Assembly (NCBI RefSeq): GCF_000379625.1
Contig: NZ_KB903217.1
Location: forward strand, 265,816-329,815
Direction: 5' to 3'
DNA: 64,000 bases
DNA from: Actinomycetospora chiangmaiensis DSM 45062
GTDB lineage: Bacteria; Actinomycetota; Actinomycetes; Mycobacteriales; Pseudonocardiaceae
Shown: positions 1-64,000 of the stretch, one piece after another
Layout of the letters: the number at the start of each line of letters is the position of its first letter
Numbering within the stretch: the stretch's first letter is position 1
Made by a program: the position numbers and the translations under genes
Notes under the pieces: model-generated
The model's input: only the letters and a program-made list of their open reading frames with translations
Database searches by the model: none
Told to the model about the DNA's origin: nothing

Positions 1-831
1 TCCGGGCAGAAGGCGACCAGCCGGCACGTGCCCGGCGTCGAGTTCACCGGCATCGTGCACCCGGGGCTGATGGGCACGGCGCCGAGCGCGTCGCTGCTGT
101 CGACGTGGAATGCCCGCGAGGGGGCGCTCATCGCCACCGACCCCGACCGGGTGCCGCCGCTCGCCCTGCCGCCCGAACCGCACAACGCCGTGCTCGGCTC
201 GTTGTCCGGGGACGCCTTCGAGCGCGCCGCCGCCGAGGCCTGCCGCACCGCGCCGCCCCGCGACAACGGCGGCAACCAGGACATCAAGAACCTGGCGAAG
301 GGCAGCCGGATCTTCTACCCGGTCTTCGTCGACGGCGCGAAGCTCTCCCTCGGCGACCTGCACTTCTCCCAGGGCGACGGCGAGATCACCTTCTGCGGCG
401 CGATCGAGATGGGCGGCTTCATCGACCTGCACGTCGACCTCATCAAGGGCGGCATGGAGACCTACGGCGTCTCCACCAACCCGATCTTCATGCCGGGCAA
501 CACCGAGCCGCGCTACTCGGAGTTCCTCACCTTCGTCGGCTTCTCGGTCGACCCGCGCACCGGCGAGCAGCACTACCTCGACACGACCCTCGCCTACCAG
601 AACGCCTGCCTGAACGCGATCGAGTACTTCTCGAAGTTCGGGTGGACGAAGGAGCAGGTGTACCTGCTGCTCGGCGCCGCCCCGGTGGAGGGACGGATGT
701 CGGGGGTGGTCGACGTGCCCAACTCCTGCGCCACGCTCTACGTGCCCACCGCGATCTTCGACATCGACGTCCGGCCGAGCGCCTCGGGGCCGACGTGGGT
801 CGACCGCGGGCAGTGTGCGGTGAGTTCCTGA
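1..831 (+). CDS. fmdA: Formamidase/acetamidase, 3' part (5' end outside window)
   Basis: The reading frame is open from base 1, so the start lies upstream of the window and 276 C-terminal residues are present. Formamidases of the FmdA/AmdA family hydrolyse formamide or short amides to the acid and ammonia in the cytosol. Family features visible are the GIVHPGLMG segment near the start, the DNGGNQDIKNL stretch, the FSQGDGEITFCGAIEM block and the late YLLLGAAPVEGR segment with VDVPNSCATLYVP near the end. The C-terminus closes with CAVSS. The family is about 410 residues long, so roughly the first third is missing. No partner gene is visible; the next gene on this strand is an unrelated glucosidase about 210 bp away. 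Family assignment is secure, the exact amide substrate is not. Confidence 0.93.
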   Translation, partial: SGQKATSRHVPGVEFTGIVHPGLMGTAPSASLLSTWNAREGALIATDPDRVPPLALPPEPHNAVLGSLSGDAFERAAAEACRTAPPRDNGGNQDIKNLAKGSRIFYPVFVDGAKLSLGDLHFSQGDGEITFCGAIEMGGFIDLHVDLIKGGMETYGVSTNPIFMPGNTEPRYSEFLTFVGFSVDPRTGEQHYLDTTLAYQNACLNAIEYFSKFGWTKEQVYLLLGAAPVEGRMSGVVDVPNSCATLYVPTAIFDIDVRPSASGPTWVDRGQCAVSS

Positions 832-925
832 TCCGCCGGCCGCCGTGAGGGTGACGGCAGGCAGCGTCGTGGGCGGTGGGACCTGCCTGACGTTCACCTC
901 GGTGTGGAGCCGGTGTCGCCCCTGC

Positions 926-983
926 TGACAGCGAAGCGTCGTTGCTGTCGTCCAGTGACAGCGACGACGCTCCGCTGCCACCG
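926..983. repeat. Repeat family B, two copies in inverted orientation
   Basis: A copy on the plus strand (926-962) has the core GCGAAGCGTCGTTGCTGTC and the following TCCAGTG. A second copy runs on the minus strand (953-983) with core CAGCGGAGCGTCGTCGCTG. Each core can fold, because CAGCGA pairs with TTGCTG. Other copies lie at 14388-14437, 15294-15340 (minus) and 23188-23237. This copy is in the spacer before the GH13 gene, 15 bp upstream of the LacI-type operator. The function is unknown; it may be a folded RNA or a REP-like element. Confidence 0.7.
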
Positions 984-997
984 GGGAAACATCGGGC

Positions 998-1009
998 GCA
1001 AGCGCTTGC
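998..1009. promoter_or_regulatory. LacI-family operator upstream of the glucosidase gene
   Basis: GCAAGCGCTTGC is a perfect 12-bp palindrome ending 35 bp before the GTG start of the GH13 gene. LacI-family proteins bind such palindromes with a central CG step. Near-identical sites occur at 5063-5074 and 5193-5204, on either side of the spacer between the LacI gene and its divergent transport operon. Three sites at the three promoters of one sugar locus support a single local regulon. Confidence 0.8.
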
Positions 1010-1044
1010 AGTCTCTCGGGTCCCGGCCCGTACGCTGGATCAGC

Positions 1045-2682
1045 GTGACGACCGATGCACTGTGGTGGCGCGATGCCGTCATCTACCAGGTCTACATCCG
1101 CAGCTTCGCGGACGCCGACGGCGACGGGATCGGGGATCTCGCCGGCCTCCGGGAGCGGCTCCCGTACCTGCGGGACCTCGGCGTCGACGCGCTGTGGATC
1201 AATCCCTGGTACGCCTCGCCGCAGGTCGACGCCGGGTACGACGTCGCCGACTACCGGGCGGTCGAGCCCGCGTACGGCACGGTCGCCGACGCCGAGAAGC
1301 TGATCGCGGAGGCGCACGAGTACGGGCTGCGGATCATCCCGGACATCGTGCCCAACCACCTGTCCGACCAGCACGCGTGGTTCGTCGAGGCGCTCGCCGC
1401 CGGTCCCGGTTCCCGCGCGCGGCAGCGCTTCGTGTTCCGGGACGGCCGCGGACCGGACGGTGCCGAGCCGCCCAACAACTGGCGGTCGCACTTCGGCGGG
1501 CCGGCGTGGACGCGGGTCGCCGACGGGCAGTGGTACCTGCACCTGTTCGCGCCGGGCCAGCCGGACGTCAACTGGGACGACCCCGAGGTGCACGCCGAGT
1601 TCGAGGCCGTGCTCCGGTTCTGGTTCGACCGGGGGGTGGACGGGTTCCGCATCGACGTGGCGCACGGGCTGGTCAAGGACCCGGCCCTGCCCGACCTCGT
1701 CGACGCGGACGACCACATCGGTTCCTCCACCGCGCCCGGTGAGCACCCGTTCGTCGACCGCGACGCCGTCCTGGACATCTACGAGGCGTGGCGTCGGATC
1801 GCCGACTCCTACGACGGGGCGCGCATGTTCGTCGCCGAGGCCTGGACGGCGAGCCCGGAGCGCCTCGCCCGCTACGTGGGCTCGGGCCGGCTGCACACCG
1901 CCTTCAACTTCGACTACCTCGTGGCGCCGTGGGACCCGGCCGCGTTGCGCGAGACGATCGACACCACGACGGCGTTCCTCGCGGGCGTCGGCGCGCCCGC
2001 GACCTGGGTGCTCGAGAACCACGACGTGGTCCGGGCGCCGAGCCGGTACGGCCGCCCCGCCGTGGAGCGCCAGGGCAACGTCACCTTCGACGAGTCCGCC
2101 CCGGTCGACGTCGAGCTCGGCGTGCGGCGCGCCCGCGCGGCGTTCCTGCTCTACTCCGCCCTGCCCGGCGGCATGTACGTCTACCAGGGCCAGGAGCTGG
2201 GGCTCCCGCAGGTCGACGACATCCCCGAGGCGGCCCTGCAGGACCCGACCTGGGAGCGCTCCGGGCACACCGAACGCGGTCGCGACGGGTGCCGGGTACC
2301 GATCCCGTGGACGGCGTCCGGGTCGAGCCTCGGCTTCGGTCCCGACGGCGGGGCGTCCCCCTGGCTGCCCCAGCCCGCCTGGTTCGCCGAGTTCGCGGCG
2401 TCGGTCGAGGAAGGGGTCGACGGCTCGTTCCTGGAACTCGCCCGCGCGGCCCTCGCGACCCGTCGTCGGCACCCGGCGCTGGGGGAGGGTGACCTGGACT
2501 GGGTGTCGGCCGCCGGCGACGCGGTCCTCGTGTTCCGGCGCTCCCCGGCCTTCCTCGCCGTCGTGAACCTGTCGGCGGAGACGGTCGACCTGCCCGACCA
2601 CGACGGCGTCCTGCTCGCCAGCGGCCCGCTCGACGGCCGGCGGCTCCCGTCCGACACGGCCGTCTGGCTCGCCGCGCACTAG
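1045..2682 (+). CDS. GH13 alpha-glucosidase
   Basis: Retaining glycoside hydrolase of family GH13, about 545 residues, expected in the cytosol since no signal peptide is visible. It should release glucose from short alpha-glucosides such as maltose, trehalulose-like or oligo-alpha-glucosides. The conserved regions are in order: WWRDAVIYQVYIRSF at the N-terminus, DIVPNH (region I), GFRIDVAHG with the nucleophile Asp (region II), FVAEAWT with the acid/base Glu (region III) and LENHDV with the transition-state Asp (region IV). I start at GTG 1045 because the family begins directly before WWRDAVIYQ; the frame stays open upstream to 904, but that part runs through repeat B and the operator. The LacI operator 35 bp upstream ties it to the importer at 5261-9609. 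Exact substrate unknown. Confidence 0.92.
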   Translation: MTTDALWWRDAVIYQVYIRSFADADGDGIGDLAGLRERLPYLRDLGVDALWINPWYASPQVDAGYDVADYRAVEPAYGTVADAEKLIAEAHEYGLRIIPDIVPNHLSDQHAWFVEALAAGPGSRARQRFVFRDGRGPDGAEPPNNWRSHFGGPAWTRVADGQWYLHLFAPGQPDVNWDDPEVHAEFEAVLRFWFDRGVDGFRIDVAHGLVKDPALPDLVDADDHIGSSTAPGEHPFVDRDAVLDIYEAWRRIADSYDGARMFVAEAWTASPERLARYVGSGRLHTAFNFDYLVAPWDPAALRETIDTTTAFLAGVGAPATWVLENHDVVRAPSRYGRPAVERQGNVTFDESAPVDVELGVRRARAAFLLYSALPGGMYVYQGQELGLPQVDDIPEAALQDPTWERSGHTERGRDGCRVPIPWTASGSSLGFGPDGGASPWLPQPAWFAEFAASVEEGVDGSFLELARAALATRRRHPALGEGDLDWVSAAGDAVLVFRRSPAFLAVVNLSAETVDLPDHDGVLLASGPLDGRRLPSDTAVWLAAH

Positions 2683-2702
2683 ATGGTGTGGCCTGCGGCC
2701 CC

Positions 2703-2742
2703 GTGAGCACTTTCCGTGGGTATCGTGACGGAAAGTGCTCAC
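2703..2742. terminator. Repeat family A hairpin between convergent genes
   Basis: A perfect 15-bp inverted repeat: GTGAGCACTTTCCGT at 2703-2717 and ACGGAAAGTGCTCAC at 2728-2742, with a 10-base loop. It sits between the glucosidase stop (2682) and the stop codon of the minus-strand kinase-like gene, whose TGA (2741-2739) lies inside the right arm. The arms and a downstream tail, GAGGCGCAGCCACC, recur at 42839-42892. A bidirectional terminator is the simplest role; there is no T tract, as is common in GC-rich actinomycetes. Confidence 0.75.
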
Positions 2743-3971
2743 GAGGCGCAGCCACCCTCGGCGACCAGGGCGCGGGCGGCGGAGTCGGTGGGCGCCTTCT
2801 CGGCGAGCGCCTCGAGGGCGGCGTCGGTCCCGACGTCGTGCCCGGCGGCCTCGGAGAGCAGCCAGCGCACCTCGAGCAGGTCGCACCACGCCTGCACGGC
2901 CGTCCCGACGTGGCCGACCGCGGCGTGGGCGCGACGCATCCCCGGTGTCAGGACGTCGTGGCGCCAGCTCGGCGCCGCCTCGTCCTCCGACACGGCCCGG
3001 CCCTGCTCCCGGGAGAGCGCACCCCGGTGGGCCTGGAGGTCGGCGAGCAGCTCGCGGGCCTGCCCCTCCCCGACGTCGAGCCCGGTCAGCTCCCGCAGTC
3101 GCTGCGCGTGGAACCGGCGGTCGCCGACACCGACCCGCAGGCGCACCGCGTCGCCGTCGGGCACGAGCGAGACCTCGTCGACGACGAACCCGAGCTCCTC
3201 CAGCTCGCGCACGGTCGACTCGACGCGGTAGCGGTCGGAGAAGGCGAACCGCGGTTCGGCGTGCAGGGCGTCCCACAGCGCCCGGTAGCGCTCCGGGACG
3301 CTCAGGGCCTCCTCGACGAGGCGCGGCTCGATCTCCGGGGGCCGCCCGAGGGAGGCTGCGACGTCGATCAGTCCCGAGGCCACGTTCTCGACGAGGATGT
3401 CGAGGTCCAGCTGGCGCTGCCCGTCGGAGAGCGAGGGGTGGATCTCCGCGGTCTCGGCGTCGACGAGGTGGGCCTGCAGCGCCTGGCCGTCGCGGGAGAA
3501 CAGGGTGTTGGCGAGTGAGCAGTCGCCCCAGAACACGCCGTGGCGGTGCAGCTCGACGAGCAGCCCCGCCATGGCGTCGAGCAGGCGTGCACGGTGGGCG
3601 GCGCGGTCCGGGGGCAGGCGGGCGAACAGGCGCCGGTACTGCCAGGAGCCGGTGAGGTAGCGCGTCACGAGCACGGCGGAGTCCTCCGGGACCGACCGGA
3701 CGACGAGGCCCGCGGCCTTCACCGTGGGCAGCCCCGACGCCTCCATCCGGCGCAGCGCCTCGTACTCCTTGCCGGCCAGCCGGACGGGCAGCTCCTTGAG
3801 CGCCCAGAGCACGCCGTCGGCGACCACGAAGCGCACGAGGTGGCGGCTGGGCCCGACGTCGAGCGTCCGCAGCGGCACGGTGGCCGGGTCCCAGGCCTCG
3901 AGCGGCACGTCCCACGGGAGGGCGAGCAGCTGCGGCGACGCCGTCCGCAGGTGCAGCTCGGGGGCGCTCAC
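2739..3971 (-). CDS. DUF4032-type protein with a lipopolysaccharide-kinase-like fold
   Basis: A 410-residue soluble protein. The N-terminal half carries a degenerate kinase fold: a Lys-bearing strand (WALKELP), a catalytic-loop-like ELHRHGVFWGDCSLANTLF with the GD...N pattern, and LVDAETAE in place of DFG. The second half resembles the DUF4032 domain that follows in actinobacterial homologues. What it phosphorylates, if anything, is unknown. The GTG start (3971) overlaps the stop of the upstream LacI gene by four bases, so the two are translationally coupled, which suggests a role linked to alpha-glucoside sensing or use. The last codons and the stop lie in repeat family A. The frame stays open far upstream, antisense to nothing plausible and overlapping LacI, so the coupled GTG is preferred. 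Confidence 0.85.
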   Translation of the reverse strand: MSAPELHLRTASPQLLALPWDVPLEAWDPATVPLRTLDVGPSRHLVRFVVADGVLWALKELPVRLAGKEYEALRRMEASGLPTVKAAGLVVRSVPEDSAVLVTRYLTGSWQYRRLFARLPPDRAAHRARLLDAMAGLLVELHRHGVFWGDCSLANTLFSRDGQALQAHLVDAETAEIHPSLSDGQRQLDLDILVENVASGLIDVAASLGRPPEIEPRLVEEALSVPERYRALWDALHAEPRFAFSDRYRVESTVRELEELGFVVDEVSLVPDGDAVRLRVGVGDRRFHAQRLRELTGLDVGEGQARELLADLQAHRGALSREQGRAVSEDEAAPSWRHDVLTPGMRRAHAAVGHVGTAVQAWCDLLEVRWLLSEAAGHDVGTDAALEALAEKAPTDSAARALVAEGGCAS

Positions 3972-5041
3972 GGCGGCGGTCCCGTGGTGCTGCGCAGCAC
4001 GAGGTGCGTGGGCAGGACCCGGGAGGCCACCGGCTCCGGCGGACCCGACCCGAGGAGCGCCCGCACCATGCGCCCGGCCACCACGCCCTGCTCGTGGACC
4101 GGCTGCGCGACGGTGGTGAGATCGAGCGTCTCGGCGATCGGGTGGTCGTCGATCCCGATCACCGAGACGTCCCCGCCCACCCGCAGTCCGGCGCGGCGCA
4201 GCGTGCGCATCGCGCCCGCGGCGATCTCGTCGGCGGAGGCGAACACGGCGGTCGGCGGGCGGCGCAGGCCGAGGAGCCGGCCCATGCCGTCGGCGCCGCC
4301 GGACGCACCGAACGGGACGCGGACGACCAGGTCCTCGTCGAGCTCCAGGCCCGCGTCGGCGAGGGCGTCCCGGTAGGCGGCCGACCGGAGGTCCGGGCCC
4401 CGGTCGGCGGGATCCTCCGAGGCGAGCAACGCGATCCGGCGGTGCCCGAGGTGCACCAGGTGGTCGACGGCCTGGCGCCCGGCCCGGTGGTCGTCGACGG
4501 TGACCGACGGGAAGGGCTCCCGGGGCCCGCCCGCCGAGACGATGTGCACGCCGAGGAGTTCGAGGCGTGCCCGCTCGGCCTCGTCGACCTCGAAGCCGAC
4601 GACGACGGCGGCGTCCACCCTTCGGCGGGCCGGGAGGTGCTCGAAGAACGCCCGGCGCCCGGCCACGTCGCCGACCAGGAAGAGCAGCACGTCCACCCCC
4701 GCGCCGCCGGCCTCGTGCAGTCCCGCCTCCAGCCCCTCGAGCAGCCGCCCGAAGAACCATCGCGACAGGTGGGGCACGACGACCGCCACCCGGGTGCGCG
4801 AGATCCCGCCCGCCAGCCGCGACGCGTCCGGGGAGACCACGTAGTCCAGCCCGGCCGCGGCGGTGAGCACCCGTTCCCGCGTGGCCGCGGCGACCTGCGG
4901 GTGGTTGTTGAGCGCGCGGGAGGCGGTGGACGCGGACACCCCGGCCAGGCGCGCCACGTCCTCGAGGCTGGCGCCGGGGCCCGTCCGCCGCCCCTCGTCC
5001 ACCACCCGGTGCCCGGCGGGGACCTCCGGATCGTGAACCAC
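3968..5041 (-). CDS. LacI-family transcriptional repressor
   Basis: Cytosolic DNA-binding regulator of 357 residues. The N-terminal helix-turn-helix is clear (SLEDVARLAGVSASTASRAL, about residues 25-44), followed by the hinge region with SRLAGG and a periplasmic-binding-like sugar sensor domain ending in VIGIDDHPIAETLDLTTV. The gene diverges from the lpqY-sugABC-like operon, and an operator-like GCAAGCGCTC site lies 22 bp upstream of its own start, so autoregulation is likely. Two further sites precede the importer and the glucosidase. The inducer is probably an alpha-glucoside or trehalose; that is inference from the context. The GTG start at 5041 leaves a 20-odd residue leader before the HTH, slightly longer than usual. 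Confidence 0.93.
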   Translation of the reverse strand: MVHDPEVPAGHRVVDEGRRTGPGASLEDVARLAGVSASTASRALNNHPQVAAATRERVLTAAAGLDYVVSPDASRLAGGISRTRVAVVVPHLSRWFFGRLLEGLEAGLHEAGGAGVDVLLFLVGDVAGRRAFFEHLPARRRVDAAVVVGFEVDEAERARLELLGVHIVSAGGPREPFPSVTVDDHRAGRQAVDHLVHLGHRRIALLASEDPADRGPDLRSAAYRDALADAGLELDEDLVVRVPFGASGGADGMGRLLGLRRPPTAVFASADEIAAGAMRTLRRAGLRVGGDVSVIGIDDHPIAETLDLTTVAQPVHEQGVVAGRMVRALLGSGPPEPVASRVLPTHLVLRSTTGPPP

Positions 5042-5062
5042 GTCACCAGCCTAGGCCACGCT

Positions 5063-5074
5063 GCAAGCGCTCCC
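5063..5074. promoter_or_regulatory. LacI-family operator, repressor-gene side
   Basis: GCAAGCGCTCCC, a one-sided match to the perfect palindrome at 998-1009 (left half identical). It lies 22 bp upstream of the GTG of the LacI gene on the minus strand, placed for autorepression. Confidence 0.65.
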
Positions 5075-5157
5075 GGCTCGGCTGGGCCATCCGGTGCAGG
5101 GCGTGGCTCCGTACGACCGTTCCGTCCGGGGCGTCCCCTGCTGGCCGGTCCCGTGGG

Positions 5158-5186
5158 TTGACATCTGAGACGTAGGTCACCACAGT
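5158..5186 (+). promoter_or_regulatory. Candidate promoter of the sugar importer operon
   Basis: A perfect TTGACA (5158-5163) is followed after 17 bp by CACAGT (5181-5186), a weak -10. The operator at 5193-5204 falls at the expected transcription start, so a bound repressor would block initiation. The assignment depends on the strong -35 and on the operator position. Confidence 0.5.
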
Positions 5187-5192
5187 CTGACC

Positions 5193-5204
5193 GCAAGCGC
5201 TTCC
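5193..5204. promoter_or_regulatory. LacI-family operator, importer side
   Basis: GCAAGCGCTTCC, differing from the perfect palindrome at 998-1009 only at base 11. It lies just downstream of the candidate -10 and 56 bp before the ATG of the lipoprotein gene. Confidence 0.75.
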
Positions 5205-5260
5205 ATCCGCTTCCCGTCCGCCTCGACGACGTCGACGATCAGGCCCGGAGGACCACGCCC

Positions 5261-6574
5261 ATGCGCTCTCCCACCCGGCGGCGGCGGCCGTCCCTGACGG
5301 CCCTGGCCGTGCTGGGCGCCGCCGTGCTCGCCCTGCTCGCGGGCTGCGCGAGCGCGCCGACCGGTCCGCCGACGCTGACCTGGTACATCAACCCCGACGA
5401 CGGCGGGCAGGCCGAGATCGCGAAGCGGTGCACCGACGCCGCCGGCGGGCAGTACCGCATCGCCACCTCGACGCTGCCCCGCGACTCCGGCGACCAGCGC
5501 CAGGAGCTCGTCCGGCGGCTCGCGGCGAACGACTCGTCGATCGACATCATGAGCCTCGACCCGCCCTACATCCCGGAGTTCGCCGCGGCCGGCTTCCTGG
5601 CCCCGATGCCGCCGGGGGTGGCCGCCCGGGTCAGCCAGGGCGTGGTGCCGTCGGCCATCGAGGGCGCCTCGTGGCAGGGACAGCTCGTCACGGTGCCGTT
5701 CTGGGCCAACACCCAGCTGCTCTGGTACCGCAAGTCGCAGGTCGCCTCGATGGGGCTCGACCTGACCAAGCCGGTCACCTGGGACCAGATCATCGACGCC
5801 GCGGTCGCCCGCGGGACGAAGGTCGAGGCGCAGGGCAAGCGCGCCGAGTCGCTCATGGTCTGGACCAACGCCCTCATCCGCTCCGGCGGCGGCCAGATCA
5901 TCACCAACCCGACGGAGTCGAACCCGAAGCTGGTCCAGCTCGGGCTGACCGACCCGCCCGCCGTCGAGGCGGCCCGCATCATGAGCAAGCTCGCGAACTC
6001 GCCCGCCGCGCCCGCGGCCTTCTCGACCGCCGACGAGGACGCGAACTCCGCGGCGCTCCAGAGCGGGACCTCGGCCTTCATGGTCAACTGGCCGTTCGTC
6101 TGGTCCAAGGTGACCAAGGCCGCGAGCCAGGGCACCGTCCCGGCGAACACGCCGGCCGACTACGGCTGGGCCCTCTACCCGCAGGTCCGTCCCGACCTGC
6201 CCTCGGCGCCTCCCTACGGCGGGATCAACCTCGGCGTCGGCCACTCGAGCCTGCACCCGGACCTCGCCTACGCGGCGAGCGAGTGCATCACCAGCGCGCA
6301 GAACACCGCCTACTACTTCGTGTCCAACGGCAACCCGTCGGCGCGCGTCGCGAGCTATTCCGACCCCGCCGTGCTCGCGAAGTACCCCATGGCCCCGGTC
6401 ATCCTCCAGTCGCTGACCCAGGCCAAGCCCCGTCCGCAGACCGCGTACTACGCCGAGGTCTCCGGGGGGCTCCAGCGCACCTTCCACCCGCCGGCGGCGA
6501 TCGTCCCCGGCCCCACGAACCAGGCGGCCCAGGACCTCATCCTCGGCGTGTTGCGGAAGGAGCGGCTGCTGTGA
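5261..6574 (+). CDS. lpqY: LpqY-like sugar-binding lipoprotein of a trehalose/alpha-glucoside ABC importer
   Basis: Extracytoplasmic substrate-binding lipoprotein of 437 residues. The signal peptide has an Arg-rich n-region, a hydrophobic core and a lipobox LLAGC with lipidated Cys at about residue 29. After it come features shared with mycobacterial LpqY: a TWYINPDDGG strand, STLPRDSGDQRQELVRRLAAND, an IDIMSLDPPYIPEFAAAG block, NTQLLWYR and a GGINLGVG segment. A Shine-Dalgarno GGAGG (5247-5251) lies 9 bases before the ATG. It is the first gene of a four-gene operon with two permeases and an ATPase in the order known for LpqY-SugABC, which recovers trehalose in mycobacteria. A related alpha-glucoside is an equal possibility given the GH13 gene in the same regulon. 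Confidence 0.88.
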   Translation: MRSPTRRRRPSLTALAVLGAAVLALLAGCASAPTGPPTLTWYINPDDGGQAEIAKRCTDAAGGQYRIATSTLPRDSGDQRQELVRRLAANDSSIDIMSLDPPYIPEFAAAGFLAPMPPGVAARVSQGVVPSAIEGASWQGQLVTVPFWANTQLLWYRKSQVASMGLDLTKPVTWDQIIDAAVARGTKVEAQGKRAESLMVWTNALIRSGGGQIITNPTESNPKLVQLGLTDPPAVEAARIMSKLANSPAAPAAFSTADEDANSAALQSGTSAFMVNWPFVWSKVTKAASQGTVPANTPADYGWALYPQVRPDLPSAPPYGGINLGVGHSSLHPDLAYAASECITSAQNTAYYFVSNGNPSARVASYSDPAVLAKYPMAPVILQSLTQAKPRPQTAYYAEVSGGLQRTFHPPAAIVPGPTNQAAQDLILGVLRKERLL

Positions 6575-7518
6575 CGGCCACTGTCGAGAAACAGACCGCG
6601 ACGGCGCCGTCGCCGAGACACGCGGCCAGCGACCGGAGCCGCTCCGAGGCCCGCCTCGGGTGGTTCCTCGCGGGACCGGCGTTCGCGGTGATGCTGCTGG
6701 TCACGGCGTACCCGATCCTGCAGGCGTTCTACGAGTCCCTGTTCGACTACCGGCTCACCGACCCGGCCAACCGGTCGTTCACGGGGCTGTCCAACTACGG
6801 CGTCATCCTCACCGACCCCGTGTGGTGGGACGCCTTCGGCGTCACCGTGCTGATCACGGTGGTGACCGTCGCCGTGGAACTCGTCCTCGGATTCGCCCTC
6901 GCCCTGGTGATGGTGCAGGCGCTCAGGGCACTGCGGCCGATCCTGCGCGCGGCGATCCTCATCCCCTACGCGGTGATCACGGTGGTCTCCGCGTTCGCCT
7001 GGCAGTTCGCGTTCGCGCCGGACTCGGGCTTCGTCAACTCGTGGTTCTCCTTCCTGGGGCTCGCGCCCGACACCGACTGGTTCGGCAGCCAGGGCTCGGC
7101 GATCTTCGTGATCTGCCTGGCCGAGATCTGGAAGACCACCCCGTTCATCTCATTGCTGCTGCTCGCGGGCCTCGCCCAGGTGCCCGAGGTGCTGCAGGAG
7201 GCCGCGAAGGTCGACGGGGCCACCTGGTGGCAGCGGATGCGCAAGGTGACCATCCCGAACATGCGGGCGGCGATCATGGTCGCGCTGCTCTTCCGCACCC
7301 TGGACGCGTTCCGCGTCTTCGACTCGGTCTACGTCATGACGGCGGGGGCGAACGGCACCGAGGTGCTCTCGTTCCTCGCCTACCGGCAGACCATCGCCCG
7401 CCTGGAGATCGGACTCGGCTCGGCCGTGTCCGTCCTCCTGTTCATCTCCGTGGTGTTGATCTGCGGCCTGTTCATCAAGGGCTTCAAGGTCGACCTGTCC
7501 CAGGCCCGAGGGGAGTAG
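6571..7518 (+). CDS. sugA: Sugar ABC importer permease, SugA-like
   Basis: Inner-membrane permease (MalF/SugA type) of 315 residues, forming half of the translocation path. About six transmembrane helices can be seen, the first at FLAGPAFAVMLLVTAYPIL. The cytoplasmic EAA loop that docks the ATPase is LQEAAKVDGATWWQRMRKVTIP. The N-terminus has a polar 25-residue leader. I start at GTG 6571, which overlaps the lpqY stop by four bases; the frame is open much further upstream but that part is antisense-like shadow of lpqY. SugB follows after 2 bp. Confidence 0.9.
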   Translation: MTATVEKQTATAPSPRHAASDRSRSEARLGWFLAGPAFAVMLLVTAYPILQAFYESLFDYRLTDPANRSFTGLSNYGVILTDPVWWDAFGVTVLITVVTVAVELVLGFALALVMVQALRALRPILRAAILIPYAVITVVSAFAWQFAFAPDSGFVNSWFSFLGLAPDTDWFGSQGSAIFVICLAEIWKTTPFISLLLLAGLAQVPEVLQEAAKVDGATWWQRMRKVTIPNMRAAIMVALLFRTLDAFRVFDSVYVMTAGANGTEVLSFLAYRQTIARLEIGLGSAVSVLLFISVVLICGLFIKGFKVDLSQARGE

Positions 7519-7520
7519 GG

Positions 7521-8354
7521 ATGTCCACCCGAGAGAAGGTCGGCTGGGGCGTCGGCGGCCTGCTGATCGTCGCCTACTGCCTGTTCCCCATCGCCTGGAT
7601 CGTCTCGCTGTCGTTCAAGTCGTCCTCGGACATCTCGAACGGCTCGTTCCTGCCGACGGTCGCGACGAACGAGAACTACGCGCAGATCCTCACCGGCGAC
7701 GCGGCGGAGCTGTTCCTGCCGGCGCTGCGCAACTCGTTCGGCATCTGCCTCATCGCGACCGCCATCGCCTGCCTGCTCGCGATGTTCGCCGCGTACGCGA
7801 TCGCCCGGCTGGACTTCCCCGGCAAGAAGCTCATCCTCTCGACGGCGCTCGCCGTCGCGATCTTCCCGGTGATCTCGATCGTCACCCCGCTGTTCAACCT
7901 GTGGCGCGAGATCGGGCTCTACGACACCTGGCTCGGGCTGATCCTGCCGTACCTCTCGCTCACCCTGCCGATCTCGATCTGGACGTTGTCCGCGTTCTTC
8001 CGCGAGATCCCGTGGGAGATGGAGCAGGCCGCCCAGGTCGACGGGGCCACGCCGTGGCAGGCGTTCCGCAAGGTCATCGTGCCGCTGGCCGCCCCCGGGG
8101 TGTTCACCACCGCGATCATCGCGTTCTTCCTCGCGTGGAACGACTTCGTCTACGGCATCTCGCTGACCTCGACCAGCGCGTCGCGGCCGGTGCCCGCGGC
8201 GCTGGGCCTCTTCACCGGGGCCTCGCAGTTCGAGTCGCCCACCGGGCCGATCGCGGCGGCGGCGGTCCTCGTGACGATCCCCGTCGTCGTGCTCGTGCTG
8301 ATCTTCCAACGGCGCATCGTCGCCGGTCTGACCAACGGCGCCGTGAAGGGATAG
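7521..8354 (+). CDS. sugB: Sugar ABC importer permease, SugB-like
   Basis: Second inner-membrane permease (MalG/SugB type), 277 residues, with about six transmembrane helices starting at WGVGGLLIVAYCLFPIAWIV. The EAA loop is EQAAQVDGATPWQAFRKVIVP, close to the paired motif in the first permease. The ATG lies 2 bp after the sugA stop and a GGGGAGTAGGG sequence precedes it as a ribosome site. It pairs with SugA and is energised by the downstream ATPase. Confidence 0.92.
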   Translation: MSTREKVGWGVGGLLIVAYCLFPIAWIVSLSFKSSSDISNGSFLPTVATNENYAQILTGDAAELFLPALRNSFGICLIATAIACLLAMFAAYAIARLDFPGKKLILSTALAVAIFPVISIVTPLFNLWREIGLYDTWLGLILPYLSLTLPISIWTLSAFFREIPWEMEQAAQVDGATPWQAFRKVIVPLAAPGVFTTAIIAFFLAWNDFVYGISLTSTSASRPVPAALGLFTGASQFESPTGPIAAAAVLVTIPVVVLVLIFQRRIVAGLTNGAVKG

Positions 8355-8358
8355 GACC

Positions 8359-9609
<1,251 letters not shown>

Positions 9610-9642
9610 CCGACCCGCAGCACGGACGGCCCTCCCGCCGCC

Positions 9643-9912
9643 TCAGGCGCGCGCGAGGGTCGTCCGCGCGCGGGAGCGCCGCCGGCCGATCGACGACAGG
9701 AAGAGCACCCGGGCGAGCAGGAACAGCGCGACCGAGGCCAGGTCGGCGGTGGTGATGCCGTGCGTGGCGTCGATGCCGTAGAGGATCGGACCCTCGATGT
9801 CGTGGTTGAGCGGCAGCCACGCGACGGCCGCGACGACGAGGACCACGGCGACCACCCGACGGGTGAGCAGGAATCGCGGTGCGTGGTCGGTCGGGCGGGC
9901 GGTCAGGGTCAC
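9643..9912 (-). CDS. Small membrane protein, unknown function
   Basis: 89 residues with two hydrophobic segments, one near residues 19-35 (VVAVVLVVAAVAWLPL) and one near 58-70 (ASVALFLLARVLFLSSIG), and an Arg-rich C-terminus. I do not recognise a family. It runs toward the sugar ATPase gene and is separated from the next minus-strand gene by about 100 bp. GAGGAGG-like bases upstream (in the AGGCCATCGTGACC context) support the start. Confidence 0.65.
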   Translation of the reverse strand: MTLTARPTDHAPRFLLTRRVVAVVLVVAAVAWLPLNHDIEGPILYGIDATHGITTADLASVALFLLARVLFLSSIGRRRSRARTTLARA

Positions 9913-10014
9913 GATGGCCTCCTCGGGGTGGTGTTCCCTCCCGGGACGGCCGGCGACGACGATGTGTGACGACGTCCGGCGATCGGCTCACCCGATCAGG
10001 TGACGGCGGTGCCG

Positions 10015-10773
10015 TCACATCGTGAGCAGCGGGATCACGCTCGCGGCCACCGCCGCGGCGCCGACCACGACCCCGGTCGCCGCGAGCGTGCGCCGCGGGC
10101 GCTGCCGACCGAGCCCGAGCGCGGCGGTGCCGGTGCCGAGCAGGGCGACGGCGAGCACCCCGAGCAGCGTCGTGCGGGATCCGCCCGGAGTGGCCACGGC
10201 GGCCGCGACCACGGCGGCCACGAGAGCCACGACGGACACCGTGGCGCCGAGCACGGCCGGCTCCGACCCGGTCCCCGGGCCGTCGGGCAGGGCGCCCCGA
10301 CCGGGCCGCGCGACCAGATCGGTGACGGCGTCCTCGGTCTCCGGGCGGGTCTGCGGCCGCGCGCCCGGGTGAGCCGTCGGGCGGGCCTCCGGGTGCGTCT
10401 CCCGGTGCACCTCCGCGACCTCGCGCACCGGCGTGGTGACAGCGGCACCGGAGCGACCCGTCGTCGGGACGGGAGCCCCCGGACGCGGGCGGGACGCGGC
10501 CTCGCGGGCCGCCTCGACGCGGGCGAGCGAGCGCACCGGGAGGCCGCCGGTGCGCGCCGGCTCGGCGTCGTGACCCGGCTCGGGGCGGGCGCGCCGGTGC
10601 CGCGGCGCGCCGACCAGCGAGGACGCCGCGAGGACCGGCGCACCTCCCTCGGCGTCGGGACTGCGGTGCCGGCCCCGCGTCGGCGACTCCTCCGGGTCAC
10701 CGCCGGCGCCACCCGGTCTCGCCACCTGGACGGACACCCGACCGGGGCCGCGACGGTCCGACGGGCGCGACAT
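10015..10773 (-). CDS. Membrane protein with long disordered N-terminus, unknown
   Basis: 252 residues. The first 160 are rich in Pro, Arg, Gly, Ala and Glu with no hydrophobic segment and are probably disordered. Three hydrophobic helices follow: SVVALVAAVVAAAVA, TLLGVLAVALLGTGTAAL and TGVVVGAAAVAASVIPLL. A pro-rich cytoplasmic tail plus a small C-terminal membrane domain is common among unnamed actinobacterial proteins. A copy of the 14-bp motif ACCCGYCGTCGGGA lies in it at 10456-10469. No partner or function can be inferred. Confidence 0.65.
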   Translation of the reverse strand: MSRPSDRRGPGRVSVQVARPGGAGGDPEESPTRGRHRSPDAEGGAPVLAASSLVGAPRHRRARPEPGHDAEPARTGGLPVRSLARVEAAREAASRPRPGAPVPTTGRSGAAVTTPVREVAEVHRETHPEARPTAHPGARPQTRPETEDAVTDLVARPGRGALPDGPGTGSEPAVLGATVSVVALVAAVVAAAVATPGGSRTTLLGVLAVALLGTGTAALGLGRQRPRRTLAATGVVVGAAAVAASVIPLLTM

Positions 10774-10845
10774 GACTACGGGATCCCTCCGGCGGTGAGA
10801 CGAGGTGGTGACCTCGCCGGAAGATCGACGCCGACGGCCGGCGCG

Positions 10846-11856
10846 TTACCCCGTCGTGACGCGGTCGGGACCCTCCTGCAGCCGGTGCCACGCCATCGCG
10901 AGCTGCGTCGCGACGGGCCGCACGACCCGGACGTCGTTCCAGTAGAACGGGTGGACCAGCGGGGTCCAGCCGAGCCACCACGGCGCCACCGCGACGGTGC
11001 GGTCGGCGACGACGGCCTTCGCGTACGCGTCGTTCAGGGGGCGGATCGGGGCGGCGATGACGTCGTCGGGGTCCCAGTAGTTGACCCACTCGCCGCCGGC
11101 ACCGGGGTGCCGGAGGTCCAGCTGCGGGTGGGGCACCGTGATCGGCGTGCCGAAGTCGGGGTGGCGCTGGGCGAACAGCGCGAGCGGCGAGCCCAGCGTG
11201 TAGAGCCAGCCGAGGGTCTCGCCGCGCTCGGCCGGCGTGTCGCCCAGCTCCGCGGCGACCTCGGGCGCCACCCCGGCCGACCCGTCGGGGTGCAGCCCGC
11301 CCGCGACCTGCAGGTCGTAGAAGAAGTTGCTCGCGACGACGGAGCCCAGGGAGTGCGCCAGCACGCACAGCGGGGCGTCCTCGCCCGCCTCGGTCGCGAG
11401 GTCGTGCAGCGACCGCGCGAGCACCCGGTGCACGCCGTCGTAGAGCGCCCGGTCGACCGCGCCGGCCTGGTAGCTGATCGCGTCGCCGAGGTAGTGCACC
11501 ACCAGCCAGCGCAGCGTCGGGTAGTGGAAGTCGGGGCTGCCAGGCAGGCTGCGGACCAGCCCGGACGCGACGAGGCCCAGCAGGGCGGCCACCGAGCCCC
11601 GGTCGGTCGCGCTGCCGAGGGAGTCGAGCAGGTCGAACACGCCCTGCGCGCGGGCGCCGCCCATCCGGCGCAGCAGCGCGTCCTGCCGCCCCTCGTACAC
11701 CGGCGCCCAGAACGCGGTCCGCAGCACGAGCGCCTCGTCGGCGTCGACGCCGGCGATGCGGGTGAACTCGGTCCGCAGCAGGTCCATCGAGGTGTCCGCG
11801 AAGCGGGCGTCGGCGATCTCGACCCCGTGCACCCACATCACCGCGAGACGCGTCAC
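10846..11856 (-). CDS. Alpha/beta-hydrolase family protein
   Basis: 336 residues, cytosolic. The frame begins LAVMWVHGVE, a typical first strand with oxyanion region, and carries the nucleophile elbow AHSLGSVVAS (about residues 155-164). The later ITVPHPQLDLRHPG and YWDPDDVIAAP region has the Asp, and a conserved His follows near HPFYWND. The substrate is unknown; the fold is that of lipase/esterase-like proteins. The GTG start overlaps the upstream antiporter stop by four bases, so the two are translated together. The frame runs open upstream but only as the antisense-free overlap of the antiporter gene. Confidence 0.8.
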   Translation of the reverse strand: MTRLAVMWVHGVEIADARFADTSMDLLRTEFTRIAGVDADEALVLRTAFWAPVYEGRQDALLRRMGGARAQGVFDLLDSLGSATDRGSVAALLGLVASGLVRSLPGSPDFHYPTLRWLVVHYLGDAISYQAGAVDRALYDGVHRVLARSLHDLATEAGEDAPLCVLAHSLGSVVASNFFYDLQVAGGLHPDGSAGVAPEVAAELGDTPAERGETLGWLYTLGSPLALFAQRHPDFGTPITVPHPQLDLRHPGAGGEWVNYWDPDDVIAAPIRPLNDAYAKAVVADRTVAVAPWWLGWTPLVHPFYWNDVRVVRPVATQLAMAWHRLQEGPDRVTTG

Positions 11857-13187
11857 GCGTTCTCCTTCGTCAACTGCGAGTAGGGGGTGCGGAGCCCGTC
11901 GCGGACGAGCCCCACCAGCGCCCGGCGCTGCCGGACGAACAGCACGACCGCCAGCACGACGTAGACCGCCGAGAGGATCAGCAGCTCCGCCTCCTGCAGC
12001 GGCGCGGGCAGGAAGGCCGCGAGGAGGAACTGCGCGACGAACAGGCCCAGCAGGGCGAGCGCGCCCTTGACCGAGATCGAGAGCGTCGCGAGCAGCGCCA
12101 CCGCGAACAGTGACTGCGCGGCGGTGAGCAGCAGCTCCTCGCGCTGGTCGACGTCGATCGGCAGGCCGTTCGGTGATCCCGCGGCGAGGGCGAACACCAG
12201 GGGCAGCGTCCCGACCAGCAGGGACCACTGGTTGACCTTGGAGGACACCAGCGTGGCGAGCGCGTCGGTGGTCCTGAGCCGCCACGCGTAGAGGCCGGCC
12301 ACCAGCAGCTCCGGTGCCTCCGAGGCGAGCGGCGCGAGCCACTGGACGAGGAAGAACTGGCTGATGCCGAGTTCCGTGCCGGTCTGGACCAGGGAGTCCG
12401 CGAAGTGTTCGGCGCAGGCGATGATGATGGCCGCGGCGAGCACGAACAGGCCGACGTACCAGGCGCGGCGCGGGGTGGCGGACTGTTCCCCGATCCAGGC
12501 CGACGGACCGATGAGGTCGGGCTCCTCGGCGGGCGCGCGGGCCACCCGGACGCTGTAGGCCACGAAGATCCCCACCAGCACCACGAGATCGACCAGCGTG
12601 ATGCTGACCCGCAGCGGCAGGGTCAGCGAGTAGACGGTGGCGAGCAGCAGGAAGACCAGTGGCACCGAGTCGGTGCGCGACAGCGTCACGCGGGTGGAGT
12701 GGCCCGCGCGGTGCGCGGTCCCGCCGTCGCCGAGCTCCCCCGAGCGGCCCGCGCGGGTACGGAGCCGGATCGCGGCGAGCAGCACCACGAGGGCCCACCC
12801 GACACCCACGAGGATCCGGTTCGCGCCGGTCATGTTGGCCAGGGCGAGGCCGCAGGGCGACTGGTCGGTGGAGCCGGGCGGCAGGCACGTCGGGCCGTAC
12901 TGCGCGTAGGCGTTGCCGCCCTCGATGGTGAAGACGAAGTCGACGGCGTACTCGGGCAGCACGGCGACGAGGGCCAGCAGCGCGATCGCGAGGCCCGCCG
13001 AGATGTCCACCTGCGCCGCCTCGGCCGCCCACGAGAGCAGGAAGGCCGCACCGACGATCGCGAGCCCGAAGAGCAGCGCGTCGACCGGCGGCGAGATCGA
13101 CAGTCCCCCCAGGCTCATCGCGACGCCGGGGACCGCGACGGCGACGGCGCCCGCGACGAGGAGCGGGGAGCTGGTGCGGGCGCGCAT
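11853..13187 (-). CDS. Sodium/calcium exchanger family (CaCA) membrane protein
   Basis: 444 residues with about ten to eleven transmembrane helices. The two alpha-repeat signatures of cation/Ca2+ antiporters are visible: LLALVAVLPEYAVDFVF near residues 70-86 and WLAPLASEAPELLVAGLYA near residues 280-298, each with the acidic residue that binds the cation. A cysteine-containing external loop (TCLPPGSTDQSPCG) lies between the first helices. It should exchange Na+ or H+ for Ca2+ or a similar cation. The downstream hydrolase overlaps by four bases. Ion specificity cannot be read from sequence. Confidence 0.88.
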   Translation of the reverse strand: MRARTSSPLLVAGAVAVAVPGVAMSLGGLSISPPVDALLFGLAIVGAAFLLSWAAEAAQVDISAGLAIALLALVAVLPEYAVDFVFTIEGGNAYAQYGPTCLPPGSTDQSPCGLALANMTGANRILVGVGWALVVLLAAIRLRTRAGRSGELGDGGTAHRAGHSTRVTLSRTDSVPLVFLLLATVYSLTLPLRVSITLVDLVVLVGIFVAYSVRVARAPAEEPDLIGPSAWIGEQSATPRRAWYVGLFVLAAAIIIACAEHFADSLVQTGTELGISQFFLVQWLAPLASEAPELLVAGLYAWRLRTTDALATLVSSKVNQWSLLVGTLPLVFALAAGSPNGLPIDVDQREELLLTAAQSLFAVALLATLSISVKGALALLGLFVAQFLLAAFLPAPLQEAELLILSAVYVVLAVVLFVRQRRALVGLVRDGLRTPYSQLTKENA

Positions 13188-13393
13188 GTCCGAATCCCTA
13201 CCCGAGTCGGGGATGCGCCACCCGCCGGAACCGCCGGATCACCCCCGGTGCCCGCCGCGGGAGCGTCGTCGGGCACCGAGGCCCGGGCCGGCCCCCGACC
13301 GTTCAGAGCAGCCCCATGGTCCCGTTGTCCGATCCGTCACGTTCCACCCCGTCCGTCACACGACGGGAACATCGCGGTGCGCATCATCGGAGC

Positions 13394-14374
13394 GTGACGC
13401 GTGCACGGGTGGGCCGCCGGGCCGACCGGTCCCGACGGCGGGGTCTGCCGCGGCCCGCGCGCACGCCCGGCTTCTCGTGGTCGCGCCGGGCGCTGCTCGG
13501 CGCCACACTGCTGGCGGTCCTCGCCGTCGCCGGACCGCTGCTGCCCGGGCTGCTCGACGCGCCGGTCCGGACCGAGCAGGTCGCCCCCGCGCCGACCCCG
13601 GTCGCGACGCCCACGCCCGTCCCGCCCCGGACCCCGGTCGTCCCGCCGGAGCCGTCCCCGGTGCAGGCGGCGGTGGCGGCGGCCGATGCCACCGTCACGC
13701 GGCGCGGCGCCGACGTCGGCATCGCCGTGCTCGATCGGACCACCGGGGCGCTCGCGCTGAACGACGAGGCCGACGACGCCATGAACTCGGCGTCGCTGTC
13801 CAAGCTGCTCACCGCGGTCGACCTGCTCGACCGGGGTGCGGACGGCCGCGTGACGGTGAGCCCCCAGGACCGCCGGCTGATCCGGGCCGCGCTCGGTCCC
13901 AGCGACGACCCCGCGATGAACGCCCTGTGGACCCGCTTCGGCGGCCGGTCCGGGATCACCCGGGTCGCCGAACGGCTCGACCTGCAGGACACCGAGGTGC
14001 CCGCGGACCCGTCGCAGTGGGGCGAGGTGCAGCTCTCCGCCCGGGACATGACCACCGTCCTGCGCCACGTCCTCGAGACGATGGCCCCCGCCGACCGCGA
14101 CCTCGTGCTCGGCGCCATGGCCGCGGCGCCCGACACCGCCTCCGACGGGTTCGACCAGGCGTTCGGCCTCCTCGCCCCGGACCGGCGCGGGGTGGCCGTC
14201 AAGCAGGGCTGGCTGTGCTGCCTGCAGAGCTCGGTCGACCTCCACAGCGCCGGCGTGCTCGACCCCGAGGGCCGCTTCCTGGTGGCCGTGCTCTCCAACC
14301 AGCCGTTCGGCTACGCCGCCGCCCGGACCGTGCTCGACGACGCGGTGGGCGCGCTGCGGGACGTGCTGGTCTGA
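13394..14374 (+). CDS. Class A beta-lactamase-like serine hydrolase, membrane anchored
   Basis: 326 residues. A single N-terminal membrane segment (RALLGATLLAVLAVAGPLLP) and a Pro/Thr-rich linker precede a beta-lactamase/transpeptidase-like domain. The SxxK motif is SLSK in NSASLSKLLTAVDLLD. PSDDPAMN is a possible SxN-like region, and a KQGW stretch is in the position of KTG, which it replaces. The degenerate third motif suggests an enzyme acting on peptidoglycan or a divergent protein rather than a true beta-lactamase. I chose GTG 13394 because the ATG at 13316 adds 26 uncharacteristic residues; either is possible. It diverges from the antiporter gene across a 205-bp spacer in which I see no clear site. 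Confidence 0.78.
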   Translation: MTRARVGRRADRSRRRGLPRPARTPGFSWSRRALLGATLLAVLAVAGPLLPGLLDAPVRTEQVAPAPTPVATPTPVPPRTPVVPPEPSPVQAAVAAADATVTRRGADVGIAVLDRTTGALALNDEADDAMNSASLSKLLTAVDLLDRGADGRVTVSPQDRRLIRAALGPSDDPAMNALWTRFGGRSGITRVAERLDLQDTEVPADPSQWGEVQLSARDMTTVLRHVLETMAPADRDLVLGAMAAAPDTASDGFDQAFGLLAPDRRGVAVKQGWLCCLQSSVDLHSAGVLDPEGRFLVAVLSNQPFGYAAARTVLDDAVGALRDVLV

Positions 14375-14387
14375 GGCCCTCCTCCCG

Positions 14388-14437
14388 GTGGCAGGAAAGC
14401 GTCGTTGCTGTCATCCAGTGGCAGGGAAGCCGCATCG
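14388..14437 (+). repeat. Repeat family B copy
   Basis: GTGGCAGGAAAGCGTCGTTG is followed by CTGTCATCCAGTGGCAGGGA and AGCCGCATCG. It is nearly identical to the copy at 23188-23237 over about 50 bp. It starts 80 bp before the GTG of the following serine hydrolase gene. A variant of the 14-bp motif (ACCCGACGTCGGGA) overlaps the end, at 14438-14451. Confidence 0.8.
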
Positions 14438-14467
14438 ACCCGACGTCGGGAACTAGGGTTCGCCGCC

Positions 14468-15277
14468 GTGGACAGCCTCGCGCGGGTGGACGACTGGCCG
14501 GTGGAGACCGTGGCGGCCGCGGTGGTGACGGCGGAGGACACCGCCACCCACGGGCCGACCGACCGCCGCTTCCGGCTGGCCTCGGTGACCAAGCCTCTCG
14601 TCGCGATCGCCGCCCTCCTCGCCGTCGAGGAGGAGGCCATCTCGCTGGACGACCCGGCGGGACCGGAGGGATCCACCGTCCGCCACCTGCTGGCGCACAC
14701 GTCCGGGCTGGCGTTCAACGAGCAGAAGGCGATGGCCGAGCCGGGGACGCGGCGGCTGTACTCGTCGGCCGGCTTCGAGGTGCTCGCCGACCACATCGCG
14801 GCGTCGACCGGCATCGACTTCCCCGACTACCTCCGCGAGGCGGTGTGCGAGCCGCTCGGGATGGGGTCCACGTCGTTGGAGGGGTCGGCCGGGCACGGCG
14901 CCACCTCCACGGTCGACGACCTCGTCCTGCTGGCCCGCGAGCTCCTCACGCCGTCCCTGCTCGCCCCGGAGACCCTGGCCGAGGCCACGTCCGTGCAGTT
15001 CCCGGGCCTGACCGGCGTGCTGCCCGGCCTCGGCTACCAGAAGCCGAACGACTGGGGCCTGGGCTTCGAGCTGCGCGACCACAAGTCGCCGCACTGGACC
15101 GGCGCCGACAGCTCGCCCGCCACCTTCGGCCACTTCGGGCAGTCCGGCACGTTCCTGTGGGTCGACCCGGACGCCCGCGCCGCCTGCGTGGTGCTCACCG
15201 ACCGCGACTTCGGCGACTGGGCCAAGGAGGCCTGGCCGCCCTTCACCGACGCGGTGCTCGCGGAGCTGCGTTCCTGA
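14468..15277 (+). CDS. Class C beta-lactamase/D-alanyl carboxypeptidase-like serine hydrolase
   Basis: 269 residues, without a visible signal peptide. The SxxK motif is ASVTKPLVA (about residues 37-45), the YxN-like region is RLYSSAGFE (about residues 95-103), and the HxG-like motif is HFGQSGTFLW near the C-terminus. Together these mark the beta-lactamase (PF00144) family, whose cytosolic members are often esterases of unknown substrate. I use GTG 14468; an ATG at 14405 in the same frame would start inside repeat B and add 21 atypical residues. Convergent with yaaA, with a hairpin between them. Confidence 0.85.
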   Translation: MDSLARVDDWPVETVAAAVVTAEDTATHGPTDRRFRLASVTKPLVAIAALLAVEEEAISLDDPAGPEGSTVRHLLAHTSGLAFNEQKAMAEPGTRRLYSSAGFEVLADHIAASTGIDFPDYLREAVCEPLGMGSTSLEGSAGHGATSTVDDLVLLARELLTPSLLAPETLAEATSVQFPGLTGVLPGLGYQKPNDWGLGFELRDHKSPHWTGADSSPATFGHFGQSGTFLWVDPDARAACVVLTDRDFGDWAKEAWPPFTDAVLAELRS

Positions 15278-15293
15278 CGGCGGGTCGACGGAG

Positions 15294-15340
15294 CCGGTTT
15301 TCCTGGCACTGGGTGCAAGCAGTGACGCATTGCTTGCACC
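15294..15340 (-). terminator. Repeat family B copy acting as hairpin between convergent genes
   Basis: On the minus strand the element reads GGTGCAAGCAATGCGTCACT, then GCTTGCACCCAGTGCCAGGA and AAACC, matching family B in layout (core, CCAGTG.CAGGAAA tail). A perfect 10-bp stem, GGTGCAAGCA (15312-15321) and TGCTTGCACC (15331-15340), closes a 9-base loop. Position between the stops of the serine hydrolase (15277) and yaaA (15348) fits a bidirectional terminator. Confidence 0.7.
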
Positions 15341-15347
15341 GGTGCGA

Positions 15348-16079
15348 CTAGCGCGGCACGACCAGCAGCAGCGACGTGTCGTCGGCCTGCTCCACGCGCA
15401 GCCCGGCGTCGGCCAGGACCGCGAGGACGCCGCCGGTGTCCTTCGGTCGACGGCGGGTGGAGGCGAGCAGGCGCGCGGCGCGGCCCTTGAACGACTTGTT
15501 GGCGTGGCTGACCGTGCTGCGCGACCCGTCGTCGGCCTCCGAGACCACGTCCAGCGTCGTGGCACCCGGGGCGGGGGCGAGCGCCATGTAGCCGCCGGAG
15601 CGCAGGTCGACGACGTGGTCGTCGAGGTCGGCGAGGACCGGCCCCAGCACGGGGCGCCACACCGTGCGCAGGCCGCCGTACCCGGGGAGCGTCGAGTCGG
15701 CGGAGAGCCGGTAGGCCGGGATCGGGTCGGTGCCCATGACGAGGCCGAACAGGGCCGAGCAGACCGCGATCCGGCCGCGGGCACCCGGCGTCAGTGATCC
15801 GGCGTCGAGGGCGTCGTAGAGCACGCCGGTATAGCGGCGGAGGGCGGGCGTGGTCCGGGAGGCGCGCAGCGCGGCGTTGCGCTCGATCTCGTCGTCCTGG
15901 CGTTCGCTGACCCCGAGCGCCGTGCGGGAGGCGGGCACGTCGTCGGCCAGCGCGACGACCGCGTCGACGAGCTCGGCGCGCGTGGCGGTCAGCGCCGTGA
16001 AGGACAGCGCGTCGAGGTCCAGCGGCGCGCCGCGTCCCCCGGACGCCTTGGTCTCGCTGGGTGGGAGGACGACGAGCAC
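15348..16079 (-). CDS. yaaA: YaaA-family peroxide stress protein (UPF0246)
   Basis: 243 residues, cytosolic. The family signature at the N-terminus is LVVLPPSETK, followed by RTTPALRRYTGVLYDALD and the late TVSHANKSFKGRAARLL. E. coli YaaA lowers intracellular iron and limits oxidative DNA damage during peroxide stress; DNA binding has been described for the fold. The GTG start is used directly before the LVVLPPSE strand. It diverges from the Wadjet-like operon across 95 bp, and repeat family B closes its 3' end. There is no sign it belongs to the defence operon. Confidence 0.9.
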   Translation of the reverse strand: MLVVLPPSETKASGGRGAPLDLDALSFTALTATRAELVDAVVALADDVPASRTALGVSERQDDEIERNAALRASRTTPALRRYTGVLYDALDAGSLTPGARGRIAVCSALFGLVMGTDPIPAYRLSADSTLPGYGGLRTVWRPVLGPVLADLDDHVVDLRSGGYMALAPAPGATTLDVVSEADDGSRSTVSHANKSFKGRAARLLASTRRRPKDTGGVLAVLADAGLRVEQADDTSLLLVVPR

Positions 16080-16174
16080 CCCGTCATGATCGCCGCCGCA
16101 CGTGCGGACCCACGGCGTGGGGGGCGCGTCCGCCGCCGTCGGGACCGCGGTGGGGGTTCCGTACCCTCCTCCGG

Positions 16175-19100
16175 GTGGTTTCCCCCGCCCGCTGGCAGCC
16201 CTCGCGCGCCGGGATCCTGAACGTCTACCAGTACCAGGACGAGGTGCTGGAGTTCGGCGGCGGCCGGTTGCTGCTGCGCGGCGTCAACGGCTCGGGCAAG
16301 TCGACGGCGATGAACATGCTGCTGCCGTTCCTGCTCGAGGCCGACGTCCGCAAGATCGACGCGGCCGGCGAGCAGCGGGGGGTGCTGCGCTCCTGGATGC
16401 TCTCCGACAACGACGACACGCAGCGCACCGGCTACCTGTGGATCGAGTTCGTCCGCGACGGCGAGTACCGCACCGTCGGCTGCGGGATCCGCGCCAACCG
16501 GTCCACCGACCGCGTCACCACCTGGTGGTTCTCCACCGACCGCCGGGCCCGCCTGGACTTCCGGCTCACCGAGGCCGACGTCCCGTTCTCGGTCGACGCG
16601 CTGCGCGCCGAGCTCGGGGTGCGGGGCCAGGTGTTCACCTCCACCGCGGAGTACCGCGCCGAGATCGCGCGCCGCTTCTTCGGCGGGACCGACCCGACGG
16701 CCTACTTCCGGCTGCTCCACCAGGTGCGGAACCCGCGCGTCGGTGACCGCATCGACACCGATCTGCCCCGCACGCTGCGCGAGGCGCTGCCGCCGGTGCC
16801 CGAGGACGCGGTGAACGACGCCGCCCAGCCGCTGGAGGACCTCGAGGACCACCGGCGCAACGTCACCGACCTGGCCGCGACGGCGACGGCGCTCGACGGG
16901 GTCGTGGAGGTCTACACCGACTACGCGCGCCGGGTGCTCATGACGGCGGTGGAGGCCGCGGCGTCGGCGGTCGACGCGGCCCGCACCGCGGGGCGGCGCG
17001 TGGAGCGCGACCGGGCCGGGGCGCAGCGTGCGGGGACGGTCCGCGACGAGGCCGTGCGCGTGGTCGGCGAGCTGGCCGACGAGCACGCGCGGGCCACGTC
17101 CGAGCGGCAGGGCCTGGTGAGCCTGCCGGAGTACTCCGCGCACGCCGACCTCGTGCGGCGCCGCGACGAGCTGGCCCGCGCCGACGAGGCCGCCGGCACG
17201 CTCGACGGCGTCCGCACCCGCGCCCTGGCCCGCGTCACCACCGCCACCGCGGGCGCGACGGCGGCGAAGGGCCAGGTGGAGTCCGACCTCGCCGGGATCG
17301 CCGAGCACCTCCGAGGCGTGACGACGGCCGCCCGCACCGCCTCCGCCCCCGTCCGCCTCCCCGACCCGCCTGCGCTCGCCACCGAACCGCAGGACGACGC
17401 CGCGAGCGGCACCGCCGTGGACGTCCCGGAGGACGACCTCGACCCCGTCGACGACCTGCCGGTGGCCCTGGTCGCCGTCGGCGACGGCCTGCGGGCCCAC
17501 CGCACCACCGTGCGCGAGCTGCGGGAACGCGCCGCGGCGGCGGACCGGGAGACGGCCGCCGCCGACCGCGCCGACACCGAGGCCGCCGAGGCAGGCGAAC
17601 GCGCCGCCGAGGCCGCCGAGCAGGCCGACGTCGCCCGCCGCGCCGCCCGGGTGGCCGCCGACGAGCACGCGGCCGCGGTCGGTTCCTGGCACGAGCGGCT
17701 CGTCGCGCACGTCGCGGCGGTCCCCGCGGCCGAACCGGACGGTGCCGCCGGGTGGCTGGCCCTCCGGGCCGGCCCCGACGACGCCGAGGCCTCCGACGAC
17801 CTGCGCGCCCGCGCCGAGAGCCTCGTCGGCGCCGTGCGGCGCGTGGCGGACGAGGCCTCCGGCGCGCTCGCCGCGGCCCGCAGCCGGGCCACGGCCCGCG
17901 TCGGCGAGGCCGACGACGAGCTCACCGCCCTGCGCGCCGAGCACGCCCGGGTCGAGGCGGCGGGCGAGCTCCCCCTGCCCCGTGAGCCGTGGCGCACCGA
18001 CACCGGGGTCGGGGACGCCGCCCTGTTCGCCTCGCTGGTCGACTTCGCCGACGACCTCGACGCCGCGGGACGGGCGGGCCTGGAGGCGGCGCTGGAGGCG
18101 TCCGGGCTGCTCGCAGCACGTGTCGACGCCGACGGCCACGTGCTCGGCGCGGACGGCGAGCTGTTCCTGACGACGGGTGTCGCGGCGGCCGGGGCGGGTC
18201 CCCGACTGGTGCCGGTGGACACCGGCACGGTGCCGGTCGACGTCGTGGCCGGCGTGCTCGCCGCCCTCGGGACGACGCCGGGCGACGCCCTGTGGGTCGG
18301 TGAGGACGGCTCGTTCGGGGCGGGACCGCTGCGCGGGCGGCACACCAAGCCGGCCGCCGAGTACGTCGGAGCCGGGGCACGCGAACAGGCCCGTGCCCGT
18401 CGGCTGGCGGAGCTCGCCGCGCTGGTGGCGGACGCCGAGGCGCGCCTGGCCGCCGCGCGGGCCGTCGCGGCCGCCCTCGACGAACACGCCGACGGGTTGC
18501 GCCGCCTGGTCCGGGAGCTCCCCGGCACGCGCACCGTCGACGACGCGGTGGTGGCCGCGACCGGCGCCGCCCGGTACGCGCAGGAGGCGCAGGGACGGGC
18601 GGCGGAGCGGACCGCGGCAGCCGCCGAGACCCGTCGTCGGGCCGACGACCTCGTCGCCCGTCTGCAGCAGCAGGCGGCCGAGACCGGCCTGTCGACCGAC
18701 CCCGGGCGGCTCGAGGGCCTGCTGGAGGCGGTCACGGACGCCGAGCGGGCCCTCGCCGCCGTCGACTCCGCGGTGGAGCGCACGCGGCGCAGCGTGCGGT
18801 CGTGGCGCGAGGCGATCGCGGGCTGGGACCGCGAGGTGGCCGACCTGGCCGCGGCGGTGGCCGACCATCGGGGCGCCGCCGGGCACGCCGCCGCCGTCCG
18901 CACGGAGCTGGAGACCGCCGAGTCGGCGCTGGGCGAGGAGCCGGCGAAGGTCGCCGCCCGGGTCTCGGAGCTGGACACGCACCTCCGGGAGACCGCCGCC
19001 CGGCTCGACGCGGCCCGCGAGGAGCAGACCGGGGCGACCGTCGCCGTCCGGGAGGCGGAGCTGCGCGTGGAGGCGGCCCGCGAGACGCTGGTCGAGCGGG

Positions 19101-20368
19101 AGAAGGCGGCCGTCGGGGGTCGGGCCCGCCTGGTCGACGCGCTCGAGGTGCCCGGTCTGTTGGCCGCGGCGGAGCGGCCGGACGACGAGGCCGCTGCGAC
19201 CGGACGAACGGGCCGTTCATCACCCTCGATCGTGACCAACGGCCCTGTCGTGTCGGACAGCGAGGCGGAGGACGGCGGCACCGACTGGTCCGAGGAGCCG
19301 ATCCCGGTCACCCCGGACTCCGTCGAGGGCGCGGCGGAGCTGGTCGACGTGCTGCGCGCCCGGCTCGCGGCGCCCCGCCGTCAGGTCACCGAGGACGCCC
19401 TGGAGAAGGCGCTGCGGGAGACCCGGGACCACCTGGCGTCGGGGTGGGACATCGAGTCCCGGCGCGGCGCCGACGGCACCCCGCTCGCCGTGCACGTCAC
19501 CGGCCCGACCCGCGCGGTGCTGGCGCAGATGGTGCACCGCGTCGCGGTCCAACGGCGGCGCGCGACGAGCCTGCTGTCGGCCCAGCAGGACCAGGCGCTG
19601 CGCAACCTGCTGCACGGCCGGATCGCCCGGGAGGTCGCGGACGCGCTGTTCGCGGCCGGCGAGCTCGTGGACCGGATGAACCGGATCCTGCGCGGCGTCA
19701 CCTCCAGCCAGGGCATCGGCGTGCGGCTGCAGTGGCGCCCGCGCGGGGACCTGGAGAGCGAGACGGCCACCGCCCTGGTGCTGCTCGGCAAGCACCCCGA
19801 CCTGCGCTCGCCGGAGGAGGACGACCAGGTCCGGGAGGCGGTGAAGAGCCTCGTCGAGCAGGCGCGGACGGCCGACCCGGAGGCGTCGTACCGGTCGGTG
19901 ATCGGCGACGTCCTGGACTACCGGACGTGGCACGAGATGCGGATCTACCTGCGGCGGCCGGGGCGCAACGACGAGCTCCTCACCCGGCGGACGACGCTCA
20001 GCGAGGGCGAGAAGAAGCTGGTCACCGTGCTGCCGATGGCCAGTGCGGCCGCCGCCAGCGCCGCCGCGCACGACCCGCACGGCGTCGGCGCGCCGCGGCT
20101 GGTGCTGCTCGACGACGCGTTCGCGAAGGTCTCGGAGGACAACCACGCGAAGCTGTTCGGGCTGCTCGTCGACCTCGACGTGGACTTCGTGGTCACCTCG
20201 GAGCGGCTCTGGGGGACGCACCCGAGCGTCCCCGAGCTCGCGATCACCGAGGTGCTGCGGGACCCGGAGCTGCGCGCGATCGCCCTGGTGCACTACCGCT
20301 GGAACGGGTCCGAGCTGTCGGTGGGAGACGCGGCGGAGCGGAGCTCGATCCTGGGCAGGGGCGCATGA
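16175..20368 (+). CDS. jetC: JetC-like SMC ATPase of a Wadjet-type system (TIGR02680 family)
   Basis: About 1,397 residues. It has an SMC/Rad50-type split ATPase: Walker A GVNGSGKS (residues 36-43), a central Ala/Glu/Arg-rich coiled coil of about 1,000 residues with a hinge-like domain near 600-720, then the signature TLSEGEKKL (about 1,272) and Walker B LVLLDDAF (about 1,309). In Wadjet systems JetC extrudes DNA loops with JetA (kleisin) and JetB (KITE), and JetD cuts the recognised plasmid. Start GTG 16175 is chosen because the conserved N-terminus follows at once; the open frame reaches 16061. Oddities: residues about 1,010-1,026 are encoded by repeat family D, and the last 15 residues (VGDAAERSS...) by a degenerate repeat family C. 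JetA follows with an ATGA overlap. Confidence 0.92.
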   Translation: MVSPARWQPSRAGILNVYQYQDEVLEFGGGRLLLRGVNGSGKSTAMNMLLPFLLEADVRKIDAAGEQRGVLRSWMLSDNDDTQRTGYLWIEFVRDGEYRTVGCGIRANRSTDRVTTWWFSTDRRARLDFRLTEADVPFSVDALRAELGVRGQVFTSTAEYRAEIARRFFGGTDPTAYFRLLHQVRNPRVGDRIDTDLPRTLREALPPVPEDAVNDAAQPLEDLEDHRRNVTDLAATATALDGVVEVYTDYARRVLMTAVEAAASAVDAARTAGRRVERDRAGAQRAGTVRDEAVRVVGELADEHARATSERQGLVSLPEYSAHADLVRRRDELARADEAAGTLDGVRTRALARVTTATAGATAAKGQVESDLAGIAEHLRGVTTAARTASAPVRLPDPPALATEPQDDAASGTAVDVPEDDLDPVDDLPVALVAVGDGLRAHRTTVRELRERAAAADRETAAADRADTEAAEAGERAAEAAEQADVARRAARVAADEHAAAVGSWHERLVAHVAAVPAAEPDGAAGWLALRAGPDDAEASDDLRARAESLVGAVRRVADEASGALAAARSRATARVGEADDELTALRAEHARVEAAGELPLPREPWRTDTGVGDAALFASLVDFADDLDAAGRAGLEAALEASGLLAARVDADGHVLGADGELFLTTGVAAAGAGPRLVPVDTGTVPVDVVAGVLAALGTTPGDALWVGEDGSFGAGPLRGRHTKPAAEYVGAGAREQARARRLAELAALVADAEARLAAARAVAAALDEHADGLRRLVRELPGTRTVDDAVVAATGAARYAQEAQGRAAERTAAAAETRRRADDLVARLQQQAAETGLSTDPGRLEGLLEAVTDAERALAAVDSAVERTRRSVRSWREAIAGWDREVADLAAAVADHRGAAGHAAAVRTELETAESALGEEPAKVAARVSELDTHLRETAARLDAAREEQTGATVAVREAELRVEAARETLVEREKAAVGGRARLVDALEVPGLLAAAERPDDEAAATGRTGRSSPSIVTNGPVVSDSEAEDGGTDWSEEPIPVTPDSVEGAAELVDVLRARLAAPRRQVTEDALEKALRETRDHLASGWDIESRRGADGTPLAVHVTGPTRAVLAQMVHRVAVQRRRATSLLSAQQDQALRNLLHGRIAREVADALFAAGELVDRMNRILRGVTSSQGIGVRLQWRPRGDLESETATALVLLGKHPDLRSPEEDDQVREAVKSLVEQARTADPEASYRSVIGDVLDYRTWHEMRIYLRRPGRNDELLTRRTTLSEGEKKLVTVLPMASAAAASAAAHDPHGVGAPRLVLLDDAFAKVSEDNHAKLFGLLVDLDVDFVVTSERLWGTHPSVPELAITEVLRDPELRAIALVHYRWNGSELSVGDAAERSSILGRGA
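19204..19251. repeat. Repeat family D copy inside jetC
   Basis: 48 bp with arms ACGAACGGGCCG (19204-19215) and CGGCCCTGTCGT (19240-19251) around a 24-base middle. The copy at 21880-21927 has the same length and the same left arm. It adds 16 codons in frame (TGRSSPSIVTNGPVV region) to the coiled-coil part of JetC, just before a Glu/Asp-rich linker. Confidence 0.75.
20323..20358 (+). repeat. Degenerate single copy of repeat family C at the 3' end of jetC
   Basis: GGGAGACGCGGCGGAGCGGA and GCTCGATCC match the 36-bp units at 49589-49768 at about five sixths of positions. It is read in the same frame (GDAAERSS versus GDAAQRSS) and ends 10 bp before the stop codon. Confidence 0.6.
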
Positions 20369-21865
20369 GTTCGACGATCCGGCCGGTCGTCTTCTCCTAC
20401 GTCACCGAGTCGCCGGACTACCGCTGGATCCTCGGGGTGTTCGCGGGGGACCTTCTTCGCGGAGCTGACGCCGGGGGAGGTCACCGCGCGGCTCGCGGAG
20501 ACCGGGCACGAGCTGGACGAGCCCACCGTCAAGATCCGGCTCGACCAGCTGCGGGTGTGGGGCAACCTCGAGGTGTCGGCGTCGGTCGGGCAGGTCGGCA
20601 CGGTCGAGGACTACTACCGTCGCCGCGACCGCTACCTGATCACCCGCGTCGGGCAGGAGGTGCACGACCTCGTCGAGGGCGTCCTCGCGCAGGTCGACGA
20701 CGTGCGCGACGTGTCGCTCGGCCGGCTCGACCAGCTGCGCACCGCCCTGGAGGAGCTGGGCAGGCTCGACGCGGCGACCGCCCCGCCGGACCGGCTCGCC
20801 GCGGCCGTGCGGGCGGTGTTCGACCCGCACGTGGCGTTCTCCGCCGAGATCACCCAGTTCTTCGCCGCCATCAACCAGTGGCAGTCCCGCTTCGACCTCG
20901 ACGAGGACGAGTTCGCCTTCTTCTCCGAGGTGCTGGTCGGCTACGTCGGCGAGCGGCTGGAGACCCTGCACCGCGCGGCCCGCCCGATCGCCGTCCTGCT
21001 CGGCGAGCTCGCACCCGTCGTCGGGACCCTGGTGGAGCGCGCGGCGGACGGCCTCGCGGCCCGGGTGGCCGCCGCCGGCCTGTCGACCGTCCGGGTGCGC
21101 CGCGCGCCCGGAGCGGCCGTCGCCGACTGGGAGAACCTGGCGTCGTGGTTCGTCTCGACGTCGGGCCGCCCGAGCCGCGTCCAGACGCTGGAGCGGGACG
21201 CGGTCGACGCCGTCCGGACCCTCACCCAGAACCTCACGCGGCTCTCCCGCACCGGGACGGCGGGGTCGTCGCGGCGGGTGGACTTCCTGCGGCTCGCGGG
21301 GTTCTTCGCGCACGCCCCGGCGCCGCGGGCGCACGAGCTCGCCGCGGCGGCGTTCGGGCTCTACGGCGCGCGCCACCTCGGCGGCGCCGGCGGCGACGAC
21401 ACCGACCCGGTGGACGCCGCCGTGTCGTGGTGGGACGCGCCGGTCGCGACGATCCCGGTGTCACTGCGCGAGCGGGGGGACACGACGAGCCGCGGTCGCA
21501 CCTCGCGGGTGCAGGACCGCACGCAGGAGCGGCGGCACCTGCTCGCCCGGAAGGCGGAGGTCGAGAAGCGGGCCGCGGCGGCCCGGGCGGAGCTGCTCGA
21601 GGTGGGCGCCGCCGGGTTCACCGCCCGGCTCTCCGAGCCCGCGCTGCGGGAACTGCAGAAGGTGCTCACCCGCGCCGTCGCGGACCTCGGCCCGGCCTCG
21701 GCGTCGGGCAGGGGCGAGCGGAGCGACGGGGAGGTGGGGAGCATCGTCCTGGACGGCGTGCGCTGCGAGGTCCGCCGTGCCCCCGGTACGACGACGAGCG
21801 TGCCCACCCATGCGGGCGCGCTCCGCGTCGAGGGGCTGGCCCTGACGGTGGAGGCGGCGCCATGA
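20365..21865 (+). pseudogene. jetA: JetA-like kleisin of a Wadjet-type system (TIGR02677 family), frameshifted
   Basis: The ATG (20365) overlaps the jetC stop. The first frame reads MSSTIRPVVFSYVTESPDYR and WILGVF, then leaves the family sequence; the rest, from FFAELTPGEVTARL through VWGNLEVSASVG and VEDYYRRRDRYLITR to the end, is in the next frame. Dropping one G from the run at 20445-20449 restores a 499-residue protein with ...FAGTFFAELTPGE. JetA is the kleisin-like subunit that bridges the JetC heads. As written the product is truncated, unless ribosomes slip at the G run, translation restarts (an alternative GTG at 20555), or the extra G is a sequencing error. The C-terminal Arg/Glu-rich helical region (RTQERRHLLARKAEVEKR) is intact. 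Next gene jetB. Confidence 0.85.
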
Positions 21866-21950
21866 GGGGCCGCATCCGTACGAACGGGCCGCTCAGCACG
21901 GTCGTCCGTGACGCCCGGCCCGTTCGTCCCGGTGGAGGCGGCGCCGTGAG
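21846..21950. repeat. Repeat family D copy flanked by 21-bp direct repeats
   Basis: The direct repeats CGGTGGAGGCGGCGCCRTGA at 21846-21866 and 21930-21950 differ at one base and lie 84 bp apart. Between them is a family D palindrome (21880-21927) with perfect 12-bp arms ACGAACGGGCCG and CGGCCCGTTCGT around 24 bases. The first direct repeat holds the jetA stop (ATGA). The pattern fits a duplication made on insertion, or a local tandem duplication. Confidence 0.7.
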
Positions 21951-22019
21951 CTCGTCCTCGGTGAACGAACGCAGCAGCTGTGCGCGCGGACGTGCCGCTC
22001 CTTCGGAACGGGTGGCCCC

Positions 22020-23180
22020 GTGAGCGCTCCCACGACCGACCCGCAGCGCGACGGCGAGCTCGTCGCGGCCACGCGGGCCCTGCTCGCCCGGCCGTGGCGC
22101 ACCACGGAGACGGACCCGGACCTCGTCGCGTCGATCCGCCGTCATGCCGACGCGCTCGACGCGTGGTTCACGCAGGAGCTGAACTACCGGCTGGTGGTCA
22201 CGGCGGACACCGCCCGGTTGGTGAAGACCGGGCACGTGCCCGCCGACCGGCCGCTGCGGACGGTCTCCGCGTCGCCCCGGCCGTTCACCTCCGCCGAGTA
22301 CACGGCGTTGGCGCTGGTGCTGGCGGCGACGACGTCGGGTCCGGACCGCACGAGCCTGCGCGACCTGGTCAACGCGGTGCACTCCGCGGCGGCCGAGGCG
22401 GGGGTCGTGCTGGACACCGACGCGGCGTCGCGGCGGGCGCTCGTGACGGCGCTGCGCTGGCTGATCGCGCAGGGGATGCTCCGCGAGCTGGACCGCGGCG
22501 TGGCCCTGTACGAGCACGACGCGGACGCCGACGCGCTGCTCGAGGTGCGGCAGGACCGGATGGCGCTGCTGCCGACCGGCGCGGTGGTGGGCGCGGAGAC
22601 ACCCGACGAGCTGGTCGAGCGGGCCCGGGAACGCGGGTCGGCGGCCACGGCCGCGCGTCGACGGCTGGTGGAGGACCCGGTGGTGCTCGCGTCCGATCTC
22701 GACCCCGCGCGCTTCGCGGAACTGCGTCGCCGGGCCGGCGACGAGGGGCGGCGGATCGAGGCCCGGACCGGGCTCGTGCTCGAGGCGCGGGCCGAGGGGT
22801 TCGCGGCCCTCGACGTCGACGGCGGGTGCTCCGACGTCGCCTTCCCGACCGGCGGGACCCTGCCCCATGCGGCGTTGCTGCTGGTCAGCGAGCTGGTCTA
22901 CCAGTTCCGGCCGGCGGACGACCCGGACGCGATCCCGTGGGCGTCGGTGCGCGAGGTGCTCGACGAGCTGGTCGCGGAGCACGGTCGGTACTGGTCGAAG
23001 GCGGCGCTCGCCGACCGCGACCGGTTCGCCGCCGACGTGCTCGCGCTGCTCGTCTCGATGCGCCTCGTCGCCGTGGCGGACGACGGCGCGGTGCGCGTGC
23101 TCCCCCCGGCGGCCCGGTACACCCCGGAGGTCACCGTCGTCGAGGGCGAGGACGTCGAGGAACAGCCGACGCTGCTGTAG
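22020..23180 (+). CDS. jetB: JetB-like KITE subunit of a Wadjet-type system (TIGR02678 family)
   Basis: 386 residues, cytosolic, rich in helix-turn-helix-like folds. Recognisable family stretches are RALLARPWRTTETDPDLVAS, ELNYRLVVTADTARLVK, SAEYTALALVLAATTSGP and a late FRPADDPDAIPWASVREVL with an LVSMRLVAVADDGAVRVLPPA wing. KITE proteins bind the kleisin and DNA in SMC-like complexes. The GTG start (22020) follows jetA by about 155 bp, much more than elsewhere in the operon, because the direct repeats and the family D element lie in the gap. No TIGR02679 (JetD nuclease) gene follows; the next item is a family B repeat and a small TPR-like gene. Confidence 0.9.
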   Translation: MSAPTTDPQRDGELVAATRALLARPWRTTETDPDLVASIRRHADALDAWFTQELNYRLVVTADTARLVKTGHVPADRPLRTVSASPRPFTSAEYTALALVLAATTSGPDRTSLRDLVNAVHSAAAEAGVVLDTDAASRRALVTALRWLIAQGMLRELDRGVALYEHDADADALLEVRQDRMALLPTGAVVGAETPDELVERARERGSAATAARRRLVEDPVVLASDLDPARFAELRRRAGDEGRRIEARTGLVLEARAEGFAALDVDGGCSDVAFPTGGTLPHAALLLVSELVYQFRPADDPDAIPWASVREVLDELVAEHGRYWSKAALADRDRFAADVLALLVSMRLVAVADDGAVRVLPPAARYTPEVTVVEGEDVEEQPTLL

Positions 23181-23187
23181 TCCCTCC

Positions 23188-23237
23188 GTGGCAGCGAAGC
23201 GTCGTTGCTGTCATCCAGTGGCAGGAAAGCCACATCG
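23188..23237 (+). repeat. Repeat family B copy
   Basis: GTGGCAGCGAAGCGTCGTTG then CTGTCATCCAGTGGCAGGAA and AGCCACATCG. It begins 8 bp after the jetB stop and ends 39 bp before the ATG of the next gene. The core TGGCAGCGA...TTGCTGTCA can form a 7-of-9 stem. Confidence 0.8.
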
Positions 23238-23276
23238 TCGCCGTGGCTGTCGGGGGGTCGCCCTACCGTGCCGGAC

Positions 23277-23708
23277 ATGGACGTGATGGCACGGATCGCG
23301 GCAGCGGTCGAGCTCGGCCATGCCGGTGCCGTCGAGGAGGCCCGGCAGCAGTTGGTCGCGCTGTGGGCGGAGCCGGTGGTGCAGGCCGATCCGTTCCACC
23401 GGTGCGCGCTCGCCCACCATGCGGCCGATCTCGAGCCGGAGGTGGCCGACGAGCTCCGGTGGGACGTCCGGGCCCTGGCCGCGGCCGACGAGGTCGCGCG
23501 GGAGCGGGACACGCCGACCGACGTCGCGGCGTTCTACCCGTCGCTGCACCTCAATCTCGGCGATGCGTACCGGCGTGCCGAGGACCTCCCGGCTGCCCGC
23601 GAGCATCTCGCGCGGGCGCGGTCGTGCATCGACGTCCTTCCCGACGACGGGTACGGGCGGCTGATCCGAGGCGGGATCGACCGGCTCGCCGAGCGGCTGG
23701 GCGCGTGA
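23277..23708 (+). CDS. Small TPR-like protein, unknown role
   Basis: 143 residues, all helical. LHLNLGDAYRRAEDLPAAREHLARARSCID near the C-terminus has the spacing of a tetratricopeptide repeat, and the N-terminal VELGHAGAVEEARQQLVALW is a second weak repeat. Such proteins are common in actinobacteria as unnamed binding proteins. It does not look like the missing JetD: it is too small and has no TOPRIM acidic motif. A copy of the 14-bp motif is at 23639-23652. The start at 23277 is preferred over upstream in-frame codons inside repeat B. Confidence 0.75.
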   Translation: MDVMARIAAAVELGHAGAVEEARQQLVALWAEPVVQADPFHRCALAHHAADLEPEVADELRWDVRALAAADEVARERDTPTDVAAFYPSLHLNLGDAYRRAEDLPAAREHLARARSCIDVLPDDGYGRLIRGGIDRLAERLGA

Positions 23709-23761
23709 CGGGCGGCCGCGGTCCAGGTCGCGGGCTTTCGTGAGGGGAGGAATCGAGCGCT

Positions 23762-24526
23762 CTAGTGGCGCGAGGGTTCCCCTCGGGTGGCGAGCCCCGT
23801 CGGCTCGCCCCGCAGCTCCCGGGCCAGCAACGTGGCGGCGGCCGCGCCGACCGGCACCGCCACGATGCCGACCAGCGGGATCAGGCACAGCAGGTAGGTC
23901 GGCACCCCGACGGCCCAGGCGAGCAGCCGACGGGAGCGCACCAGCCGGCGTCGGGAGCCGAACCCCAGCCCCCGCCGCTCCAACGCCGGCGCGGTCAGCT
24001 CCAGCACCAGCAGCCGGCCGCCCACCAGTGCCGCGACCACCGGCACCGCCGTCTGCCCCACGACCGGCACGAACCCGGCCACGAACAGCGGGATCGCCAC
24101 CAGCACCGACAGCCCCACGAGCAGCACCCCGTCGCGGACCGAGGCGAACCAGGACCGCCGCGGCCCCGCCGGGACCGACCCGACCGTGTCGTCGACGATC
24201 TCGGACAGCTTCTCGTAGAACGGCCCGCCGATCGCGAGCGTCACCGCCACGAACGTCAGCACCGCCACGAGGGCCACGGCGGCCACGAGCGCGATCCCGA
24301 CGACGACCTCGGCCGCCTCGCGGGCGCCGGGCGACCAGTCGGCGGCGAACGGCGTGAGCAGCCCGACGAGATCGTCCAGGGACCACCCCAGGGCCACGAG
24401 GGCGACGAGGTAGAGCAGGGCCGTCACCGCCGCGGGCAGGGCTCCGAGGCGCAGCAGGCGCGGCGAGCGCAGCACCGTCGCCGCGCCGCGCGCGTAGAGC
24501 CGGAGACCGAGCAGCAGGTCGGACAC
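23762..24526 (-). CDS. EI24-domain membrane protein, CysZ-like
   Basis: 254 residues with four to six membrane helices. The features of the EI24/CysZ family are visible: an N-terminal LGLRLYARGAATVLRSPRLL, the helix ALPAAVTALLYLVALVAL, FVAVTLAIGGPFYEKLSEIVDD, and a C-terminal helix pair with YLLCLIPLVGIVAVPVGAAAATLLA. CysZ is a sulfate channel in proteobacteria, but the actinobacterial EI24 members are not proven to carry sulfate, so transport of sulfate is only a possibility. It diverges from the BtuF-like gene by about 50 bp. No sulfur gene is nearby. Confidence 0.85.
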   Translation of the reverse strand: MSDLLLGLRLYARGAATVLRSPRLLRLGALPAAVTALLYLVALVALGWSLDDLVGLLTPFAADWSPGAREAAEVVVGIALVAAVALVAVLTFVAVTLAIGGPFYEKLSEIVDDTVGSVPAGPRRSWFASVRDGVLLVGLSVLVAIPLFVAGFVPVVGQTAVPVVAALVGGRLLVLELTAPALERRGLGFGSRRRLVRSRRLLAWAVGVPTYLLCLIPLVGIVAVPVGAAAATLLARELRGEPTGLATRGEPSRH

Positions 24527-24576
24527 GTCCGGATCGTCCCATCCGCCGGGCGCCCGGTGGGCCTAGCCTCGGGCCC

Positions 24577-25470
24577 ATGCGGATCGCCTCGCTGCTGCCC
24601 GCCACCACCGAGATCGTGGCCGCCCTCGGGCGGGCCGACGACCTCGTCGCGATCACCTTCGAGTGCGACCACCCGCCCGGCCTCGCCGCACCCGTCGTCG
24701 TGCGGTCCGCGCTGGAGCCGGGGATGACCCCCGCCGCGATCGACCGGACGGTGCGCGAGCGGGCGGCGGCCGGTCTACCGATGTACGACCTCGACCGCGA
24801 GGCGCTCCGGGCGGCCGCGCCCGACGTCGTCCTCACCCAGGACCTGTGCGGGGTCTGCGCCCTGCCCGGCCACACCGTCGCGGCGGCGCTCGCCGAGATC
24901 GGTCTGCCCGACGTCGCCGTCCACTCCTTCGACCCGCTCACCCTCGACGAGGTCCTCGACGGCATCGCCGACCTCGCCGTCGCGATCGGTGCCGACGCCG
25001 AGCCCGTGCTCTCCGACCTGCGTCGACGGCTCGCCGTGCTCGACGCCGCGCTCGCCGACGTGGACCGCCCCCGCACCCTCGTCCTGGAGTGGACCGACCC
25101 GCCGTTCCTGCCCGGGCACTGGGTCCCCGAGCTCGTCCGTCGCGCGGGGGCCTGCCCGACGGCGGGTGCGGACGGCGGGCGCAGCCGCGCGGTGGCGTGG
25201 GAGGAGCTGGAGTCCCCGGACGCGGTCGTCGTCACCCCGTGCGGCTACGACCTCGACGGGGCCGTGGCGCAGGCCGGGCCGATCGTGGAGCGGCTCCCGG
25301 ACGTGCCGGTCATCGCGATCGACTCGGCGGCGTACGTGGTGCGCGCCGGGCCGCGACTGGTCGACGGCATCGAGGCGCTCGCGCACGCCCTGCACCCGGA
25401 TGCGGTGCCGGCGCCGGACGAGGTGCGCTGCGCGCACGTGAGCAGAAAGTGGGGCTATAGCCCCACTTAG
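24577..25470 (+). CDS. BtuF-like cobalamin/metal-chelate binding protein, cytosolic type
   Basis: 297 residues of the periplasmic-binding class III fold (MRIASLLPATTEIVAALG start, PDVVLTQDLCGVCALP, VHSFDPLTLDEVLDGIADLA, AIDSAAYVVRAGPRLVDG). It has no signal peptide or lipobox, as is usual for a stand-alone actinobacterial subgroup annotated as cobalamin-binding; the binding role is inferred from family. The last about ten residues (VSRKWGYSPT) come from a repeat A hairpin (25438-25477) that supplies the stop codon, which suggests the original terminus was a little shorter or different. Confidence 0.82.
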   Translation: MRIASLLPATTEIVAALGRADDLVAITFECDHPPGLAAPVVVRSALEPGMTPAAIDRTVRERAAAGLPMYDLDREALRAAAPDVVLTQDLCGVCALPGHTVAAALAEIGLPDVAVHSFDPLTLDEVLDGIADLAVAIGADAEPVLSDLRRRLAVLDAALADVDRPRTLVLEWTDPPFLPGHWVPELVRRAGACPTAGADGGRSRAVAWEELESPDAVVVTPCGYDLDGAVAQAGPIVERLPDVPVIAIDSAAYVVRAGPRLVDGIEALAHALHPDAVPAPDEVRCAHVSRKWGYSPT

Positions 25471-25477
25471 TGCTCAC
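25438..25477. terminator. Repeat family A hairpin shared by two convergent genes
   Basis: GTGAGCAGAAAGTGGGGC (25438-25455) pairs with GCCCCACTTAGTGCTCAC (25460-25477) at 16 of 18 positions around a 4-base TATA loop. The TAG stop of the BtuF-like gene and the TGA of soxR both lie within it. Compared with the copies at 2703 and 42839, the outer bases (GTGAGCA/TGCTCAC) are the same but the inner stem differs. A short palindrome GTGCGCTGCGCGCAC (25423-25437) abuts it. Confidence 0.75.
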
Positions 25478-25917
25478 ATGCGGAGCACCCGTGGCCCCGG
25501 ACCCGCCGCCCCCATCGTGTCGCCCGGGTTCACCAGCTGGCAGCGGTCGAGGGACAGGCAGCCGCACCCGATGCAGCCGGCGAAGTCGTCCCGGAGCTGC
25601 TCGAGCCGCCGGATGCGCTCGTCGAGCTCGGCGCGCCACGAGGCGGAGAGCCGCTCCCAGTCGGCGCGGGTCGGGGTCCGCGAGTCGGGCAGCTCGTCGA
25701 GCGCGGCCCGGACCTCGGCGAGCGGGACGCCGACGCGCTGCGCGATCCGGATGAACGCGATACGCCGCAGGACGTCGCGGCGGAACCGGCGCTGGTTGCC
25801 GGCGGTGCGGCGGCTCGAGATCAGGCCCTCGCGCTCGTAGAAGTGCAGGGCGGAGACGGCGACCCCGCTGCGCTGCGCGACCTCCCCGACGGACAGCTCG
25901 CCGTGGCCTGGCGTCAT
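25474..25917 (-). CDS. soxR: SoxR, redox-sensing MerR-family activator
   Basis: 147 residues. A MerR-type winged helix-turn-helix opens the protein (LSVGEVAQRSGVAVSALHFY), followed by a dimerisation helix and the [2Fe-2S] cysteine cluster CIGCGCLSLDRC (four cysteines, family spacing) near residues 110-125. SoxR senses redox-cycling compounds. In actinomycetes SoxR usually controls monooxygenase, reductase or efflux genes rather than SoxS; none is adjacent here, so the targets are elsewhere. A dyad CCTTGAC-N10-GTCGAGG is 16 bp upstream of its start and may be its own operator. Confidence 0.95.
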   Translation of the reverse strand: MTPGHGELSVGEVAQRSGVAVSALHFYEREGLISSRRTAGNQRRFRRDVLRRIAFIRIAQRVGVPLAEVRAALDELPDSRTPTRADWERLSASWRAELDERIRRLEQLRDDFAGCIGCGCLSLDRCQLVNPGDTMGAAGPGPRVLRM

Positions 25918-25932
25918 GGTCCCGACGGTGGA

Positions 25933-25956
25933 CCTCGACGAAGGTGGCGGTCAAGG
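25933..25956 (-). promoter_or_regulatory. Possible SoxR operator/promoter
   Basis: On the minus strand CCTTGAC (25956-25950) and GTCGAGG (25939-25933) form a 6-of-7 dyad with a 10-base spacer, 16 bp before the soxR ATG. The rest of the 290-bp spacer to the next gene (25957-26208) shows nothing further I can name. Confidence 0.35.
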
Positions 25957-26208
25957 AATCCGGGCGGGGGACCGGACGCACCACACGTCCGGTCCCCCGA
26001 CCCGCCCCGGCCGGGGATGGCGGACCCCCCGGTCCCGCCCCCGGCCGGATCCGCCGCGTGACGGCGGATGTCCCCCGGGTGGTGGGCAGCGGCTCGCCCT
26101 GCGCCCACCGGAGACCCAACGGGCGGGGCGCCACCGGATCACGGTCCGCGACCCGATGTCGCCGGGACGGATGAACCGGACCGTCCGACCAACGTGTCCG
26201 CGCGTCGG

Positions 26209-26607
26209 TCAATCGTGTGCGGCGAGCAGGCGCACCGTGGCCAGCGCGACGTCCTCGGTGGTGGCGCCCGTCGCCGCGGCCCACTCCGACGCGGGCGCCG
26301 CCGTGCCGAGGGCGCCCGCGAGACCCGGTCCCGACGACGACGGCAGGTCGGCCAGGACGGCGTCGCACGCCGCGAGGATCTCGGTCCGACGGCGGGCGAG
26401 GTGCTCGGCGAGCACGCCCCGCAGCTCGGCGAGCGCCTCCTCCCGGCCGTCGGCGAGGTCGGCCGCGGCCCGGCGGAGCAGGGCCTGCAGGGTCGCCGCG
26501 GGGAGACCGCGCCCGGTGTCGGCGCGCTCCTCCGGCGCGGTCACCCCGCGCCTGGCGTCCCGCTTGCGCTGTTTGGCTGCACGGCGCTCGCGGTTCGACA
26601 GACCCAT
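26209..26607 (-). CDS. Small conserved hypothetical protein, next to DUF2786 gene
   Basis: 132 residues. The N-terminus is strongly basic (NRERRAAKQRKRDARR) and could contact nucleic acid; the rest is helical and Ala/Leu/Glu-rich, with ATGATTEDVALATVRLLAA at the end. It lies 16 bp after the DUF2786 gene, on the same strand, so the two form an operon. I do not recognise a named family. Confidence 0.65.
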   Translation of the reverse strand: MGLSNRERRAAKQRKRDARRGVTAPEERADTGRGLPAATLQALLRRAAADLADGREEALAELRGVLAEHLARRRTEILAACDAVLADLPSSSGPGLAGALGTAAPASEWAAATGATTEDVALATVRLLAAHD

Positions 26608-26623
26608 GCGCCGATGGTGGCAG

Positions 26624-27769
26624 CTACTCGTGCAGCGCCTCCCGGCCCACCCGCAGGCTCGCCGCGTCGGCCGCCTCCCGGCCCGCCCGCCAGCCCGCGG
26701 CGTTGCCGACCGAGAACCGCTTCGTGGTCAACCGGGGGAAGAGCTCGGCGACGGTGCGCTCCACGACCTCCCCGCGCGCCGCGAGCACCGGCAGCAGGGC
26801 GTCCCCGCTCTCCGCGCGGGCGGCCGCCTCCGCCGCCTCGCCCGCCGCCCGCAGGCGCTCGCCGATCCGCGTGGCGTAGGAGAGCAGGAAGGCGTGCCGG
26901 AACGAGCGGGTGCGCGATCCGCTCCCCGCCCCCGCCATCGCCCGTCCGGCCTGGACCAGCAGCGAGGTGGTGAGCAGTTCGACGGTGTCGAGGTCGGTCG
27001 GGTGGCCGACGACCGTCACGAGGTCCAGCGCGTCCAGGCTGACCGCCCGGCACCGGTTCGCGCCGGCGACCTGGTGGCACAGCGAGGACTTCGCCGAGGT
27101 GTAGGGCAGGTCGAGCCAGAGCCGGCGCACACCCGCCGTCGGGACGGCCTCCGCGGCGCCGGTGACCGTCGCAGCCGCGAGGGCGTGGCGGGCCATGAGC
27201 TCCTGGGCCTTGGCCGAGAGGGCCTCGGCCTCCTCCGCGAACGTGGTCGACTCCGCCTTGGCCAGCAGGCCGCGCACCCGCGCGAGGACCTTCGGGTCGA
27301 TCCCGGACGTGTCCGGTTCCACGGCCGGCGCCGCGGGCAGCGGGGGCAGGGACAGCATCGTCCCGACGAGGCGCAGGACCGCCCCGAGACCGTCGACACC
27401 GGTCCGCGCGCGCCAGCTCGTCAGCAGGGGGACGTCCCCCGGGACCGTCTCGACGCCCGTGCGCCACGTGGCGGGCCGTCGCACCGCGTCCGTGGCAACG
27501 AGCTCGGCGGCCAGCGGCGCGGTGGTGGCACCGATCCGGCGCCGGACGACCTCGACGAGGTCACGCGGGGTCCAGCCCCGGGCCCAGAGCGGGTCGACCG
27601 CGTCGAGCATCGCCCGCTCGGCCGCCGGGTCCAGCGCGGCGTCCGGGACCCGGCCGGCGAGGACGGCGCGGGCCCCCGCGAGCGCGTCGGGCGTGAGCGG
27701 CCGCCGGGCCAGCTCGGTGATCAGCGCGGCCGCCACGGCGACCTGGTCTCGGGACTCGTACGCGGCCAT
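26624..27769 (-). CDS. DUF2786-domain protein
   Basis: 381 residues, cytosolic. The DUF2786 element is the helix IDPKVLARVRGLLAKAESTTFAEEAEALSAKAQ region (near residues 160-195), which in this family lies in front of a putative peptidase-like or nucleic-acid-associated domain; here YTSAKSSLCHQVAGANRCRA follows, and RSFRHAFLLSYATRIGERL closes the domain. Function is unknown. The start MAAYESRDQ at 27769 is preferred over an upstream in-frame codon because it follows a compact divergent spacer; that spacer (27770-27894) serves also the 631-residue protein on the other strand. A copy of the 14-bp motif is at 27131-27144. Confidence 0.75.
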   Translation of the reverse strand: MAAYESRDQVAVAAALITELARRPLTPDALAGARAVLAGRVPDAALDPAAERAMLDAVDPLWARGWTPRDLVEVVRRRIGATTAPLAAELVATDAVRRPATWRTGVETVPGDVPLLTSWRARTGVDGLGAVLRLVGTMLSLPPLPAAPAVEPDTSGIDPKVLARVRGLLAKAESTTFAEEAEALSAKAQELMARHALAAATVTGAAEAVPTAGVRRLWLDLPYTSAKSSLCHQVAGANRCRAVSLDALDLVTVVGHPTDLDTVELLTTSLLVQAGRAMAGAGSGSRTRSFRHAFLLSYATRIGERLRAAGEAAEAAARAESGDALLPVLAARGEVVERTVAELFPRLTTKRFSVGNAAGWRAGREAADAASLRVGREALHE

Positions 27770-27894
27770 CGGGCTCCGATCATCGTCGTCACGGGCTCGG
27801 ACTCCACGACGCACCCCACGGTTCCGGCGGATGATGAACTTGAGCCGAATCGCGGACGGCCCTGCGCCGTTGAGCCCCCGGGAGGTGGGTCGCA

Positions 27895-29790
27895 GTGACG
27901 GCGATGGCGGAACGGAGCCGGACGGGGGACGACGTGTCCGGACCGACGGAGGTCTCCGGGGCGGACCTGGCCGTCCCCACCACCGCGGTGCGCCCGGCGG
28001 GGCCGCCGCCCCCGCACCGCACGGTGCTCGCCCGTCTCGACGACGGCCCGCTCGTGGTCACCGGGCTCGACGCCGAGCACCGCACCACCCTCGTCGAGGG
28101 CCTGCGCGCGGACGGCCGCCGGGTCCGCGTCGTCGCCCCGACCCCCGCGCTGGCCCGCGCCTGGCGCGCCGCCCTGGGCGAGGAGCCGCTGCGCTCCCAC
28201 CGGGTCGCGGCCGGGGTCGTGGGCTCGGTCGAGGAGGTCGCCCAACAGCTCGCCGCGGCCCCGCAGGACGCCTGGCTCACCGCGCTGCTCGGGCCGGACG
28301 ACCCGCTCGACCCGCCCACCGCCACCGGCCCCACCCCGCCCCTCGACGCCGCCGAACTCGCCGACCTGCGCCGGCTGCTCGTCGCCGAGCACGGTGAGCC
28401 CGGTCGGTCGGAGCCGCCCACGCTCGACCCGGCCCGCCGCCACCAGGTCCTCCCGCCGCCCGCCGAGCTGCCGCCCGAGCCGCACGTCGAGCAGCTGGCC
28501 GCCGAGCTGCTCGACGTCGTCGGGCCTGCCGGCTCTCCCGCGCGCGAGTCCTCCCGCCCCCTCATCGCGGCGCTCGCCTGTCTGCCGCCGGACGCCGCCG
28601 TCGCCCTGGGGCCCGCGCTCGTGCGGATCGACGCCGCCGTGGTCGCCCTCGGCCGCGGCGGCGAGGACGCGGCGTGGGCGCGCGCCACGATCGACGCCGT
28701 CCTCGACGGTCGCGCGGCCGCGGCCTGGACCCGGGCCACCGCGGCCCTCGCCGCCGTCGACCGCGTCCCCGACCTCGACCGGGGCTGCGGCCCCGCGCAG
28801 GTCCGCGTCACCGACGACGCCGTCGCCCCGGAGGCCGCCGCGGCCACCTTCGACGCCCTCGCGGCCTTCCTGACGGCGGGTGGGTCGCTCCGCCGGATGT
28901 TCAAGTCCGAGGAGCAGCGCGCCGTGGAGGCCGTGCTCCCGTCGCTCGCGATCAACCGCGTCGACCCGATGACCGCCGAGGGCGCCGCGGCCGTCGCGGA
29001 CCACCTGCGGCTGCGCCACGTGGAGGCGACCGTCGTGGCGGCCCTCGCGCCTCTCGGCCGGGTGGTGCGCCCCGCCGAGCAGCGGGCCCTCGTGGTGCAC
29101 CGGCTGCTGTCGCTGCGCGAGATCGGCCGCCGCATCACCGGCGTCCTCGACGCCGTCGGCGTGCTGCGCGGCCTGCTCGTGGGGCTTCCGTCCGACGTCC
29201 GGCCCCCGACCGACTCGCTGCCCGCGGTCGGCCGGATCGTCGCGACCGGGCGCCAGCTCACCGCGCGGCCGAGCGTCGACCTCGCCCGCCGCGAGCTCGG
29301 CGACGTCGTCGCCCGCCTGCAGGACGGCCGGCTCCCCGCCGAGCAGGCCCCGGAACTGCGCGCGACGCTCGCCGCCCTGCTCCGCCTCGACGTCGACGGC
29401 TACGCCGAGGCGGCCGACGACGTGGACGCCGCCCGCGAGGAGCAGCGGGACCTCCGGCGCTCCGACCAGCTCGTGGCCCGGCTCGCCGAGTGGCCCGCGC
29501 TGCTCGAGGCGCTCGACGCCGACACCTCCGACGCCACGTGGGTGCCGCGCGAGCAGCGCTGGTCCCAGGCCTGGTCCCACCGGCGCGCGGCCGCCTGGCT
29601 CGCCCGTCAGGAGCCGGTGGACTCCGTGGTCACGGTGCCGTCGCTGCTCGGTGACGCCGCGGACGTCGACCTGCTCGTCGTGGGGCCGCTGCGCGACGAG
29701 GTGCCGCCGGGCTTCGAGCTCCCGGAACGCGTCGCGGACCTCCCCGGCTTCCCCGACGACGGGTTGCGCCTGCTGGTGCTGCCGGCCTGA
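27895..29790 (+). CDS. Large orphan protein, possible relic of an SF1 helicase-like protein
   Basis: 631 residues with no recognised catalytic motif. RVRVVAPTPALARAWRAAL and TTLVEGLRADGRR near the N-terminus look like a helicase motif Ia context without a Walker A. SLRRMFKSEEQRAVEAVLP and MTAEGAAAVADHLRLRHVE resemble the long helical insertion of very large SF1 helicases (the DUF4011-type group), but the motor motifs are missing. The whole protein is helical and rich in Ala, Leu, Arg and Asp. A good ribosome site GGGAGGTGG (27880-27888) precedes GTG 27895. It diverges from the DUF2786 operon across 125 bp. Function unknown; link to helicases is weak inference. Confidence 0.7.
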   Translation: MTAMAERSRTGDDVSGPTEVSGADLAVPTTAVRPAGPPPPHRTVLARLDDGPLVVTGLDAEHRTTLVEGLRADGRRVRVVAPTPALARAWRAALGEEPLRSHRVAAGVVGSVEEVAQQLAAAPQDAWLTALLGPDDPLDPPTATGPTPPLDAAELADLRRLLVAEHGEPGRSEPPTLDPARRHQVLPPPAELPPEPHVEQLAAELLDVVGPAGSPARESSRPLIAALACLPPDAAVALGPALVRIDAAVVALGRGGEDAAWARATIDAVLDGRAAAAWTRATAALAAVDRVPDLDRGCGPAQVRVTDDAVAPEAAAATFDALAAFLTAGGSLRRMFKSEEQRAVEAVLPSLAINRVDPMTAEGAAAVADHLRLRHVEATVVAALAPLGRVVRPAEQRALVVHRLLSLREIGRRITGVLDAVGVLRGLLVGLPSDVRPPTDSLPAVGRIVATGRQLTARPSVDLARRELGDVVARLQDGRLPAEQAPELRATLAALLRLDVDGYAEAADDVDAAREEQRDLRRSDQLVARLAEWPALLEALDADTSDATWVPREQRWSQAWSHRRAAAWLARQEPVDSVVTVPSLLGDAADVDLLVVGPLRDEVPPGFELPERVADLPGFPDDGLRLLVLPA

Positions 29791-29797
29791 CCGCGAC

Positions 29798-30559
29798 CTA
29801 CGAGACCGCGGCCAGCGACCCGTCGTCGGGAAGGGCGTACTTCTCGCGGAGGAACCGCTCGGTGTAGAGGTGCTCCGCGGCCTCGAGGACGTTCCCGACC
29901 TGGCGGGCCGAGAGCCACACGCCGAGCCCGATGCCGATGGCGGGCAGCGGCCGGACCACGACGGGCGGGGCAGGGGCGAGGCCCGCGGCGAGGACGGCGA
30001 GGGCGAACTCGCGCTCGTCGGGTTCGGCGCAGTCGTAGCCGTAGTGCGCGGCGACGCGGGCGACGGCCCGGGCGCAGGTCGCCGTGGTGAGCACGGTGTC
30101 CAGGGCGAGGGCGGCGACCCCCGCGACGAGGCCGGTCGCGGCCCCGGACGCCCCGGCCGCGGCGCCGGCGGCCGCGCCGCCGAGACCGCCCCGCAGGCCC
30201 GCGGCGGCCACGTGCACCCGGCCCAGGGAGCCCCGGACGGCGCGGAGGTCGTCGACGTCGAGGTGGCGCAGGTCGGTCAGGGCGGTGACCTCGTGCCCGG
30301 CCTCGACGAGCACGGCCAGGACCCGGTCGGCCCGCCCCGCGGTCCACCAGCCGAGGGCCAGTCCGGCCTCGCGCAGGGGCTCGCCCACGACGCCGACCAC
30401 CGCGGTCTCGACGAGCTGGTCGACGATCCCCGCACCGGGGACGTGCCGCAGCCCGCTCACGACCCACGAGCCGAGGCGGCCCCACCACCCCGGCCCGGCG
30501 TCGGCCCGCGACCGCCACCGCTCCACGGCGTCCCAGGCGCGCGCGTCCCCGTCGGACAT
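29798..30559 (-). CDS. EcsC-family protein
   Basis: 253 residues. Shared with the following paralogue are a central membrane-active helical region (AAGLRGGLGGAAAGAAAGASG... LVAGVAALALDTVLTTATCARAVARVAAHYGYD) and the C-terminus LGVWLSARQVGNVLEAAEHLYTERFLREKYALPDD. EcsC is the third gene of the Bacillus ecs ABC cluster; its role is not known, and here no ABC genes are present. The start at ATG 30559 begins SDGDARAWDAVERW. The 14-bp motif is at its 3' end (29818-29831) and encodes the PDDG part. It is tandem with the EcsC gene at 30670, 110 bp away. Confidence 0.8.
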   Translation of the reverse strand: MSDGDARAWDAVERWRSRADAGPGWWGRLGSWVVSGLRHVPGAGIVDQLVETAVVGVVGEPLREAGLALGWWTAGRADRVLAVLVEAGHEVTALTDLRHLDVDDLRAVRGSLGRVHVAAAGLRGGLGGAAAGAAAGASGAATGLVAGVAALALDTVLTTATCARAVARVAAHYGYDCAEPDEREFALAVLAAGLAPAPPVVVRPLPAIGIGLGVWLSARQVGNVLEAAEHLYTERFLREKYALPDDGSLAAVS

Positions 30560-30669
30560 GCAGCCGACCCCCGCCACGATCACGGACCGGACGGTAGGGA
30601 GGTCGGAGGGCGACGCCGTGGAGGACATGTGGCCGGCGGGTGAACCGGCGGTATCGCTCCAGGGGCGGA

Positions 30670-31632
30670 CTATCCGACGGTGACCCAGTCGGGTGGATCC
30701 TGGGCGAACGGCACGTCGTACTTCTCGTGCAGGAAGCGCTCGCGGTAGAGGTGCTCGGCGGCGTCGACGACCCGGCCGAGCAGGCGTGCCGAGAGCGCGG
30801 CGCCGATGCCGATCCCGACGACGGGGACGAGCTGCGCGAGCTCCCGCTGCCCGATCTGGGAGAGCAGCCGCTGGTGCACCGCGGCCGCGAGCCGGCGGAG
30901 CTGACGCTGCCGGCGCTTCTTCTTGACGCCCTCGGCGGCCTGGCTGATGAGACCGGAGACCTCCTCGTAGGCCTCGGGGGCGTCGGCCTCGCTGGACAGC
31001 CCGACGGCGAGGATCGCCAGCGCGAGCACCTGCTCGGAGCGCTTGGTGACGTCGTAGCCGTAGTACGCCCCGACGTGCGCGACCGCCCGGGTGCACGTGG
31101 CCACCGTGAGCAGCGCGTCGCCGGTCAGCGAGGCCGCGATGACGGCGACCCCCGGCAGCCCGCCGATCCCGAGCAGCGACGCCCCGCCGGTGACCGCGGT
31201 GGCCCCGGAGGTGAGCAGCAGCGACGTCGTGCCGCCCTGGATCGCGGCGAAGGCCGGGTAGGCGAGGTCGAGGCGCGGCATCGCGGCCTGGACGTCGGTG
31301 ACCTCGAGCCGCCGGATGTCCTTGAAGTCGGTGACGTCGTGGCCGAGGTCGCGGTAGCGGGCGAACACGCTGTCGCGGCGGACCGTCGCGGCCCCCGCCC
31401 CGGCGCCGGCGGCGGCCAGCTGGTGCAGGACGTCGTGCACCCCGTCGTCGACCTGCTGGATGCCCGGGACCCGGCGCAGGCCCGACTGCACCAGCGCGCG
31501 GATCTCCCCGACCGAGTCGCGCAGCGGGGAGAGCAGCGGACTCGCCGAGGTGACGCGTTCCTTCCACTCCTGCACCTCGCGCCACTGGTCGGCGTCGGTG
31601 TGGGGAGCGGCTTCCGTGGTCTGGGCCGTCAC
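30670..31632 (-). CDS. EcsC-family protein, second paralogue
   Basis: 320 residues. LVQSGLRRVPGIQQVDDG, a membrane-active middle with TSLLLTSGATAVTGGASLLGIGG and TVATCTRAVAHVGAYYGYD, and the C-terminus LSARLLGRVVDAAEHLYRERFLHEKYDVP match the neighbour gene and the EcsC family. It is longer, with an extra Lys/Arg-rich linker (GVKKKRRQRQLRRL). The GTG start overlaps the upstream kinase gene's stop by four bases. The paralogue pair and the kinase form one minus-strand operon. Function unknown. Confidence 0.82.
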   Translation of the reverse strand: MTAQTTEAAPHTDADQWREVQEWKERVTSASPLLSPLRDSVGEIRALVQSGLRRVPGIQQVDDGVHDVLHQLAAAGAGAGAATVRRDSVFARYRDLGHDVTDFKDIRRLEVTDVQAAMPRLDLAYPAFAAIQGGTTSLLLTSGATAVTGGASLLGIGGLPGVAVIAASLTGDALLTVATCTRAVAHVGAYYGYDVTKRSEQVLALAILAVGLSSEADAPEAYEEVSGLISQAAEGVKKKRRQRQLRRLAAAVHQRLLSQIGQRELAQLVPVVGIGIGAALSARLLGRVVDAAEHLYRERFLHEKYDVPFAQDPPDWVTVG

Positions 31633-32216
31633 GTCACGGACGGTACCCATTTCCCGCCGTCGTACGTCACGACGACGTCCACGGCGGCCCGGGTGCCCTC
31701 GCTCGCCGCGAGGGCCTGCTCCTGCCGTTCGAAGGCGGCGCGGTGCGGCGCGTAGGTGGCCCAGTCCTCGCGGCCCCGCAGCCGGGCGCCCCGGTCCGCG
31801 GCCGGGGCGTCGACCCACACCGACAGCGACGCGGCGTCCCGCAGCGGGCGTGCCGCCGCGCCGACGCCCTCGAGGACCAGCAGCCCGGACACCACCCGCC
31901 GTCGGGACGGGGCGACCTCACCGCGGCGCCAGTCCCAGGGCGCGACCTCGGGGACGTCGCCCCGGCGCAGTGGCTCCAGCAGCTGGTCGGCGGCCCGGAC
32001 GGGGCCGGCCGCGAGCCCGTCCCAGCCGAGGTAGAAGGGCTCGATCGACTGGACGGTCACCTGGCGATCGGCGCGGCGCAGCGCGCGCGCCAGCGTCGTC
32101 TTGCCGGCGCCGGAGAAACCGTCGATGACGACGAGGACGGTCGACCCGACCCGCCGTCGGGACGCGCGGGCACGGGCGAGCAGGCCGGCGGGAGAGGTGG
32201 GGTCGATGCCGCTCAG
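31629..32216 (-). CDS. Uridine-kinase-like P-loop protein with an apparent CTG start
   Basis: About 195 residues. The Walker A motif GFSGAGKTT and the segment TVLVVIDG before it are encoded in frame upstream of the first ATG/GTG (GTG 32060), which would cut the P-loop off. The only start-like codon before the P-loop in this frame is CTG at 32216; ATG, GTG and TTG are absent. Downstream are FYLGWDGLAAG, VVSGLLVLEGVGA (Walker B-like) and VSVWVDAPAADRGARL, which fit a uridine-kinase-type nucleoside kinase. Start and product are therefore uncertain: CTG initiation, a leaderless transcript, or a sequence error are alternatives. Two 14-bp motifs lie in it (31894-31907, 32149-32162). Confidence 0.7.
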   Translation of the reverse strand: MSGIDPTSPAGLLARARASRRRVGSTVLVVIDGFSGAGKTTLARALRRADRQVTVQSIEPFYLGWDGLAAGPVRAADQLLEPLRRGDVPEVAPWDWRRGEVAPSRRRVVSGLLVLEGVGAAARPLRDAASLSVWVDAPAADRGARLRGREDWATYAPHRAAFERQEQALAASEGTRAAVDVVVTYDGGKWVPSVT

Positions 32217-32230
32217 GCTAGTGGCGCGGC

Positions 32231-32932
32231 ATGCTGGTCGGCGTGCCGCAGAAAGTACTGGTCGCCGACGACGACCGGGCCATCCGGGAGTCGCTGGCCC
32301 GCGCGCTCGAGCTCGAGGGTTACGACGTGGTGCCCGTGGTCGACGGCGTGGAGTCGCTCACCCGGGTGCGCCACGAGAGCTTCGACGCGCTCGTGCTCGA
32401 CGTGATGATGCCGGGCGTCGACGGGCTCGCGGTGTGTCGCGTGCTGCGCGCCGACGGCGACCGCACGCCGGTGCTCATGCTCACCGCGCGCCAGGAGACC
32501 GCCGACCGGGTGGCCGGGCTCGACGCGGGCGCCGACGACTACCTGCCCAAGCCGTTCGAGCTCGACGAGCTGCTGGCCCGGCTCCGGGCGCTGTTGCGGC
32601 GGGCCTCGTTCGCGACCGCCGAGGAGGAGCGCGGCGCGCTGCGGGTCGGTGCGCTGCACGTCGATCCGGCGGCCCGGCGGGCCTGGTGGGCCGACGAGGA
32701 ACTGGCGCTGTCCAAGACCGAGTTCGACCTGCTGGAGCTGCTGGTCCGCAACGAGGGCATCGTGCTCGACCACACCACCGTCTACGAGCGCATCTGGGGC
32801 TACGACTTCGGGTCGGAGTCCAAGAACCTCGCGGTCTACGTCGGCTATCTGCGTCGCAAGCTGACCGCGGCGGGCGCGCCGGCGGTGATCCACACCGTGC
32901 GCGGTGTCGGCTACACGGTGCGTCGGCCGTGA
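32231..32932 (+). CDS. OmpR/MprA-like response regulator
   Basis: 233 residues. Receiver domain: VLVADDDRAIRESL, phosphorylated Asp in ALVLDVMMPGVDGLAVC (about residue 56), VLMLTARQ, and Lys in DDYLPKPFELDELL. The DNA-binding wing (about 140-233) has LSKTEFDLLELLVRN, ERIWGYDFGSESKNLAVYVGYLRRKL and GVGYTVRRP. It is closest in pattern to MprA, which controls envelope-stress genes with MprB. An in-frame GTG at 32243 gives a start closer to MprA, and is as likely. The sensor kinase overlaps by four bases and the electron-transfer genes follow, so they are probable targets. Confidence 0.93.
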   Translation: MLVGVPQKVLVADDDRAIRESLARALELEGYDVVPVVDGVESLTRVRHESFDALVLDVMMPGVDGLAVCRVLRADGDRTPVLMLTARQETADRVAGLDAGADDYLPKPFELDELLARLRALLRRASFATAEEERGALRVGALHVDPAARRAWWADEELALSKTEFDLLELLVRNEGIVLDHTTVYERIWGYDFGSESKNLAVYVGYLRRKLTAAGAPAVIHTVRGVGYTVRRP

Positions 32933-34368
32933 GTCTGCGGACGCGGTTCGCGTTGGCGTTCGCGCTGGTCAGCGTGGTCGTCGCGGGGCTGGTGGGGGTG
33001 TTGAGCTACCACGCGGCGGCGGAGCGGATCACCCAGGCGACCGACACCACCCTGGCCGCCGCCACCACGGCGGTGGCCGACGGGCAGACCGGCGTCCTGG
33101 CGCCGATCGCCCCGCCGGTCCCGGACGACGGGCCGCGTCCCCGCCCGCCCCGCGGGGACGACCACGGCCGGTTGCAGGAGCTCGTCGGTCGCCGCATCGC
33201 CGCGGACGGCACGGTCACGTTCCTCGGCGGCCGCGACGTCGCGCTCCCGGTCACCGGCGGCGCGCGCGCCCTCGCGGCCACGTCGGTCGCGGGGGTCACC
33301 AACACCGTCGAGACGACCGTCGGGGAGGACACCTACCGCGTGCTCACCACCTCCGAGGGCGGCGGGCAGGGCGCCTGGCAGGTGGCCATGGACGTCGACC
33401 TGAGCCACCGGGTGCTGCGCGGCATGGCGAACGAGATCGCGCTGGTGAGCCTCGGGGTGCTGGTGGTCGCGGCCGGCGCGGGCTGGCTGGTGGCGCGGCG
33501 CATCACCCGCCGGCTGGAGCGGCTGACCGGGCTCGCCGAGCAGGTGACGGCCCGGGGCGGGACGTCGGCGGACCTGCCGGTCGACGGCCGTGACGAGGTC
33601 GGGCGGCTCTCCGCCTCCTTCACCACGATGGTCGGTCGCCTCGCGGCCTCGCGGGAGGCGCAGGACCGGCTCGTGCAGGACGCCGCCCACGAGCTGCGCA
33701 CCCCGCTGACCAGCCTGCGCACCAACACCAGCGTGCTCCGGCGCTTCGCGGAGCTCTCGCCCGAGGCGCGGGAGCGGCTGCTCGCCGACGTCCAGGGCGA
33801 GACCCGCGAGCTCTCCCACCTGGTCGACGAGCTGGTCGCGCTCGCGCTCTCCGGCGGCGACACCGAGGACCCCGAGGAGACTGTGGACCTCGACGCCCTG
33901 GTGCGGCGGGCGGCGGCGCGGGTCGACCGGCGCACCGGCCGGGAGGTCACCGTGACCTCCGACGGGTCCGTCGTGCGTGGCTTCCCGGCCGCGCTGGAGC
34001 GGGCGGTCGGGAACCTCCTGGAGAACGCCGCGAAGTTCGACGCCTCCTCCCGGCCGCTGGAGCTCCGGGTGCGGGCCGGCGGCGTGACGGTCCGCGACCA
34101 CGGGCCGGGTATCGACGTCGGCGACGTCGAGCGGGTCTTCGACCGCTTCTACCGTGCCCCGGCGGCCCGCGGGCTGCCCGGCTCCGGTCTCGGCCTCGCG
34201 ATCGTGCGCGACGTCGCCGAGCGGCACGGCGGCGAGGCGTTCGTGACCGCCCCCGCCGGTGGCGGCGCCCAGGTCGGCTTCACCGTCGCGGCCGAGCGCC
34301 TCTTACCCGACTCCGAAGCGGGCCACGTCGACGCTTCACCGCAGGACACGACCGTAGGAGGCACCTGA
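32929..34368 (+). CDS. MprB-like sensor histidine kinase
   Basis: 479 residues. Membrane helices at about residues 8-24 (LAFALVSVVVAGLVGVLSY) and 160-180 (LVSLGVLVVAAGAGWLVARR) bracket an extracytoplasmic sensor region, followed by a HAMP domain. The H-box is DAAHELRTPLTSLRTN (His about residue 250), N-box NLLENAAKF, G1/D-box VRDHGPGID, and GSGLGLAIVRDVAERHGG. A response regulator lies 4 bases upstream in the same operon. The signal is unknown; the linked redox genes hint at a cell-envelope redox cue. Confidence 0.93.
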   Translation: MSLRTRFALAFALVSVVVAGLVGVLSYHAAAERITQATDTTLAAATTAVADGQTGVLAPIAPPVPDDGPRPRPPRGDDHGRLQELVGRRIAADGTVTFLGGRDVALPVTGGARALAATSVAGVTNTVETTVGEDTYRVLTTSEGGGQGAWQVAMDVDLSHRVLRGMANEIALVSLGVLVVAAGAGWLVARRITRRLERLTGLAEQVTARGGTSADLPVDGRDEVGRLSASFTTMVGRLAASREAQDRLVQDAAHELRTPLTSLRTNTSVLRRFAELSPEARERLLADVQGETRELSHLVDELVALALSGGDTEDPEETVDLDALVRRAAARVDRRTGREVTVTSDGSVVRGFPAALERAVGNLLENAAKFDASSRPLELRVRAGGVTVRDHGPGIDVGDVERVFDRFYRAPAARGLPGSGLGLAIVRDVAERHGGEAFVTAPAGGGAQVGFTVAAERLLPDSEAGHVDASPQDTTVGGT

Positions 34369-34410
34369 TCGACCCGCCGTGGGTCGGTCGCGCCCGACGA
34401 GAGGTGCCCG

Positions 34411-35031
34411 GTGAACGCCGACGAGCAGTCCGACCGCGAGCCGGTCGATCCCCCCACCGAGGACATCGGGTCACGCGGGGGGACGGGTGCGGGGGAGGGC
34501 GCCGTGGGTCACGACGGGGGGTCGGTGCCGGTCGGGTCGTCGGGGACCGTGTCCGACGGACACGGGGCGGCTCCCGCGCCCGCCCGGCCCCGTCGTCGTC
34601 GGGTGCTCGGCGTGGTCGGCGCGATCCTGATCGCCCTGATCCTGCTCGGCGGTGGCTTCGCCGCCGGGTACGCCGTCGCCGACGGCGGGTCGGGCCACGG
34701 TGGCCCGGGGATCGGCGGCCACCGGCACGGGGACGGTGGCGGTCACGGCCGGGGTCACGGCGGCCGGCAGGACCGCGGCGGTCGGGACGGCGACCGTGCG
34801 CGCCTGCGGCCCGGGGTGCCCGGTCAGCCGGTCGTCCCCGGTCAGCCGGTCCAGCCCGGTCAGCCGGTCCAGCCCGGTCAGCCGGTCCAGCCCGGTCAGC
34901 CGGTCGTTCCCGGTCAGCCCGCGGTGCCGGTCCAGCCCGGTCAGCCGGCCGTTCCCGCCCAGCCCGGTCAGCCCGCGGCTCCCGCCCAGCCCGGCGCGGG
35001 GCAGCCCGGGGCCGCCGTCACGGGCGCATGA
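34411..35031 (+). CDS. Proline-rich, His/Gly-rich single-span membrane protein
   Basis: 206 residues. An acidic N-terminal region and Arg patch (ARPRRRRVLGVVGAIL) precede one membrane helix (about residues 62-86), then an external Gly/His-rich segment (GGHRHGDGGGHGRGHGG, about 95-115) and a Pro/Gln repeat PGQPVQ, five tandem units plus longer variants. The His/Gly stretch could bind metal, such as iron or copper; that is inference. A GAGAGG site (34400-34406) precedes GTG 34411, and the ferric-reductase-like gene follows with an ATGA overlap, so it is part of the same redox unit. Confidence 0.75.
   Translation: MNADEQSDREPVDPPTEDIGSRGGTGAGEGAVGHDGGSVPVGSSGTVSDGHGAAPAPARPRRRRVLGVVGAILIALILLGGGFAAGYAVADGGSGHGGPGIGGHRHGDGGGHGRGHGGRQDRGGRDGDRARLRPGVPGQPVVPGQPVQPGQPVQPGQPVQPGQPVVPGQPAVPVQPGQPAVPAQPGQPAAPAQPGAGQPGAAVTGA
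34819..34908 (+). repeat. 18-bp tandem repeats in the proline-rich membrane protein
   Basis: Five units of CCCGGTCAGCCGGTC plus three bases, starting at 34819, 34837, 34855, 34873 and 34891. The last three of each are GTC, CAG, CAG, CAG, GTT. They encode PGQPV followed by V or Q, and longer unequal units follow to about 34990. Confidence 0.85.
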
Positions 35032-36416
35032 CCGCCCTCGCCGACCGGCCGCGGCACGCGTCCCGCCCGGTCACCGCACCTGCCGTCGTGGACCGTCGCA
35101 TCCGTGCCGCCGCGGAGGCGGTCCTGTGCGCTTCGCTGGTCCTGGTCGCGTTCTGGTGGGCCACCGGCGGTGGCATCACCGATCTCGCCGGCTGGGCTTC
35201 GGGGCTGACCTCGCTGGGCCGGTTGACCGGGTTGTTGGCCTCGGTGCTGCTGCTGGTGCAGGTGCTGCTGATGGCCCGGGTCCCGGTGCTGGAGCGGGCC
35301 TTCGGGCAGGACCGGCTCGCCGGGATCCACCGCATCGTCGGGTTCACCTCGTTCACCGCGATGCTCGCCCACATCGGCCTGATCACCTGGGGGTACGCGG
35401 CCGGGGACCTCATCGCCACGCCGGGCGAGCTGTGGGACCTCACCGTGTCCTACCCGGGCATGCTGCTGGCCGCGGCCGGGACGCTGTGCCTGGTGCTGGT
35501 CGTGGTCACGAGCGTGAAGGCCGCGCGGGCGGCGCTGCGCTACGAGTCGTGGCACCTGCTGCACCTCTACGCCTACCTCGGTGTCGGGCTCGCCCTGCCC
35601 CACCAGCTCTGGACCGGGCAGGACTTCACCTCCTCACCGGCCCGCACCGTGTTCTGGTGGGTGCTGTGGGGGCTCGCCGCCGCTGCGGTCCTGCTCTGGC
35701 GCGTCGCCCTGCCGTTGCGGCGCAGCCTGCGCCACCGCCTCGTGGTCACCTCCGTGGTCGACGAGGGCGACGGGTGTTCCTCGGTGTACGTGACCGGCCG
35801 GCACCTGGCCGAGCTCGGTGCCCGGGCCGGGCAGTTCCTGAACTGGCGGTTCCTGTCCGGCGCCGGATGGACCCGGGCGCACCCGTACTCGCTCTCGGCC
35901 GCCCCGGACGGGCGGAGCCTGCGGATCACGGTCAAGGACCTCGGGGACGGCAGCGCCGAGCTGCCCGGGCTGCGGCCCGGGACCCGGGTGCTCGTCGAGG
36001 GCCCCTACGGCCGGCTGACCGACCGGGCCCGCACGGCGCCCAAGGTCGCCCTCATCGGTGCCGGGATCGGCATCACCCCGATGCGCGCACTCGCCGAGGA
36101 ACTCGCCGGTGACGTGGTCGTGCTGCACCGCTTCACCGGCGACCCGGTCTTCGCCCGCGAGTTCGCGGTGCTGGCGGCCGAGCGCGGCTTCGGCCTGGTC
36201 CCGCTGCCCGGTCCGCGCCGGGCGCACGACTCCTGGCTCGGTGCGGGCGTCGGCGCCGTCGACGATCTGACCGCGCTGCGCGCCCGCGTCCCCGACATCG
36301 CCGAGCGCGAGAGCTACGTCTGCGGCCCCGGGCCGTGGACCCGGCTCGTCGTCAGGACCCTCCGCGCGGCCGGCGTCCCCGCCGAACGCATCCACACCGA
36401 GACCTTCGGATGGTGA
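35028..36416 (+). CDS. Ferric-reductase-like transmembrane flavoprotein
   Basis: 462 residues. About six membrane helices (AAAEAVLCASLVLVAFWWATGG, LTGLLASVLLLVQVLLMA, IVGFTSFTAMLAHIGLITWG, and others) hold His pairs that can bind haem (HRIVGF, HIGLI, WHLLHLYAYLGVGLALPHQ). A C-terminal FAD/NAD(P)H module follows: FLNWRFLS, HPYSLSAAPDG with the Ser-Ala FAD site, GPYGRLTD, and NADP-binding ALIGAGIGITPMRAL. It would transfer electrons from cytosolic NAD(P)H across the membrane. Start ATG 35028 overlaps the preceding gene by four bases. Downstream FMN-binding protein and ApbE overlap too, so electrons could pass to a flavin outside the cell. Confidence 0.9.
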   Translation: MTALADRPRHASRPVTAPAVVDRRIRAAAEAVLCASLVLVAFWWATGGGITDLAGWASGLTSLGRLTGLLASVLLLVQVLLMARVPVLERAFGQDRLAGIHRIVGFTSFTAMLAHIGLITWGYAAGDLIATPGELWDLTVSYPGMLLAAAGTLCLVLVVVTSVKAARAALRYESWHLLHLYAYLGVGLALPHQLWTGQDFTSSPARTVFWWVLWGLAAAAVLLWRVALPLRRSLRHRLVVTSVVDEGDGCSSVYVTGRHLAELGARAGQFLNWRFLSGAGWTRAHPYSLSAAPDGRSLRITVKDLGDGSAELPGLRPGTRVLVEGPYGRLTDRARTAPKVALIGAGIGITPMRALAEELAGDVVVLHRFTGDPVFAREFAVLAAERGFGLVPLPGPRRAHDSWLGAGVGAVDDLTALRARVPDIAERESYVCGPGPWTRLVVRTLRAAGVPAERIHTETFGW

Positions 36417-36922
36417 ACGTGCCTCCCCTGCGCTTCGACCGTGGCGCCCGCCGCATCGCCCTGTGGGGCCTGACCACGATCAGCACGGTCGCCCTGCTGT
36501 TCTCCTACAAGACCTCCACCTCGTCCTCGACGGCGAGCGAGGCGGCCCCCTCGGCGACGGGCACCACGACGGGCACCACCACGACGACGGGCGCCACCGC
36601 GACCCCGGTCGCCCCGGCGTCGAAGGCCAACTCGAGCACCTACACCGGCACCGTGACCGGCACGTCCGCCGACACCCGCTGGGGGCCGGTCCAGGTCCGG
36701 GTGAGCGTCGCGAGCGGGAGGATCACCGCCGTCGACGTCGTGGCGGAGCCCGACGGCAACGGCCGCGACCGCGAGATCAACGCCCAGGCCGTCCCCACCC
36801 TGGTCAGCGAGACCCTGCAGGCCCAGAGCGCGCAGATCGACATGGTCAGCGGGGCGACCTACACCTCCGAGGGCTACGTGGCGTCCCTGCAGAGCGCCCT
36901 CGACCAGGCCGGCCTCGCATGA
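36410..36922 (+). CDS. FMN-binding extracytoplasmic protein
   Basis: 170 residues. An N-terminal membrane helix (IALWGLTTISTVALLFSYK) and a Ser/Thr-rich linker with GTTTGTTTTTG lead to an FMN_bind domain: WGPVQVRVSVASGRI, a GRDREINAQAVPTLVSETLQ region, and the SGATYTSEGYVASLQSAL motif where FMN is covalently joined to Thr in the family. ApbE, which attaches the FMN, is encoded next with an ATGA overlap. ATG 36410 or GTG 36413 can start it; the latter overlaps the reductase stop by four bases. Confidence 0.88.
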   Translation: MVNVPPLRFDRGARRIALWGLTTISTVALLFSYKTSTSSSTASEAAPSATGTTTGTTTTTGATATPVAPASKANSSTYTGTVTGTSADTRWGPVQVRVSVASGRITAVDVVAEPDGNGRDREINAQAVPTLVSETLQAQSAQIDMVSGATYTSEGYVASLQSALDQAGLA

Positions 36923-37656
36923 CGATCCCCACGGCCCCCACGCGCCGCGTCGAGCACGTGATGGGCCTGCCGATCAGCCTGGCGCTGCGAGGGAGGAACG
37001 CCGAGGGCCCGGCCGCCGACATCGCCTGGCGGGCGGTCCTGTACTCCCTGCGCGCCGCCGACCACGTGTTCAGCACCTACCGGGCCGACTCCGTGGTCAG
37101 CCGCCTGAACCGCGGCGAGATCGCCCTCGACGACGCCCCCACCGAGGTCCACGAGGTCCTCGCGATCGCCGAACGGGCCCGACGCGCCACCGACGGTGCG
37201 TTCTCGGTGTGGCGCGACGGCACCCTCGACCCCAGCGGCGTGGTCAAGGGCTGGGCGGTGCAGCGCGCCTCGGCGGCGCTGCGCGACCTGCCCGACACCG
37301 ACGTCTGCCTCGCCGCCGGCGGCGACCTCGTCGCGTGGTCGGCGCACGAGCCGTGGCGCATCGGGATCGAGGACCCCCGCGACCCCACGGGCCTGATCGC
37401 GACCGTCCCGGTGACCGACGGCGCCGTCGCCTCCTCGGGCACCGCCCACCGCGGCACCCACCTCGTCGACGCCCGCACCGGCGCCGCGCCCGCGGGCATC
37501 GCCGGGGTCACCGTGCTGGCCGCCTCGCTCACCGACGCCGACGTCGACGCCACCGCCGCCTACGCCCTCGGACCCGACGCCCTCACCTGGCTACGACGAC
37601 GGGTCGGACGCACCGGCCTCGTCGTCTGGGCCGACGGCACCACCGCGACCTTCTGA
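36919..37656 (+). CDS. apbE: ApbE, FAD:protein FMN transferase
   Basis: 245 residues. It transfers FMN from FAD to Thr/Ser of FMN-binding proteins at the outer face. Seen: HVFSTYRADSVVSRLN, a DPSGVVKGWAVQRAS region, DVCLAAGGDLVAWSAHEP (the AGGD motif), SSGTAHRGTHLVDARTG and a late AYALGPDALTWL. It lacks an obvious signal peptide or lipobox, so it may act in the cytosol or be secreted in an untypical way. Its natural substrate is the preceding FMN-binding protein (four-base overlap). At 245 residues it is shorter than many ApbE proteins but within family range. Confidence 0.9.
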   Translation: MTIPTAPTRRVEHVMGLPISLALRGRNAEGPAADIAWRAVLYSLRAADHVFSTYRADSVVSRLNRGEIALDDAPTEVHEVLAIAERARRATDGAFSVWRDGTLDPSGVVKGWAVQRASAALRDLPDTDVCLAAGGDLVAWSAHEPWRIGIEDPRDPTGLIATVPVTDGAVASSGTAHRGTHLVDARTGAAPAGIAGVTVLAASLTDADVDATAAYALGPDALTWLRRRVGRTGLVVWADGTTATF

Positions 37657-37673
37657 CCGGCTCTGGGACGATC

Positions 37674-40214
37674 ATGTCCATGACCACCGTGACGACGGCG
37701 GGTCTGACCGCCGCCGAGGCCGCACGGCGGGCCGGCGAGGGCCGGGCCAACACCCCGGTCCGCGGCTCGAGCCGGACCACCGCGACGATCCTGCGGACCA
37801 CCGTCTTCTCCCTCTACAACAACATCCTGTTCGTCATCGGCATCGGGCTGCTGGCGCTCGGCCGGTACTCCGATGCGCTCGTCAGCGTCGGTCTCGGCAT
37901 CATCAACGCCGCGCTCTCGGCGGTGCAGGAGCTGCGCGCGCACCGCGCCCTGGACCGGCTGCAGCTGCTCGCCCGCGAGCCGGTGACGGTGCTGCGCGAC
38001 GGGTCCGAGACCGACGTCCCGCCGACCGAGGTCGTCGAGGGCGACCTGCTGCGGGTGCGCGGCGGCGCGCAGGTGGTGGTCGACGGGCCGCTGGTCGAGG
38101 GCGCCGTGGAGGCCGACGAGTCGCTGCTGACCGGCGAGTCCGACCCGGTCCCCAAGCCGGTCGGCGCGACGCTGCTCTCCGGCAGCGCGATCGCCTCGGG
38201 CCAGGGGTGGCAGCAGGCGGAGGCGGTGGGCGCCGCGAGCCACGCCGGCCGACTGACCCTGGCCGCGCGGGCCGACACCACCGACGTGACCCCGCTGCAG
38301 TGGCGCATCGACCTCGTCGTGCGGCTGGTCATCCTCCTCGTGGTGCTGATGAGCGGCGCGATCCTCGCCCAGGCCCTGCTGGACGGCTCGACGGTGCTGC
38401 GCTTCGTGCAGACCTCGGCCGTGCTCTCCGGGCTGGTGCCCTACGGGCTGTTCTTCCTCATCGCGGTCGCCTACTCGGTCGGCGGCGCCCGGATCGCGGG
38501 GCAGGGCGCGCTGGTGCAGCAGACCAACGCGGTGGAGGCCATCAGCCGCGTCGACGTCGTCTGCACCGACAAGACCGGCACGTTGACCAGCGGGGACCTC
38601 GCGCTGGTCGAGGTGGTGGAGATCAGCGACTCCCCCGTGCGCGAGCTGCTCGGCACCCTGGCCCGCTCCGTGTGCACCACCAACGCGACGACCGCCGCCC
38701 TGGCCGACCTCCCCGGACGGCAGGTGGTCGGTGACGACGAGGTCGAGTTCCGCTCCGCCCTGCGCTGGAGCGGCCTCGTGCTGCCGTATGCCGCCGCCCC
38801 GGAGGCGTCCGCGCGCCGGACGCTCGTCCTCGGGGCGCCGTCGGTGATCGTCGGGCAGCTCGCCGACGGCGAGGTGATCGTCGACCTGGTCGAGCGGGAG
38901 TCCCGTGCCCGCGCCGAGCGCGGCTTCCGCGTGCTGGTGCTGGCCTCGTCGTCGGGACCGCTGCGCGACGCCGACGGGCGCCCCACGCTGCCACGGCTGC
39001 GCGCGGAGGCCCTCGTGGTCCTCGGCGACGAGCTGCGGGCCGGCGTGGCGGACACCCTCGCGGGCCTCGCGGTCGACGGCGTGGCGGTGAAGGTCATCTC
39101 CGGGGACGACCCGGTGACGGTCGCCGCGCTGGCGCGCCGGGCCGGACTGGTCGGGACCGCGGTGTCCGGGGCGGAGCTGGCGGCGCTCCCGCAGGACGCG
39201 TTCGACGAGATCGTCGACGCGACCACGGTGTTCGGGCGGATCGCGCCGGAGCAGAAGGAGGAGATCGTCGCCGCGCTGCGACGACGGGGCCACCACGTGG
39301 CGATGGTCGGGGACGGCGTCAACGACGCGCGGGCCCTCAAGCGGGCGCACGTCGGCGTCGCGATGCGCTCGGGCAGCTCGGTGACTCGGGACGTCGCCGA
39401 CATCGTGCTGCTCGACGACTCCTTCGCCACGCTCCCGCCCGCCCGGACCGAGGGCCGCCGCATCGTGGCCGGGGTCGGCTCGTCGATGTACCTGTTCCTG
39501 GCCCGGGTGATGATCCAGATGCTGGTCATCCTCACGGTGACGCTGCTCGGGCTCGGCTTCCCGTACACCCCGACCCAGGTCGGGCTCACCCTGTTCACCG
39601 TCGGGCTGCCGACGTTCTTTCTCACCCTGTGGGCCCGCCCGGCCCCGCCCGCCGAGGACCTGCTGGTCTCGCTGGCTCGCTTCGTGCTGCCGGTCGGCAT
39701 CCTGACCGCGGGGTTCGCCACCGCCGTCTATGCCTTCCTCTACGAGTTCGTCCGACGCGGCCTGACCGGCACGGGCGCGTCGCGCGTGGCGGGCGTCTTC
39801 GAGGACTACACCGGCCTGGCGCGCACCGATCCCACGTTCGTCACCGCCTCGGCCACGCTGGGCGCGCAGAGCGGGCTGTCGGTGTTCGTCTCGACCACGG
39901 CGATCGTGCTGATCCTGCTGCTGGAGCCGCCGCACCGGATCTTCAGCGCGTGGCGGCCGGTGTCCGACGACCGGCGCCCGACCTGGCTCGCCCTCGGGCT
40001 GTTCGTGGCCTTCGCCGTCGTGCTCGTGGTGCCGGCCACCCGCTCCTACTTCGGCCTGACCGCGCCCGACCCGCCCGTGCTCTACGTCAGCGGGGTCGCG
40101 CTCGTGGGGTGGTTCACGGTCCTCACCCTGGCGCTGCGCTACCGGCTGCTCGAGCGGGCCGTCGGCCTGTCACCGCGGGACGGTGAGCGCGCCGGGACGC
40201 GCACCCACCACTAG
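37674..40214 (+). CDS. Cation-transporting P-type ATPase, CtpE-like
   Basis: 846 residues, integral membrane. Actuator motif TGES is present in DESLLTGESDPVP; the phosphorylated Asp is in CTDKTGTLTSG (residue about 299); MVGDGVNDARALKRAHVGVAM marks the hinge/P-domain. A C-terminal block of about six helices starts at MYLFLARVMIQMLVILTV. The N-terminal LYNNILFVIGIGLLALGRYSDAL matches mycobacterial CtpE, which imports Ca2+; the substrate here is inferred as Ca2+. It overlaps the following minus-strand transpeptidase by its last codons. No metal-binding N-terminal domain is seen. Confidence 0.9.
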   Translation: MSMTTVTTAGLTAAEAARRAGEGRANTPVRGSSRTTATILRTTVFSLYNNILFVIGIGLLALGRYSDALVSVGLGIINAALSAVQELRAHRALDRLQLLAREPVTVLRDGSETDVPPTEVVEGDLLRVRGGAQVVVDGPLVEGAVEADESLLTGESDPVPKPVGATLLSGSAIASGQGWQQAEAVGAASHAGRLTLAARADTTDVTPLQWRIDLVVRLVILLVVLMSGAILAQALLDGSTVLRFVQTSAVLSGLVPYGLFFLIAVAYSVGGARIAGQGALVQQTNAVEAISRVDVVCTDKTGTLTSGDLALVEVVEISDSPVRELLGTLARSVCTTNATTAALADLPGRQVVGDDEVEFRSALRWSGLVLPYAAAPEASARRTLVLGAPSVIVGQLADGEVIVDLVERESRARAERGFRVLVLASSSGPLRDADGRPTLPRLRAEALVVLGDELRAGVADTLAGLAVDGVAVKVISGDDPVTVAALARRAGLVGTAVSGAELAALPQDAFDEIVDATTVFGRIAPEQKEEIVAALRRRGHHVAMVGDGVNDARALKRAHVGVAMRSGSSVTRDVADIVLLDDSFATLPPARTEGRRIVAGVGSSMYLFLARVMIQMLVILTVTLLGLGFPYTPTQVGLTLFTVGLPTFFLTLWARPAPPAEDLLVSLARFVLPVGILTAGFATAVYAFLYEFVRRGLTGTGASRVAGVFEDYTGLARTDPTFVTASATLGAQSGLSVFVSTTAIVLILLLEPPHRIFSAWRPVSDDRRPTWLALGLFVAFAVVLVVPATRSYFGLTAPDPPVLYVSGVALVGWFTVLTLALRYRLLERAVGLSPRDGERAGTRTHH

Positions 40215-41038
40215 AAGACGGTGACCCCGTCGCCGGGCCGCAGGTGCTCGTAGAACGTCGCCGCGTCGGTGGCGGAGAGGTGGATGCAGCCGTTCGACGA
40301 CGTCGTCAGGCTGCCCTCGTGGAACGCGATCCCGCCCGTGGCGAAGTAGACCGCGTGGTGCATCGGCTCGTCGAACTCCGAGCTGAACGCGTCGGCGTCC
40401 TTCCACAGCACGTGGAACTCACCGGTGGGGGTCGCCGAGGACGTCGGACCCGGCGGCCGGAGGAAGGTGTCCGTGCCCGGCAGCATCGGCACGGGGCCGA
40501 CAGTGACCTTCCCGTCGCGCTGCAGCCACGCCTTGCGGGCCACGAGGTCGACGCACGCGCTCGTGCCGACCGGGCACCGCGCGAGCTCCGCCGGGGTCAC
40601 GACGCCGGGTGAGGGCGGGGGAGCGGGCGCAGCGGGGGGCGCGGCCGTCGGTGCGGGGGGCGCGGCGGTCATCGCCGTGGCGACCGGGGCGGGGCTCCGT
40701 TGCTCGGCGAAGAGCACCAGCACCGTGCCCATGGCGAGCAGCACCGCGACCGCCGCGAGTGCGACCGGGAAGGTCCGCCACCGCGGGGCCCGCCGGGTCG
40801 CCGGAGCCCGTCGGGCCCCGGCCGACGTATGCGACCGCTGCGCCGGGACCGGGCGACCCGACGCGCCCGCCGGACGGCGTGGCGCGGGGGGCCGGCGGAC
40901 ACCGGCGGGCCGGGGCTCGACCGCGAGCGGCCGCGCCGGGGAGCGCAGGGTGCGTTCGCGGGTGCTCCGGGCGGAGTGGCGGGAGGCGATGGTGCGACTC
41001 CTTCCTCCACGACGACCGGGCGGGCCCACGGTAGCCAC
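40211..41038 (-). CDS. L,D-transpeptidase (YkuD domain)
   Basis: 275 residues. The N-terminal 85 are Arg/Pro/Ala-rich (cytoplasmic), followed by one membrane helix (TFPVALAAVAVLLAMGTVLVLF) and an Ala/Pro-rich spacer. The YkuD catalytic domain carries ACVDLVARKAWLQ, TPTGEFHVLWK, and the active-site motif AFHEGSLTTSSNGCIHL with catalytic Cys. It should crosslink meso-diaminopimelate residues (3-3 bonds) of peptidoglycan, outside the membrane. Stops of this gene and the ATPase overlap by three bases in convergent order. A shorter start is possible. Confidence 0.88.
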   Translation of the reverse strand: MATVGPPGRRGGRSRTIASRHSARSTRERTLRSPARPLAVEPRPAGVRRPPAPRRPAGASGRPVPAQRSHTSAGARRAPATRRAPRWRTFPVALAAVAVLLAMGTVLVLFAEQRSPAPVATAMTAAPPAPTAAPPAAPAPPPSPGVVTPAELARCPVGTSACVDLVARKAWLQRDGKVTVGPVPMLPGTDTFLRPPGPTSSATPTGEFHVLWKDADAFSSEFDEPMHHAVYFATGGIAFHEGSLTTSSNGCIHLSATDAATFYEHLRPGDGVTVF

Positions 41039-41113
41039 GCCCCACGGCGCCCCACGGCTCGGGTAGGAGGGCTGCCCCTCGATCGGGGGGACGAAAACCC
41101 CAGCCCGGGACGA

Positions 41114-41530
41114 TCAGCGACGTTCGAGCAGCACGACCGGGATCGTCCGGCTGGTCTTGGCCTCGTAGTCGGCGAATCCGGGGTAGCGCTGCTTCTGCGT
41201 CTCCCACACCGGCTCGCGCTCGTCGGCGGGCAGATCGCGGGCGCGCACCGGCACGGTGTCGATCGTCTCGCCGTCCCCCACCTCGATCGAGACGTCGGGG
41301 TGGGCGAGCAGGTTGTGGTACCAGTCCGGGTTGTCCGGGGCCCCGGCCTTGGAGGCGAACACGGCGTACCCGTCGCCCACCTGCTGGTACATCATCGGGC
41401 TCAGTCGGTCCGCCCCGCTGCGGCGTCCGACGTGGTGGAGCAGGAGCAGCGGGGCGCCCTCGAACTGCCCACCGACCCGTCCGCCGTGGGAACGGAACTC
41501 CTCGATGACCTGCTGGTTCCAGTCGCTCAT
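41114..41530 (-). CDS. F420-type (deazaflavin-dependent) nitroreductase family protein
   Basis: 138 residues. The Ddn-like signature is visible: PLLLLHHVGRRSGADRLSPM, GYAVFASKAGAPDNPDWYHNLLAHPDVSIEVGD and a C-terminal RYPGFADYEAKTSRTIPVVLLERR. Members use F420 or related cofactors for reductions; several are anchored to membranes. The substrate is unknown. It diverges from the short unknown gene at 41548 by 17 bp. Confidence 0.9.
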   Translation of the reverse strand: MSDWNQQVIEEFRSHGGRVGGQFEGAPLLLLHHVGRRSGADRLSPMMYQQVGDGYAVFASKAGAPDNPDWYHNLLAHPDVSIEVGDGETIDTVPVRARDLPADEREPVWETQKQRYPGFADYEAKTSRTIPVVLLERR

Positions 41531-41547
41531 GGGCCCAGTGTCCCGCC

Positions 41548-42177
41548 GTGCCTGACGTCGCGGCAGGGTCGGTCGACCCCGTGCTGATCGAGGAGTTCGG
41601 ACCGCTGGAGCTCTGGACGGCCACCGTGACCCCGGTCCGCGGCGCCCGCCGCGCGGGTCGGGAGCGACTGGGCCGGCTCTCCGGGTCCTTCCGGGCGGCC
41701 GAGCGCATCCGGGAACGGGGCGGGAGGCTGCTCGACGTCGCCTACCCGACCTTCGAGCGCCAGACCGGGCTCGACCCGACCGTGCCGCCGACCGCGCTCG
41801 AGCGCGACGCGCGCGAGGTGGTGGTGACCGGCGCGCTGATGTCCACCCACCCGGTCGACGACGTCCGGCTGGCGGTGCTCGCCGAGGTCGGGGTGCCGCT
41901 GACCGCCCTCGACGCGGCGGCGACGAGCGGGCCCTGGCGCCTCACCACGACCCACGGTGAGCCCTACCGCGACGGGACCCCGACCACGCCGGGCGATCTC
42001 GTCGTCATGGACGCCCACGGCCCCGTCGCGCCCGTGATGGGGGACCCGCCCGGACGCCTCGCGGCGGGCCCGCGCAGCCGGGCGGTGGTCCTCTACGCCG
42101 TCCGCGTGCCCGGGATGGCGAGCTGGGAGGTCAGCGAGGCGGTCTGGCGGGCGGCGAACTACCTGGCGGAGACGTAG
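41548..42177 (+). CDS. Unknown protein, stop codon within repeat family C
   Basis: 209 residues, soluble, no membrane segment. The sequence has RLLDVAYPTFERQTGL, VTGALMSTHPVDDVRLAVLAEV and a late RLAAGPRSRAVVLYAVRVPGMASWEVSE, but I recognise no family. GTG 41548 is the first possible start, 17 bp from the divergent F420-type gene. The last three residues (AET) and the TAG stop come from the first unit of a three-unit repeat C array; without it the frame would be longer or different. Confidence 0.6.
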   Translation: MPDVAAGSVDPVLIEEFGPLELWTATVTPVRGARRAGRERLGRLSGSFRAAERIRERGGRLLDVAYPTFERQTGLDPTVPPTALERDAREVVVTGALMSTHPVDDVRLAVLAEVGVPLTALDAAATSGPWRLTTTHGEPYRDGTPTTPGDLVVMDAHGPVAPVMGDPPGRLAAGPRSRAVVLYAVRVPGMASWEVSEAVWRAANYLAET

Positions 42178-42274
42178 CGCAGCGGAGCTCGACCGTCGGG
42201 CCGGAGACGTAGCGCAGCGGAGCTCGACCGTCGGGCCGGAGACGTAGCGCAGCGGAGCTCGACCATCCGGGCCG
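42168..42274 (+). repeat. Repeat family C array, three tandem 35-bp units
   Basis: Units start at 42168, 42203 and 42238, each GGAGACGTAGCGCAGCGGAG followed by CTCGACC(G/A)TC(C)GGGCC. The first supplies the stop codon (TAG 42175-42177) of the gene at 41548. The remaining part up to the next gene (42275-42356) shows only a ribosome site GGGAGGGGAG. Confidence 0.9.
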
Positions 42275-42356
42275 AGACCTGATCTGGCGTCCGGGCGGTC
42301 CGGCGAGCACACTCTCCGGGGTTCTCGTAGTGGCTCGTCGTGGGAGGGGAGCGCCG

Positions 42357-42827
42357 GTGACATCGACCGAACCGCGCCCGGATCTCGCGCTCGCGATCCT
42401 CGACGCGCCGGAGACCGTCGCCTCGCGGCGCGGGCTGCGCGACCAGGTCGCGGCGCTGCAGGAGCGGCTGCGGCTCGCCCTCGAGGCGGACTGGGCGCCG
42501 GAGGTGCTCGCCGCGGCCGCCGTCGTGCCGGTCGCCGAACGCCCGCGGCTGCTCGACCTGGGCGAGCTGGAGCGGGTCCGCGACGACCTCGTGGCCTCCC
42601 TCGACGCGGTCCGCGAGGCCGTGCTCGTCCGCCGCGAGCGCCACGCCGCGAACCGGGCGCTGCTCGAGCGGATGTTCGAGGACCCCGACGCCCACCGCGG
42701 CGTCCGGCTCACCACCGACGACCTCGGGCTGCCCGGGTGCTGCCGCTGGCAGGTCTCGCCGGTGCTCGGCGTGGTAGGGCGGCTCGCCGGCTGGTGGCGC
42801 GTGAAGGTGTCTTCCGGCTGCCCTTGA
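42357..42827 (+). CDS. Conserved hypothetical protein
   Basis: 156 residues, helical. RRGLRDQVAALQERLRLALEA and LDLGELERVRDDLVASLDAVREAVLVRRERHAANRALLERM point to a coiled-coil-like protein, ending with a Cys/Trp-rich segment CCRWQVSPVLGVVGRLAGWWRVKVSSGC that may bind a metal or a cofactor. The strong ribosome site GGGAGGGGAG (42342-42351) supports GTG 42357. No family recognised. A repeat A hairpin follows before recC. Confidence 0.65.
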   Translation: MTSTEPRPDLALAILDAPETVASRRGLRDQVAALQERLRLALEADWAPEVLAAAAVVPVAERPRLLDLGELERVRDDLVASLDAVREAVLVRRERHAANRALLERMFEDPDAHRGVRLTTDDLGLPGCCRWQVSPVLGVVGRLAGWWRVKVSSGCP

Positions 42828-42838
42828 CGCTTCGCGCC

Positions 42839-42892
42839 GTGAGCACTTTCCGTGGCTGCTGCCACGGAAAGTGCTCACGAGGCGCAGCCACC
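42839..42892. repeat. Repeat family A hairpin with tail
   Basis: A perfect 17-bp stem, GTGAGCACTTTCCGTGG (42839-42855) and CCACGGAAAGTGCTCAC (42862-42878), with a 6-base loop, then the tail ACGAGGCGCAGCCACC. Outer 15 bp and tail match the copy at 2703-2754. It follows the stop at 42827 and precedes recC by about 40 bp, so it may end transcription of the small gene. Confidence 0.85.
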
Positions 42893-42930
42893 TCCGAGGC
42901 TGTCGGGGGGCGCGGCTAGCGTGCCGGGGC

Positions 42931-45900
42931 ATGGCGCTCCACGTCCACCGCGCCGAGCGGGCGGACACCCTCGCGGAGGCGCTGGCGGCCGTCCTGGCCG
43001 CGCCGCCGGAGGACCCGTTCGCGCCGGACGTCGTGGCCGTGCCCACGCGCGGCGTCGAGCGGTGGCTCGCGCAGCGCCTCTCCCACCACCTCGGGGCCGC
43101 CGCGGGGGACGACGGGGTCTGCGCCAACGTGCGCTTTCCCCCGCCGCGCGAGCTGGTGCGTCGCGCGCGGGGCCTTCCCGACGACGGGTCGTGGCGGCCC
43201 GAGCGGCTCGTCTGGCCGCTGCTGGAGACGATCGACGCCTGTGCGGGCGAGACCTGGCTGGCGCCGCTGGACACCTATCTCGGCGTGGTGGGCGACGCGA
43301 CGGGCACCCGCGCGGGCCGGCGCTTCGCCGCGGCGCGCCACCTCGCGCGCCTGTTCGACACCTACGCCGAGGACCGGCCGGCCATGGTGCGGGCGTGGGC
43401 GGAGAAGGACGACGGTGACGCCGCGGACGTCCCGGCCGACCTGCGCTGGCAGCCCGAGCTGTTCCGCCGGCTCCGCGACCGCCTGGGCGAGCCGCACCCG
43501 GCGGAGACGCTGCCCGGCGCCGCGGTGGGCGGCGGTGCCGCGGGCGGCGGTGCGGTGGGCGGCGACCTGCCCGCGCGGCTCTCGGTGTTCGGGCCCACCC
43601 GGCTGACCACCACCGAGCTCGCGGTCCTCGACGCGCTGGGAGCGGACCGCGAGGTCCACCTGTGGCTGCCCCACCCCTCGCCCGCGCTCTGGGAGGCGGT
43701 CCGTGGCGCCGGCCCGGTGGCGCGGCGCCGGGAGGACCCGACGGCGGACGTGGCCGCCCACCCGCTGCTGCGCTCCCTCGCGCGTGACGCCCGTGAGCTG
43801 CAGCTCCGGCTGCCGGCCGACGTGCACGAGGTGCACCACCCGGCGTCGGGAAGGACGCCGGCGACGCTGCTCGAGCAGCTGCAGGACGACCTCCGGCACG
43901 ACCGCGCGCCCGCCGCGGTCGACCTGCCGCCCGACGAGAGCGTGGTGGTCCACTCCTGCCACGGCCCCGACCGGCAGGTCGAGGTGCTGCGGGAGGCGGT
44001 CCTCGGGCTGCTCGTCGACGACCCGACCCTCGAGCCGCGGGACATCGTCGTCATGTGTCCCGACGTCGAGACGTTCGCGCCGCTGATCACGGCCGCGTTC
44101 GGCGGCGAGGACACGGCCCGCGCGCACCCCGGCCACCGGCTGCAGGTCCGCGTGGCCGACCGCGCGCTCACCCAGGTCAACCCCGTGCTCGGCGTCCTCG
44201 GCACGGTGCTCGACCTGGCGGACGCCCGCCTCACCGCGAGCGAGCTGCTCGACCTCGCGGAGAGCGAGCCCGTCCGGCGCCGGTTCCGCTTCGACGCCGA
44301 CGACCTCGAACGGCTGCGGGTCCTCGTCGCCCGCGCCGGTGTCCGCTGGGGCCTCGACCGGGCCCACCGCGCCGACTACAAGCTCGGCCGCATCGGCGAG
44401 AACACCTGGGAGGCCGGGCTGGACCGGCTGCTCGTCGGCGTCGCCATGTCCGGCGACGAGCAGGTGTGGCTCGACTCCGCGCTGCCCCTCGACGAGGTCG
44501 ACTCCCGCGACGCCGACCTCGTCGGGCGCCTCGCCGAGCTGGTCGACCGGGTGGCCGAGGTGCTCGGCCGGATGCGCGGTCCCGCGGCCGACGGCGGGCA
44601 GCCGCTGGGAGCGTGGCTCGACGCACTGACGTGGGCGCTCGACGCCCTCACGGCCACGGTGCCGGCCGACGTCTGGCAGCTCACCCAGGCCCGGGCGGTC
44701 CTCGCCGACGTCCGCGACACGGCCTCGGCCGCGGCGCCGCCGGTACTGACGCTGCACGACGTCCGCGCCGTGCTGTCCGACCACCTCGCCGGCCGCCCGA
44801 CCCGCGCGAACTTCCGCACCGGGACGCTCACGGTCGCCACCCTGCTGCCGATGCGGGGCGTCCCGCACCGGGTCGTGTGCCTGCTCGGCCTCGACGACCA
44901 GGTGTTCCCCCGCGAGCGCGCCACCGACGGCGACGACGTGCTCGCGCGCGACCCGCACGTCGGCGAGCGGGACGCCGCCGCGGAGGACCGGCAGCTGTTC
45001 CTCGACGCCGTCATGGCGGCCACCGAACGGCTGGTCGTCGTGCACTCCGGCGCCGACGAGCGCACCGGGGCGTCCCGGCCGCCCGCCGTGCCCGTCGGCG
45101 AGCTGCTCGACACCCTCGACGCCACCGCCAGGATCGGCGGCCGCCCGGCCCGCGAGCACGTCGTGCGCCGCCACCCGCTGCAGCCCTTCGCCCCGGGGAA
45201 CTTCCGGACGGCGGGGGCGCGTCCCTTCAGCTTCGACGCGGGCGCGCTCGACGGTGCCCGGTCGCTGGTGTCCGGACGGCGGATCCGGCCGGTGTTCCTG
45301 GAGGGTCCGTTGCCCGCCCGCGCGGGGCCGGAGGTCGACCTCGCCGACCTCGTCAAGTTCGTGGAGCACCCGGTCCGGGCGTTCCTGCGCCAACGGCTCT
45401 CGCTGATCGCCCGGGGCGAGGAGGAGGAGCCCGACGAGGCGCTGCCCGTCGCGCCGGACTCCCTCGCGACGTGGGCCATCGGGGAGCGGCTGCTCGCCGA
45501 CCGGTTGGCGGGGCACGACGTCACCGCCTGCATGGAGGCCGAGCGCCGTCGCGGCACCCTGCCGCCGGGGGCGCTGGGGGTGGCCCTGCTCCGGCGGGTC
45601 GGGAAGCAGGCCGAGGCCATCAAGGTCGTCGCCGACCCGGTGTGGGCCGAACCGGCGCGCGACCTCACCGTCACGGTGCCGCTCGACGACGCCACCGTGG
45701 TCGGCACCGTCCCCGGGGTCCGGGGCACCACACTCGCCGCGGTGAGCTTCTCCCGGCTCGCCCCGAAGCACCGGGCCGTCACCTGGGTGCAGCTCCTCGC
45801 CCTCGCCGCCGCGTACCCCACGGGGCGGTGGTCGGCGGTCACCATCGGCAAGGGCGGCCGGGACGAGCCGACCGCCCGGGCCGACGTCACCGGCATCACC

Positions 45901-46242
45901 GCGGAGCACGCCCGGGCCGTGCTCGCCGACCTGGTGGCGCTGCGGGCCGCGGGGCTGCGGGAGCCGCTGCCGCTGTTCGCGAAGGTCTCCGAACGCTATG
46001 TCGCCGACCGTCCCCGGCGGACGACGAAGCAGGCGTTCGACACGGCCCGGCGCGAGTGGTCGTCGAAGTGGGGCGAGGCGAACGACCCGGCCCACGTCAT
46101 GGTGTGGGGCCGCGACCGGGCGCTCGACGACGTGGCCGGCCCGGCCGGGGCGGTCGAGTCGACCCGGTTCGGGGAGCTCGCCGTGCGGTTCTGGCGGCCG
46201 CTGCGCGAGGCCGAGCGCGGGCAGGAGGAGCACTACCGATGA
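42931..46242 (+). CDS. recC: RecC subunit of RecBCD helicase-nuclease
   Basis: 1,103 residues, cytosolic. It holds the inactive helicase-like domains that split the duplex and scan for Chi in proteobacteria. N-terminus VAVPTRGVERWLAQRLSHHLG and FPPPRELVRRARGL are typical; the family feature LLPMRGVPHRVVCLLGLDDQVFPR lies near 625-648, and the C-terminal nuclease-like domain has LADLVKFVEHPVRAFLRQRL. Start ATG 42931 begins ALHVHRAERAD as in RecC proteins; a 60-bp longer frame begins in repeat A. First gene of recC-recB-recD, with ATGA coupling. The enzyme repairs double-strand breaks; in mycobacteria RecBCD serves single-strand annealing. Confidence 0.95.
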   Translation: MALHVHRAERADTLAEALAAVLAAPPEDPFAPDVVAVPTRGVERWLAQRLSHHLGAAAGDDGVCANVRFPPPRELVRRARGLPDDGSWRPERLVWPLLETIDACAGETWLAPLDTYLGVVGDATGTRAGRRFAAARHLARLFDTYAEDRPAMVRAWAEKDDGDAADVPADLRWQPELFRRLRDRLGEPHPAETLPGAAVGGGAAGGGAVGGDLPARLSVFGPTRLTTTELAVLDALGADREVHLWLPHPSPALWEAVRGAGPVARRREDPTADVAAHPLLRSLARDARELQLRLPADVHEVHHPASGRTPATLLEQLQDDLRHDRAPAAVDLPPDESVVVHSCHGPDRQVEVLREAVLGLLVDDPTLEPRDIVVMCPDVETFAPLITAAFGGEDTARAHPGHRLQVRVADRALTQVNPVLGVLGTVLDLADARLTASELLDLAESEPVRRRFRFDADDLERLRVLVARAGVRWGLDRAHRADYKLGRIGENTWEAGLDRLLVGVAMSGDEQVWLDSALPLDEVDSRDADLVGRLAELVDRVAEVLGRMRGPAADGGQPLGAWLDALTWALDALTATVPADVWQLTQARAVLADVRDTASAAAPPVLTLHDVRAVLSDHLAGRPTRANFRTGTLTVATLLPMRGVPHRVVCLLGLDDQVFPRERATDGDDVLARDPHVGERDAAAEDRQLFLDAVMAATERLVVVHSGADERTGASRPPAVPVGELLDTLDATARIGGRPAREHVVRRHPLQPFAPGNFRTAGARPFSFDAGALDGARSLVSGRRIRPVFLEGPLPARAGPEVDLADLVKFVEHPVRAFLRQRLSLIARGEEEEPDEALPVAPDSLATWAIGERLLADRLAGHDVTACMEAERRRGTLPPGALGVALLRRVGKQAEAIKVVADPVWAEPARDLTVTVPLDDATVVGTVPGVRGTTLAAVSFSRLAPKHRAVTWVQLLALAAAYPTGRWSAVTIGKGGRDEPTARADVTGITAEHARAVLADLVALRAAGLREPLPLFAKVSERYVADRPRRTTKQAFDTARREWSSKWGEANDPAHVMVWGRDRALDDVAGPAGAVESTRFGELAVRFWRPLREAERGQEEHYR

Positions 46243-49200
46243 CCGCGCTGACCGCCCCTGCTCGTGCCTTCGACGTGCTCGGGGAGCTGCCCGCGGGCAC
46301 CACGGTGCTCGAGGCGAGCGCCGGGACCGGCAAGACGTACACGATCGCGGCGCTGGCGGCCCGCTACGTCGCGGAGGGCCGCGCGGAGCTCGACCAGCTC
46401 ATGCTCGTCACGTTCGGCCGCGAGGCCACCCGCGAGCTGCGCGAACGGGTCCGTGAACGGTTCGTCGCGGTGGAGCGGGCCCTCCGGTCCGACGACGTCC
46501 CCGCCGACCCGGTGACCGCCCTGATCGTCGGGGTCGACCCCGCGGAACGGGCGCGCCGGCGTCGGCGGCTGGCCCATGCGCTGGCGCACTTCGACACCGC
46601 GACGATCGCCACCACGCACCAGTTCTGCCAGGACATGCTGGCCGGCCTCGGGGTCGCCGGGGACACCGATGCGGACGCGGTGTTCGTCGAGTCGATCGAC
46701 GACGTCGTCGCCGAGGTGGTCGACGACTTCTACGTCCGGGCCTATGCCCCCGAGGGCGCCGGACCACCGGCGTTCGACCACGCCACGGCGCTGGTGCTGG
46801 GCCGCGCCGCCATCGGCGACCCCACGGCGGTGCTGGCCCCCGCGCCGGGGGAGGCGAGCGGTCCCGCCGACGCCCGGGCCCGCTTCGCCGCCGCGGTGCG
46901 GGCGGAGGTCGAACGCCGCAAGCGCACCCGACGCCTGTTCACCTTCGACGACATGCTGACCCGCCTCCACGCCGCGCTCACCGACCCGGTGCTGGGCGAG
47001 GCGGCCCGGGCCCGCCTCCGCGAGCGCTACCGCGTCGTCCTGGTCGACGAGTTCCAGGACACCGACCCGATGCAGTGGGACATCCTGCGGGTCGCGTTCC
47101 ACGGGCACTGCCTGCTCACCGTGATCGGCGACCCCAAGCAGGCCATCTACGCCTTCCGCGGCGCCGACGTGGTGAGCTACCTCGCCGCCGCCGACTCCGC
47201 GGACTCGCGCGCCACCCTCGCCGTCAACCACCGCAGCGACGCCGGCCTGCTCGCCGCGCTCGACCGGGTCTTCGGCGGCGCGGCACTCGGCGACGACCGG
47301 ATCGTCGTCCGCCCGGTGGGCGCGGCCCACCCCGACCCTCGGCTCGCCGGCGCCCCGGTCGACACACCGTTCCGGCTCCGGGTGCTGCCGCGCGCCGGGC
47401 TGCGGGCCAACTGGCGGACCGGCCTGCCCGAGATCGGCCCGGTGCGCGAGGCCGTGGTCGCGGACCTCGTGGCCGACCTCACGGCGCTCCTGGCCGCCGA
47501 CTCCACCTGGGACGGCCGCTCTCTCGGACCCGGCGACGTCGCGGTGCTCGTGCGGACCAACGTGCAGGCCGACCAGGTCCGCGACGCGCTCGCCGAGGCC
47601 GGTGTGCCCGCGGTGCTCGCGGGCGCGGCGAGCGTCTTCTCGACGGCGGCGGCGCGGGAGTGGCTCGCGCTGCTGGAGGCCCTCGAGCAGCCCGGGCGGG
47701 CCACGCGCGTGCGGGCCGCCGCCCTGACGTGCTTCGTCGGCACCCGGGCCGCCGACCTCGACACCGACGGCTGGACGGGCGCGAACGCGGCCCTGCTCGC
47801 GGAGGTCGGGGAGCACCTGCGGCGGTGGGCGGCCGTGCTGCGCGACCGCGGGGTGGCGGCGCTGCTCGAGGCGGTGTCCACCACCACCGACCTCACCCGG
47901 CGGGTGCTGGGCACCGTCGGGGGTGAGCGGCTGCTGACCGACGTGCGGCACGTCGGGCAGGTGCTGCACGCCCAGGCCTCGGCCGGGCGGCTCGGGGTCG
48001 TGGCGATCACCGAGTGGCTGCGGCTGCGCATCGTCGAGGCCGAGGGGCGGCGCGCCGACGCCCGGCCGGAGCGGACCCGGCGGCTGGAGTCCGACGCGGA
48101 CGCCGTGCAGATCCTCACCGTGCACAAGTGCAAGGGCCTCGAGTTCCCCGTGGTGTACGTGCCGTTCGGGTGGGACCGGTGGGTGAAGGACACCCCCGAG
48201 GAGGTCCTGCACCACGACGCCGCGGGACGGCGGGTGCGGGCCGTCGGCGGGCCGTCCGAGGGCGCCGCCTGGCACGAGCACTGCCGGGCGCACCGCCACG
48301 AGGACGACGGCGAGGACCTGCGGCTGCTCTACGTCGCCCTGACCCGGGCGCGCAGCCAGGTGGTCGCGTGGTGGGCCCCGTCCGTGCACACCGCGGCGTC
48401 CGCGCTCAACCGCCTGCTGCGCAGCCCCGGTCGCGGCCCGGGCCGGGAGCCCGACGCGATGGTCACCCTCGCCGAGGACGTCGCGGTGCTCGACGAGCTC
48501 ACGGCGCTCGCCGGCCCCGACCTCGCCGTCGAGCCGGTCGTGTCGCGGCCGCCCGTGCCCTACGTCCCGGGGGCCGAGGAGCGGGGCACGCTCGCCGTCG
48601 CCCGCTTCGACCGGGAGCTCGACCTCGCCTGGCGGCGGTCGTCGTACTCGTCGCTGACCGCCGACGCCCACGCCGCCCACGCGGCGGAGACGGCGACGTC
48701 CGAGCCGGAGGAGTCGTCGCTCGACGACGAGGGCGACCTCGAGGTGGCGGCCGCGGCGGAGGAGGGCCTGCCGTCGCCGATGGCCGACCTGCCGGTCGGG
48801 CCGGCGTTCGGCGTCCTCGTGCACACCGTGCTGGAGACCGTGGACACCGCTTCCGGCGAGTTCGGCCCGGCCCTGGTCGAGGCGGCGGCCGAGGCCCTCG
48901 CGCGGCGACCGGTGGCCGGGGTCGGGGCCGCCGAGCTCGCCGCGGCGTTGGAGCCGGTGCTCCGGACCCCGGTCGGGACCTCGTCGTCGGGGCCCTGGAC
49001 CTACGGCGACGTCGTCCCGGCCGACCGCCTCGTCGAACTCGACTTCGAGCTACCGCTGGCGGGCGGCGACCACCCGGCCGCGACGACGGTGACGCTCGGC
49101 GGCGCAGCCGCCCTGCTGCGCGCCCACCTCCCCGCCGACGACCCGCTCGCCGACTACGCCGACGTGCTCGAGGGGCTCTCGGGTCAGGTCCTGCGGGGCT

Positions 49201-49787
49201 ACCTGACCGGGAGCATCGACGCGGTCCTGCGCGACCCCGACGGACGCTTCGTCATCGTCGACCACAAGACGAACTGGCTCGGCCCCATCGCGACGACGGG
49301 GGTCCCGGACCCGTTGACCACCGCGCACTACGGCCCGGAGCAGATGCGCAGCGCGATGATCCGGGCCCACTACCCGCTGCAGGCGATGCTCTACGGGGTC
49401 GCACTGCACCGCTTCCTGCGCTGGCGGGTGCGGGGCTACGACCCCGAGCGGCACCTCGGCGGCGTCGCGTACCTGTTCCTGCGCGGCATGTGCGGCCCGG
49501 ACACCCCGGTCGTCGACGGCACCACGAGCGGGGTGTTCCGGTGGTGGCCGCCCGCGTCGCTGGTGGTCGCGGTGTCGGAGCTGCTGGCGGGAGACGCAGC
49601 GCAGCGGAGCTCGACCATCGGGGCGGGAGACGCAGCGCAGCGGAGCTCGACCATCGGGGCGGGAGACGCAGCGCAGCGGAGCTCGACCATCGGGGCGGGA
49701 GACGCAGCGCAGCGGAGCTCGACCATCGGGGCGGGAGACGCAGCGCAGCGGAGCTCGACCATGACGGCGGGGAGGACGGCGCCGTGA
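46239..49787 (+). CDS. recB: RecB helicase-nuclease subunit with repetitive C-terminal tail
   Basis: 1,182 residues. Walker A is ASAGTGKT (26-33); Walker B/motif II VLVDEFQDTDP (about 265-275); later helicase motifs include HKCKGLEFPVVYVPFG and LRLLYVALTRARSQVVAWW. The nuclease domain near the C-terminus holds VIVDHKTNWLG (catalytic Asp about 1,007 and Lys about 1,009) and LQAMLYGVALHRFLRWR. The family is about 1,100 residues; the extra length is a tail of five 12-residue units (GDAAQRSSTIGA, residues 1,118-1,177) encoded by repeat family C. The start overlaps recC by four bases and recD begins in an overlap at 49784. The tail's effect on complex assembly is unknown. Confidence 0.95.
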   Translation: MTALTAPARAFDVLGELPAGTTVLEASAGTGKTYTIAALAARYVAEGRAELDQLMLVTFGREATRELRERVRERFVAVERALRSDDVPADPVTALIVGVDPAERARRRRRLAHALAHFDTATIATTHQFCQDMLAGLGVAGDTDADAVFVESIDDVVAEVVDDFYVRAYAPEGAGPPAFDHATALVLGRAAIGDPTAVLAPAPGEASGPADARARFAAAVRAEVERRKRTRRLFTFDDMLTRLHAALTDPVLGEAARARLRERYRVVLVDEFQDTDPMQWDILRVAFHGHCLLTVIGDPKQAIYAFRGADVVSYLAAADSADSRATLAVNHRSDAGLLAALDRVFGGAALGDDRIVVRPVGAAHPDPRLAGAPVDTPFRLRVLPRAGLRANWRTGLPEIGPVREAVVADLVADLTALLAADSTWDGRSLGPGDVAVLVRTNVQADQVRDALAEAGVPAVLAGAASVFSTAAAREWLALLEALEQPGRATRVRAAALTCFVGTRAADLDTDGWTGANAALLAEVGEHLRRWAAVLRDRGVAALLEAVSTTTDLTRRVLGTVGGERLLTDVRHVGQVLHAQASAGRLGVVAITEWLRLRIVEAEGRRADARPERTRRLESDADAVQILTVHKCKGLEFPVVYVPFGWDRWVKDTPEEVLHHDAAGRRVRAVGGPSEGAAWHEHCRAHRHEDDGEDLRLLYVALTRARSQVVAWWAPSVHTAASALNRLLRSPGRGPGREPDAMVTLAEDVAVLDELTALAGPDLAVEPVVSRPPVPYVPGAEERGTLAVARFDRELDLAWRRSSYSSLTADAHAAHAAETATSEPEESSLDDEGDLEVAAAAEEGLPSPMADLPVGPAFGVLVHTVLETVDTASGEFGPALVEAAAEALARRPVAGVGAAELAAALEPVLRTPVGTSSSGPWTYGDVVPADRLVELDFELPLAGGDHPAATTVTLGGAAALLRAHLPADDPLADYADVLEGLSGQVLRGYLTGSIDAVLRDPDGRFVIVDHKTNWLGPIATTGVPDPLTTAHYGPEQMRSAMIRAHYPLQAMLYGVALHRFLRWRVRGYDPERHLGGVAYLFLRGMCGPDTPVVDGTTSGVFRWWPPASLVVAVSELLAGDAAQRSSTIGAGDAAQRSSTIGAGDAAQRSSTIGAGDAAQRSSTIGAGDAAQRSSTMTAGRTAP
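49589..49768 (+). repeat. Repeat family C array, five 36-bp units in recB
   Basis: Units of GGGAGACGCAGCGCAGCGGA with GCTCGACCATCGGGGC start at 49589, 49625, 49661, 49697 and 49733; the fifth diverges at its end. They are read in frame as GDAAQRSSTIGA and end 19 bp before the recB stop. Confidence 0.95.
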
Positions 49788-51622
49788 CGGTGGATCTGGC
49801 GGCCGAGGAGGGCGTGCGGTTCGCCGTGTGCGCCGTCGGCCTGCTCGCGGCCTTCACCGCGCGGGGCGTGCTCGCCCCGGCCGACGCCGCGGTCGCGCGG
49901 CGGCTCGGCCGGCTGGGCCGGGAGGACGACGAGGAGGTCCTGCTCGCCGCGGCCCTCACCGTCCGGGCGCTGCGCGGCGGGTCGGTGTGCCTCGACCTGG
50001 GCGACGTGGACCGGGTCGTCCTCACCGACGACGGCACCCTCGACGACACCTCCGACCTGCCCTGGCCCGCCGACCCGCTCGCGTGGGCGGCCCGGCTCGC
50101 CGCCAGCCCCCTGACGCGGACGAGCGGTCCGTTGCGGCTCGACGACGGGCTGCTGTGGCTCGACCGGTACCGCCGGCAGGAGGACGAGGTCCACGCGAGC
50201 CTCACCGCCCGGGCCACCGCGCCGCCGCCCGCCGTCGACCCGGGCCGGCTGCGCGCCGCGCTCGACCGGCTCTTCCCCGGTGACGATCCCGAGGACCACC
50301 AGCGGCTCGCCTGCGCGGTCGCGACCCTGCGGTGGACCGCGGTCATCGCCGGCGGACCGGGCACGGGCAAGACGACGACCGTGTCGCGCCTGCTCGCGGT
50401 GCTGCGCGACCAGGACCCGGCCTGCCGCATCGCCCTCGCCGCACCCACCGGGAAGGCGGCCGCCCGGCTCGGCGAGGCGGTCGCGGCCGAGGCGCTCCCG
50501 GCGGAGGACCGGGCGCGGGTCGGCGACGTCGAGGCCTCGACGATCCACCGGCTGCTCGGGCCGCGTCCCGACACGTCCTCGCGGTTCCGTCACGACCGGC
50601 ACCGGCGCCTGCCGCACGACGTGGTGATCGTCGACGAGACCTCGATGGTCTCGCTGACGCTCATGGCGCGGCTGCTCGAGGCGGTGCGCGACGACGCCCG
50701 CGTGGTGTTCGTCGGCGACCCCGACCAGCTCGCGCCCGTGGAGGCCGGCGCCGTGCTCGGGGACCTCGTCTCGGCCCCCGAGCTCGGTGAGCACCGACCG
50801 GCCGCGGCGGAGCTCGAGGCGGTCGGGTGCGCCGCGCGGCCCGCCGCGAACGGGGTCGTGCGGCTCGATCGGAACTACCGCAACAACGCCGACATCGCCG
50901 CGCTCGCGCTCGCGATCCGGCAGGGCGACGCCGACGCGGCCCTGGAGCGCCTGCGCACGGCGGGGTCGCTGGAGTTCGTGGAGTCCGCCGACCTCACCGA
51001 CCGGGAGCCGGCCGGGCTGGCGGGGCTGCGCGAGGAGGTCGTGCGGGGGGCCCGCGAGGTCGCGGTCGCCGCCCGGGCCGGGGACGCACGGGAGGCCCTC
51101 TTCACCGGGGAGGAGCACCGGCTCCTGTGCGCACACCGTCGCGGGCCGTACGGCGTCGCGCGCTGGGCCGCCCAGGTCGAGCAGTGGCTCGACGAGGACG
51201 GTGGCGTCGACGCCGACCGCGAGGCCGGGGCCGTGTGGTGGCCTGGCCGGCCGCTGCTGGTCACCGAGAACGACTACGACCTGGGCCTCTACAACGGCGA
51301 CACCGGGGTGATCGTGGCGCGGGGCGACCGTACGGTCGCGGTGTTCAGCCGCGGGGACGTGCCGCTGGAGCGGGCGCCCGCCCTGCTCGGCGACGTCACG
51401 ACCGTGAACGCCATGACCGTGCACCGGGCCCAGGGCAGCCAGTACACGAAGGTGACGGTGCTGCTGCCGCCCCCGGAGTCGCCGCTGCTGACGCGCGAGC
51501 TGCTCTACACCGCCGTGACGAGGGCGCGGGACCGGGTGCGGGTGGTCGGTTCGGCGGAGTCGGTGCGTGCTGCGGTCGGGCGACCGATCTCACGGGCGTC
51601 GGGCTTCGCACGTCACCGGTGA
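49784..51622 (+). CDS. recD: RecD helicase subunit
   Basis: 612 residues. Walker A is GGPGTGKTTTV (about residue 189), motif II is VVIVDETSMVSLTLM (about 281), then FVGDPDQLAPVEAGAVLGDL, VRLDRNYRNNADIAALA and motif VI region RELLYTAVTRARDRVRVVG. An N-terminal domain of about 150 residues, with ADAAVARRLGRLGREDDEEV, is typical of RecD in actinobacteria. GTG 49784 overlaps the recB stop by four bases and lies just behind the repeat C array. It drives the 5'-to-3' motor of the RecBCD complex. Confidence 0.95.
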   Translation: MTVDLAAEEGVRFAVCAVGLLAAFTARGVLAPADAAVARRLGRLGREDDEEVLLAAALTVRALRGGSVCLDLGDVDRVVLTDDGTLDDTSDLPWPADPLAWAARLAASPLTRTSGPLRLDDGLLWLDRYRRQEDEVHASLTARATAPPPAVDPGRLRAALDRLFPGDDPEDHQRLACAVATLRWTAVIAGGPGTGKTTTVSRLLAVLRDQDPACRIALAAPTGKAAARLGEAVAAEALPAEDRARVGDVEASTIHRLLGPRPDTSSRFRHDRHRRLPHDVVIVDETSMVSLTLMARLLEAVRDDARVVFVGDPDQLAPVEAGAVLGDLVSAPELGEHRPAAAELEAVGCAARPAANGVVRLDRNYRNNADIAALALAIRQGDADAALERLRTAGSLEFVESADLTDREPAGLAGLREEVVRGAREVAVAARAGDAREALFTGEEHRLLCAHRRGPYGVARWAAQVEQWLDEDGGVDADREAGAVWWPGRPLLVTENDYDLGLYNGDTGVIVARGDRTVAVFSRGDVPLERAPALLGDVTTVNAMTVHRAQGSQYTKVTVLLPPPESPLLTRELLYTAVTRARDRVRVVGSAESVRAAVGRPISRASGFARHR

Positions 51623-51647
51623 CCGCAGCGGACGAGCCGGGTATAAG
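51619..51647 (+). promoter_or_regulatory. Promoter placing a leaderless start for the next gene
   Basis: GTGACC (51619-51624), a 17-bp spacer and TATAAG (51642-51647) fit a housekeeping-type promoter. Transcription would start about at 51654-51655, the A of the ATG, so the mRNA would be leaderless. There is no ribosome site upstream of this ATG. Confidence 0.5.
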
Positions 51648-51654
51648 AGCAGCC

Positions 51655-51918
51655 ATGGACCCCGCCCTGGCCCGCAACCCTGCCGCTGCGCCCGACTCGT
51701 CCCCCGAGAAGCAGAGCGAGCTGAAGCTCAACGTCGGGATCGGCATCATCGGCACGTTCCTGTCGCTGTTCAGTGCCGTCATCTTCTTCACGCCGGTCGA
51801 CGAGCCGATCCTGTCGGCCATCTTCCTCGTCGTGGCGATCGTCGCGGCCGCCGTGACCTTCCGCTTCTACGGGCGCCTGAAGAAGGCGCGGGCCAACTCG
51901 TCGGGGTCGTCCCACTAG
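51655..51918 (+). CDS. Small two-helix membrane protein
   Basis: 87 residues: a polar N-terminus, hydrophobic helices LNVGIGIIGTFLSLFSAVIFF (about 25-45) and ILSAIFLVVAIVAAAVTFRFY (about 52-72), and a basic tail with RLKKARANSSGSS. It resembles unnamed small actinobacterial membrane proteins. It runs from its own promoter, directly after recD, toward the pentapeptide-repeat gene. Confidence 0.7.
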   Translation: MDPALARNPAAAPDSSPEKQSELKLNVGIGIIGTFLSLFSAVIFFTPVDEPILSAIFLVVAIVAAAVTFRFYGRLKKARANSSGSSH

Positions 51919-51922
51919 GGCG

Positions 51923-52582
51923 TCACGCGACGACGAGGCCGAGGGCGCGGCACACCGCCGCGGCCTGGGCCTCGCTGATGATCGCCCCGCGGAGGGTGCG
52001 CGGGGTGTCGTCGGCGAGCCCGCCGAGGTCGGCGCCGCGCAGGTCCGCGCCCACCAGGCGGGTGTGGCCGAGGTCCACGTCGCGCAGCACGCAGTCGGTC
52101 AGCACGGCGTCCCGGAGGTCGGCGCCGCGCAGGTCGGCCTCGGAGAGGTCCACGCCGCGCAGGTGCACGCCCCGCCACGCCACGTCCTGCAGGTTGGCGA
52201 GCCCGAGGGTGCAGCCGTCGAGGCGGTAGGACGCCGCGAGGCCGCGGATCCCCGACAGGTCGGCGCCGATCATGCGGCAGTCCGTGAAGCGGGTCTCCGT
52301 GAGCAGGGCACCGGTCAGGCGGATCCGCGAGAGGTCGACGGCCTGGAACGTCGCGTCGGTGAGGTCGGCGTCGATGAAGATCGCCCCGGCCAGCGACCCG
52401 CCGCGCACGACGACGTCGTCCAGCGTCGCCCCGCGCAGGTCGGCGCCGGGCAACCGACAGTTCTCCAGCGTGATCCCCGACAGGTCGAGTCCGTGCAGGT
52501 CGGGCTCGTCCGCCACGAGGTCGCGCAGCGTCCCGCCCTCGGCCACCAGGGCACGGACCTCCGCACCGGTCATCTCCGCCAC
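51923..52582 (-). CDS. Pentapeptide-repeat protein
   Basis: 219 residues. The right-handed beta-helix pattern A(D/N)LxG is repeated from about residue 28 to 195, as in LHGLDLSGITLENCRLPGAD, LTDATFQAVDLSRIRLTGALL, VHLRGVDLSEADLRGADLRDAVL and LVGADLRGADLGGL. MfpA and Qnr of this class protect DNA gyrase by DNA mimicry; most others have no known role. The MfpA-type C-terminal dimer helix is not clear; the ending RTLRGAIISEAQAAAVCRALGLVVA is short and helical. It faces the small membrane gene with 4 bp between the stops. Confidence 0.88.
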   Translation of the reverse strand: MAEMTGAEVRALVAEGGTLRDLVADEPDLHGLDLSGITLENCRLPGADLRGATLDDVVVRGGSLAGAIFIDADLTDATFQAVDLSRIRLTGALLTETRFTDCRMIGADLSGIRGLAASYRLDGCTLGLANLQDVAWRGVHLRGVDLSEADLRGADLRDAVLTDCVLRDVDLGHTRLVGADLRGADLGGLADDTPRTLRGAIISEAQAAAVCRALGLVVA

Positions 52583-52722
52583 GCGCCCATCGTCCTCCGG
52601 GGCCCCGCCCTCCCCGTCACGCCCCGCGTTCCGTCCGGAGTGCGCGCCGTGCTCTCGCGAGGGTGACGTGCGGCAGGTTCCGGCGGCCCTGAACCTGCGT
52701 GGTGTGAACCTCGCGGCACCCG

Positions 52723-52737
52723 ACCCGTCGTCGGGAA
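52723..52737. repeat. Intergenic copy of the 14-bp motif ACCCGYCGTCGGGA
   Basis: Exact copy ACCCGTCGTCGGGAA directly before the carboxylesterase stop in the 158-bp spacer 52583-52740, where nothing else is seen. The motif has nine further exact copies: 10456, 21013, 27131, 29818, 31894 and 32149 in this orientation, and 23639, 43176 and 56856 reversed. Confidence 0.85.
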
Positions 52738-52740
52738 GGG

Positions 52741-54270
52741 TCAGCGGTAGCCGCGGTAGCCGGCCCAGGCGAGGCGGCGGCCCCGGCGGGGATCGGCCTC
52801 GATGCGGTCGTGGGCGTCGATGATGCGCGTGAGCCGGTCCTCGGCGGTGTACCGCGGCCAGTGCGACGCCGGAGCGCCGGTGCGGGCGAACGTCGTCCAG
52901 TCGCGCTGCAGGCTCCGCGCGACGAGGCGCAGCGCGCGGCGGCCGCCGAGCATCGTCAGCACCCGGCCGGTGCGGGAGCGGGCGAGCCCGAACACGGCGT
53001 AGAGCTCCATGCCGTGCGTCGCGCGCAGGCCGAGCAGCCGGAGCAGGCGCGGGGCGAGGTCGTAGCGGTAGGCGTAGACGGGGTGGCCGGCCGCGCTGTG
53101 ACCCTCCATGACCTGCACGGACGGGTACCAGAAGAGGTAGTCCCCGCCGAGGTCCTTGCGGTACGGGGTGCCGCGGTAGGCGGCGAGGACCTGGTCACGC
53201 AGCTCGGGCTGGGTCGCGGCGAACACGGCCTCGGCGCGCTCGTCGGACACGAGCAGGTCGAGCCGGAGCCCGGGCAGCTCGAAGAGCCGGCCCTCGGTGT
53301 CGTTGGTCCCGATGATCAGCGGCACCGGGTGGGCGCGGCCGGCGGCGAACACGTCGAGCGGGGCCTCGGGCAGCAGGTCGCAGTCGACGGTCGGCGCGGT
53401 GAGGAGCACGCCCGGGGTGTCGTCGGCGACGTGCCGGAAACGGCGAGCGGCGTGCAGGAGCTGGTCGGTCGAGGCCGCGTCGAGCAGTTCGACCGGGTCG
53501 CCGGAGCGGCCGAGGACGTGCTCGAGCTCGCGGAGGTAGCGCCCGCCCCAGCCGGTGGCCCGGTCGCGGGAGTAGGCGACGCCGGGCGCCGAGCTCTGCG
53601 CGATGGCCCGGTGGAAGAGGCCGCGGGCGGTCGGCACCGACATGAGGGTCGTCACCGAGATCGCCCCGGCGGACTCGCCGAAGATCGTCACGTCGTCGGG
53701 GTCGCCGCCGAAGGCCGCGATGTTGTCGCGCACCCACTCGAGCGCGGCGATCTGGTCGCGGAGGCCGAGGTTGGACTCGATCGGGCGCTGCGGCGTGCCG
53801 AACGAGGAGAAGTCGAGGTACCCGAGCGCGCCGAGCCGGTAGTTCACGCTGACGTAGACGACGTCGCCGCTCGCCACGAGCCCGTAGCCCCGGTAGGTGG
53901 GCGCGGACGCGGCGCCGACGACGAAGGCGCCGCCGTAGAACCAGACCATCACCGGGCGGGGGGAGTCCGCCGGGGTCGCGGGGGCGACGACGTTGAGCGT
54001 CAGGCAGTCCTCGTCCATCGGGGTGTGCTTCCCGGCGCCGAGGAACTCCCCGGTGCGCTCCTGCGGCGGGACGGGTCCGAACGTGGTCGCGTCGCGGACC
54101 CCGTCCCAGGGCGCGGCGGGCTCGGGTGCACGCCACCGACGGGGGCCGACCGGCGGGGCCGCGTAGGGGATCCCCCGCCACGAGACCAGCCCGTCGCGGG
54201 CGAGGCCCCGCAGCGCACCCGTCGTCGTGACCACCTCGACATCGGTACGCGTGCGTTCCACCTGGTCCAC
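52741..54270 (-). CDS. Type B carboxylesterase
   Basis: 509 residues. N-terminus GALRGLARDGLVSWRGIPYAAPPVGPRRW and DEDCLTLNV are family marks; the nucleophile elbow is FGESAGAISVTTLM (catalytic Ser), preceded by VYVSVNYRLGALGYLDF. Downstream are a Glu/Asp (FEGR-like) region near DTEGRLFELPG and the catalytic His near ATHGMELYAVFG. It hydrolyses carboxylic esters; no signal peptide, so cytosolic. The substrate is unknown. It is monocistronic; the 14-bp motif lies at its 3' end. Confidence 0.9.
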   Translation of the reverse strand: MDQVERTRTDVEVVTTTGALRGLARDGLVSWRGIPYAAPPVGPRRWRAPEPAAPWDGVRDATTFGPVPPQERTGEFLGAGKHTPMDEDCLTLNVVAPATPADSPRPVMVWFYGGAFVVGAASAPTYRGYGLVASGDVVYVSVNYRLGALGYLDFSSFGTPQRPIESNLGLRDQIAALEWVRDNIAAFGGDPDDVTIFGESAGAISVTTLMSVPTARGLFHRAIAQSSAPGVAYSRDRATGWGGRYLRELEHVLGRSGDPVELLDAASTDQLLHAARRFRHVADDTPGVLLTAPTVDCDLLPEAPLDVFAAGRAHPVPLIIGTNDTEGRLFELPGLRLDLLVSDERAEAVFAATQPELRDQVLAAYRGTPYRKDLGGDYLFWYPSVQVMEGHSAAGHPVYAYRYDLAPRLLRLLGLRATHGMELYAVFGLARSRTGRVLTMLGGRRALRLVARSLQRDWTTFARTGAPASHWPRYTAEDRLTRIIDAHDRIEADPRRGRRLAWAGYRGYR

Positions 54271-54346
54271 TCTGCCACTGGTGGACCGGCGCCGACGGTG
54301 TTCCCCGCTCGGCCGTACGCGATATCACGAAGAGTGACACCATCAG

Positions 54347-55060
54347 GTGGGAAGCGCCCGATCAGTGGGGCGTGTTGGCTTGTCAACCCCCAGAATCCGG
54401 AATGTGGAAGCGGATGTCGCGGCGGCGCTGTGGCAGGTGGAGGCCGCCTTCGTCGCGCACCCCGCCCGCGACGTGCTGGAGAGCTGCACGCCCCGGCAGG
54501 GCCCGGTGGTCCTCGCGGACGCGGACCCGCTGTCCCTCGCGCTCGGCCTCGGCACCACCATCGGCGCCCCCGACGACGTCCGGGCCCTCACCCCGTGGCT
54601 GCTGCGGGCGGTCGTCACCGACGACCGGGTGGATCTCCACTCCGTCCTCTCCCGCATCGCGGCGTTCTGGGACGACTGGACGACCGCCGAGCGGACCGCG
54701 GTGCGCGACTTCGTCGACACCCTGTGGGTCGTGCTGCTCGACCGGCACCCCGGACCGCACCCCGGGCTGCCCGTCGCCACGGCCACCTCGTTCCTCGACG
54801 ACGCCTCGGGGCTCGGCGACGGCCCGGCGCGCCTCCTCGGCATCTGGGAGTACAAGGACACCGCGAGCGCCGACCACCACCTCGCCGAGCTCGTCATCGA
54901 CGCGCACTACGGCGCCCGGGTCGATCCGGCGGTCGTGGCGTGGAGCCGCGCCCGCCCGCAGCGCGAGCGCCTCGAACGGGCGGCGCGACGTGACCGGGGC
55001 GAGCGGTGGGCCGGCGATCTCGGGGCGGCGCTCGATCTCCTTGCGAGCAACCCGAACTAG
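54347..55060 (+). CDS. Unknown conserved protein
   Basis: 237 residues from GTG 54347; a GTG at 54404 would give 218 residues starting EADVAAALWQVEAAF and may be the better start. Content: PVVLADADPLSLALGLGTTIGAPDDVR, TTAERTAVRDFVDTLWVVLLDRHPG and LGIWEYKDTASADHHLAELVIDAHYG, a mostly helical soluble protein. I do not recognise the family. It diverges from the carboxylesterase by 76 bp. Confidence 0.65.
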   Translation: MGSARSVGRVGLSTPRIRNVEADVAAALWQVEAAFVAHPARDVLESCTPRQGPVVLADADPLSLALGLGTTIGAPDDVRALTPWLLRAVVTDDRVDLHSVLSRIAAFWDDWTTAERTAVRDFVDTLWVVLLDRHPGPHPGLPVATATSFLDDASGLGDGPARLLGIWEYKDTASADHHLAELVIDAHYGARVDPAVVAWSRARPQRERLERAARRDRGERWAGDLGAALDLLASNPN

Positions 55061-55076
55061 CGACCGGATCTTCACG

Positions 55077-55240
55077 GGTCGTGACTGCGAACCGTGCCCG
55101 GAAGGCCCGGTCGAGTGGCTGGAGCACCCCTCACAGCGGTGGTCGTGACCGGACGGTCCCCTCGCGCGTCGTGACCGCCGGGGGCCGTCCGGGCCCGGGT
55201 CGGGGAACTGTTGGCGCCTTATGGTGACGGACGGTCACGA
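55077..55240. promoter_or_regulatory. Cluster of TCGTGAC boxes upstream of rodlin-like genes
   Basis: In the 274-bp spacer before the rodlin-like pair, TCGTGAC occurs at 55079-55085, 55143-55149 and 55169-55175, and inverted at 55234-55240. A palindrome GTGACGGACGGTCAC is at 55224-55238. Together they look like binding sites of a regulator; the protein cannot be named. The upstream half may also belong to the unknown gene's 3' end. Confidence 0.35.
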
Positions 55241-55334
55241 GTGTCCGGCAACGGTCGTTGACTGCCCGACGCCGCCCGAGCGCCCGAGGCGGCAGTGCAG
55301 CTCCCCAGACACGACCGTTCAGGAGACCTCCCCC

Positions 55335-55664
55335 ATGATCGCCAAGATCGGTATCGCAGGAGTCGGCGTCGCCGCCGGCCTCGTCGCACTCGCGCCCCTC
55401 GCGTCCGCCACCACGTCCCACGGCGCCCCGCACGGCGGTGCCGGCTCGTCGACCTGCTCGGTCCAGGGCGGGAACGCCACCGCCACCAACCGCGCCGGCG
55501 GCTCGGGCCTCGTCGGGGCCGTCGTCCAGGCCCCGGTCGGCGGGCTCAACGCGGGCAACATCGTCTGCAACCGCATCCTCAACGACAACCTGAGCCACAA
55601 CGTGGTCGACCTGTCCGTCCTCGGCGGCGGCCTCGGCGGCGTGCTCGGCATGCTCGGCCTCTGA
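55335..55664 (+). CDS. Small secreted rodlin-like protein 1
   Basis: 109 residues. Signal peptide GIAGVGVAAGLVALAPLASA, cleavage expected after about residue 26. The mature part has STCSVQGGNATATN, VVQAPVGGLNAGN, a cysteine pair (STCS and NIVCNRILNDNLS) and a Gly/Leu-rich end. It is similar in build to streptomycete rodlins, which line spore or aerial-hyphae surfaces: short, signal peptide, paired gene, two Cys, ...DLSVL end. Assignment rests on that, so it is tentative. AGGAG (55321-55325) precedes the ATG. Its paralogue follows after 32 bp. Confidence 0.6.
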   Translation: MIAKIGIAGVGVAAGLVALAPLASATTSHGAPHGGAGSSTCSVQGGNATATNRAGGSGLVGAVVQAPVGGLNAGNIVCNRILNDNLSHNVVDLSVLGGGLGGVLGMLGL

Positions 55665-55696
55665 TCCCCCGCGACCACCCTGAACGAGGAGATGAC

Positions 55697-55993
55697 ATGA
55701 CCTACCGCACGCCCGCCCTGCTGACCCTGGGGGTCGCCGCCGGCCTCGTCGCCGTCGCGCCGTTCGCGTCCGCGAACCCGAGCCACCACGACACCCCCCG
55801 CCCCTCGGCCCCGAGCTCGACCTGCTCCGCTCAGGGCGGGAACGCCACGGCCGACAACCGCGGGAGCGCAACGGGCGCCGTGGGTGCCGTCGCGCAGGCC
55901 CCGGTCGGTGGCGCGAACGCCGCCAACCTGCTCTGCAACCGCATCCTCAACGACAACCTGAGCAAGAACCGGCTCACCGCGGACGTCCTGTAG
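55697..55993 (+). CDS. Small secreted rodlin-like protein 2
   Basis: 98 residues. Signal peptide LLTLGVAAGLVAVAPFASA; mature part STCSAQGGNATADN, AVAQAPVGGANAANLLC, NRILNDNLSKNRLTADVL. It shares most of the mature core with the preceding protein (APVGG.NA.N..CNRILNDNLS), so the pair arose by duplication. GAGGAG upstream gives translation. A hairpin terminator follows. A role in the cell surface or sheath is inferred from the rodlin-like build. Confidence 0.6.
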   Translation: MTYRTPALLTLGVAAGLVAVAPFASANPSHHDTPRPSAPSSTCSAQGGNATADNRGSATGAVGAVAQAPVGGANAANLLCNRILNDNLSKNRLTADVL

Positions 55994-56007
55994 TACCGCA
56001 CCACCCC

Positions 56008-56045
56008 CGACGGCCCGACCACCCCCTGCGGTGGTCGGGCCGTCG
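56008..56045 (+). terminator. Hairpin terminator after rodlin-like genes
   Basis: A perfect 16-bp stem: CGACGGCCCGACCACC (56008-56023) and GGTGGTCGGGCCGTCG (56030-56045) with a 6-base loop, 15 bp after the stop codon. No T tract. Confidence 0.85.
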
Positions 56046-56081
56046 TGCGTCCGGGCCGGGGATCCGTGACAGGCTGGCCGG

Positions 56082-56726
56082 GTGGACCCCGACAGCCCAC
56101 TCCCGGCGACGTGGACCGGCGACCCGCTCGTCCGCGAGTTGCTCCGGCGCGGCATCGGCGGGGCCGGCCCGTGGTCGCCCGCGCGCCGCGTCGCCGACGA
56201 CCAGCTCGCCGAGGCCGACGGCGACGTCGAGACCGCGGTCCGGCGCCTGACGTCGGTCCACGTCCGGCTGGCCGCGAGCTCCGGGCTGCTCACCAGCCTC
56301 GGCGGCGCCGCCACGATGCTGCTCACCGCGCCGGCCGGGGCCACGGGGCTCTACCTCGTGTGCACCCGCCTCGCGGCGTCGATCGCCCGCGCCCGCGGGC
56401 ACGACCTCGACGACCCCGTCGTCCGCACCGCCGTGCTGCTGTGCGTGCTCGGCCCGGACGGGTCGGAGCTCGCCGAGCACACCGGGATCGACCTGCAGGA
56501 GGTCTCGCTGCTCACCGGCCTGCGCCGGCTCCCGCCCGAGGTCCGCGAGCAGCTCGACCGCCGGATCGGCTACCGCCTCGCGAGCCGTGCGGGTCGGCGC
56601 GGCGTGCTCAACCTGACCAAGCTGATCCCGCTCGTCTCCGGGCCCATCGGCGCGGGCGCCGACTCCATCACCGCCCGCTCGGTCGCCACCTACGCCGACG
56701 TCGCCTTCTGGACCCGCACGCCCTGA
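56082..56726 (+). CDS. EcsC-like protein, third copy in window
   Basis: 214 residues. After an N-terminal helical part with ELLRRGIGGAGPWSPARRVADDQL comes a membrane-like stretch (AASSGLLTSLGGAATMLLTAPAGATGLYLVCTRLAASIARARGHDL) and a C-terminus NLTKLIPLVSGPIGAGADSITARSVATYADVAF. This order and the ATSSGL-LVCTRLAASIA pattern match the EcsC family, though it lacks the YERFLREKY end of the two paralogues at 29798-31632. Function unknown. A small hairpin CACCC-ACGC-GGGTG at 56731-56744 follows the stop. Confidence 0.65.
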   Translation: MDPDSPLPATWTGDPLVRELLRRGIGGAGPWSPARRVADDQLAEADGDVETAVRRLTSVHVRLAASSGLLTSLGGAATMLLTAPAGATGLYLVCTRLAASIARARGHDLDDPVVRTAVLLCVLGPDGSELAEHTGIDLQEVSLLTGLRRLPPEVREQLDRRIGYRLASRAGRRGVLNLTKLIPLVSGPIGAGADSITARSVATYADVAFWTRTP

Positions 56727-56825
56727 GGATCACCCACGCGGGTGGTGCGTCGCCGCATTCCTGAGGTGCATGTGGGTGACACAGTCTGCTCCGGCGCGGA
56801 TCGACGGTGGAGCGGAGGACGACGG

Positions 56826-58415
56826 ATGACGTCGCGGTGGTCGGCAACGCAGGGTTCCCGACGGCGGGTGCCACCGTCGGTGCCGCCGCGTCGTCGGCTG
56901 CGCCGGGTCCTGCTCGGGCTCGGGGCGTTCACCGCCCTCGCGGTGGCCGCGCCGGCGGCGGTCGCGGTGACCGAGCAGGCGCCGGTCACGGCGACGGCGG
57001 TGTCGTCGCTGCCGGCGGCCACGTTGCCGCCGGCGGACGCGACGGACCCGTCGATCACGCCGGTGCCGCTCGCCCCGCAGGGCCGGGACGGCACCGGGGC
57101 CCAGGTGGCGCGGTCCGCGGCGCCACTGCAGCTGGTCGCCGTCACCTGGCGGGGACCGGACCCGGACGCGATCTCGCTCCGGTCCACCGACGACAGCGGG
57201 GCGTGGGGCGCCTGGCTGCCGTTGGATGCGAACAGCGACGAGCGGGACGCCCAGGACGCGCAGCGGACGTCGACGACGCCGGGCGGGTCGCGGTCGTCGA
57301 CCGCGGCCCCCGGCGGCACCGACCCGGTGTGGGTGGGCGACCGGAAGGCCGTCGAGGTGCGCGCGACCCGGAACGGCGTGCCGGTGACCGACGGTCTCGC
57401 GGTGCAGCGCATCGACCCGGGGATGTCGGCCAACGACGACGCGATCGGGGCCCGCGCGCGGGAACGGCAGACCGCCGCCCGCGACGGCGCCCCCGCCGCC
57501 CCGGCCTACGTCACGCGGGCCCAGTGGGGCGCGGACGAGCGCATGATGACGTGGCCGCCGGAGTACACGCCGACCACGAAGGCGGTGACGATCCACCACA
57601 CCGCCGAGTCCAACGACTACAGCCCGGAGCAGTCGGCGGCCATCGTGCGGGGCATCTACGCCTACCACGCGAAGCAGAACGGCTGGGGCGACATCGGCTA
57701 CAACGCCCTCGTCGACAAGTACGGCACGATCTACGAGGGCCGGGCCGGCGGGCTCGACCGCCCGGTCGTCGCGGCGCACGCGGGCGGGTTCAACCGCGAG
57801 ACGTTCGGCATCGCGATGATGGGCAACCTCTCCGACGTCGCGCCGACGCCGGCCGAGCTCACCTCGGTGGAGAAGCTCGCGGCGTGGAAGCTCGGCGGGA
57901 TGTACCGCGACGTCTCCGCCAAGGTCGCGCTGACCTCCGCCGGCGGGGGCACCTCGAAGTACGCCAAGGGGACCCAGGTGACGGTGGACGCCGTCTTCGC
58001 CCACCGCGACGTCGGGAACACCGTCTGTCCGGGCAACGCCGGCTACGCCGCGATGGACGGCATCCGCGCCGAGGTCAACAAGCTCGTCGCCGCGGCCGGG
58101 ACCGACGTCCGGGCCGCCTGGGCCGACCGTCCCGAGCTCGGCGACCCCGACCGCGTCGAGCAGTCCACCGCCGACGGGCGCGGCCGGTTCACCGACTTCG
58201 CCCACGGGTCGGTGTACTGGTCGCCCGACACCGGCGCCCACGAACTCACCGGTCCGATCCTCGACGCCTGGCGGGCCCGCGGGGCGGACCGCTCGGAGCT
58301 CGGCCTGCCGACCGGCGAGGAGTTCACCACCGCCGCGGGCCGGGCACAGGCCTTCGAGCACGGTGTCCTGCGGTGGGACCGGACGAGCGGCGCGACCGAG
58401 ATCACGCCCGCCTGA
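56826..58415 (+). CDS. PGRP-type N-acetylmuramoyl-L-alanine amidase with LGFP repeats
   Basis: 529 residues. A signal peptide (LLGLGAFTALAVAAPAAVAV) and about 200 residues of a beta-rich, Ser/Asp/Thr-rich region lead to a PGRP/amidase_2 domain: YVTRAQWGADERM, VTIHHTAESNDY (zinc His), IYAYHAKQNGWGDIGYNALVDKYGTIYEGRAGG, and FAHRDVGNTVCPGN (zinc His and Cys). C-terminal LGFP-like repeats (GDPDRVEQSTADGRGRFTDF, GRAQAFEHGVLRW) probably bind the cell wall. It cuts the amide between muramic acid and L-Ala outside the cell. GGAGG (56814-56818) precedes ATG 56826. Confidence 0.93.
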   Translation: MTSRWSATQGSRRRVPPSVPPRRRLRRVLLGLGAFTALAVAAPAAVAVTEQAPVTATAVSSLPAATLPPADATDPSITPVPLAPQGRDGTGAQVARSAAPLQLVAVTWRGPDPDAISLRSTDDSGAWGAWLPLDANSDERDAQDAQRTSTTPGGSRSSTAAPGGTDPVWVGDRKAVEVRATRNGVPVTDGLAVQRIDPGMSANDDAIGARARERQTAARDGAPAAPAYVTRAQWGADERMMTWPPEYTPTTKAVTIHHTAESNDYSPEQSAAIVRGIYAYHAKQNGWGDIGYNALVDKYGTIYEGRAGGLDRPVVAAHAGGFNRETFGIAMMGNLSDVAPTPAELTSVEKLAAWKLGGMYRDVSAKVALTSAGGGTSKYAKGTQVTVDAVFAHRDVGNTVCPGNAGYAAMDGIRAEVNKLVAAAGTDVRAAWADRPELGDPDRVEQSTADGRGRFTDFAHGSVYWSPDTGAHELTGPILDAWRARGADRSELGLPTGEEFTTAAGRAQAFEHGVLRWDRTSGATEITPA

Positions 58416-58448
58416 GCGCGCGGGGCTCCGGCGGGGGAGGATGCGCGC

Positions 58449-59270
58449 GTGCCCGACCACCCCGAGGAGCGGACGCCGCCGCCGGACCCCGAGGGGTCGG
58501 CCGACGCGGTGGCCCGGTTCGCGGCGCTCGTCGAGGCCGGTGACCCGCCGCTGGACCGCGCCGCCCTCGAGATCGCCCGGCTCGCCCGGCCCGATGCCGA
58601 CCTCGGCGCCGCGCTCGTGGAGCTGGACCGGCTCGCGTCGGGGGTCGGCAGCGTGGACGGGCTGGTCCTGCGGCTGTTCACCGAGGAGGGCTTCGCGGGC
58701 AACCGCGAGAACTACTACGACCCGCGGAACTCCTCGCTCGTCGACGTGCTGGAGCGCCGCCTCGGCATCCCCATCACGCTCGCCGTCGTCGTGATCGAGG
58801 TGGGGCGGCGCGCGGGTCTGGTGATCGAGCCGATCGGGATGCCCGGGCACTTCCTCGTGCACCCGGCGGGCTCGGCCTGGTACATCGACCCCTTCACCGG
58901 GACGCTGCTCGACGAGGCCGACTGCCGGGCGCTGTTCGTCGCCTCGACCGGCGCGAACCCGGCGCTGCCGTTCCACCCGGACCTGCTCGTCCCCGTCACC
59001 ACCGAGGCGATCCTCGTACGGATGCTGACCAACCTGCGGGTCGTGCACCGCGCGGCCGGCCGGGTCCCCGAGCTGCGCCGCGTCCTCGAGGCGCGGCTGC
59101 ACCTGCCGGGCGTGACGGCGGAGGAGGTCGTCGAGCTCGCGGCGACGATGGGTCGTCGGGGGGAGTACCTCGACGCGGCCCGGCTGCTGGACTCCTGGGG
59201 CGAGCGCCTGCCCCGCCACGCCGCCGAACTCGCGCGGGCGGCGCGCGTCTGGCGGGCCCACCTCAACTAG
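58449..59270 (+). CDS. SirB1-family transglutaminase-like/TPR protein
   Basis: 273 residues. The family region is VLRLFTEEGFAGNRENYYDPRNSSLVDVLERRLGIPITLAVVVIEVGRRAGLVIEPIGMPGHFLVHPA, with Asn/Tyr and conserved Asp-Pro, followed by a helical repeat with LARAARVWRAHLN at the end. SirB1-type proteins have a transglutaminase-like fold with replaced catalytic residues; cellular role poorly defined. It is 33 bp after the amidase gene, likely co-transcribed. Confidence 0.88.
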   Translation: MPDHPEERTPPPDPEGSADAVARFAALVEAGDPPLDRAALEIARLARPDADLGAALVELDRLASGVGSVDGLVLRLFTEEGFAGNRENYYDPRNSSLVDVLERRLGIPITLAVVVIEVGRRAGLVIEPIGMPGHFLVHPAGSAWYIDPFTGTLLDEADCRALFVASTGANPALPFHPDLLVPVTTEAILVRMLTNLRVVHRAAGRVPELRRVLEARLHLPGVTAEEVVELAATMGRRGEYLDAARLLDSWGERLPRHAAELARAARVWRAHLN

Positions 59271-59297
59271 GCGCGCAGGCCCGCTCCTGACGACGGG

Positions 59298-59978
59298 TCA
59301 CGAGTCGAGGCCCTGCTCGATGGCGTAGCGGGTCAGCTCCACCCGGTTGGTCAGCTGCAGCTTGCGCAGCGCGTTCTGCACGTGGTTCTCGACGGTGCGG
59401 TGGGAGAGCGTCAGACGCTCGCCGATCTGCCGGGCGCTGAGCCCCTTCGCGACGAGGCGGAGCACCTCGGTCTCGCGTGGGGTCAGCACCGGCTCGCCGG
59501 AGGGCTGCGTCTCCCGGCCGGCCTGCCGCGTGCGCGCGTCGCTCGCGCGGCGCCGGAACTCGCCCAGGACGAGGCCCGCGAGCTCCGGGCCGAAGACCGC
59601 CTGGCCGTCGGCGGTCCGTCGCACGGCGTCGACCAGCTCCGTGGCCTGCGCCGACTTCAGCAGGTAGCCCGCCGCCCCCGCCCGCACCGCGCCGAGCACG
59701 TCGCCCTGCTCGGCGCTCGCCGAGAGCACGAGGATCCGCGTTCCCGGCAGCGCCGCGAGGATCGCCGCGGTGGCGCCGGCCCCGTCCAGGTGCGGCATCT
59801 GCAGGTCCATCACCACGACGTCGGGTCGCGCCGCCGGCGCGATCCGGACGGCCGCGGCCCCGTCGCCCGCCGTCGCGACGACGTCGAAGCCGCGCTCGGC
59901 GAGGTCGCGCGCCACGCCCTCCCGCCACATCGGGTGGTCGTCCACCACCATCACGCGGGTCGCCGTCGGGTCCGTCAC
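59298..59978 (-). CDS. NarL-type response regulator, MacR-like
   Basis: 226 residues. Receiver with VMVVDDHPMWREGVARDL, phosphorylated Asp in DVVVMDLQMPHLDGAGA, and VLSASAEQGDVL; LuxR helix-turn-helix at VLTPRETEVLRLVAKGLSARQIGERLTLSHRTVENHVQNALRKLQ. It pairs with the sensor kinase that overlaps by four bases. MacRS of streptomycetes controls membrane-protein and secondary-metabolism genes; the exact regulon here is not visible. I choose GTG 59978 after the overlap. Confidence 0.9.
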   Translation of the reverse strand: MTDPTATRVMVVDDHPMWREGVARDLAERGFDVVATAGDGAAAVRIAPAARPDVVVMDLQMPHLDGAGATAAILAALPGTRILVLSASAEQGDVLGAVRAGAAGYLLKSAQATELVDAVRRTADGQAVFGPELAGLVLGEFRRRASDARTRQAGRETQPSGEPVLTPRETEVLRLVAKGLSARQIGERLTLSHRTVENHVQNALRKLQLTNRVELTRYAIEQGLDS

Positions 59979-61210
59979 GGTCGAGCTCCGTTCCGCGGCG
60001 CCTCCGCCGGCCGGCGGGGGAACACCAACTCCCACTCCGTGCCCTGACCGGGCCCCGTCGTCAGGGTCGCCGAGCCGCCGAGCTCCTCGGTGCGTCCGCG
60101 GATGGAGGAGGCGACGCCGAGGTGGCCCTCCGCCCGGGCCGCGTCCAACCGGCCCGCCGCGATCCCGGTGCCGTCGTCGCGGACGCTCACCGTCACCGCC
60201 TCCTCGTCGTCCTCCACCAGCACCCACAGTCCGGTCCCCGGCCCGGCGTGGGCGTCCGCGTTCGCCGCGGCCTCCCGGACGACCGCGACCACCGAGCGCG
60301 CCAGCCCACCCGGCACCGTCACCGGGTCCGGCGGCACCGCGAGCACGGCCCGCACGGGCAGGGTGGAGCCGATCGCGGCCCCCAGGTCCACCGGCTCGTC
60401 GTCGGGACCGTCGAGCCCCGGTGGCCCACGGGTGATCAGCCGCCGCAGCGACACCTCCTGCTCGGCGGCCTCGCGGACCAGCTCCGGGTCGCCCAACGAC
60501 GGGCCCCGCCGGCGGACCAGGGCCAGGACCTGCAGGACGCCGTCGTGGATGTCGCGGGCCAGCCGGTCGCGCTCCGCGGCCGCGGCCTCCGTCGCGATCG
60601 CCTCCTGCAGCCGCTGCGCGGACCGCCGCATGGCCACCGACGCGAAGCCGACGGCGACGCCCGCGACCAGCAGCAACTGGGCGTCGGAGAGCAGGGCGGC
60701 GTCGAGGGCGCGGCGGGTGAGGGCCAGCGCCACTACCGAGACGGCGACCGCTCCGACGGCCGGCCGCACCCCGTACGCCACCGCCACGGCGAGCACCGCC
60801 CCCGCCGACCACACCGTGGTGATCACCGGCTGGCCCGCCGCGATGCGCGCCGGGTCGTCCACCAGCACCGTGGTCATCGTGGTGAGCACGGTGACCACGA
60901 GGTCGACGACGACGAGCCGGGCCGAGCCGCGCAGGTAGGCGACCGACGTGACGAGCGTCCACGCGGCCATGAACACCACCACCGCGACCCCGAGGACGGG
61001 CCGGGCGTACAGCTCGGCGAACCGGACGACGTTCGCGACCGCGTAGGCCAGCGCGACCGTCCGGTAGAGCACGAGGCCGCGCCACAGCGGCGCCAGCGTG
61101 GCGTGCACATCGACGGTCGCACCCCGCCGCGGCACCCGCACCGCCCCCGTCGTCACCACCGTGACCCCTCCCGTCGACCCGGCGTCGATCGGTGCCCGAC
61201 GCGGCGTCAT
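59975..61210 (-). CDS. MacS-like sensor histidine kinase
   Basis: About 411 residues. Five to six N-terminal helices (ALAYAVANVVRFAEL, VLGVAVVVFMAAWTLVTSVAYL, LVVVDLVVTVLTTMTTVLVDD, AGAVLAVAVAYGVRPAVGAVAVSVVALALT) then a cytosolic HisKA_3 dimerisation helix with ERDRLARDIHDGVLQVLALV (phosphorylated His) and an HATPase with REAAANADAHAGPG and VRDDGTGI. Start ATG 61210 is one option; the frame is open to 61306. The response regulator follows with an overlap. Signals unknown. Confidence 0.88.
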   Translation of the reverse strand: MTPRRAPIDAGSTGGVTVVTTGAVRVPRRGATVDVHATLAPLWRGLVLYRTVALAYAVANVVRFAELYARPVLGVAVVVFMAAWTLVTSVAYLRGSARLVVVDLVVTVLTTMTTVLVDDPARIAAGQPVITTVWSAGAVLAVAVAYGVRPAVGAVAVSVVALALTRRALDAALLSDAQLLLVAGVAVGFASVAMRRSAQRLQEAIATEAAAAERDRLARDIHDGVLQVLALVRRRGPSLGDPELVREAAEQEVSLRRLITRGPPGLDGPDDEPVDLGAAIGSTLPVRAVLAVPPDPVTVPGGLARSVVAVVREAAANADAHAGPGTGLWVLVEDDEEAVTVSVRDDGTGIAAGRLDAARAEGHLGVASSIRGRTEELGGSATLTTGPGQGTEWELVFPRRPAEAPRNGARP

Positions 61211-61330
61211 CCCTCCGGGACGGCCACGTCCCTCCTCCGGGTGCGGTGACGCTGCGCTCCATGCGCCCGGGACGTCAGCATGCCGCACGGGTGTGACATC
61301 GACCATGACCGACGTCCGATTCGTCCCTCC

Positions 61331-61352
61331 CCGGTGACGGCCCGGTCACCGG
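61331..61352. promoter_or_regulatory. Inverted repeat in divergent spacer
   Basis: CCGGTGAC (61331-61338) and GTCACCGG (61345-61352) are separated by 6 bases. The site lies between the divergent MacS-like and Hsp70-like genes (spacer 61211-61473) and could bind the local NarL-type regulator. It has wider spacing than CRP-type sites, so CRP control is unlikely. Confidence 0.4.
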
Positions 61353-61473
61353 AGGTGGGGGGCGGACCGGCCCCCCATTACCGTGGACGGGCACCGCGGC
61401 GGGACCCGGGTCCGGCACGGCGCGTCGGGGCCCGATGCGCGGATCGTCGTGGCGAACGAGGAGGAGGACTGCG

Positions 61474-63204
61474 GTGAGCAGCTGGGTGATGGCGGTCGAG
61501 GTGACGCCGTCGGAGCTGGTCGCGGTCGAGGTGGACCGGGCGGCCGGCACGGCCGACGGCCCGACACCGCGGACCGCGCCCCTCGACGCCGGCGGCGACG
61601 CCGTGGACCGCCTCGCCGACGCGTTCTCCGCGCTGCTCGAGGGGACCGACCGGCCGGCGCAGCTCGTCGTCGCGACCCCGGCCGACACCGAGCGCCGCCG
61701 TTTCGAGGAGATCGCCGAGGCCACCGCGCTCGTCGGGCTCCCGGCGCCGGCCTGGCTGCCGGGGCCGGTCGCCGCGGTCGGGGACCGGCTCGCGGCCGAG
61801 ATCGCCGTCGGCGGCCGCGCGGTCGTCCTCGACGCCCGGGACGGCGCGCTCACCGCGTGGCCCGTGCTGCGGACCGCGACCGGCGCCGAGGTGGGCGCCC
61901 GCGGCCCCGTCGCCACCGGGACCCGCCTCGACCAGCTGCTGCTCGGGGTGGTCCGGGCGCAGCTGATCTCGCTCGACCCGACGGCCGGTGCCGGTGCCGG
62001 TGGCGGTCCCCGTCCCGGCGCGCGCGGCGACGGGGACACGCGCGGGGAGGCGGCGCGGCTGCGACGCGAGGTCCGGCGCGCCCGAACCCGGCTCGCCGAG
62101 ACCGACGCCGTCGAGGCCCGCGTGACGGCGGGCGAGCACACCGTGACCGTGGACCGTGGCGTGTTCGACCAGCTCGTGGCGCACGCGCTGCAGGAGACGG
62201 TCACGGAGATCGACCGCTCGGCCGGGCCCGACGGCGCCGCGTCCGGCGACGGCCCCGTCGTCGTCCTCGGTGACCGCCCCACCCCGTTGACCCGTCGCCT
62301 CGCCGAGCTCGTCGGCGGCGGCGAGGACGCGCTCGTGGTGCCCCGCACCGGGGCCGACGGCGTGCTCGGTCTCGCTGCGCTGCTGCAGCCGTCCCGCCCC
62401 CGCACCACGCGCGCCGCGTCCGGGGCCCAGGCGATCCGGGCCCGGCGCACCGTCGGCAGCCCGTCCGCGCCGGTCGGGGTCGGCGCGGCGGTCGGAGCGT
62501 CCGCCGGTCCGGCCCTCGACGAACCGCCCGTTCCCCGCGAGGCTCCGACCCCGCCGCGCGGGACGCCGCGGCCCGCCGTGGGCGACCACGTGGCCGACCA
62601 GGAGGGTCCGGAGGAGACGACCGCCGTCGACGCGGCTCCGGTGGTCCACGACCAGGCCGTGGCGGACGGGACCGACGACCAGGTCCCGGGGATCCCCGCC
62701 GCCCGGCTGCCGTCCACGCCGGTCCAGGCCCAGCGGGAGTCGCAGGTCTGGCCGCAGGCGTTCGGCACGGGTGTCGGCGGGCCGACCGTCGCCCCCGCCC
62801 TCGTCGGGGTCACCGACCACGGACGGTCGGGAAACGGCACCGGCGTTGCCGGACACGCGCCGCTGGCCGCCGCCCGCCCGCACGAGGCGCGGCCCACCTC
62901 CGACGCGCCGCCCGGGAGCTCCGGTCCGCTGCGCCGTCCGGAGCCCGACGCCGTCCCGACGCCGGCCACGTCCACCCCGGGCACCGGACCCGTCGTCCGG
63001 AGCGGCCGGGGCCCGGACACCGCGCCGCAGCCCCTGCCGGAGCCGGCGGGATCGGCCGGGCCGCCGCGCGCCGCGGTCCCGGTCCTCGTGGTCCTGCTCG
63101 TCGTCGCCGTGCTTGCGGCGGTGGGGATCCTGGTGCTCGGGCCCGGCGAGATCAGCGCCGCGTTCGGCGGGCTGGGCGCGGGAGCCGTCAGCTGGTGGTC
63201 GTGA
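61474..63204 (+). CDS. Hsp70-like ATPase-domain membrane protein, unknown role
   Basis: 576 residues. The N-terminal 200 show an actin/Hsp70-like pattern: AVEVTPSELVAVEVD, a strand QLVVATPADTERRRFEEIAE, and AEIAVGGRAVVLDARDGALTAWPVL; then DQLLLGVVRAQLI and a helical middle. A long Pro/Ala/Thr-rich, probably disordered segment (about residues 290-530) precedes one C-terminal membrane helix (VPVLVVLLVVAVLAAVGILVLG). The usual Hsp70 phosphate motifs are weak, so ATPase activity is unsure. GAGGAGG (61460-61467) precedes GTG 61474. The last 17 bp overlap the hemerythrin gene on the other strand. Confidence 0.78.
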   Translation: MSSWVMAVEVTPSELVAVEVDRAAGTADGPTPRTAPLDAGGDAVDRLADAFSALLEGTDRPAQLVVATPADTERRRFEEIAEATALVGLPAPAWLPGPVAAVGDRLAAEIAVGGRAVVLDARDGALTAWPVLRTATGAEVGARGPVATGTRLDQLLLGVVRAQLISLDPTAGAGAGGGPRPGARGDGDTRGEAARLRREVRRARTRLAETDAVEARVTAGEHTVTVDRGVFDQLVAHALQETVTEIDRSAGPDGAASGDGPVVVLGDRPTPLTRRLAELVGGGEDALVVPRTGADGVLGLAALLQPSRPRTTRAASGAQAIRARRTVGSPSAPVGVGAAVGASAGPALDEPPVPREAPTPPRGTPRPAVGDHVADQEGPEETTAVDAAPVVHDQAVADGTDDQVPGIPAARLPSTPVQAQRESQVWPQAFGTGVGGPTVAPALVGVTDHGRSGNGTGVAGHAPLAAARPHEARPTSDAPPGSSGPLRRPEPDAVPTPATSTPGTGPVVRSGRGPDTAPQPLPEPAGSAGPPRAAVPVLVVLLVVAVLAAVGILVLGPGEISAAFGGLGAGAVSWWS

Positions 63205-63712
63205 CCGACTCGACGTAGGCGTCGGGGTCCTTGTCCGCGAAGTCGAGGCCCTTGGCGTGGGCGTGCTCGGACTTGAACTGCTCGAACTTGGCGCCCAGCT
63301 CCTGGCGGAAGGCGAGCGTGGTGACCCGGCGGAACGGGGCCAGGTCGTCGCTCTCCTCCTCGGACATGTGGTGGTTGTTGGCCTTGTCGCACTCGTCGAT
63401 CGCGGCCCACCAGGCCTCGCTGCCCGACTTCTCGTCGAAGGACTTGCGCGCGGCGGCCCGGATGTCGTCGTGGTCGCCGACCGCGTCCTCGGTCGCCGAG
63501 GCCTCCTCGTCGTCGGCGCGGCGGGCCATCGACGGGTAGAAGTGCTCCTCCTCCGCCGAGGCGTGCACCTCGAGGTGGCGGGCGAGCTCGTCCCAGACCT
63601 TCGCGGCCTCGTCCTGCTGCTCGGGGTGGTCCCGCAGCCCGGCGAGGAGCAGGAACTGCCGACGGAACCAGTCGTGGTCGTCGAGGATCATCTCGGTGAT
63701 GTCCGCGGACAT
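63188..63712 (-). CDS. Hemerythrin-domain protein
   Basis: 174 residues. A four-helix bundle with the di-iron residues of a hemerythrin HHE domain: MILDDHDWFRRQFLLLA, HLEVHASAEEEHFYPSM, DHDDIRAAARKSF and NHHMSEEESDDLAPFRRV. The His and Glu positions follow HxxxE spacing as in bacterial hemerythrins, which bind O2 or NO or store iron. Stand-alone cytosolic type. It ends inside the 3' end of the Hsp70-like gene (17-bp convergent overlap). Confidence 0.88.
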   Translation of the reverse strand: MSADITEMILDDHDWFRRQFLLLAGLRDHPEQQDEAAKVWDELARHLEVHASAEEEHFYPSMARRADDEEASATEDAVGDHDDIRAAARKSFDEKSGSEAWWAAIDECDKANNHHMSEEESDDLAPFRRVTTLAFRQELGAKFEQFKSEHAHAKGLDFADKDPDAYVESVTTTS

Positions 63713-63774
63713 ACGGGCACTCCTTCGCGTGGTGGTCCGCTGGAGCTACCCGGGGCCGCGCGCGGGCAACCCGC

Positions 63775-64000
63775 TCAGCTGAGCTGGACCTGGCCGGCGG
63801 CGTCGACGAACCAGACCTCCGCGCGGGCCTGCGACAACGTCGTCGCCGCGTCCGCGGCGAGGCTGCGGTAGCGCCGGGTGTCGGGCAGCGCGATGACCAC
63901 GCGGCTGCGCGGGTGCGCCCGGCGACGCTGGACGGCGGCCGCACCCGCGGCGCGGAACCAGTCCGCGGCGAGCGTGCTCGGGTGGGTGCGGGCGCCGTCC
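63775..64000 (-). CDS. Unidentified gene, C-terminal part (5' end outside window)
   Basis: The open frame runs off the end of the window; its stop is TGA at 63777-63775. The 74 visible residues include LAADWFRAAGAAAVQRRRAH, RSRVVIALPDTRRYRSLAA and a closing AEVWFVDAAGQVQLS. The alternation of strands and helices suggests a Rossmann-like or similar fold, but there is too little to assign a function. The 62 bp between it and the hemerythrin start hold nothing noted. Confidence 0.65.
   Translation of the reverse strand, partial: DGARTHPSTLAADWFRAAGAAAVQRRRAHPRSRVVIALPDTRRYRSLAADAATTLSQARAEVWFVDAAGQVQLS

Follow-up and report, generated by a model that had tools for sequence, protein, structure and literature searches.

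One question raised by this locus is why a single 14-bp word, ACCCGYCGTCGGGA, recurs in the window (the whole 64-kb stretch of DNA that was analysed), and what reads it. Ten exact copies were counted, each at the coordinate and on the strand given by an earlier sequence-only reading, with 0 expected and none in 100 dinucleotide-preserving shuffles; allowing up to one mismatch, 25 copies were present against 0.59 expected. The G+C content, previously put at about 73%, was measured as 75.6% in the window, and a one-mismatch copy that had been listed at 43837 does exist but starts at 43838. The word itself was correctly recognised, but its position 6 is N and not Y and the site is longer than had been described (~15 bases). 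Once refined, the site reads ACCCGNCGTCGGGA[A/C], its position 15 being A or C, and its fuller form including the outer bases is [G/C]ACCCGNCGTCGGGA[A/C][G/C]. The duplex sequence ACCCGTCGTCGGGAA represents the site, and the core CCCGNCGTCnnGA was used for genome comparisons. The window contains 12 ACCCGNCGTCGGGA sites:

10456..10469, plus strand: exact site ACCCGTCGTCGGGA, between called genes
14438..14451, plus strand: site with N = A, ACCCGACGTCGGGA, intergenic, 16 bp upstream of the called start at 14468; also in G016
21013..21026, plus strand: exact site within a DUF2397 / JetA2-like gene; ungapped alignment to five relatives
23639..23652, minus strand: exact site within a called gene; exact also in G003 and G007
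27131..27144, plus strand: exact site within a DUF2786 gene, antisense
29818..29831, plus strand: exact site close to the 3' end of the minus-strand gene 29798-30583
31894..31907, plus strand: exact site within the minus-strand gene called at 31629-32060
32149..32162, plus strand: exact site between called genes
43176..43189, minus strand: exact site within recC, antisense
43838..43851, plus strand: site with N = G within recC; present also in G001, G003 and G016
52723..52736, plus strand: exact site, intergenic, 4 bp past the 3' end of a minus-strand gene
56856..56869, minus strand: exact site just upstream of an amidase/LGFP gene whose called start is at 56880, within a longer ORF from 56742

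The whole 5.86-Mb genome contains 636 copies of ACCCGYCGTCGGGA (324/312 by strand), whereas the reversed-pattern control gave 0. This is far above the expectation from codon usage: 46 coding sites were seen in 464 kb, whereas 100 synonymous shuffles averaged 0.51 and never exceeded 2. Copies are present in 20 of the 21 sampled stretches of the source genome (42 of 44 for G000 and G003 together), and clustering in the window only, which had been named as telling against a real signal, is therefore excluded. The word ACCCGNCGTCGGGAA was seen 103 times in 1.08 Mb compared with 0.17 expected from an order-5 Markov model, a 609-fold excess; among its near-variants, changes are almost absent at positions 5, 7, 8, 9 and 10, and are tolerated at position 11 and less so at position 4. 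The core CCCGNCGTCnnGA occupies 1,883 places in the source genome against 83–164 in ten congeners, roughly 1,700 above chance.

The reversed control, the Markov expectation and the synonymous shuffles rule out a codon or composition artefact, and G002 and G006 stand at chance counts despite similar G+C in the sampled stretches. An inserted mini-element, or a dispersed repeat of the REP/MITE type, is ruled out by unrelated flanks, with no sequence in common beyond ~17 bases, and by coding sites such as that at 21013, which align without gaps to relatives lacking the site. In favour of a mobile origin, a DDE transposase element of G003 carries tandem variant copies behind its gene. Some tandem arrays of sites do lie behind this gene, and another takes the form of a repeat within a called gene, found in four genomes, but the arrays do not account for the dispersed copies. 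A larger composite element with sites 155–174 bp apart, suspected early, was not seen in a larger site set. It is thus extremely improbable that the copies stem from base composition, from codon usage or from a mobile mini-element. No equally strong dispersed motif was found among the top over-represented words checked elsewhere, in a scan that took 220 kb from each of G002 and G006 and 100 kb from each of four genomes further removed, and that could miss a short (8-base) word. The top words were tandem or clustered in G006, G083, G074, G040 and G072, that of G002 was a sparse paired repeat, and the words checked occurred in 1–4 of 5–11 stretches.

The distribution of the core was compared among species of the genus Actinomycetospora. 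Five species of one clade contain 1,845–2,551 copies (G003 having the most sites), two sisters contain 528–597, and ten others are at chance level; these graded counts follow the RecC tree. Per base, the count is ~12–17 times that of a motif-poor congener in the rich species and ~3.5 times in the intermediate ones. Elsewhere in the same order the 15-mer reaches at most 2 copies per genome (395 other genomes). Such a clade-limited word appears to be a recognition mark that has newly evolved. Its form may vary between relatives: A stands at position 1 in 73% of the G000 core sites and in 57% of those of G003, and position 11 also differs, the G001 and G007 samples including loci picked for tandem arrays. 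Members of the motif-rich clade hold the word inside and between genes, and the sister branch is at chance level.

The coding sites that could be aligned were born by substitution and not by insertion. Core identity at strict sites was 0.97, 1.0 and 0.98 in G001, G003 and G016, respectively, against 0.88, 0.83 and 0.80 in the flanks. In G003, each of 10 sites kept all 10 positions (0.28 for control words), and strict retention from G000 to G003 was 8 of 12 (0.22 for control words), these counts being small (3–12 strict sites per genome pair) and retention being weaker in pairs other than G000/G003. The 30 looser core sites of the window were kept only slightly better than their flanks, indicating that turnover is real. 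Between-species identity was not raised within 30–2,000 bp of the sites, so there is no local trace of recombination and no sign of homogenisation by it over these distances.

With gene calls that were 85–93% coding, sites were ~3 times denser between genes than within them, and five of the 12 sites of the window (10456, 14438, 32149, 52723 and 56856) lie between called genes, where one intergenic copy had been claimed. Most of the sampled strict sites are inside genes, in both orientations, and coding sites fall mainly in two of the three frames on each strand. The proposal that the word is selected as DNA and not as protein is thus supported by its occurrence in both orientations and, on each strand, mainly in two frames, by the intergenic density and by the retention of strict sites while their flanks drift. 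We conclude that the word is very probably a genuine site at the DNA level, under selection or drive. A transcription or RNA-level element (a promoter, a terminator or the operator of a regulon) would agree with the intergenic enrichment and with a modest orientation bias of intergenic sites relative to the nearest gene (34/50 strict, 50/77 relaxed). However, the ~1,900 core sites of the genome, the mainly genic position of the sampled strict ones in both orientations, the absence of any fixed distance to starts or stops, and the position-11 substitutions, which break the CCCG/CGGG stem, make such an element very improbable.

The presence of genes encoding RecC and RecB in the window had suggested a Chi-like recombination signal with RecBCD as its reader. 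Chi sites are likewise dispersed and asymmetric, and the spacing here, one site per 3–9 kb, resembles theirs. The present site is also non-palindromic, with A at position 1 and at position 14 and an asymmetric tolerance of changes. Its strand bias relative to the origin was checked using 460 kb of G003 and the mapped position of dnaA, and none was found: leading and lagging sites numbered 40:31 (strict) and 72:83 (relaxed), that is, a leading share of 40/71 (95% interval 0.44–0.68) and 72/155. RecC was found in 17 of the 18 genus genomes, including motif-poor ones, whereas the site is clade-limited. The identity of RecB, RecC and RecD to the poor clade (63–66%) is on a par with that of the two comparable neighbouring genes in G002 (61 and 66%), with no accelerated divergence. 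Hence, the recBCD genes in the window look coincidental. Chi sites, moreover, are 5–8 bases long, about half the length of the site described here, and a Chi-like role is in our judgement improbable. KOPS and other FtsK- and TraB-type sequences are likewise dispersed GC-rich words, and the TraB site of pSVH1 begins with GACCCG, as do many copies here. KOPS, however, are strongly polar, and the lack of origin-to-terminus polarity in the 460 kb of G003 disfavours a polar signal of either the Chi or the KOPS kind.

A chromosome-segregation or nucleoid macrodomain site had also been proposed, and it fits poorly with an ori-ter density that is roughly flat over 23 G003 stretches, where the regional clustering of parS, matS or occlusion sites is absent, and with the gaps among 67 relaxed sites in 260 kb, which fit an exponential distribution (KS p 0.95), i.e. 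Poisson spacing. This even spread, with a core site roughly every 3 kb, genic and intergenic, together with the retention of strict sites in position, might instead point to a nucleoid or architectural protein bound all along the chromosome. Most known segregation or occlusion sites, however, show an ori-ter gradient, polarity or preferred spacing, none of which is clear here, and strictness of this degree, over 15 nearly invariant bases, is unusual for a nucleoid protein; we regard this explanation as unlikely.

The modification target, a further candidate of the sequence-only reading, was not borne out by three methyltransferase families, none of which convincingly tracks the motif. Of the 5 motif-rich and 10 motif-poor genomes, PF00145 was matched in 2 and 4, respectively, PF01555 in 1 and 3 (one match below cut-off), and PF02384 in 4 and 3 (several matches weak and partial); PF02384 had no match in G003, and no family of the three had one in G010, G014 or G015, whose motif content is intermediate. 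In a HIP1-like way, the site might still be kept, with or without an organismal function, by a modification enzyme or mismatch-repair bias that turns near-misses into sites. This would be consistent with the PF02384 matches in motif-rich genomes and with the behaviour of HIP1 and the alternate HIPs of cyanobacteria, which the available text of Elhai 2015 (PMC4390886) describes as highly iterated and gained and lost by lineage. Set against it are the families tested and the site itself, a 15-base non-palindrome, whereas HIP1 is an 8-base palindrome tied to methyltransferases. Maintenance of this kind is not probable.

Overall, the evidence disfavours a polar Chi/KOPS signal, a segregation site, a regulon, a mobile repeat and a codon artefact. 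The explanation that we prefer, to which we assign a probability of roughly 0.4 as a joint statement, is a clade-specific, highly iterated double-stranded DNA recognition site, read by a protein and favoured by selection or biased replacement, that marks self DNA for uptake or exchange. A sequence-specific protein would read the site, many sites per genome would be favoured by selection or biased replacement, and the site would mark DNA as self, so that it is preferentially taken up or exchanged among close kin, as with DUS and USS. Copies would then spread and stay because site-bearing DNA is preferentially acquired and recombined. By this analogy, uptake or exchange is our best single guess for the function, albeit a tentative one. 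The DUS of Neisseriaceae and the USS of Pasteurellaceae are likewise asymmetric, high-copy, clade-specific words present in both orientations, inside and between genes. They belong, however, to another phylum and are denser than the ~15-base site studied here, and they often form inverted pairs that act as terminators and are common but not required for uptake. Such pairs are nearly absent here: the 330 relaxed sites taken from five species included none closer than 72 bp, and one close pair (21 bp apart) was found in G015. The available part of PMC12616744 reports that DUS dialects adhere to phylogeny and that DUS reach ~13 nt.

The ComEC family was detected in 16 of the 18 genus genomes, motif-rich and motif-poor alike, and does not explain the difference in motif content. 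Natural transformation is known in Actinobacteria, in Micrococcus luteus, according to the excerpts available to us. Among the matches listed, as far as the accessible text of these sources goes, the literature on uptake sequences in Actinobacteria yielded one review only, the core strings gave no related context (one string appeared in one plant paper), and nothing on the motif was present in the Actinomycetospora literature. Competence has not, to our knowledge, been reported for Actinomycetospora.

The route by which genomes gain hundreds of recognition words, selection or else biased replacement, is an open question for HIP1 and a matter of debate for DUS and USS. A single genus with rich, intermediate and chance-level species allows the gains to be placed on its tree, and the three tiers of counts allow a presence/absence search for the reader gene; a protein with a 15-base target site would be a useful reagent. 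It is possible, if doubtful, that the site is a signature of self-DNA exchange, point substitution within one genus having created a 15-base mark and carried it to well over a thousand positions, with two sisters at an intermediate stage; as far as we know, it would be the first of its kind in Actinobacteria. If so, the origin and spread of such a system could be watched across living species.

The ten exact copies of the 14-bp motif described in the sequence-only reading were recovered in the window, in the plus orientation at 10456, 21013, 27131, 29818, 31894, 32149 and 52723 and in the minus orientation at 23639, 43176 and 56856. Over the whole genome (G000) the pattern was present in 636 copies (324 and 312 on the two strands), and 0 copies were found of the pattern read backwards, which was used as control. 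The excess over chance estimated by hand in that reading was upheld by Markov backgrounds: 464 kb of G000 contain 33 copies of the 14-mer ACCCGTCGTCGGGA where 0.31 are expected (order 6), and 1.08 Mb from five species contain 103 copies of ACCCGNCGTCGGGAA where 0.17 are expected (order 5). When codons were permuted synonymously inside each called gene, the 46 coding sites seen in 464 kb of G000 compared with a mean of 0.51 and a maximum of 2 in 100 shuffles, and the 46 seen in 460 kb of its congener G003 with 0.58. The motif also spreads beyond the window, since sites under the strict definition were present in 20 of 21 sampled stretches of G000 and in 22 of 23 of G003.

Tables of single changes revealed a rigid core (C2, C3, G5, C7, G8, T9 and C10 nearly invariant), a free position 6 with T and C favoured, tolerance of A and C at position 11 and, less so, of T at position 4, and A, next C, at position 15. 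The sequence common to the copies stops at about 17 bases. The motif is close to a palindrome, yet is no true palindrome, and a hairpin is probably not the conserved feature, because the tolerated changes break CCCG/CGGG pairing. GC-biased conversion would not explain the motif, since A or T is retained at positions 1, 9, 14 and 15 in DNA of 74% G+C. Other repeats and neighbouring genes were as follows (L numbers, sampled stretches):

Window 16175-23177, plus strand: three adjacent genes matching the PADLOC models of Wadjet type II JetC2, JetA2 (DUF2397) and JetB2
Window 42181-42264: 35-bp tandem repeat, 3 copies, GGTCGAGCTCCGCTGCGCT-type unit, just past the gene ending at 42177
Window 49603-49787: 36-bp tandem repeat, 5 copies, GGTCGAGCTCCGCTGCGCT-type unit, 3' end of recB
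L031 (G000:C1), about 3854-3930: tandem array of the motif, five partly degenerate 16-bp units
L217 3580-5290, L218, L219 and L220 (G003): DDE transposase element with tandem CCCGCCGTCAGGAA units, variable in number, directly after the transposase stop
L120 6003-6033, L121 17017-17047 and L122 16328-16358 (G002): GTGAGCACTT-type words paired about 30 bp apart
L075 12859-12967 (G016): GCGGGCTGGCCGGG word, seven tandem copies 18 bp apart, not related to the motif

The three Jet genes all align to the five relatives with covering stretches. The word GGTCGAGCTCCGCT has 20 copies in 464 kb of G000, and a GTGAGCACT/AGTGCTCAC word is found at each edge of the transposase element in G003 (L217 near 3590 and 5290).

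With genes called by a home-made caller (coding 89% in G000, 85% in G003), 46 strict sites of G000 were in genes and 20 intergenic; in G003, 46 were in genes, 23 intergenic and 2 partly in genes. Density was thus about 3 times higher between genes than inside them. Genic strict sites took both orientations (39 sense, 53 antisense in the two genomes) and mostly two of the three frames. When genes were ranked by codon bias and divided into fifths, strict sites had a density of 177 per Mb in the least biased fifth and 42 in the most biased, and G+C drops from 0.753 to 0.712 along this ranking, so that the two effects are confounded. Intergenic strict sites tended modestly to be oriented against the nearest gene (34 of 50). 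The gaps of 67 relaxed (loosely defined) sites in 260 kb matched an exponential (KS p 0.95), and from origin to terminus density in G003 was roughly flat (three bins with 3.4, 2.6 and 3.3 strict sites per 20 kb). An architectural protein distributed uniformly over the chromosome may read the motif, an explanation that we rank next after a mark for uptake or exchange. A Chi-like signal had also been proposed; when replication strands were assigned in the single-contig genome G003 (dnaA at 4.537 Mb), leading-strand sites numbered 40 and lagging-strand sites 31 under the strict definition, and 72 and 83 under the relaxed one. The polarity expected of Chi and of KOPS, the polar translocase sequence, was thus not seen, and both readings fail on it.

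The core CCCGNCGTCNNGA was abundant in five Actinomycetospora species (G000, 1,883; G001, 1,930; G003, 2,551; G007, 1,845; G016, 1,959), intermediate in three (G010, 528; G015, 597; G014, 332 at an assembly completeness of 59%) and counted 83-164 in the other ten genomes of the genus, two of them in assemblies 83-84% complete. A RecC tree covering 17 genomes has a fully supported branch that separates the five rich species and two intermediate ones from the remainder, and a branch with the five rich species alone had support 82/66. Outside the genus, the 14-mer had at most 5 copies in 102 of 120 relatives examined, and none of 395 further genomes of the order had more than 2 copies of the 15-mer. 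Samples of 220 kb from G002 and 220 kb from G006 revealed no dispersed word comparable to the motif.

At sites such as 21013, relatives align gap-free and differ by substitutions, indicating that such sites were born by point change; some sites, mostly intergenic or compared with distant relatives, aligned only with gaps. Core identity at strict sites was 0.97 in G001 (7 sites), 1.0 in G003 (10), 0.98 in G016 (8) and 0.87 in G007 (3), against flank identities of 0.88, 0.83, 0.80 and 0.74, and fell below the flanks in G010 (0.65 against 0.79) and G015 (0.63 against 0.73; 4 sites each). Strict sites of G000 were retained in G003 (8/12, control 0.22), G016 (5/9, 0.15), G001 (3/7, 0.18) and G007 (2/5, 0.11), and in none of three cases each in G010 and G015, the control words being scored over an equal number of positions. 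Retention from G003 to G000 was 8/10 (0.22) and from G016 to G003 3/8 (0.18), the core being kept in 8/8 with position 1 as sole difference. For 30 core sites of the window taken under a looser definition, identity was 0.91 against 0.88-0.89 in the near flanks (G001, G003), a small excess which shows that sites turn over. No rise of identity was found within 30-2,000 bp around the sites.

Of the 18 genomes of the genus, 17 yielded a RecC, and RecB, RecC and RecD diverge about as much as the two neighbouring genes compared. Among the five rich species, the methyltransferase family PF00145 was found in G000 and G003, PF01555 in G007 only, and PF02384 in G000, G001, G016 and G007 (weak or partial in the last two) and not in G003; each also occurs in poor species, and none of the three was found in the intermediate G010, G014 and G015. 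ComEC was present in 16 of 18 genomes, rich and poor. None of these genes accounts for the difference between rich and poor species. A word driven by repair or modification likewise stands next after an uptake or exchange mark in our ranking. HIP1, the iterated cyanobacterial palindrome, shares the iteration; the motif differs in not being palindromic, and no convincing link to the three methyltransferase families was found.

A strict asymmetric word, strand-neutral, evenly strewn, genic and intergenic, with retained strict copies and restricted to a single clade whose boundary is graded, has the pattern of a double-stranded-DNA recognition mark with a putative reader protein. DNA uptake sequences (DUS/USS) match most features of the motif, and Micrococcus luteus shows that natural transformability is possible in Actinobacteria. 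Taken together, these points favour, with a probability of about 0.3, the tentative reading by analogy that the motif may serve as a mark for DNA uptake or exchange.
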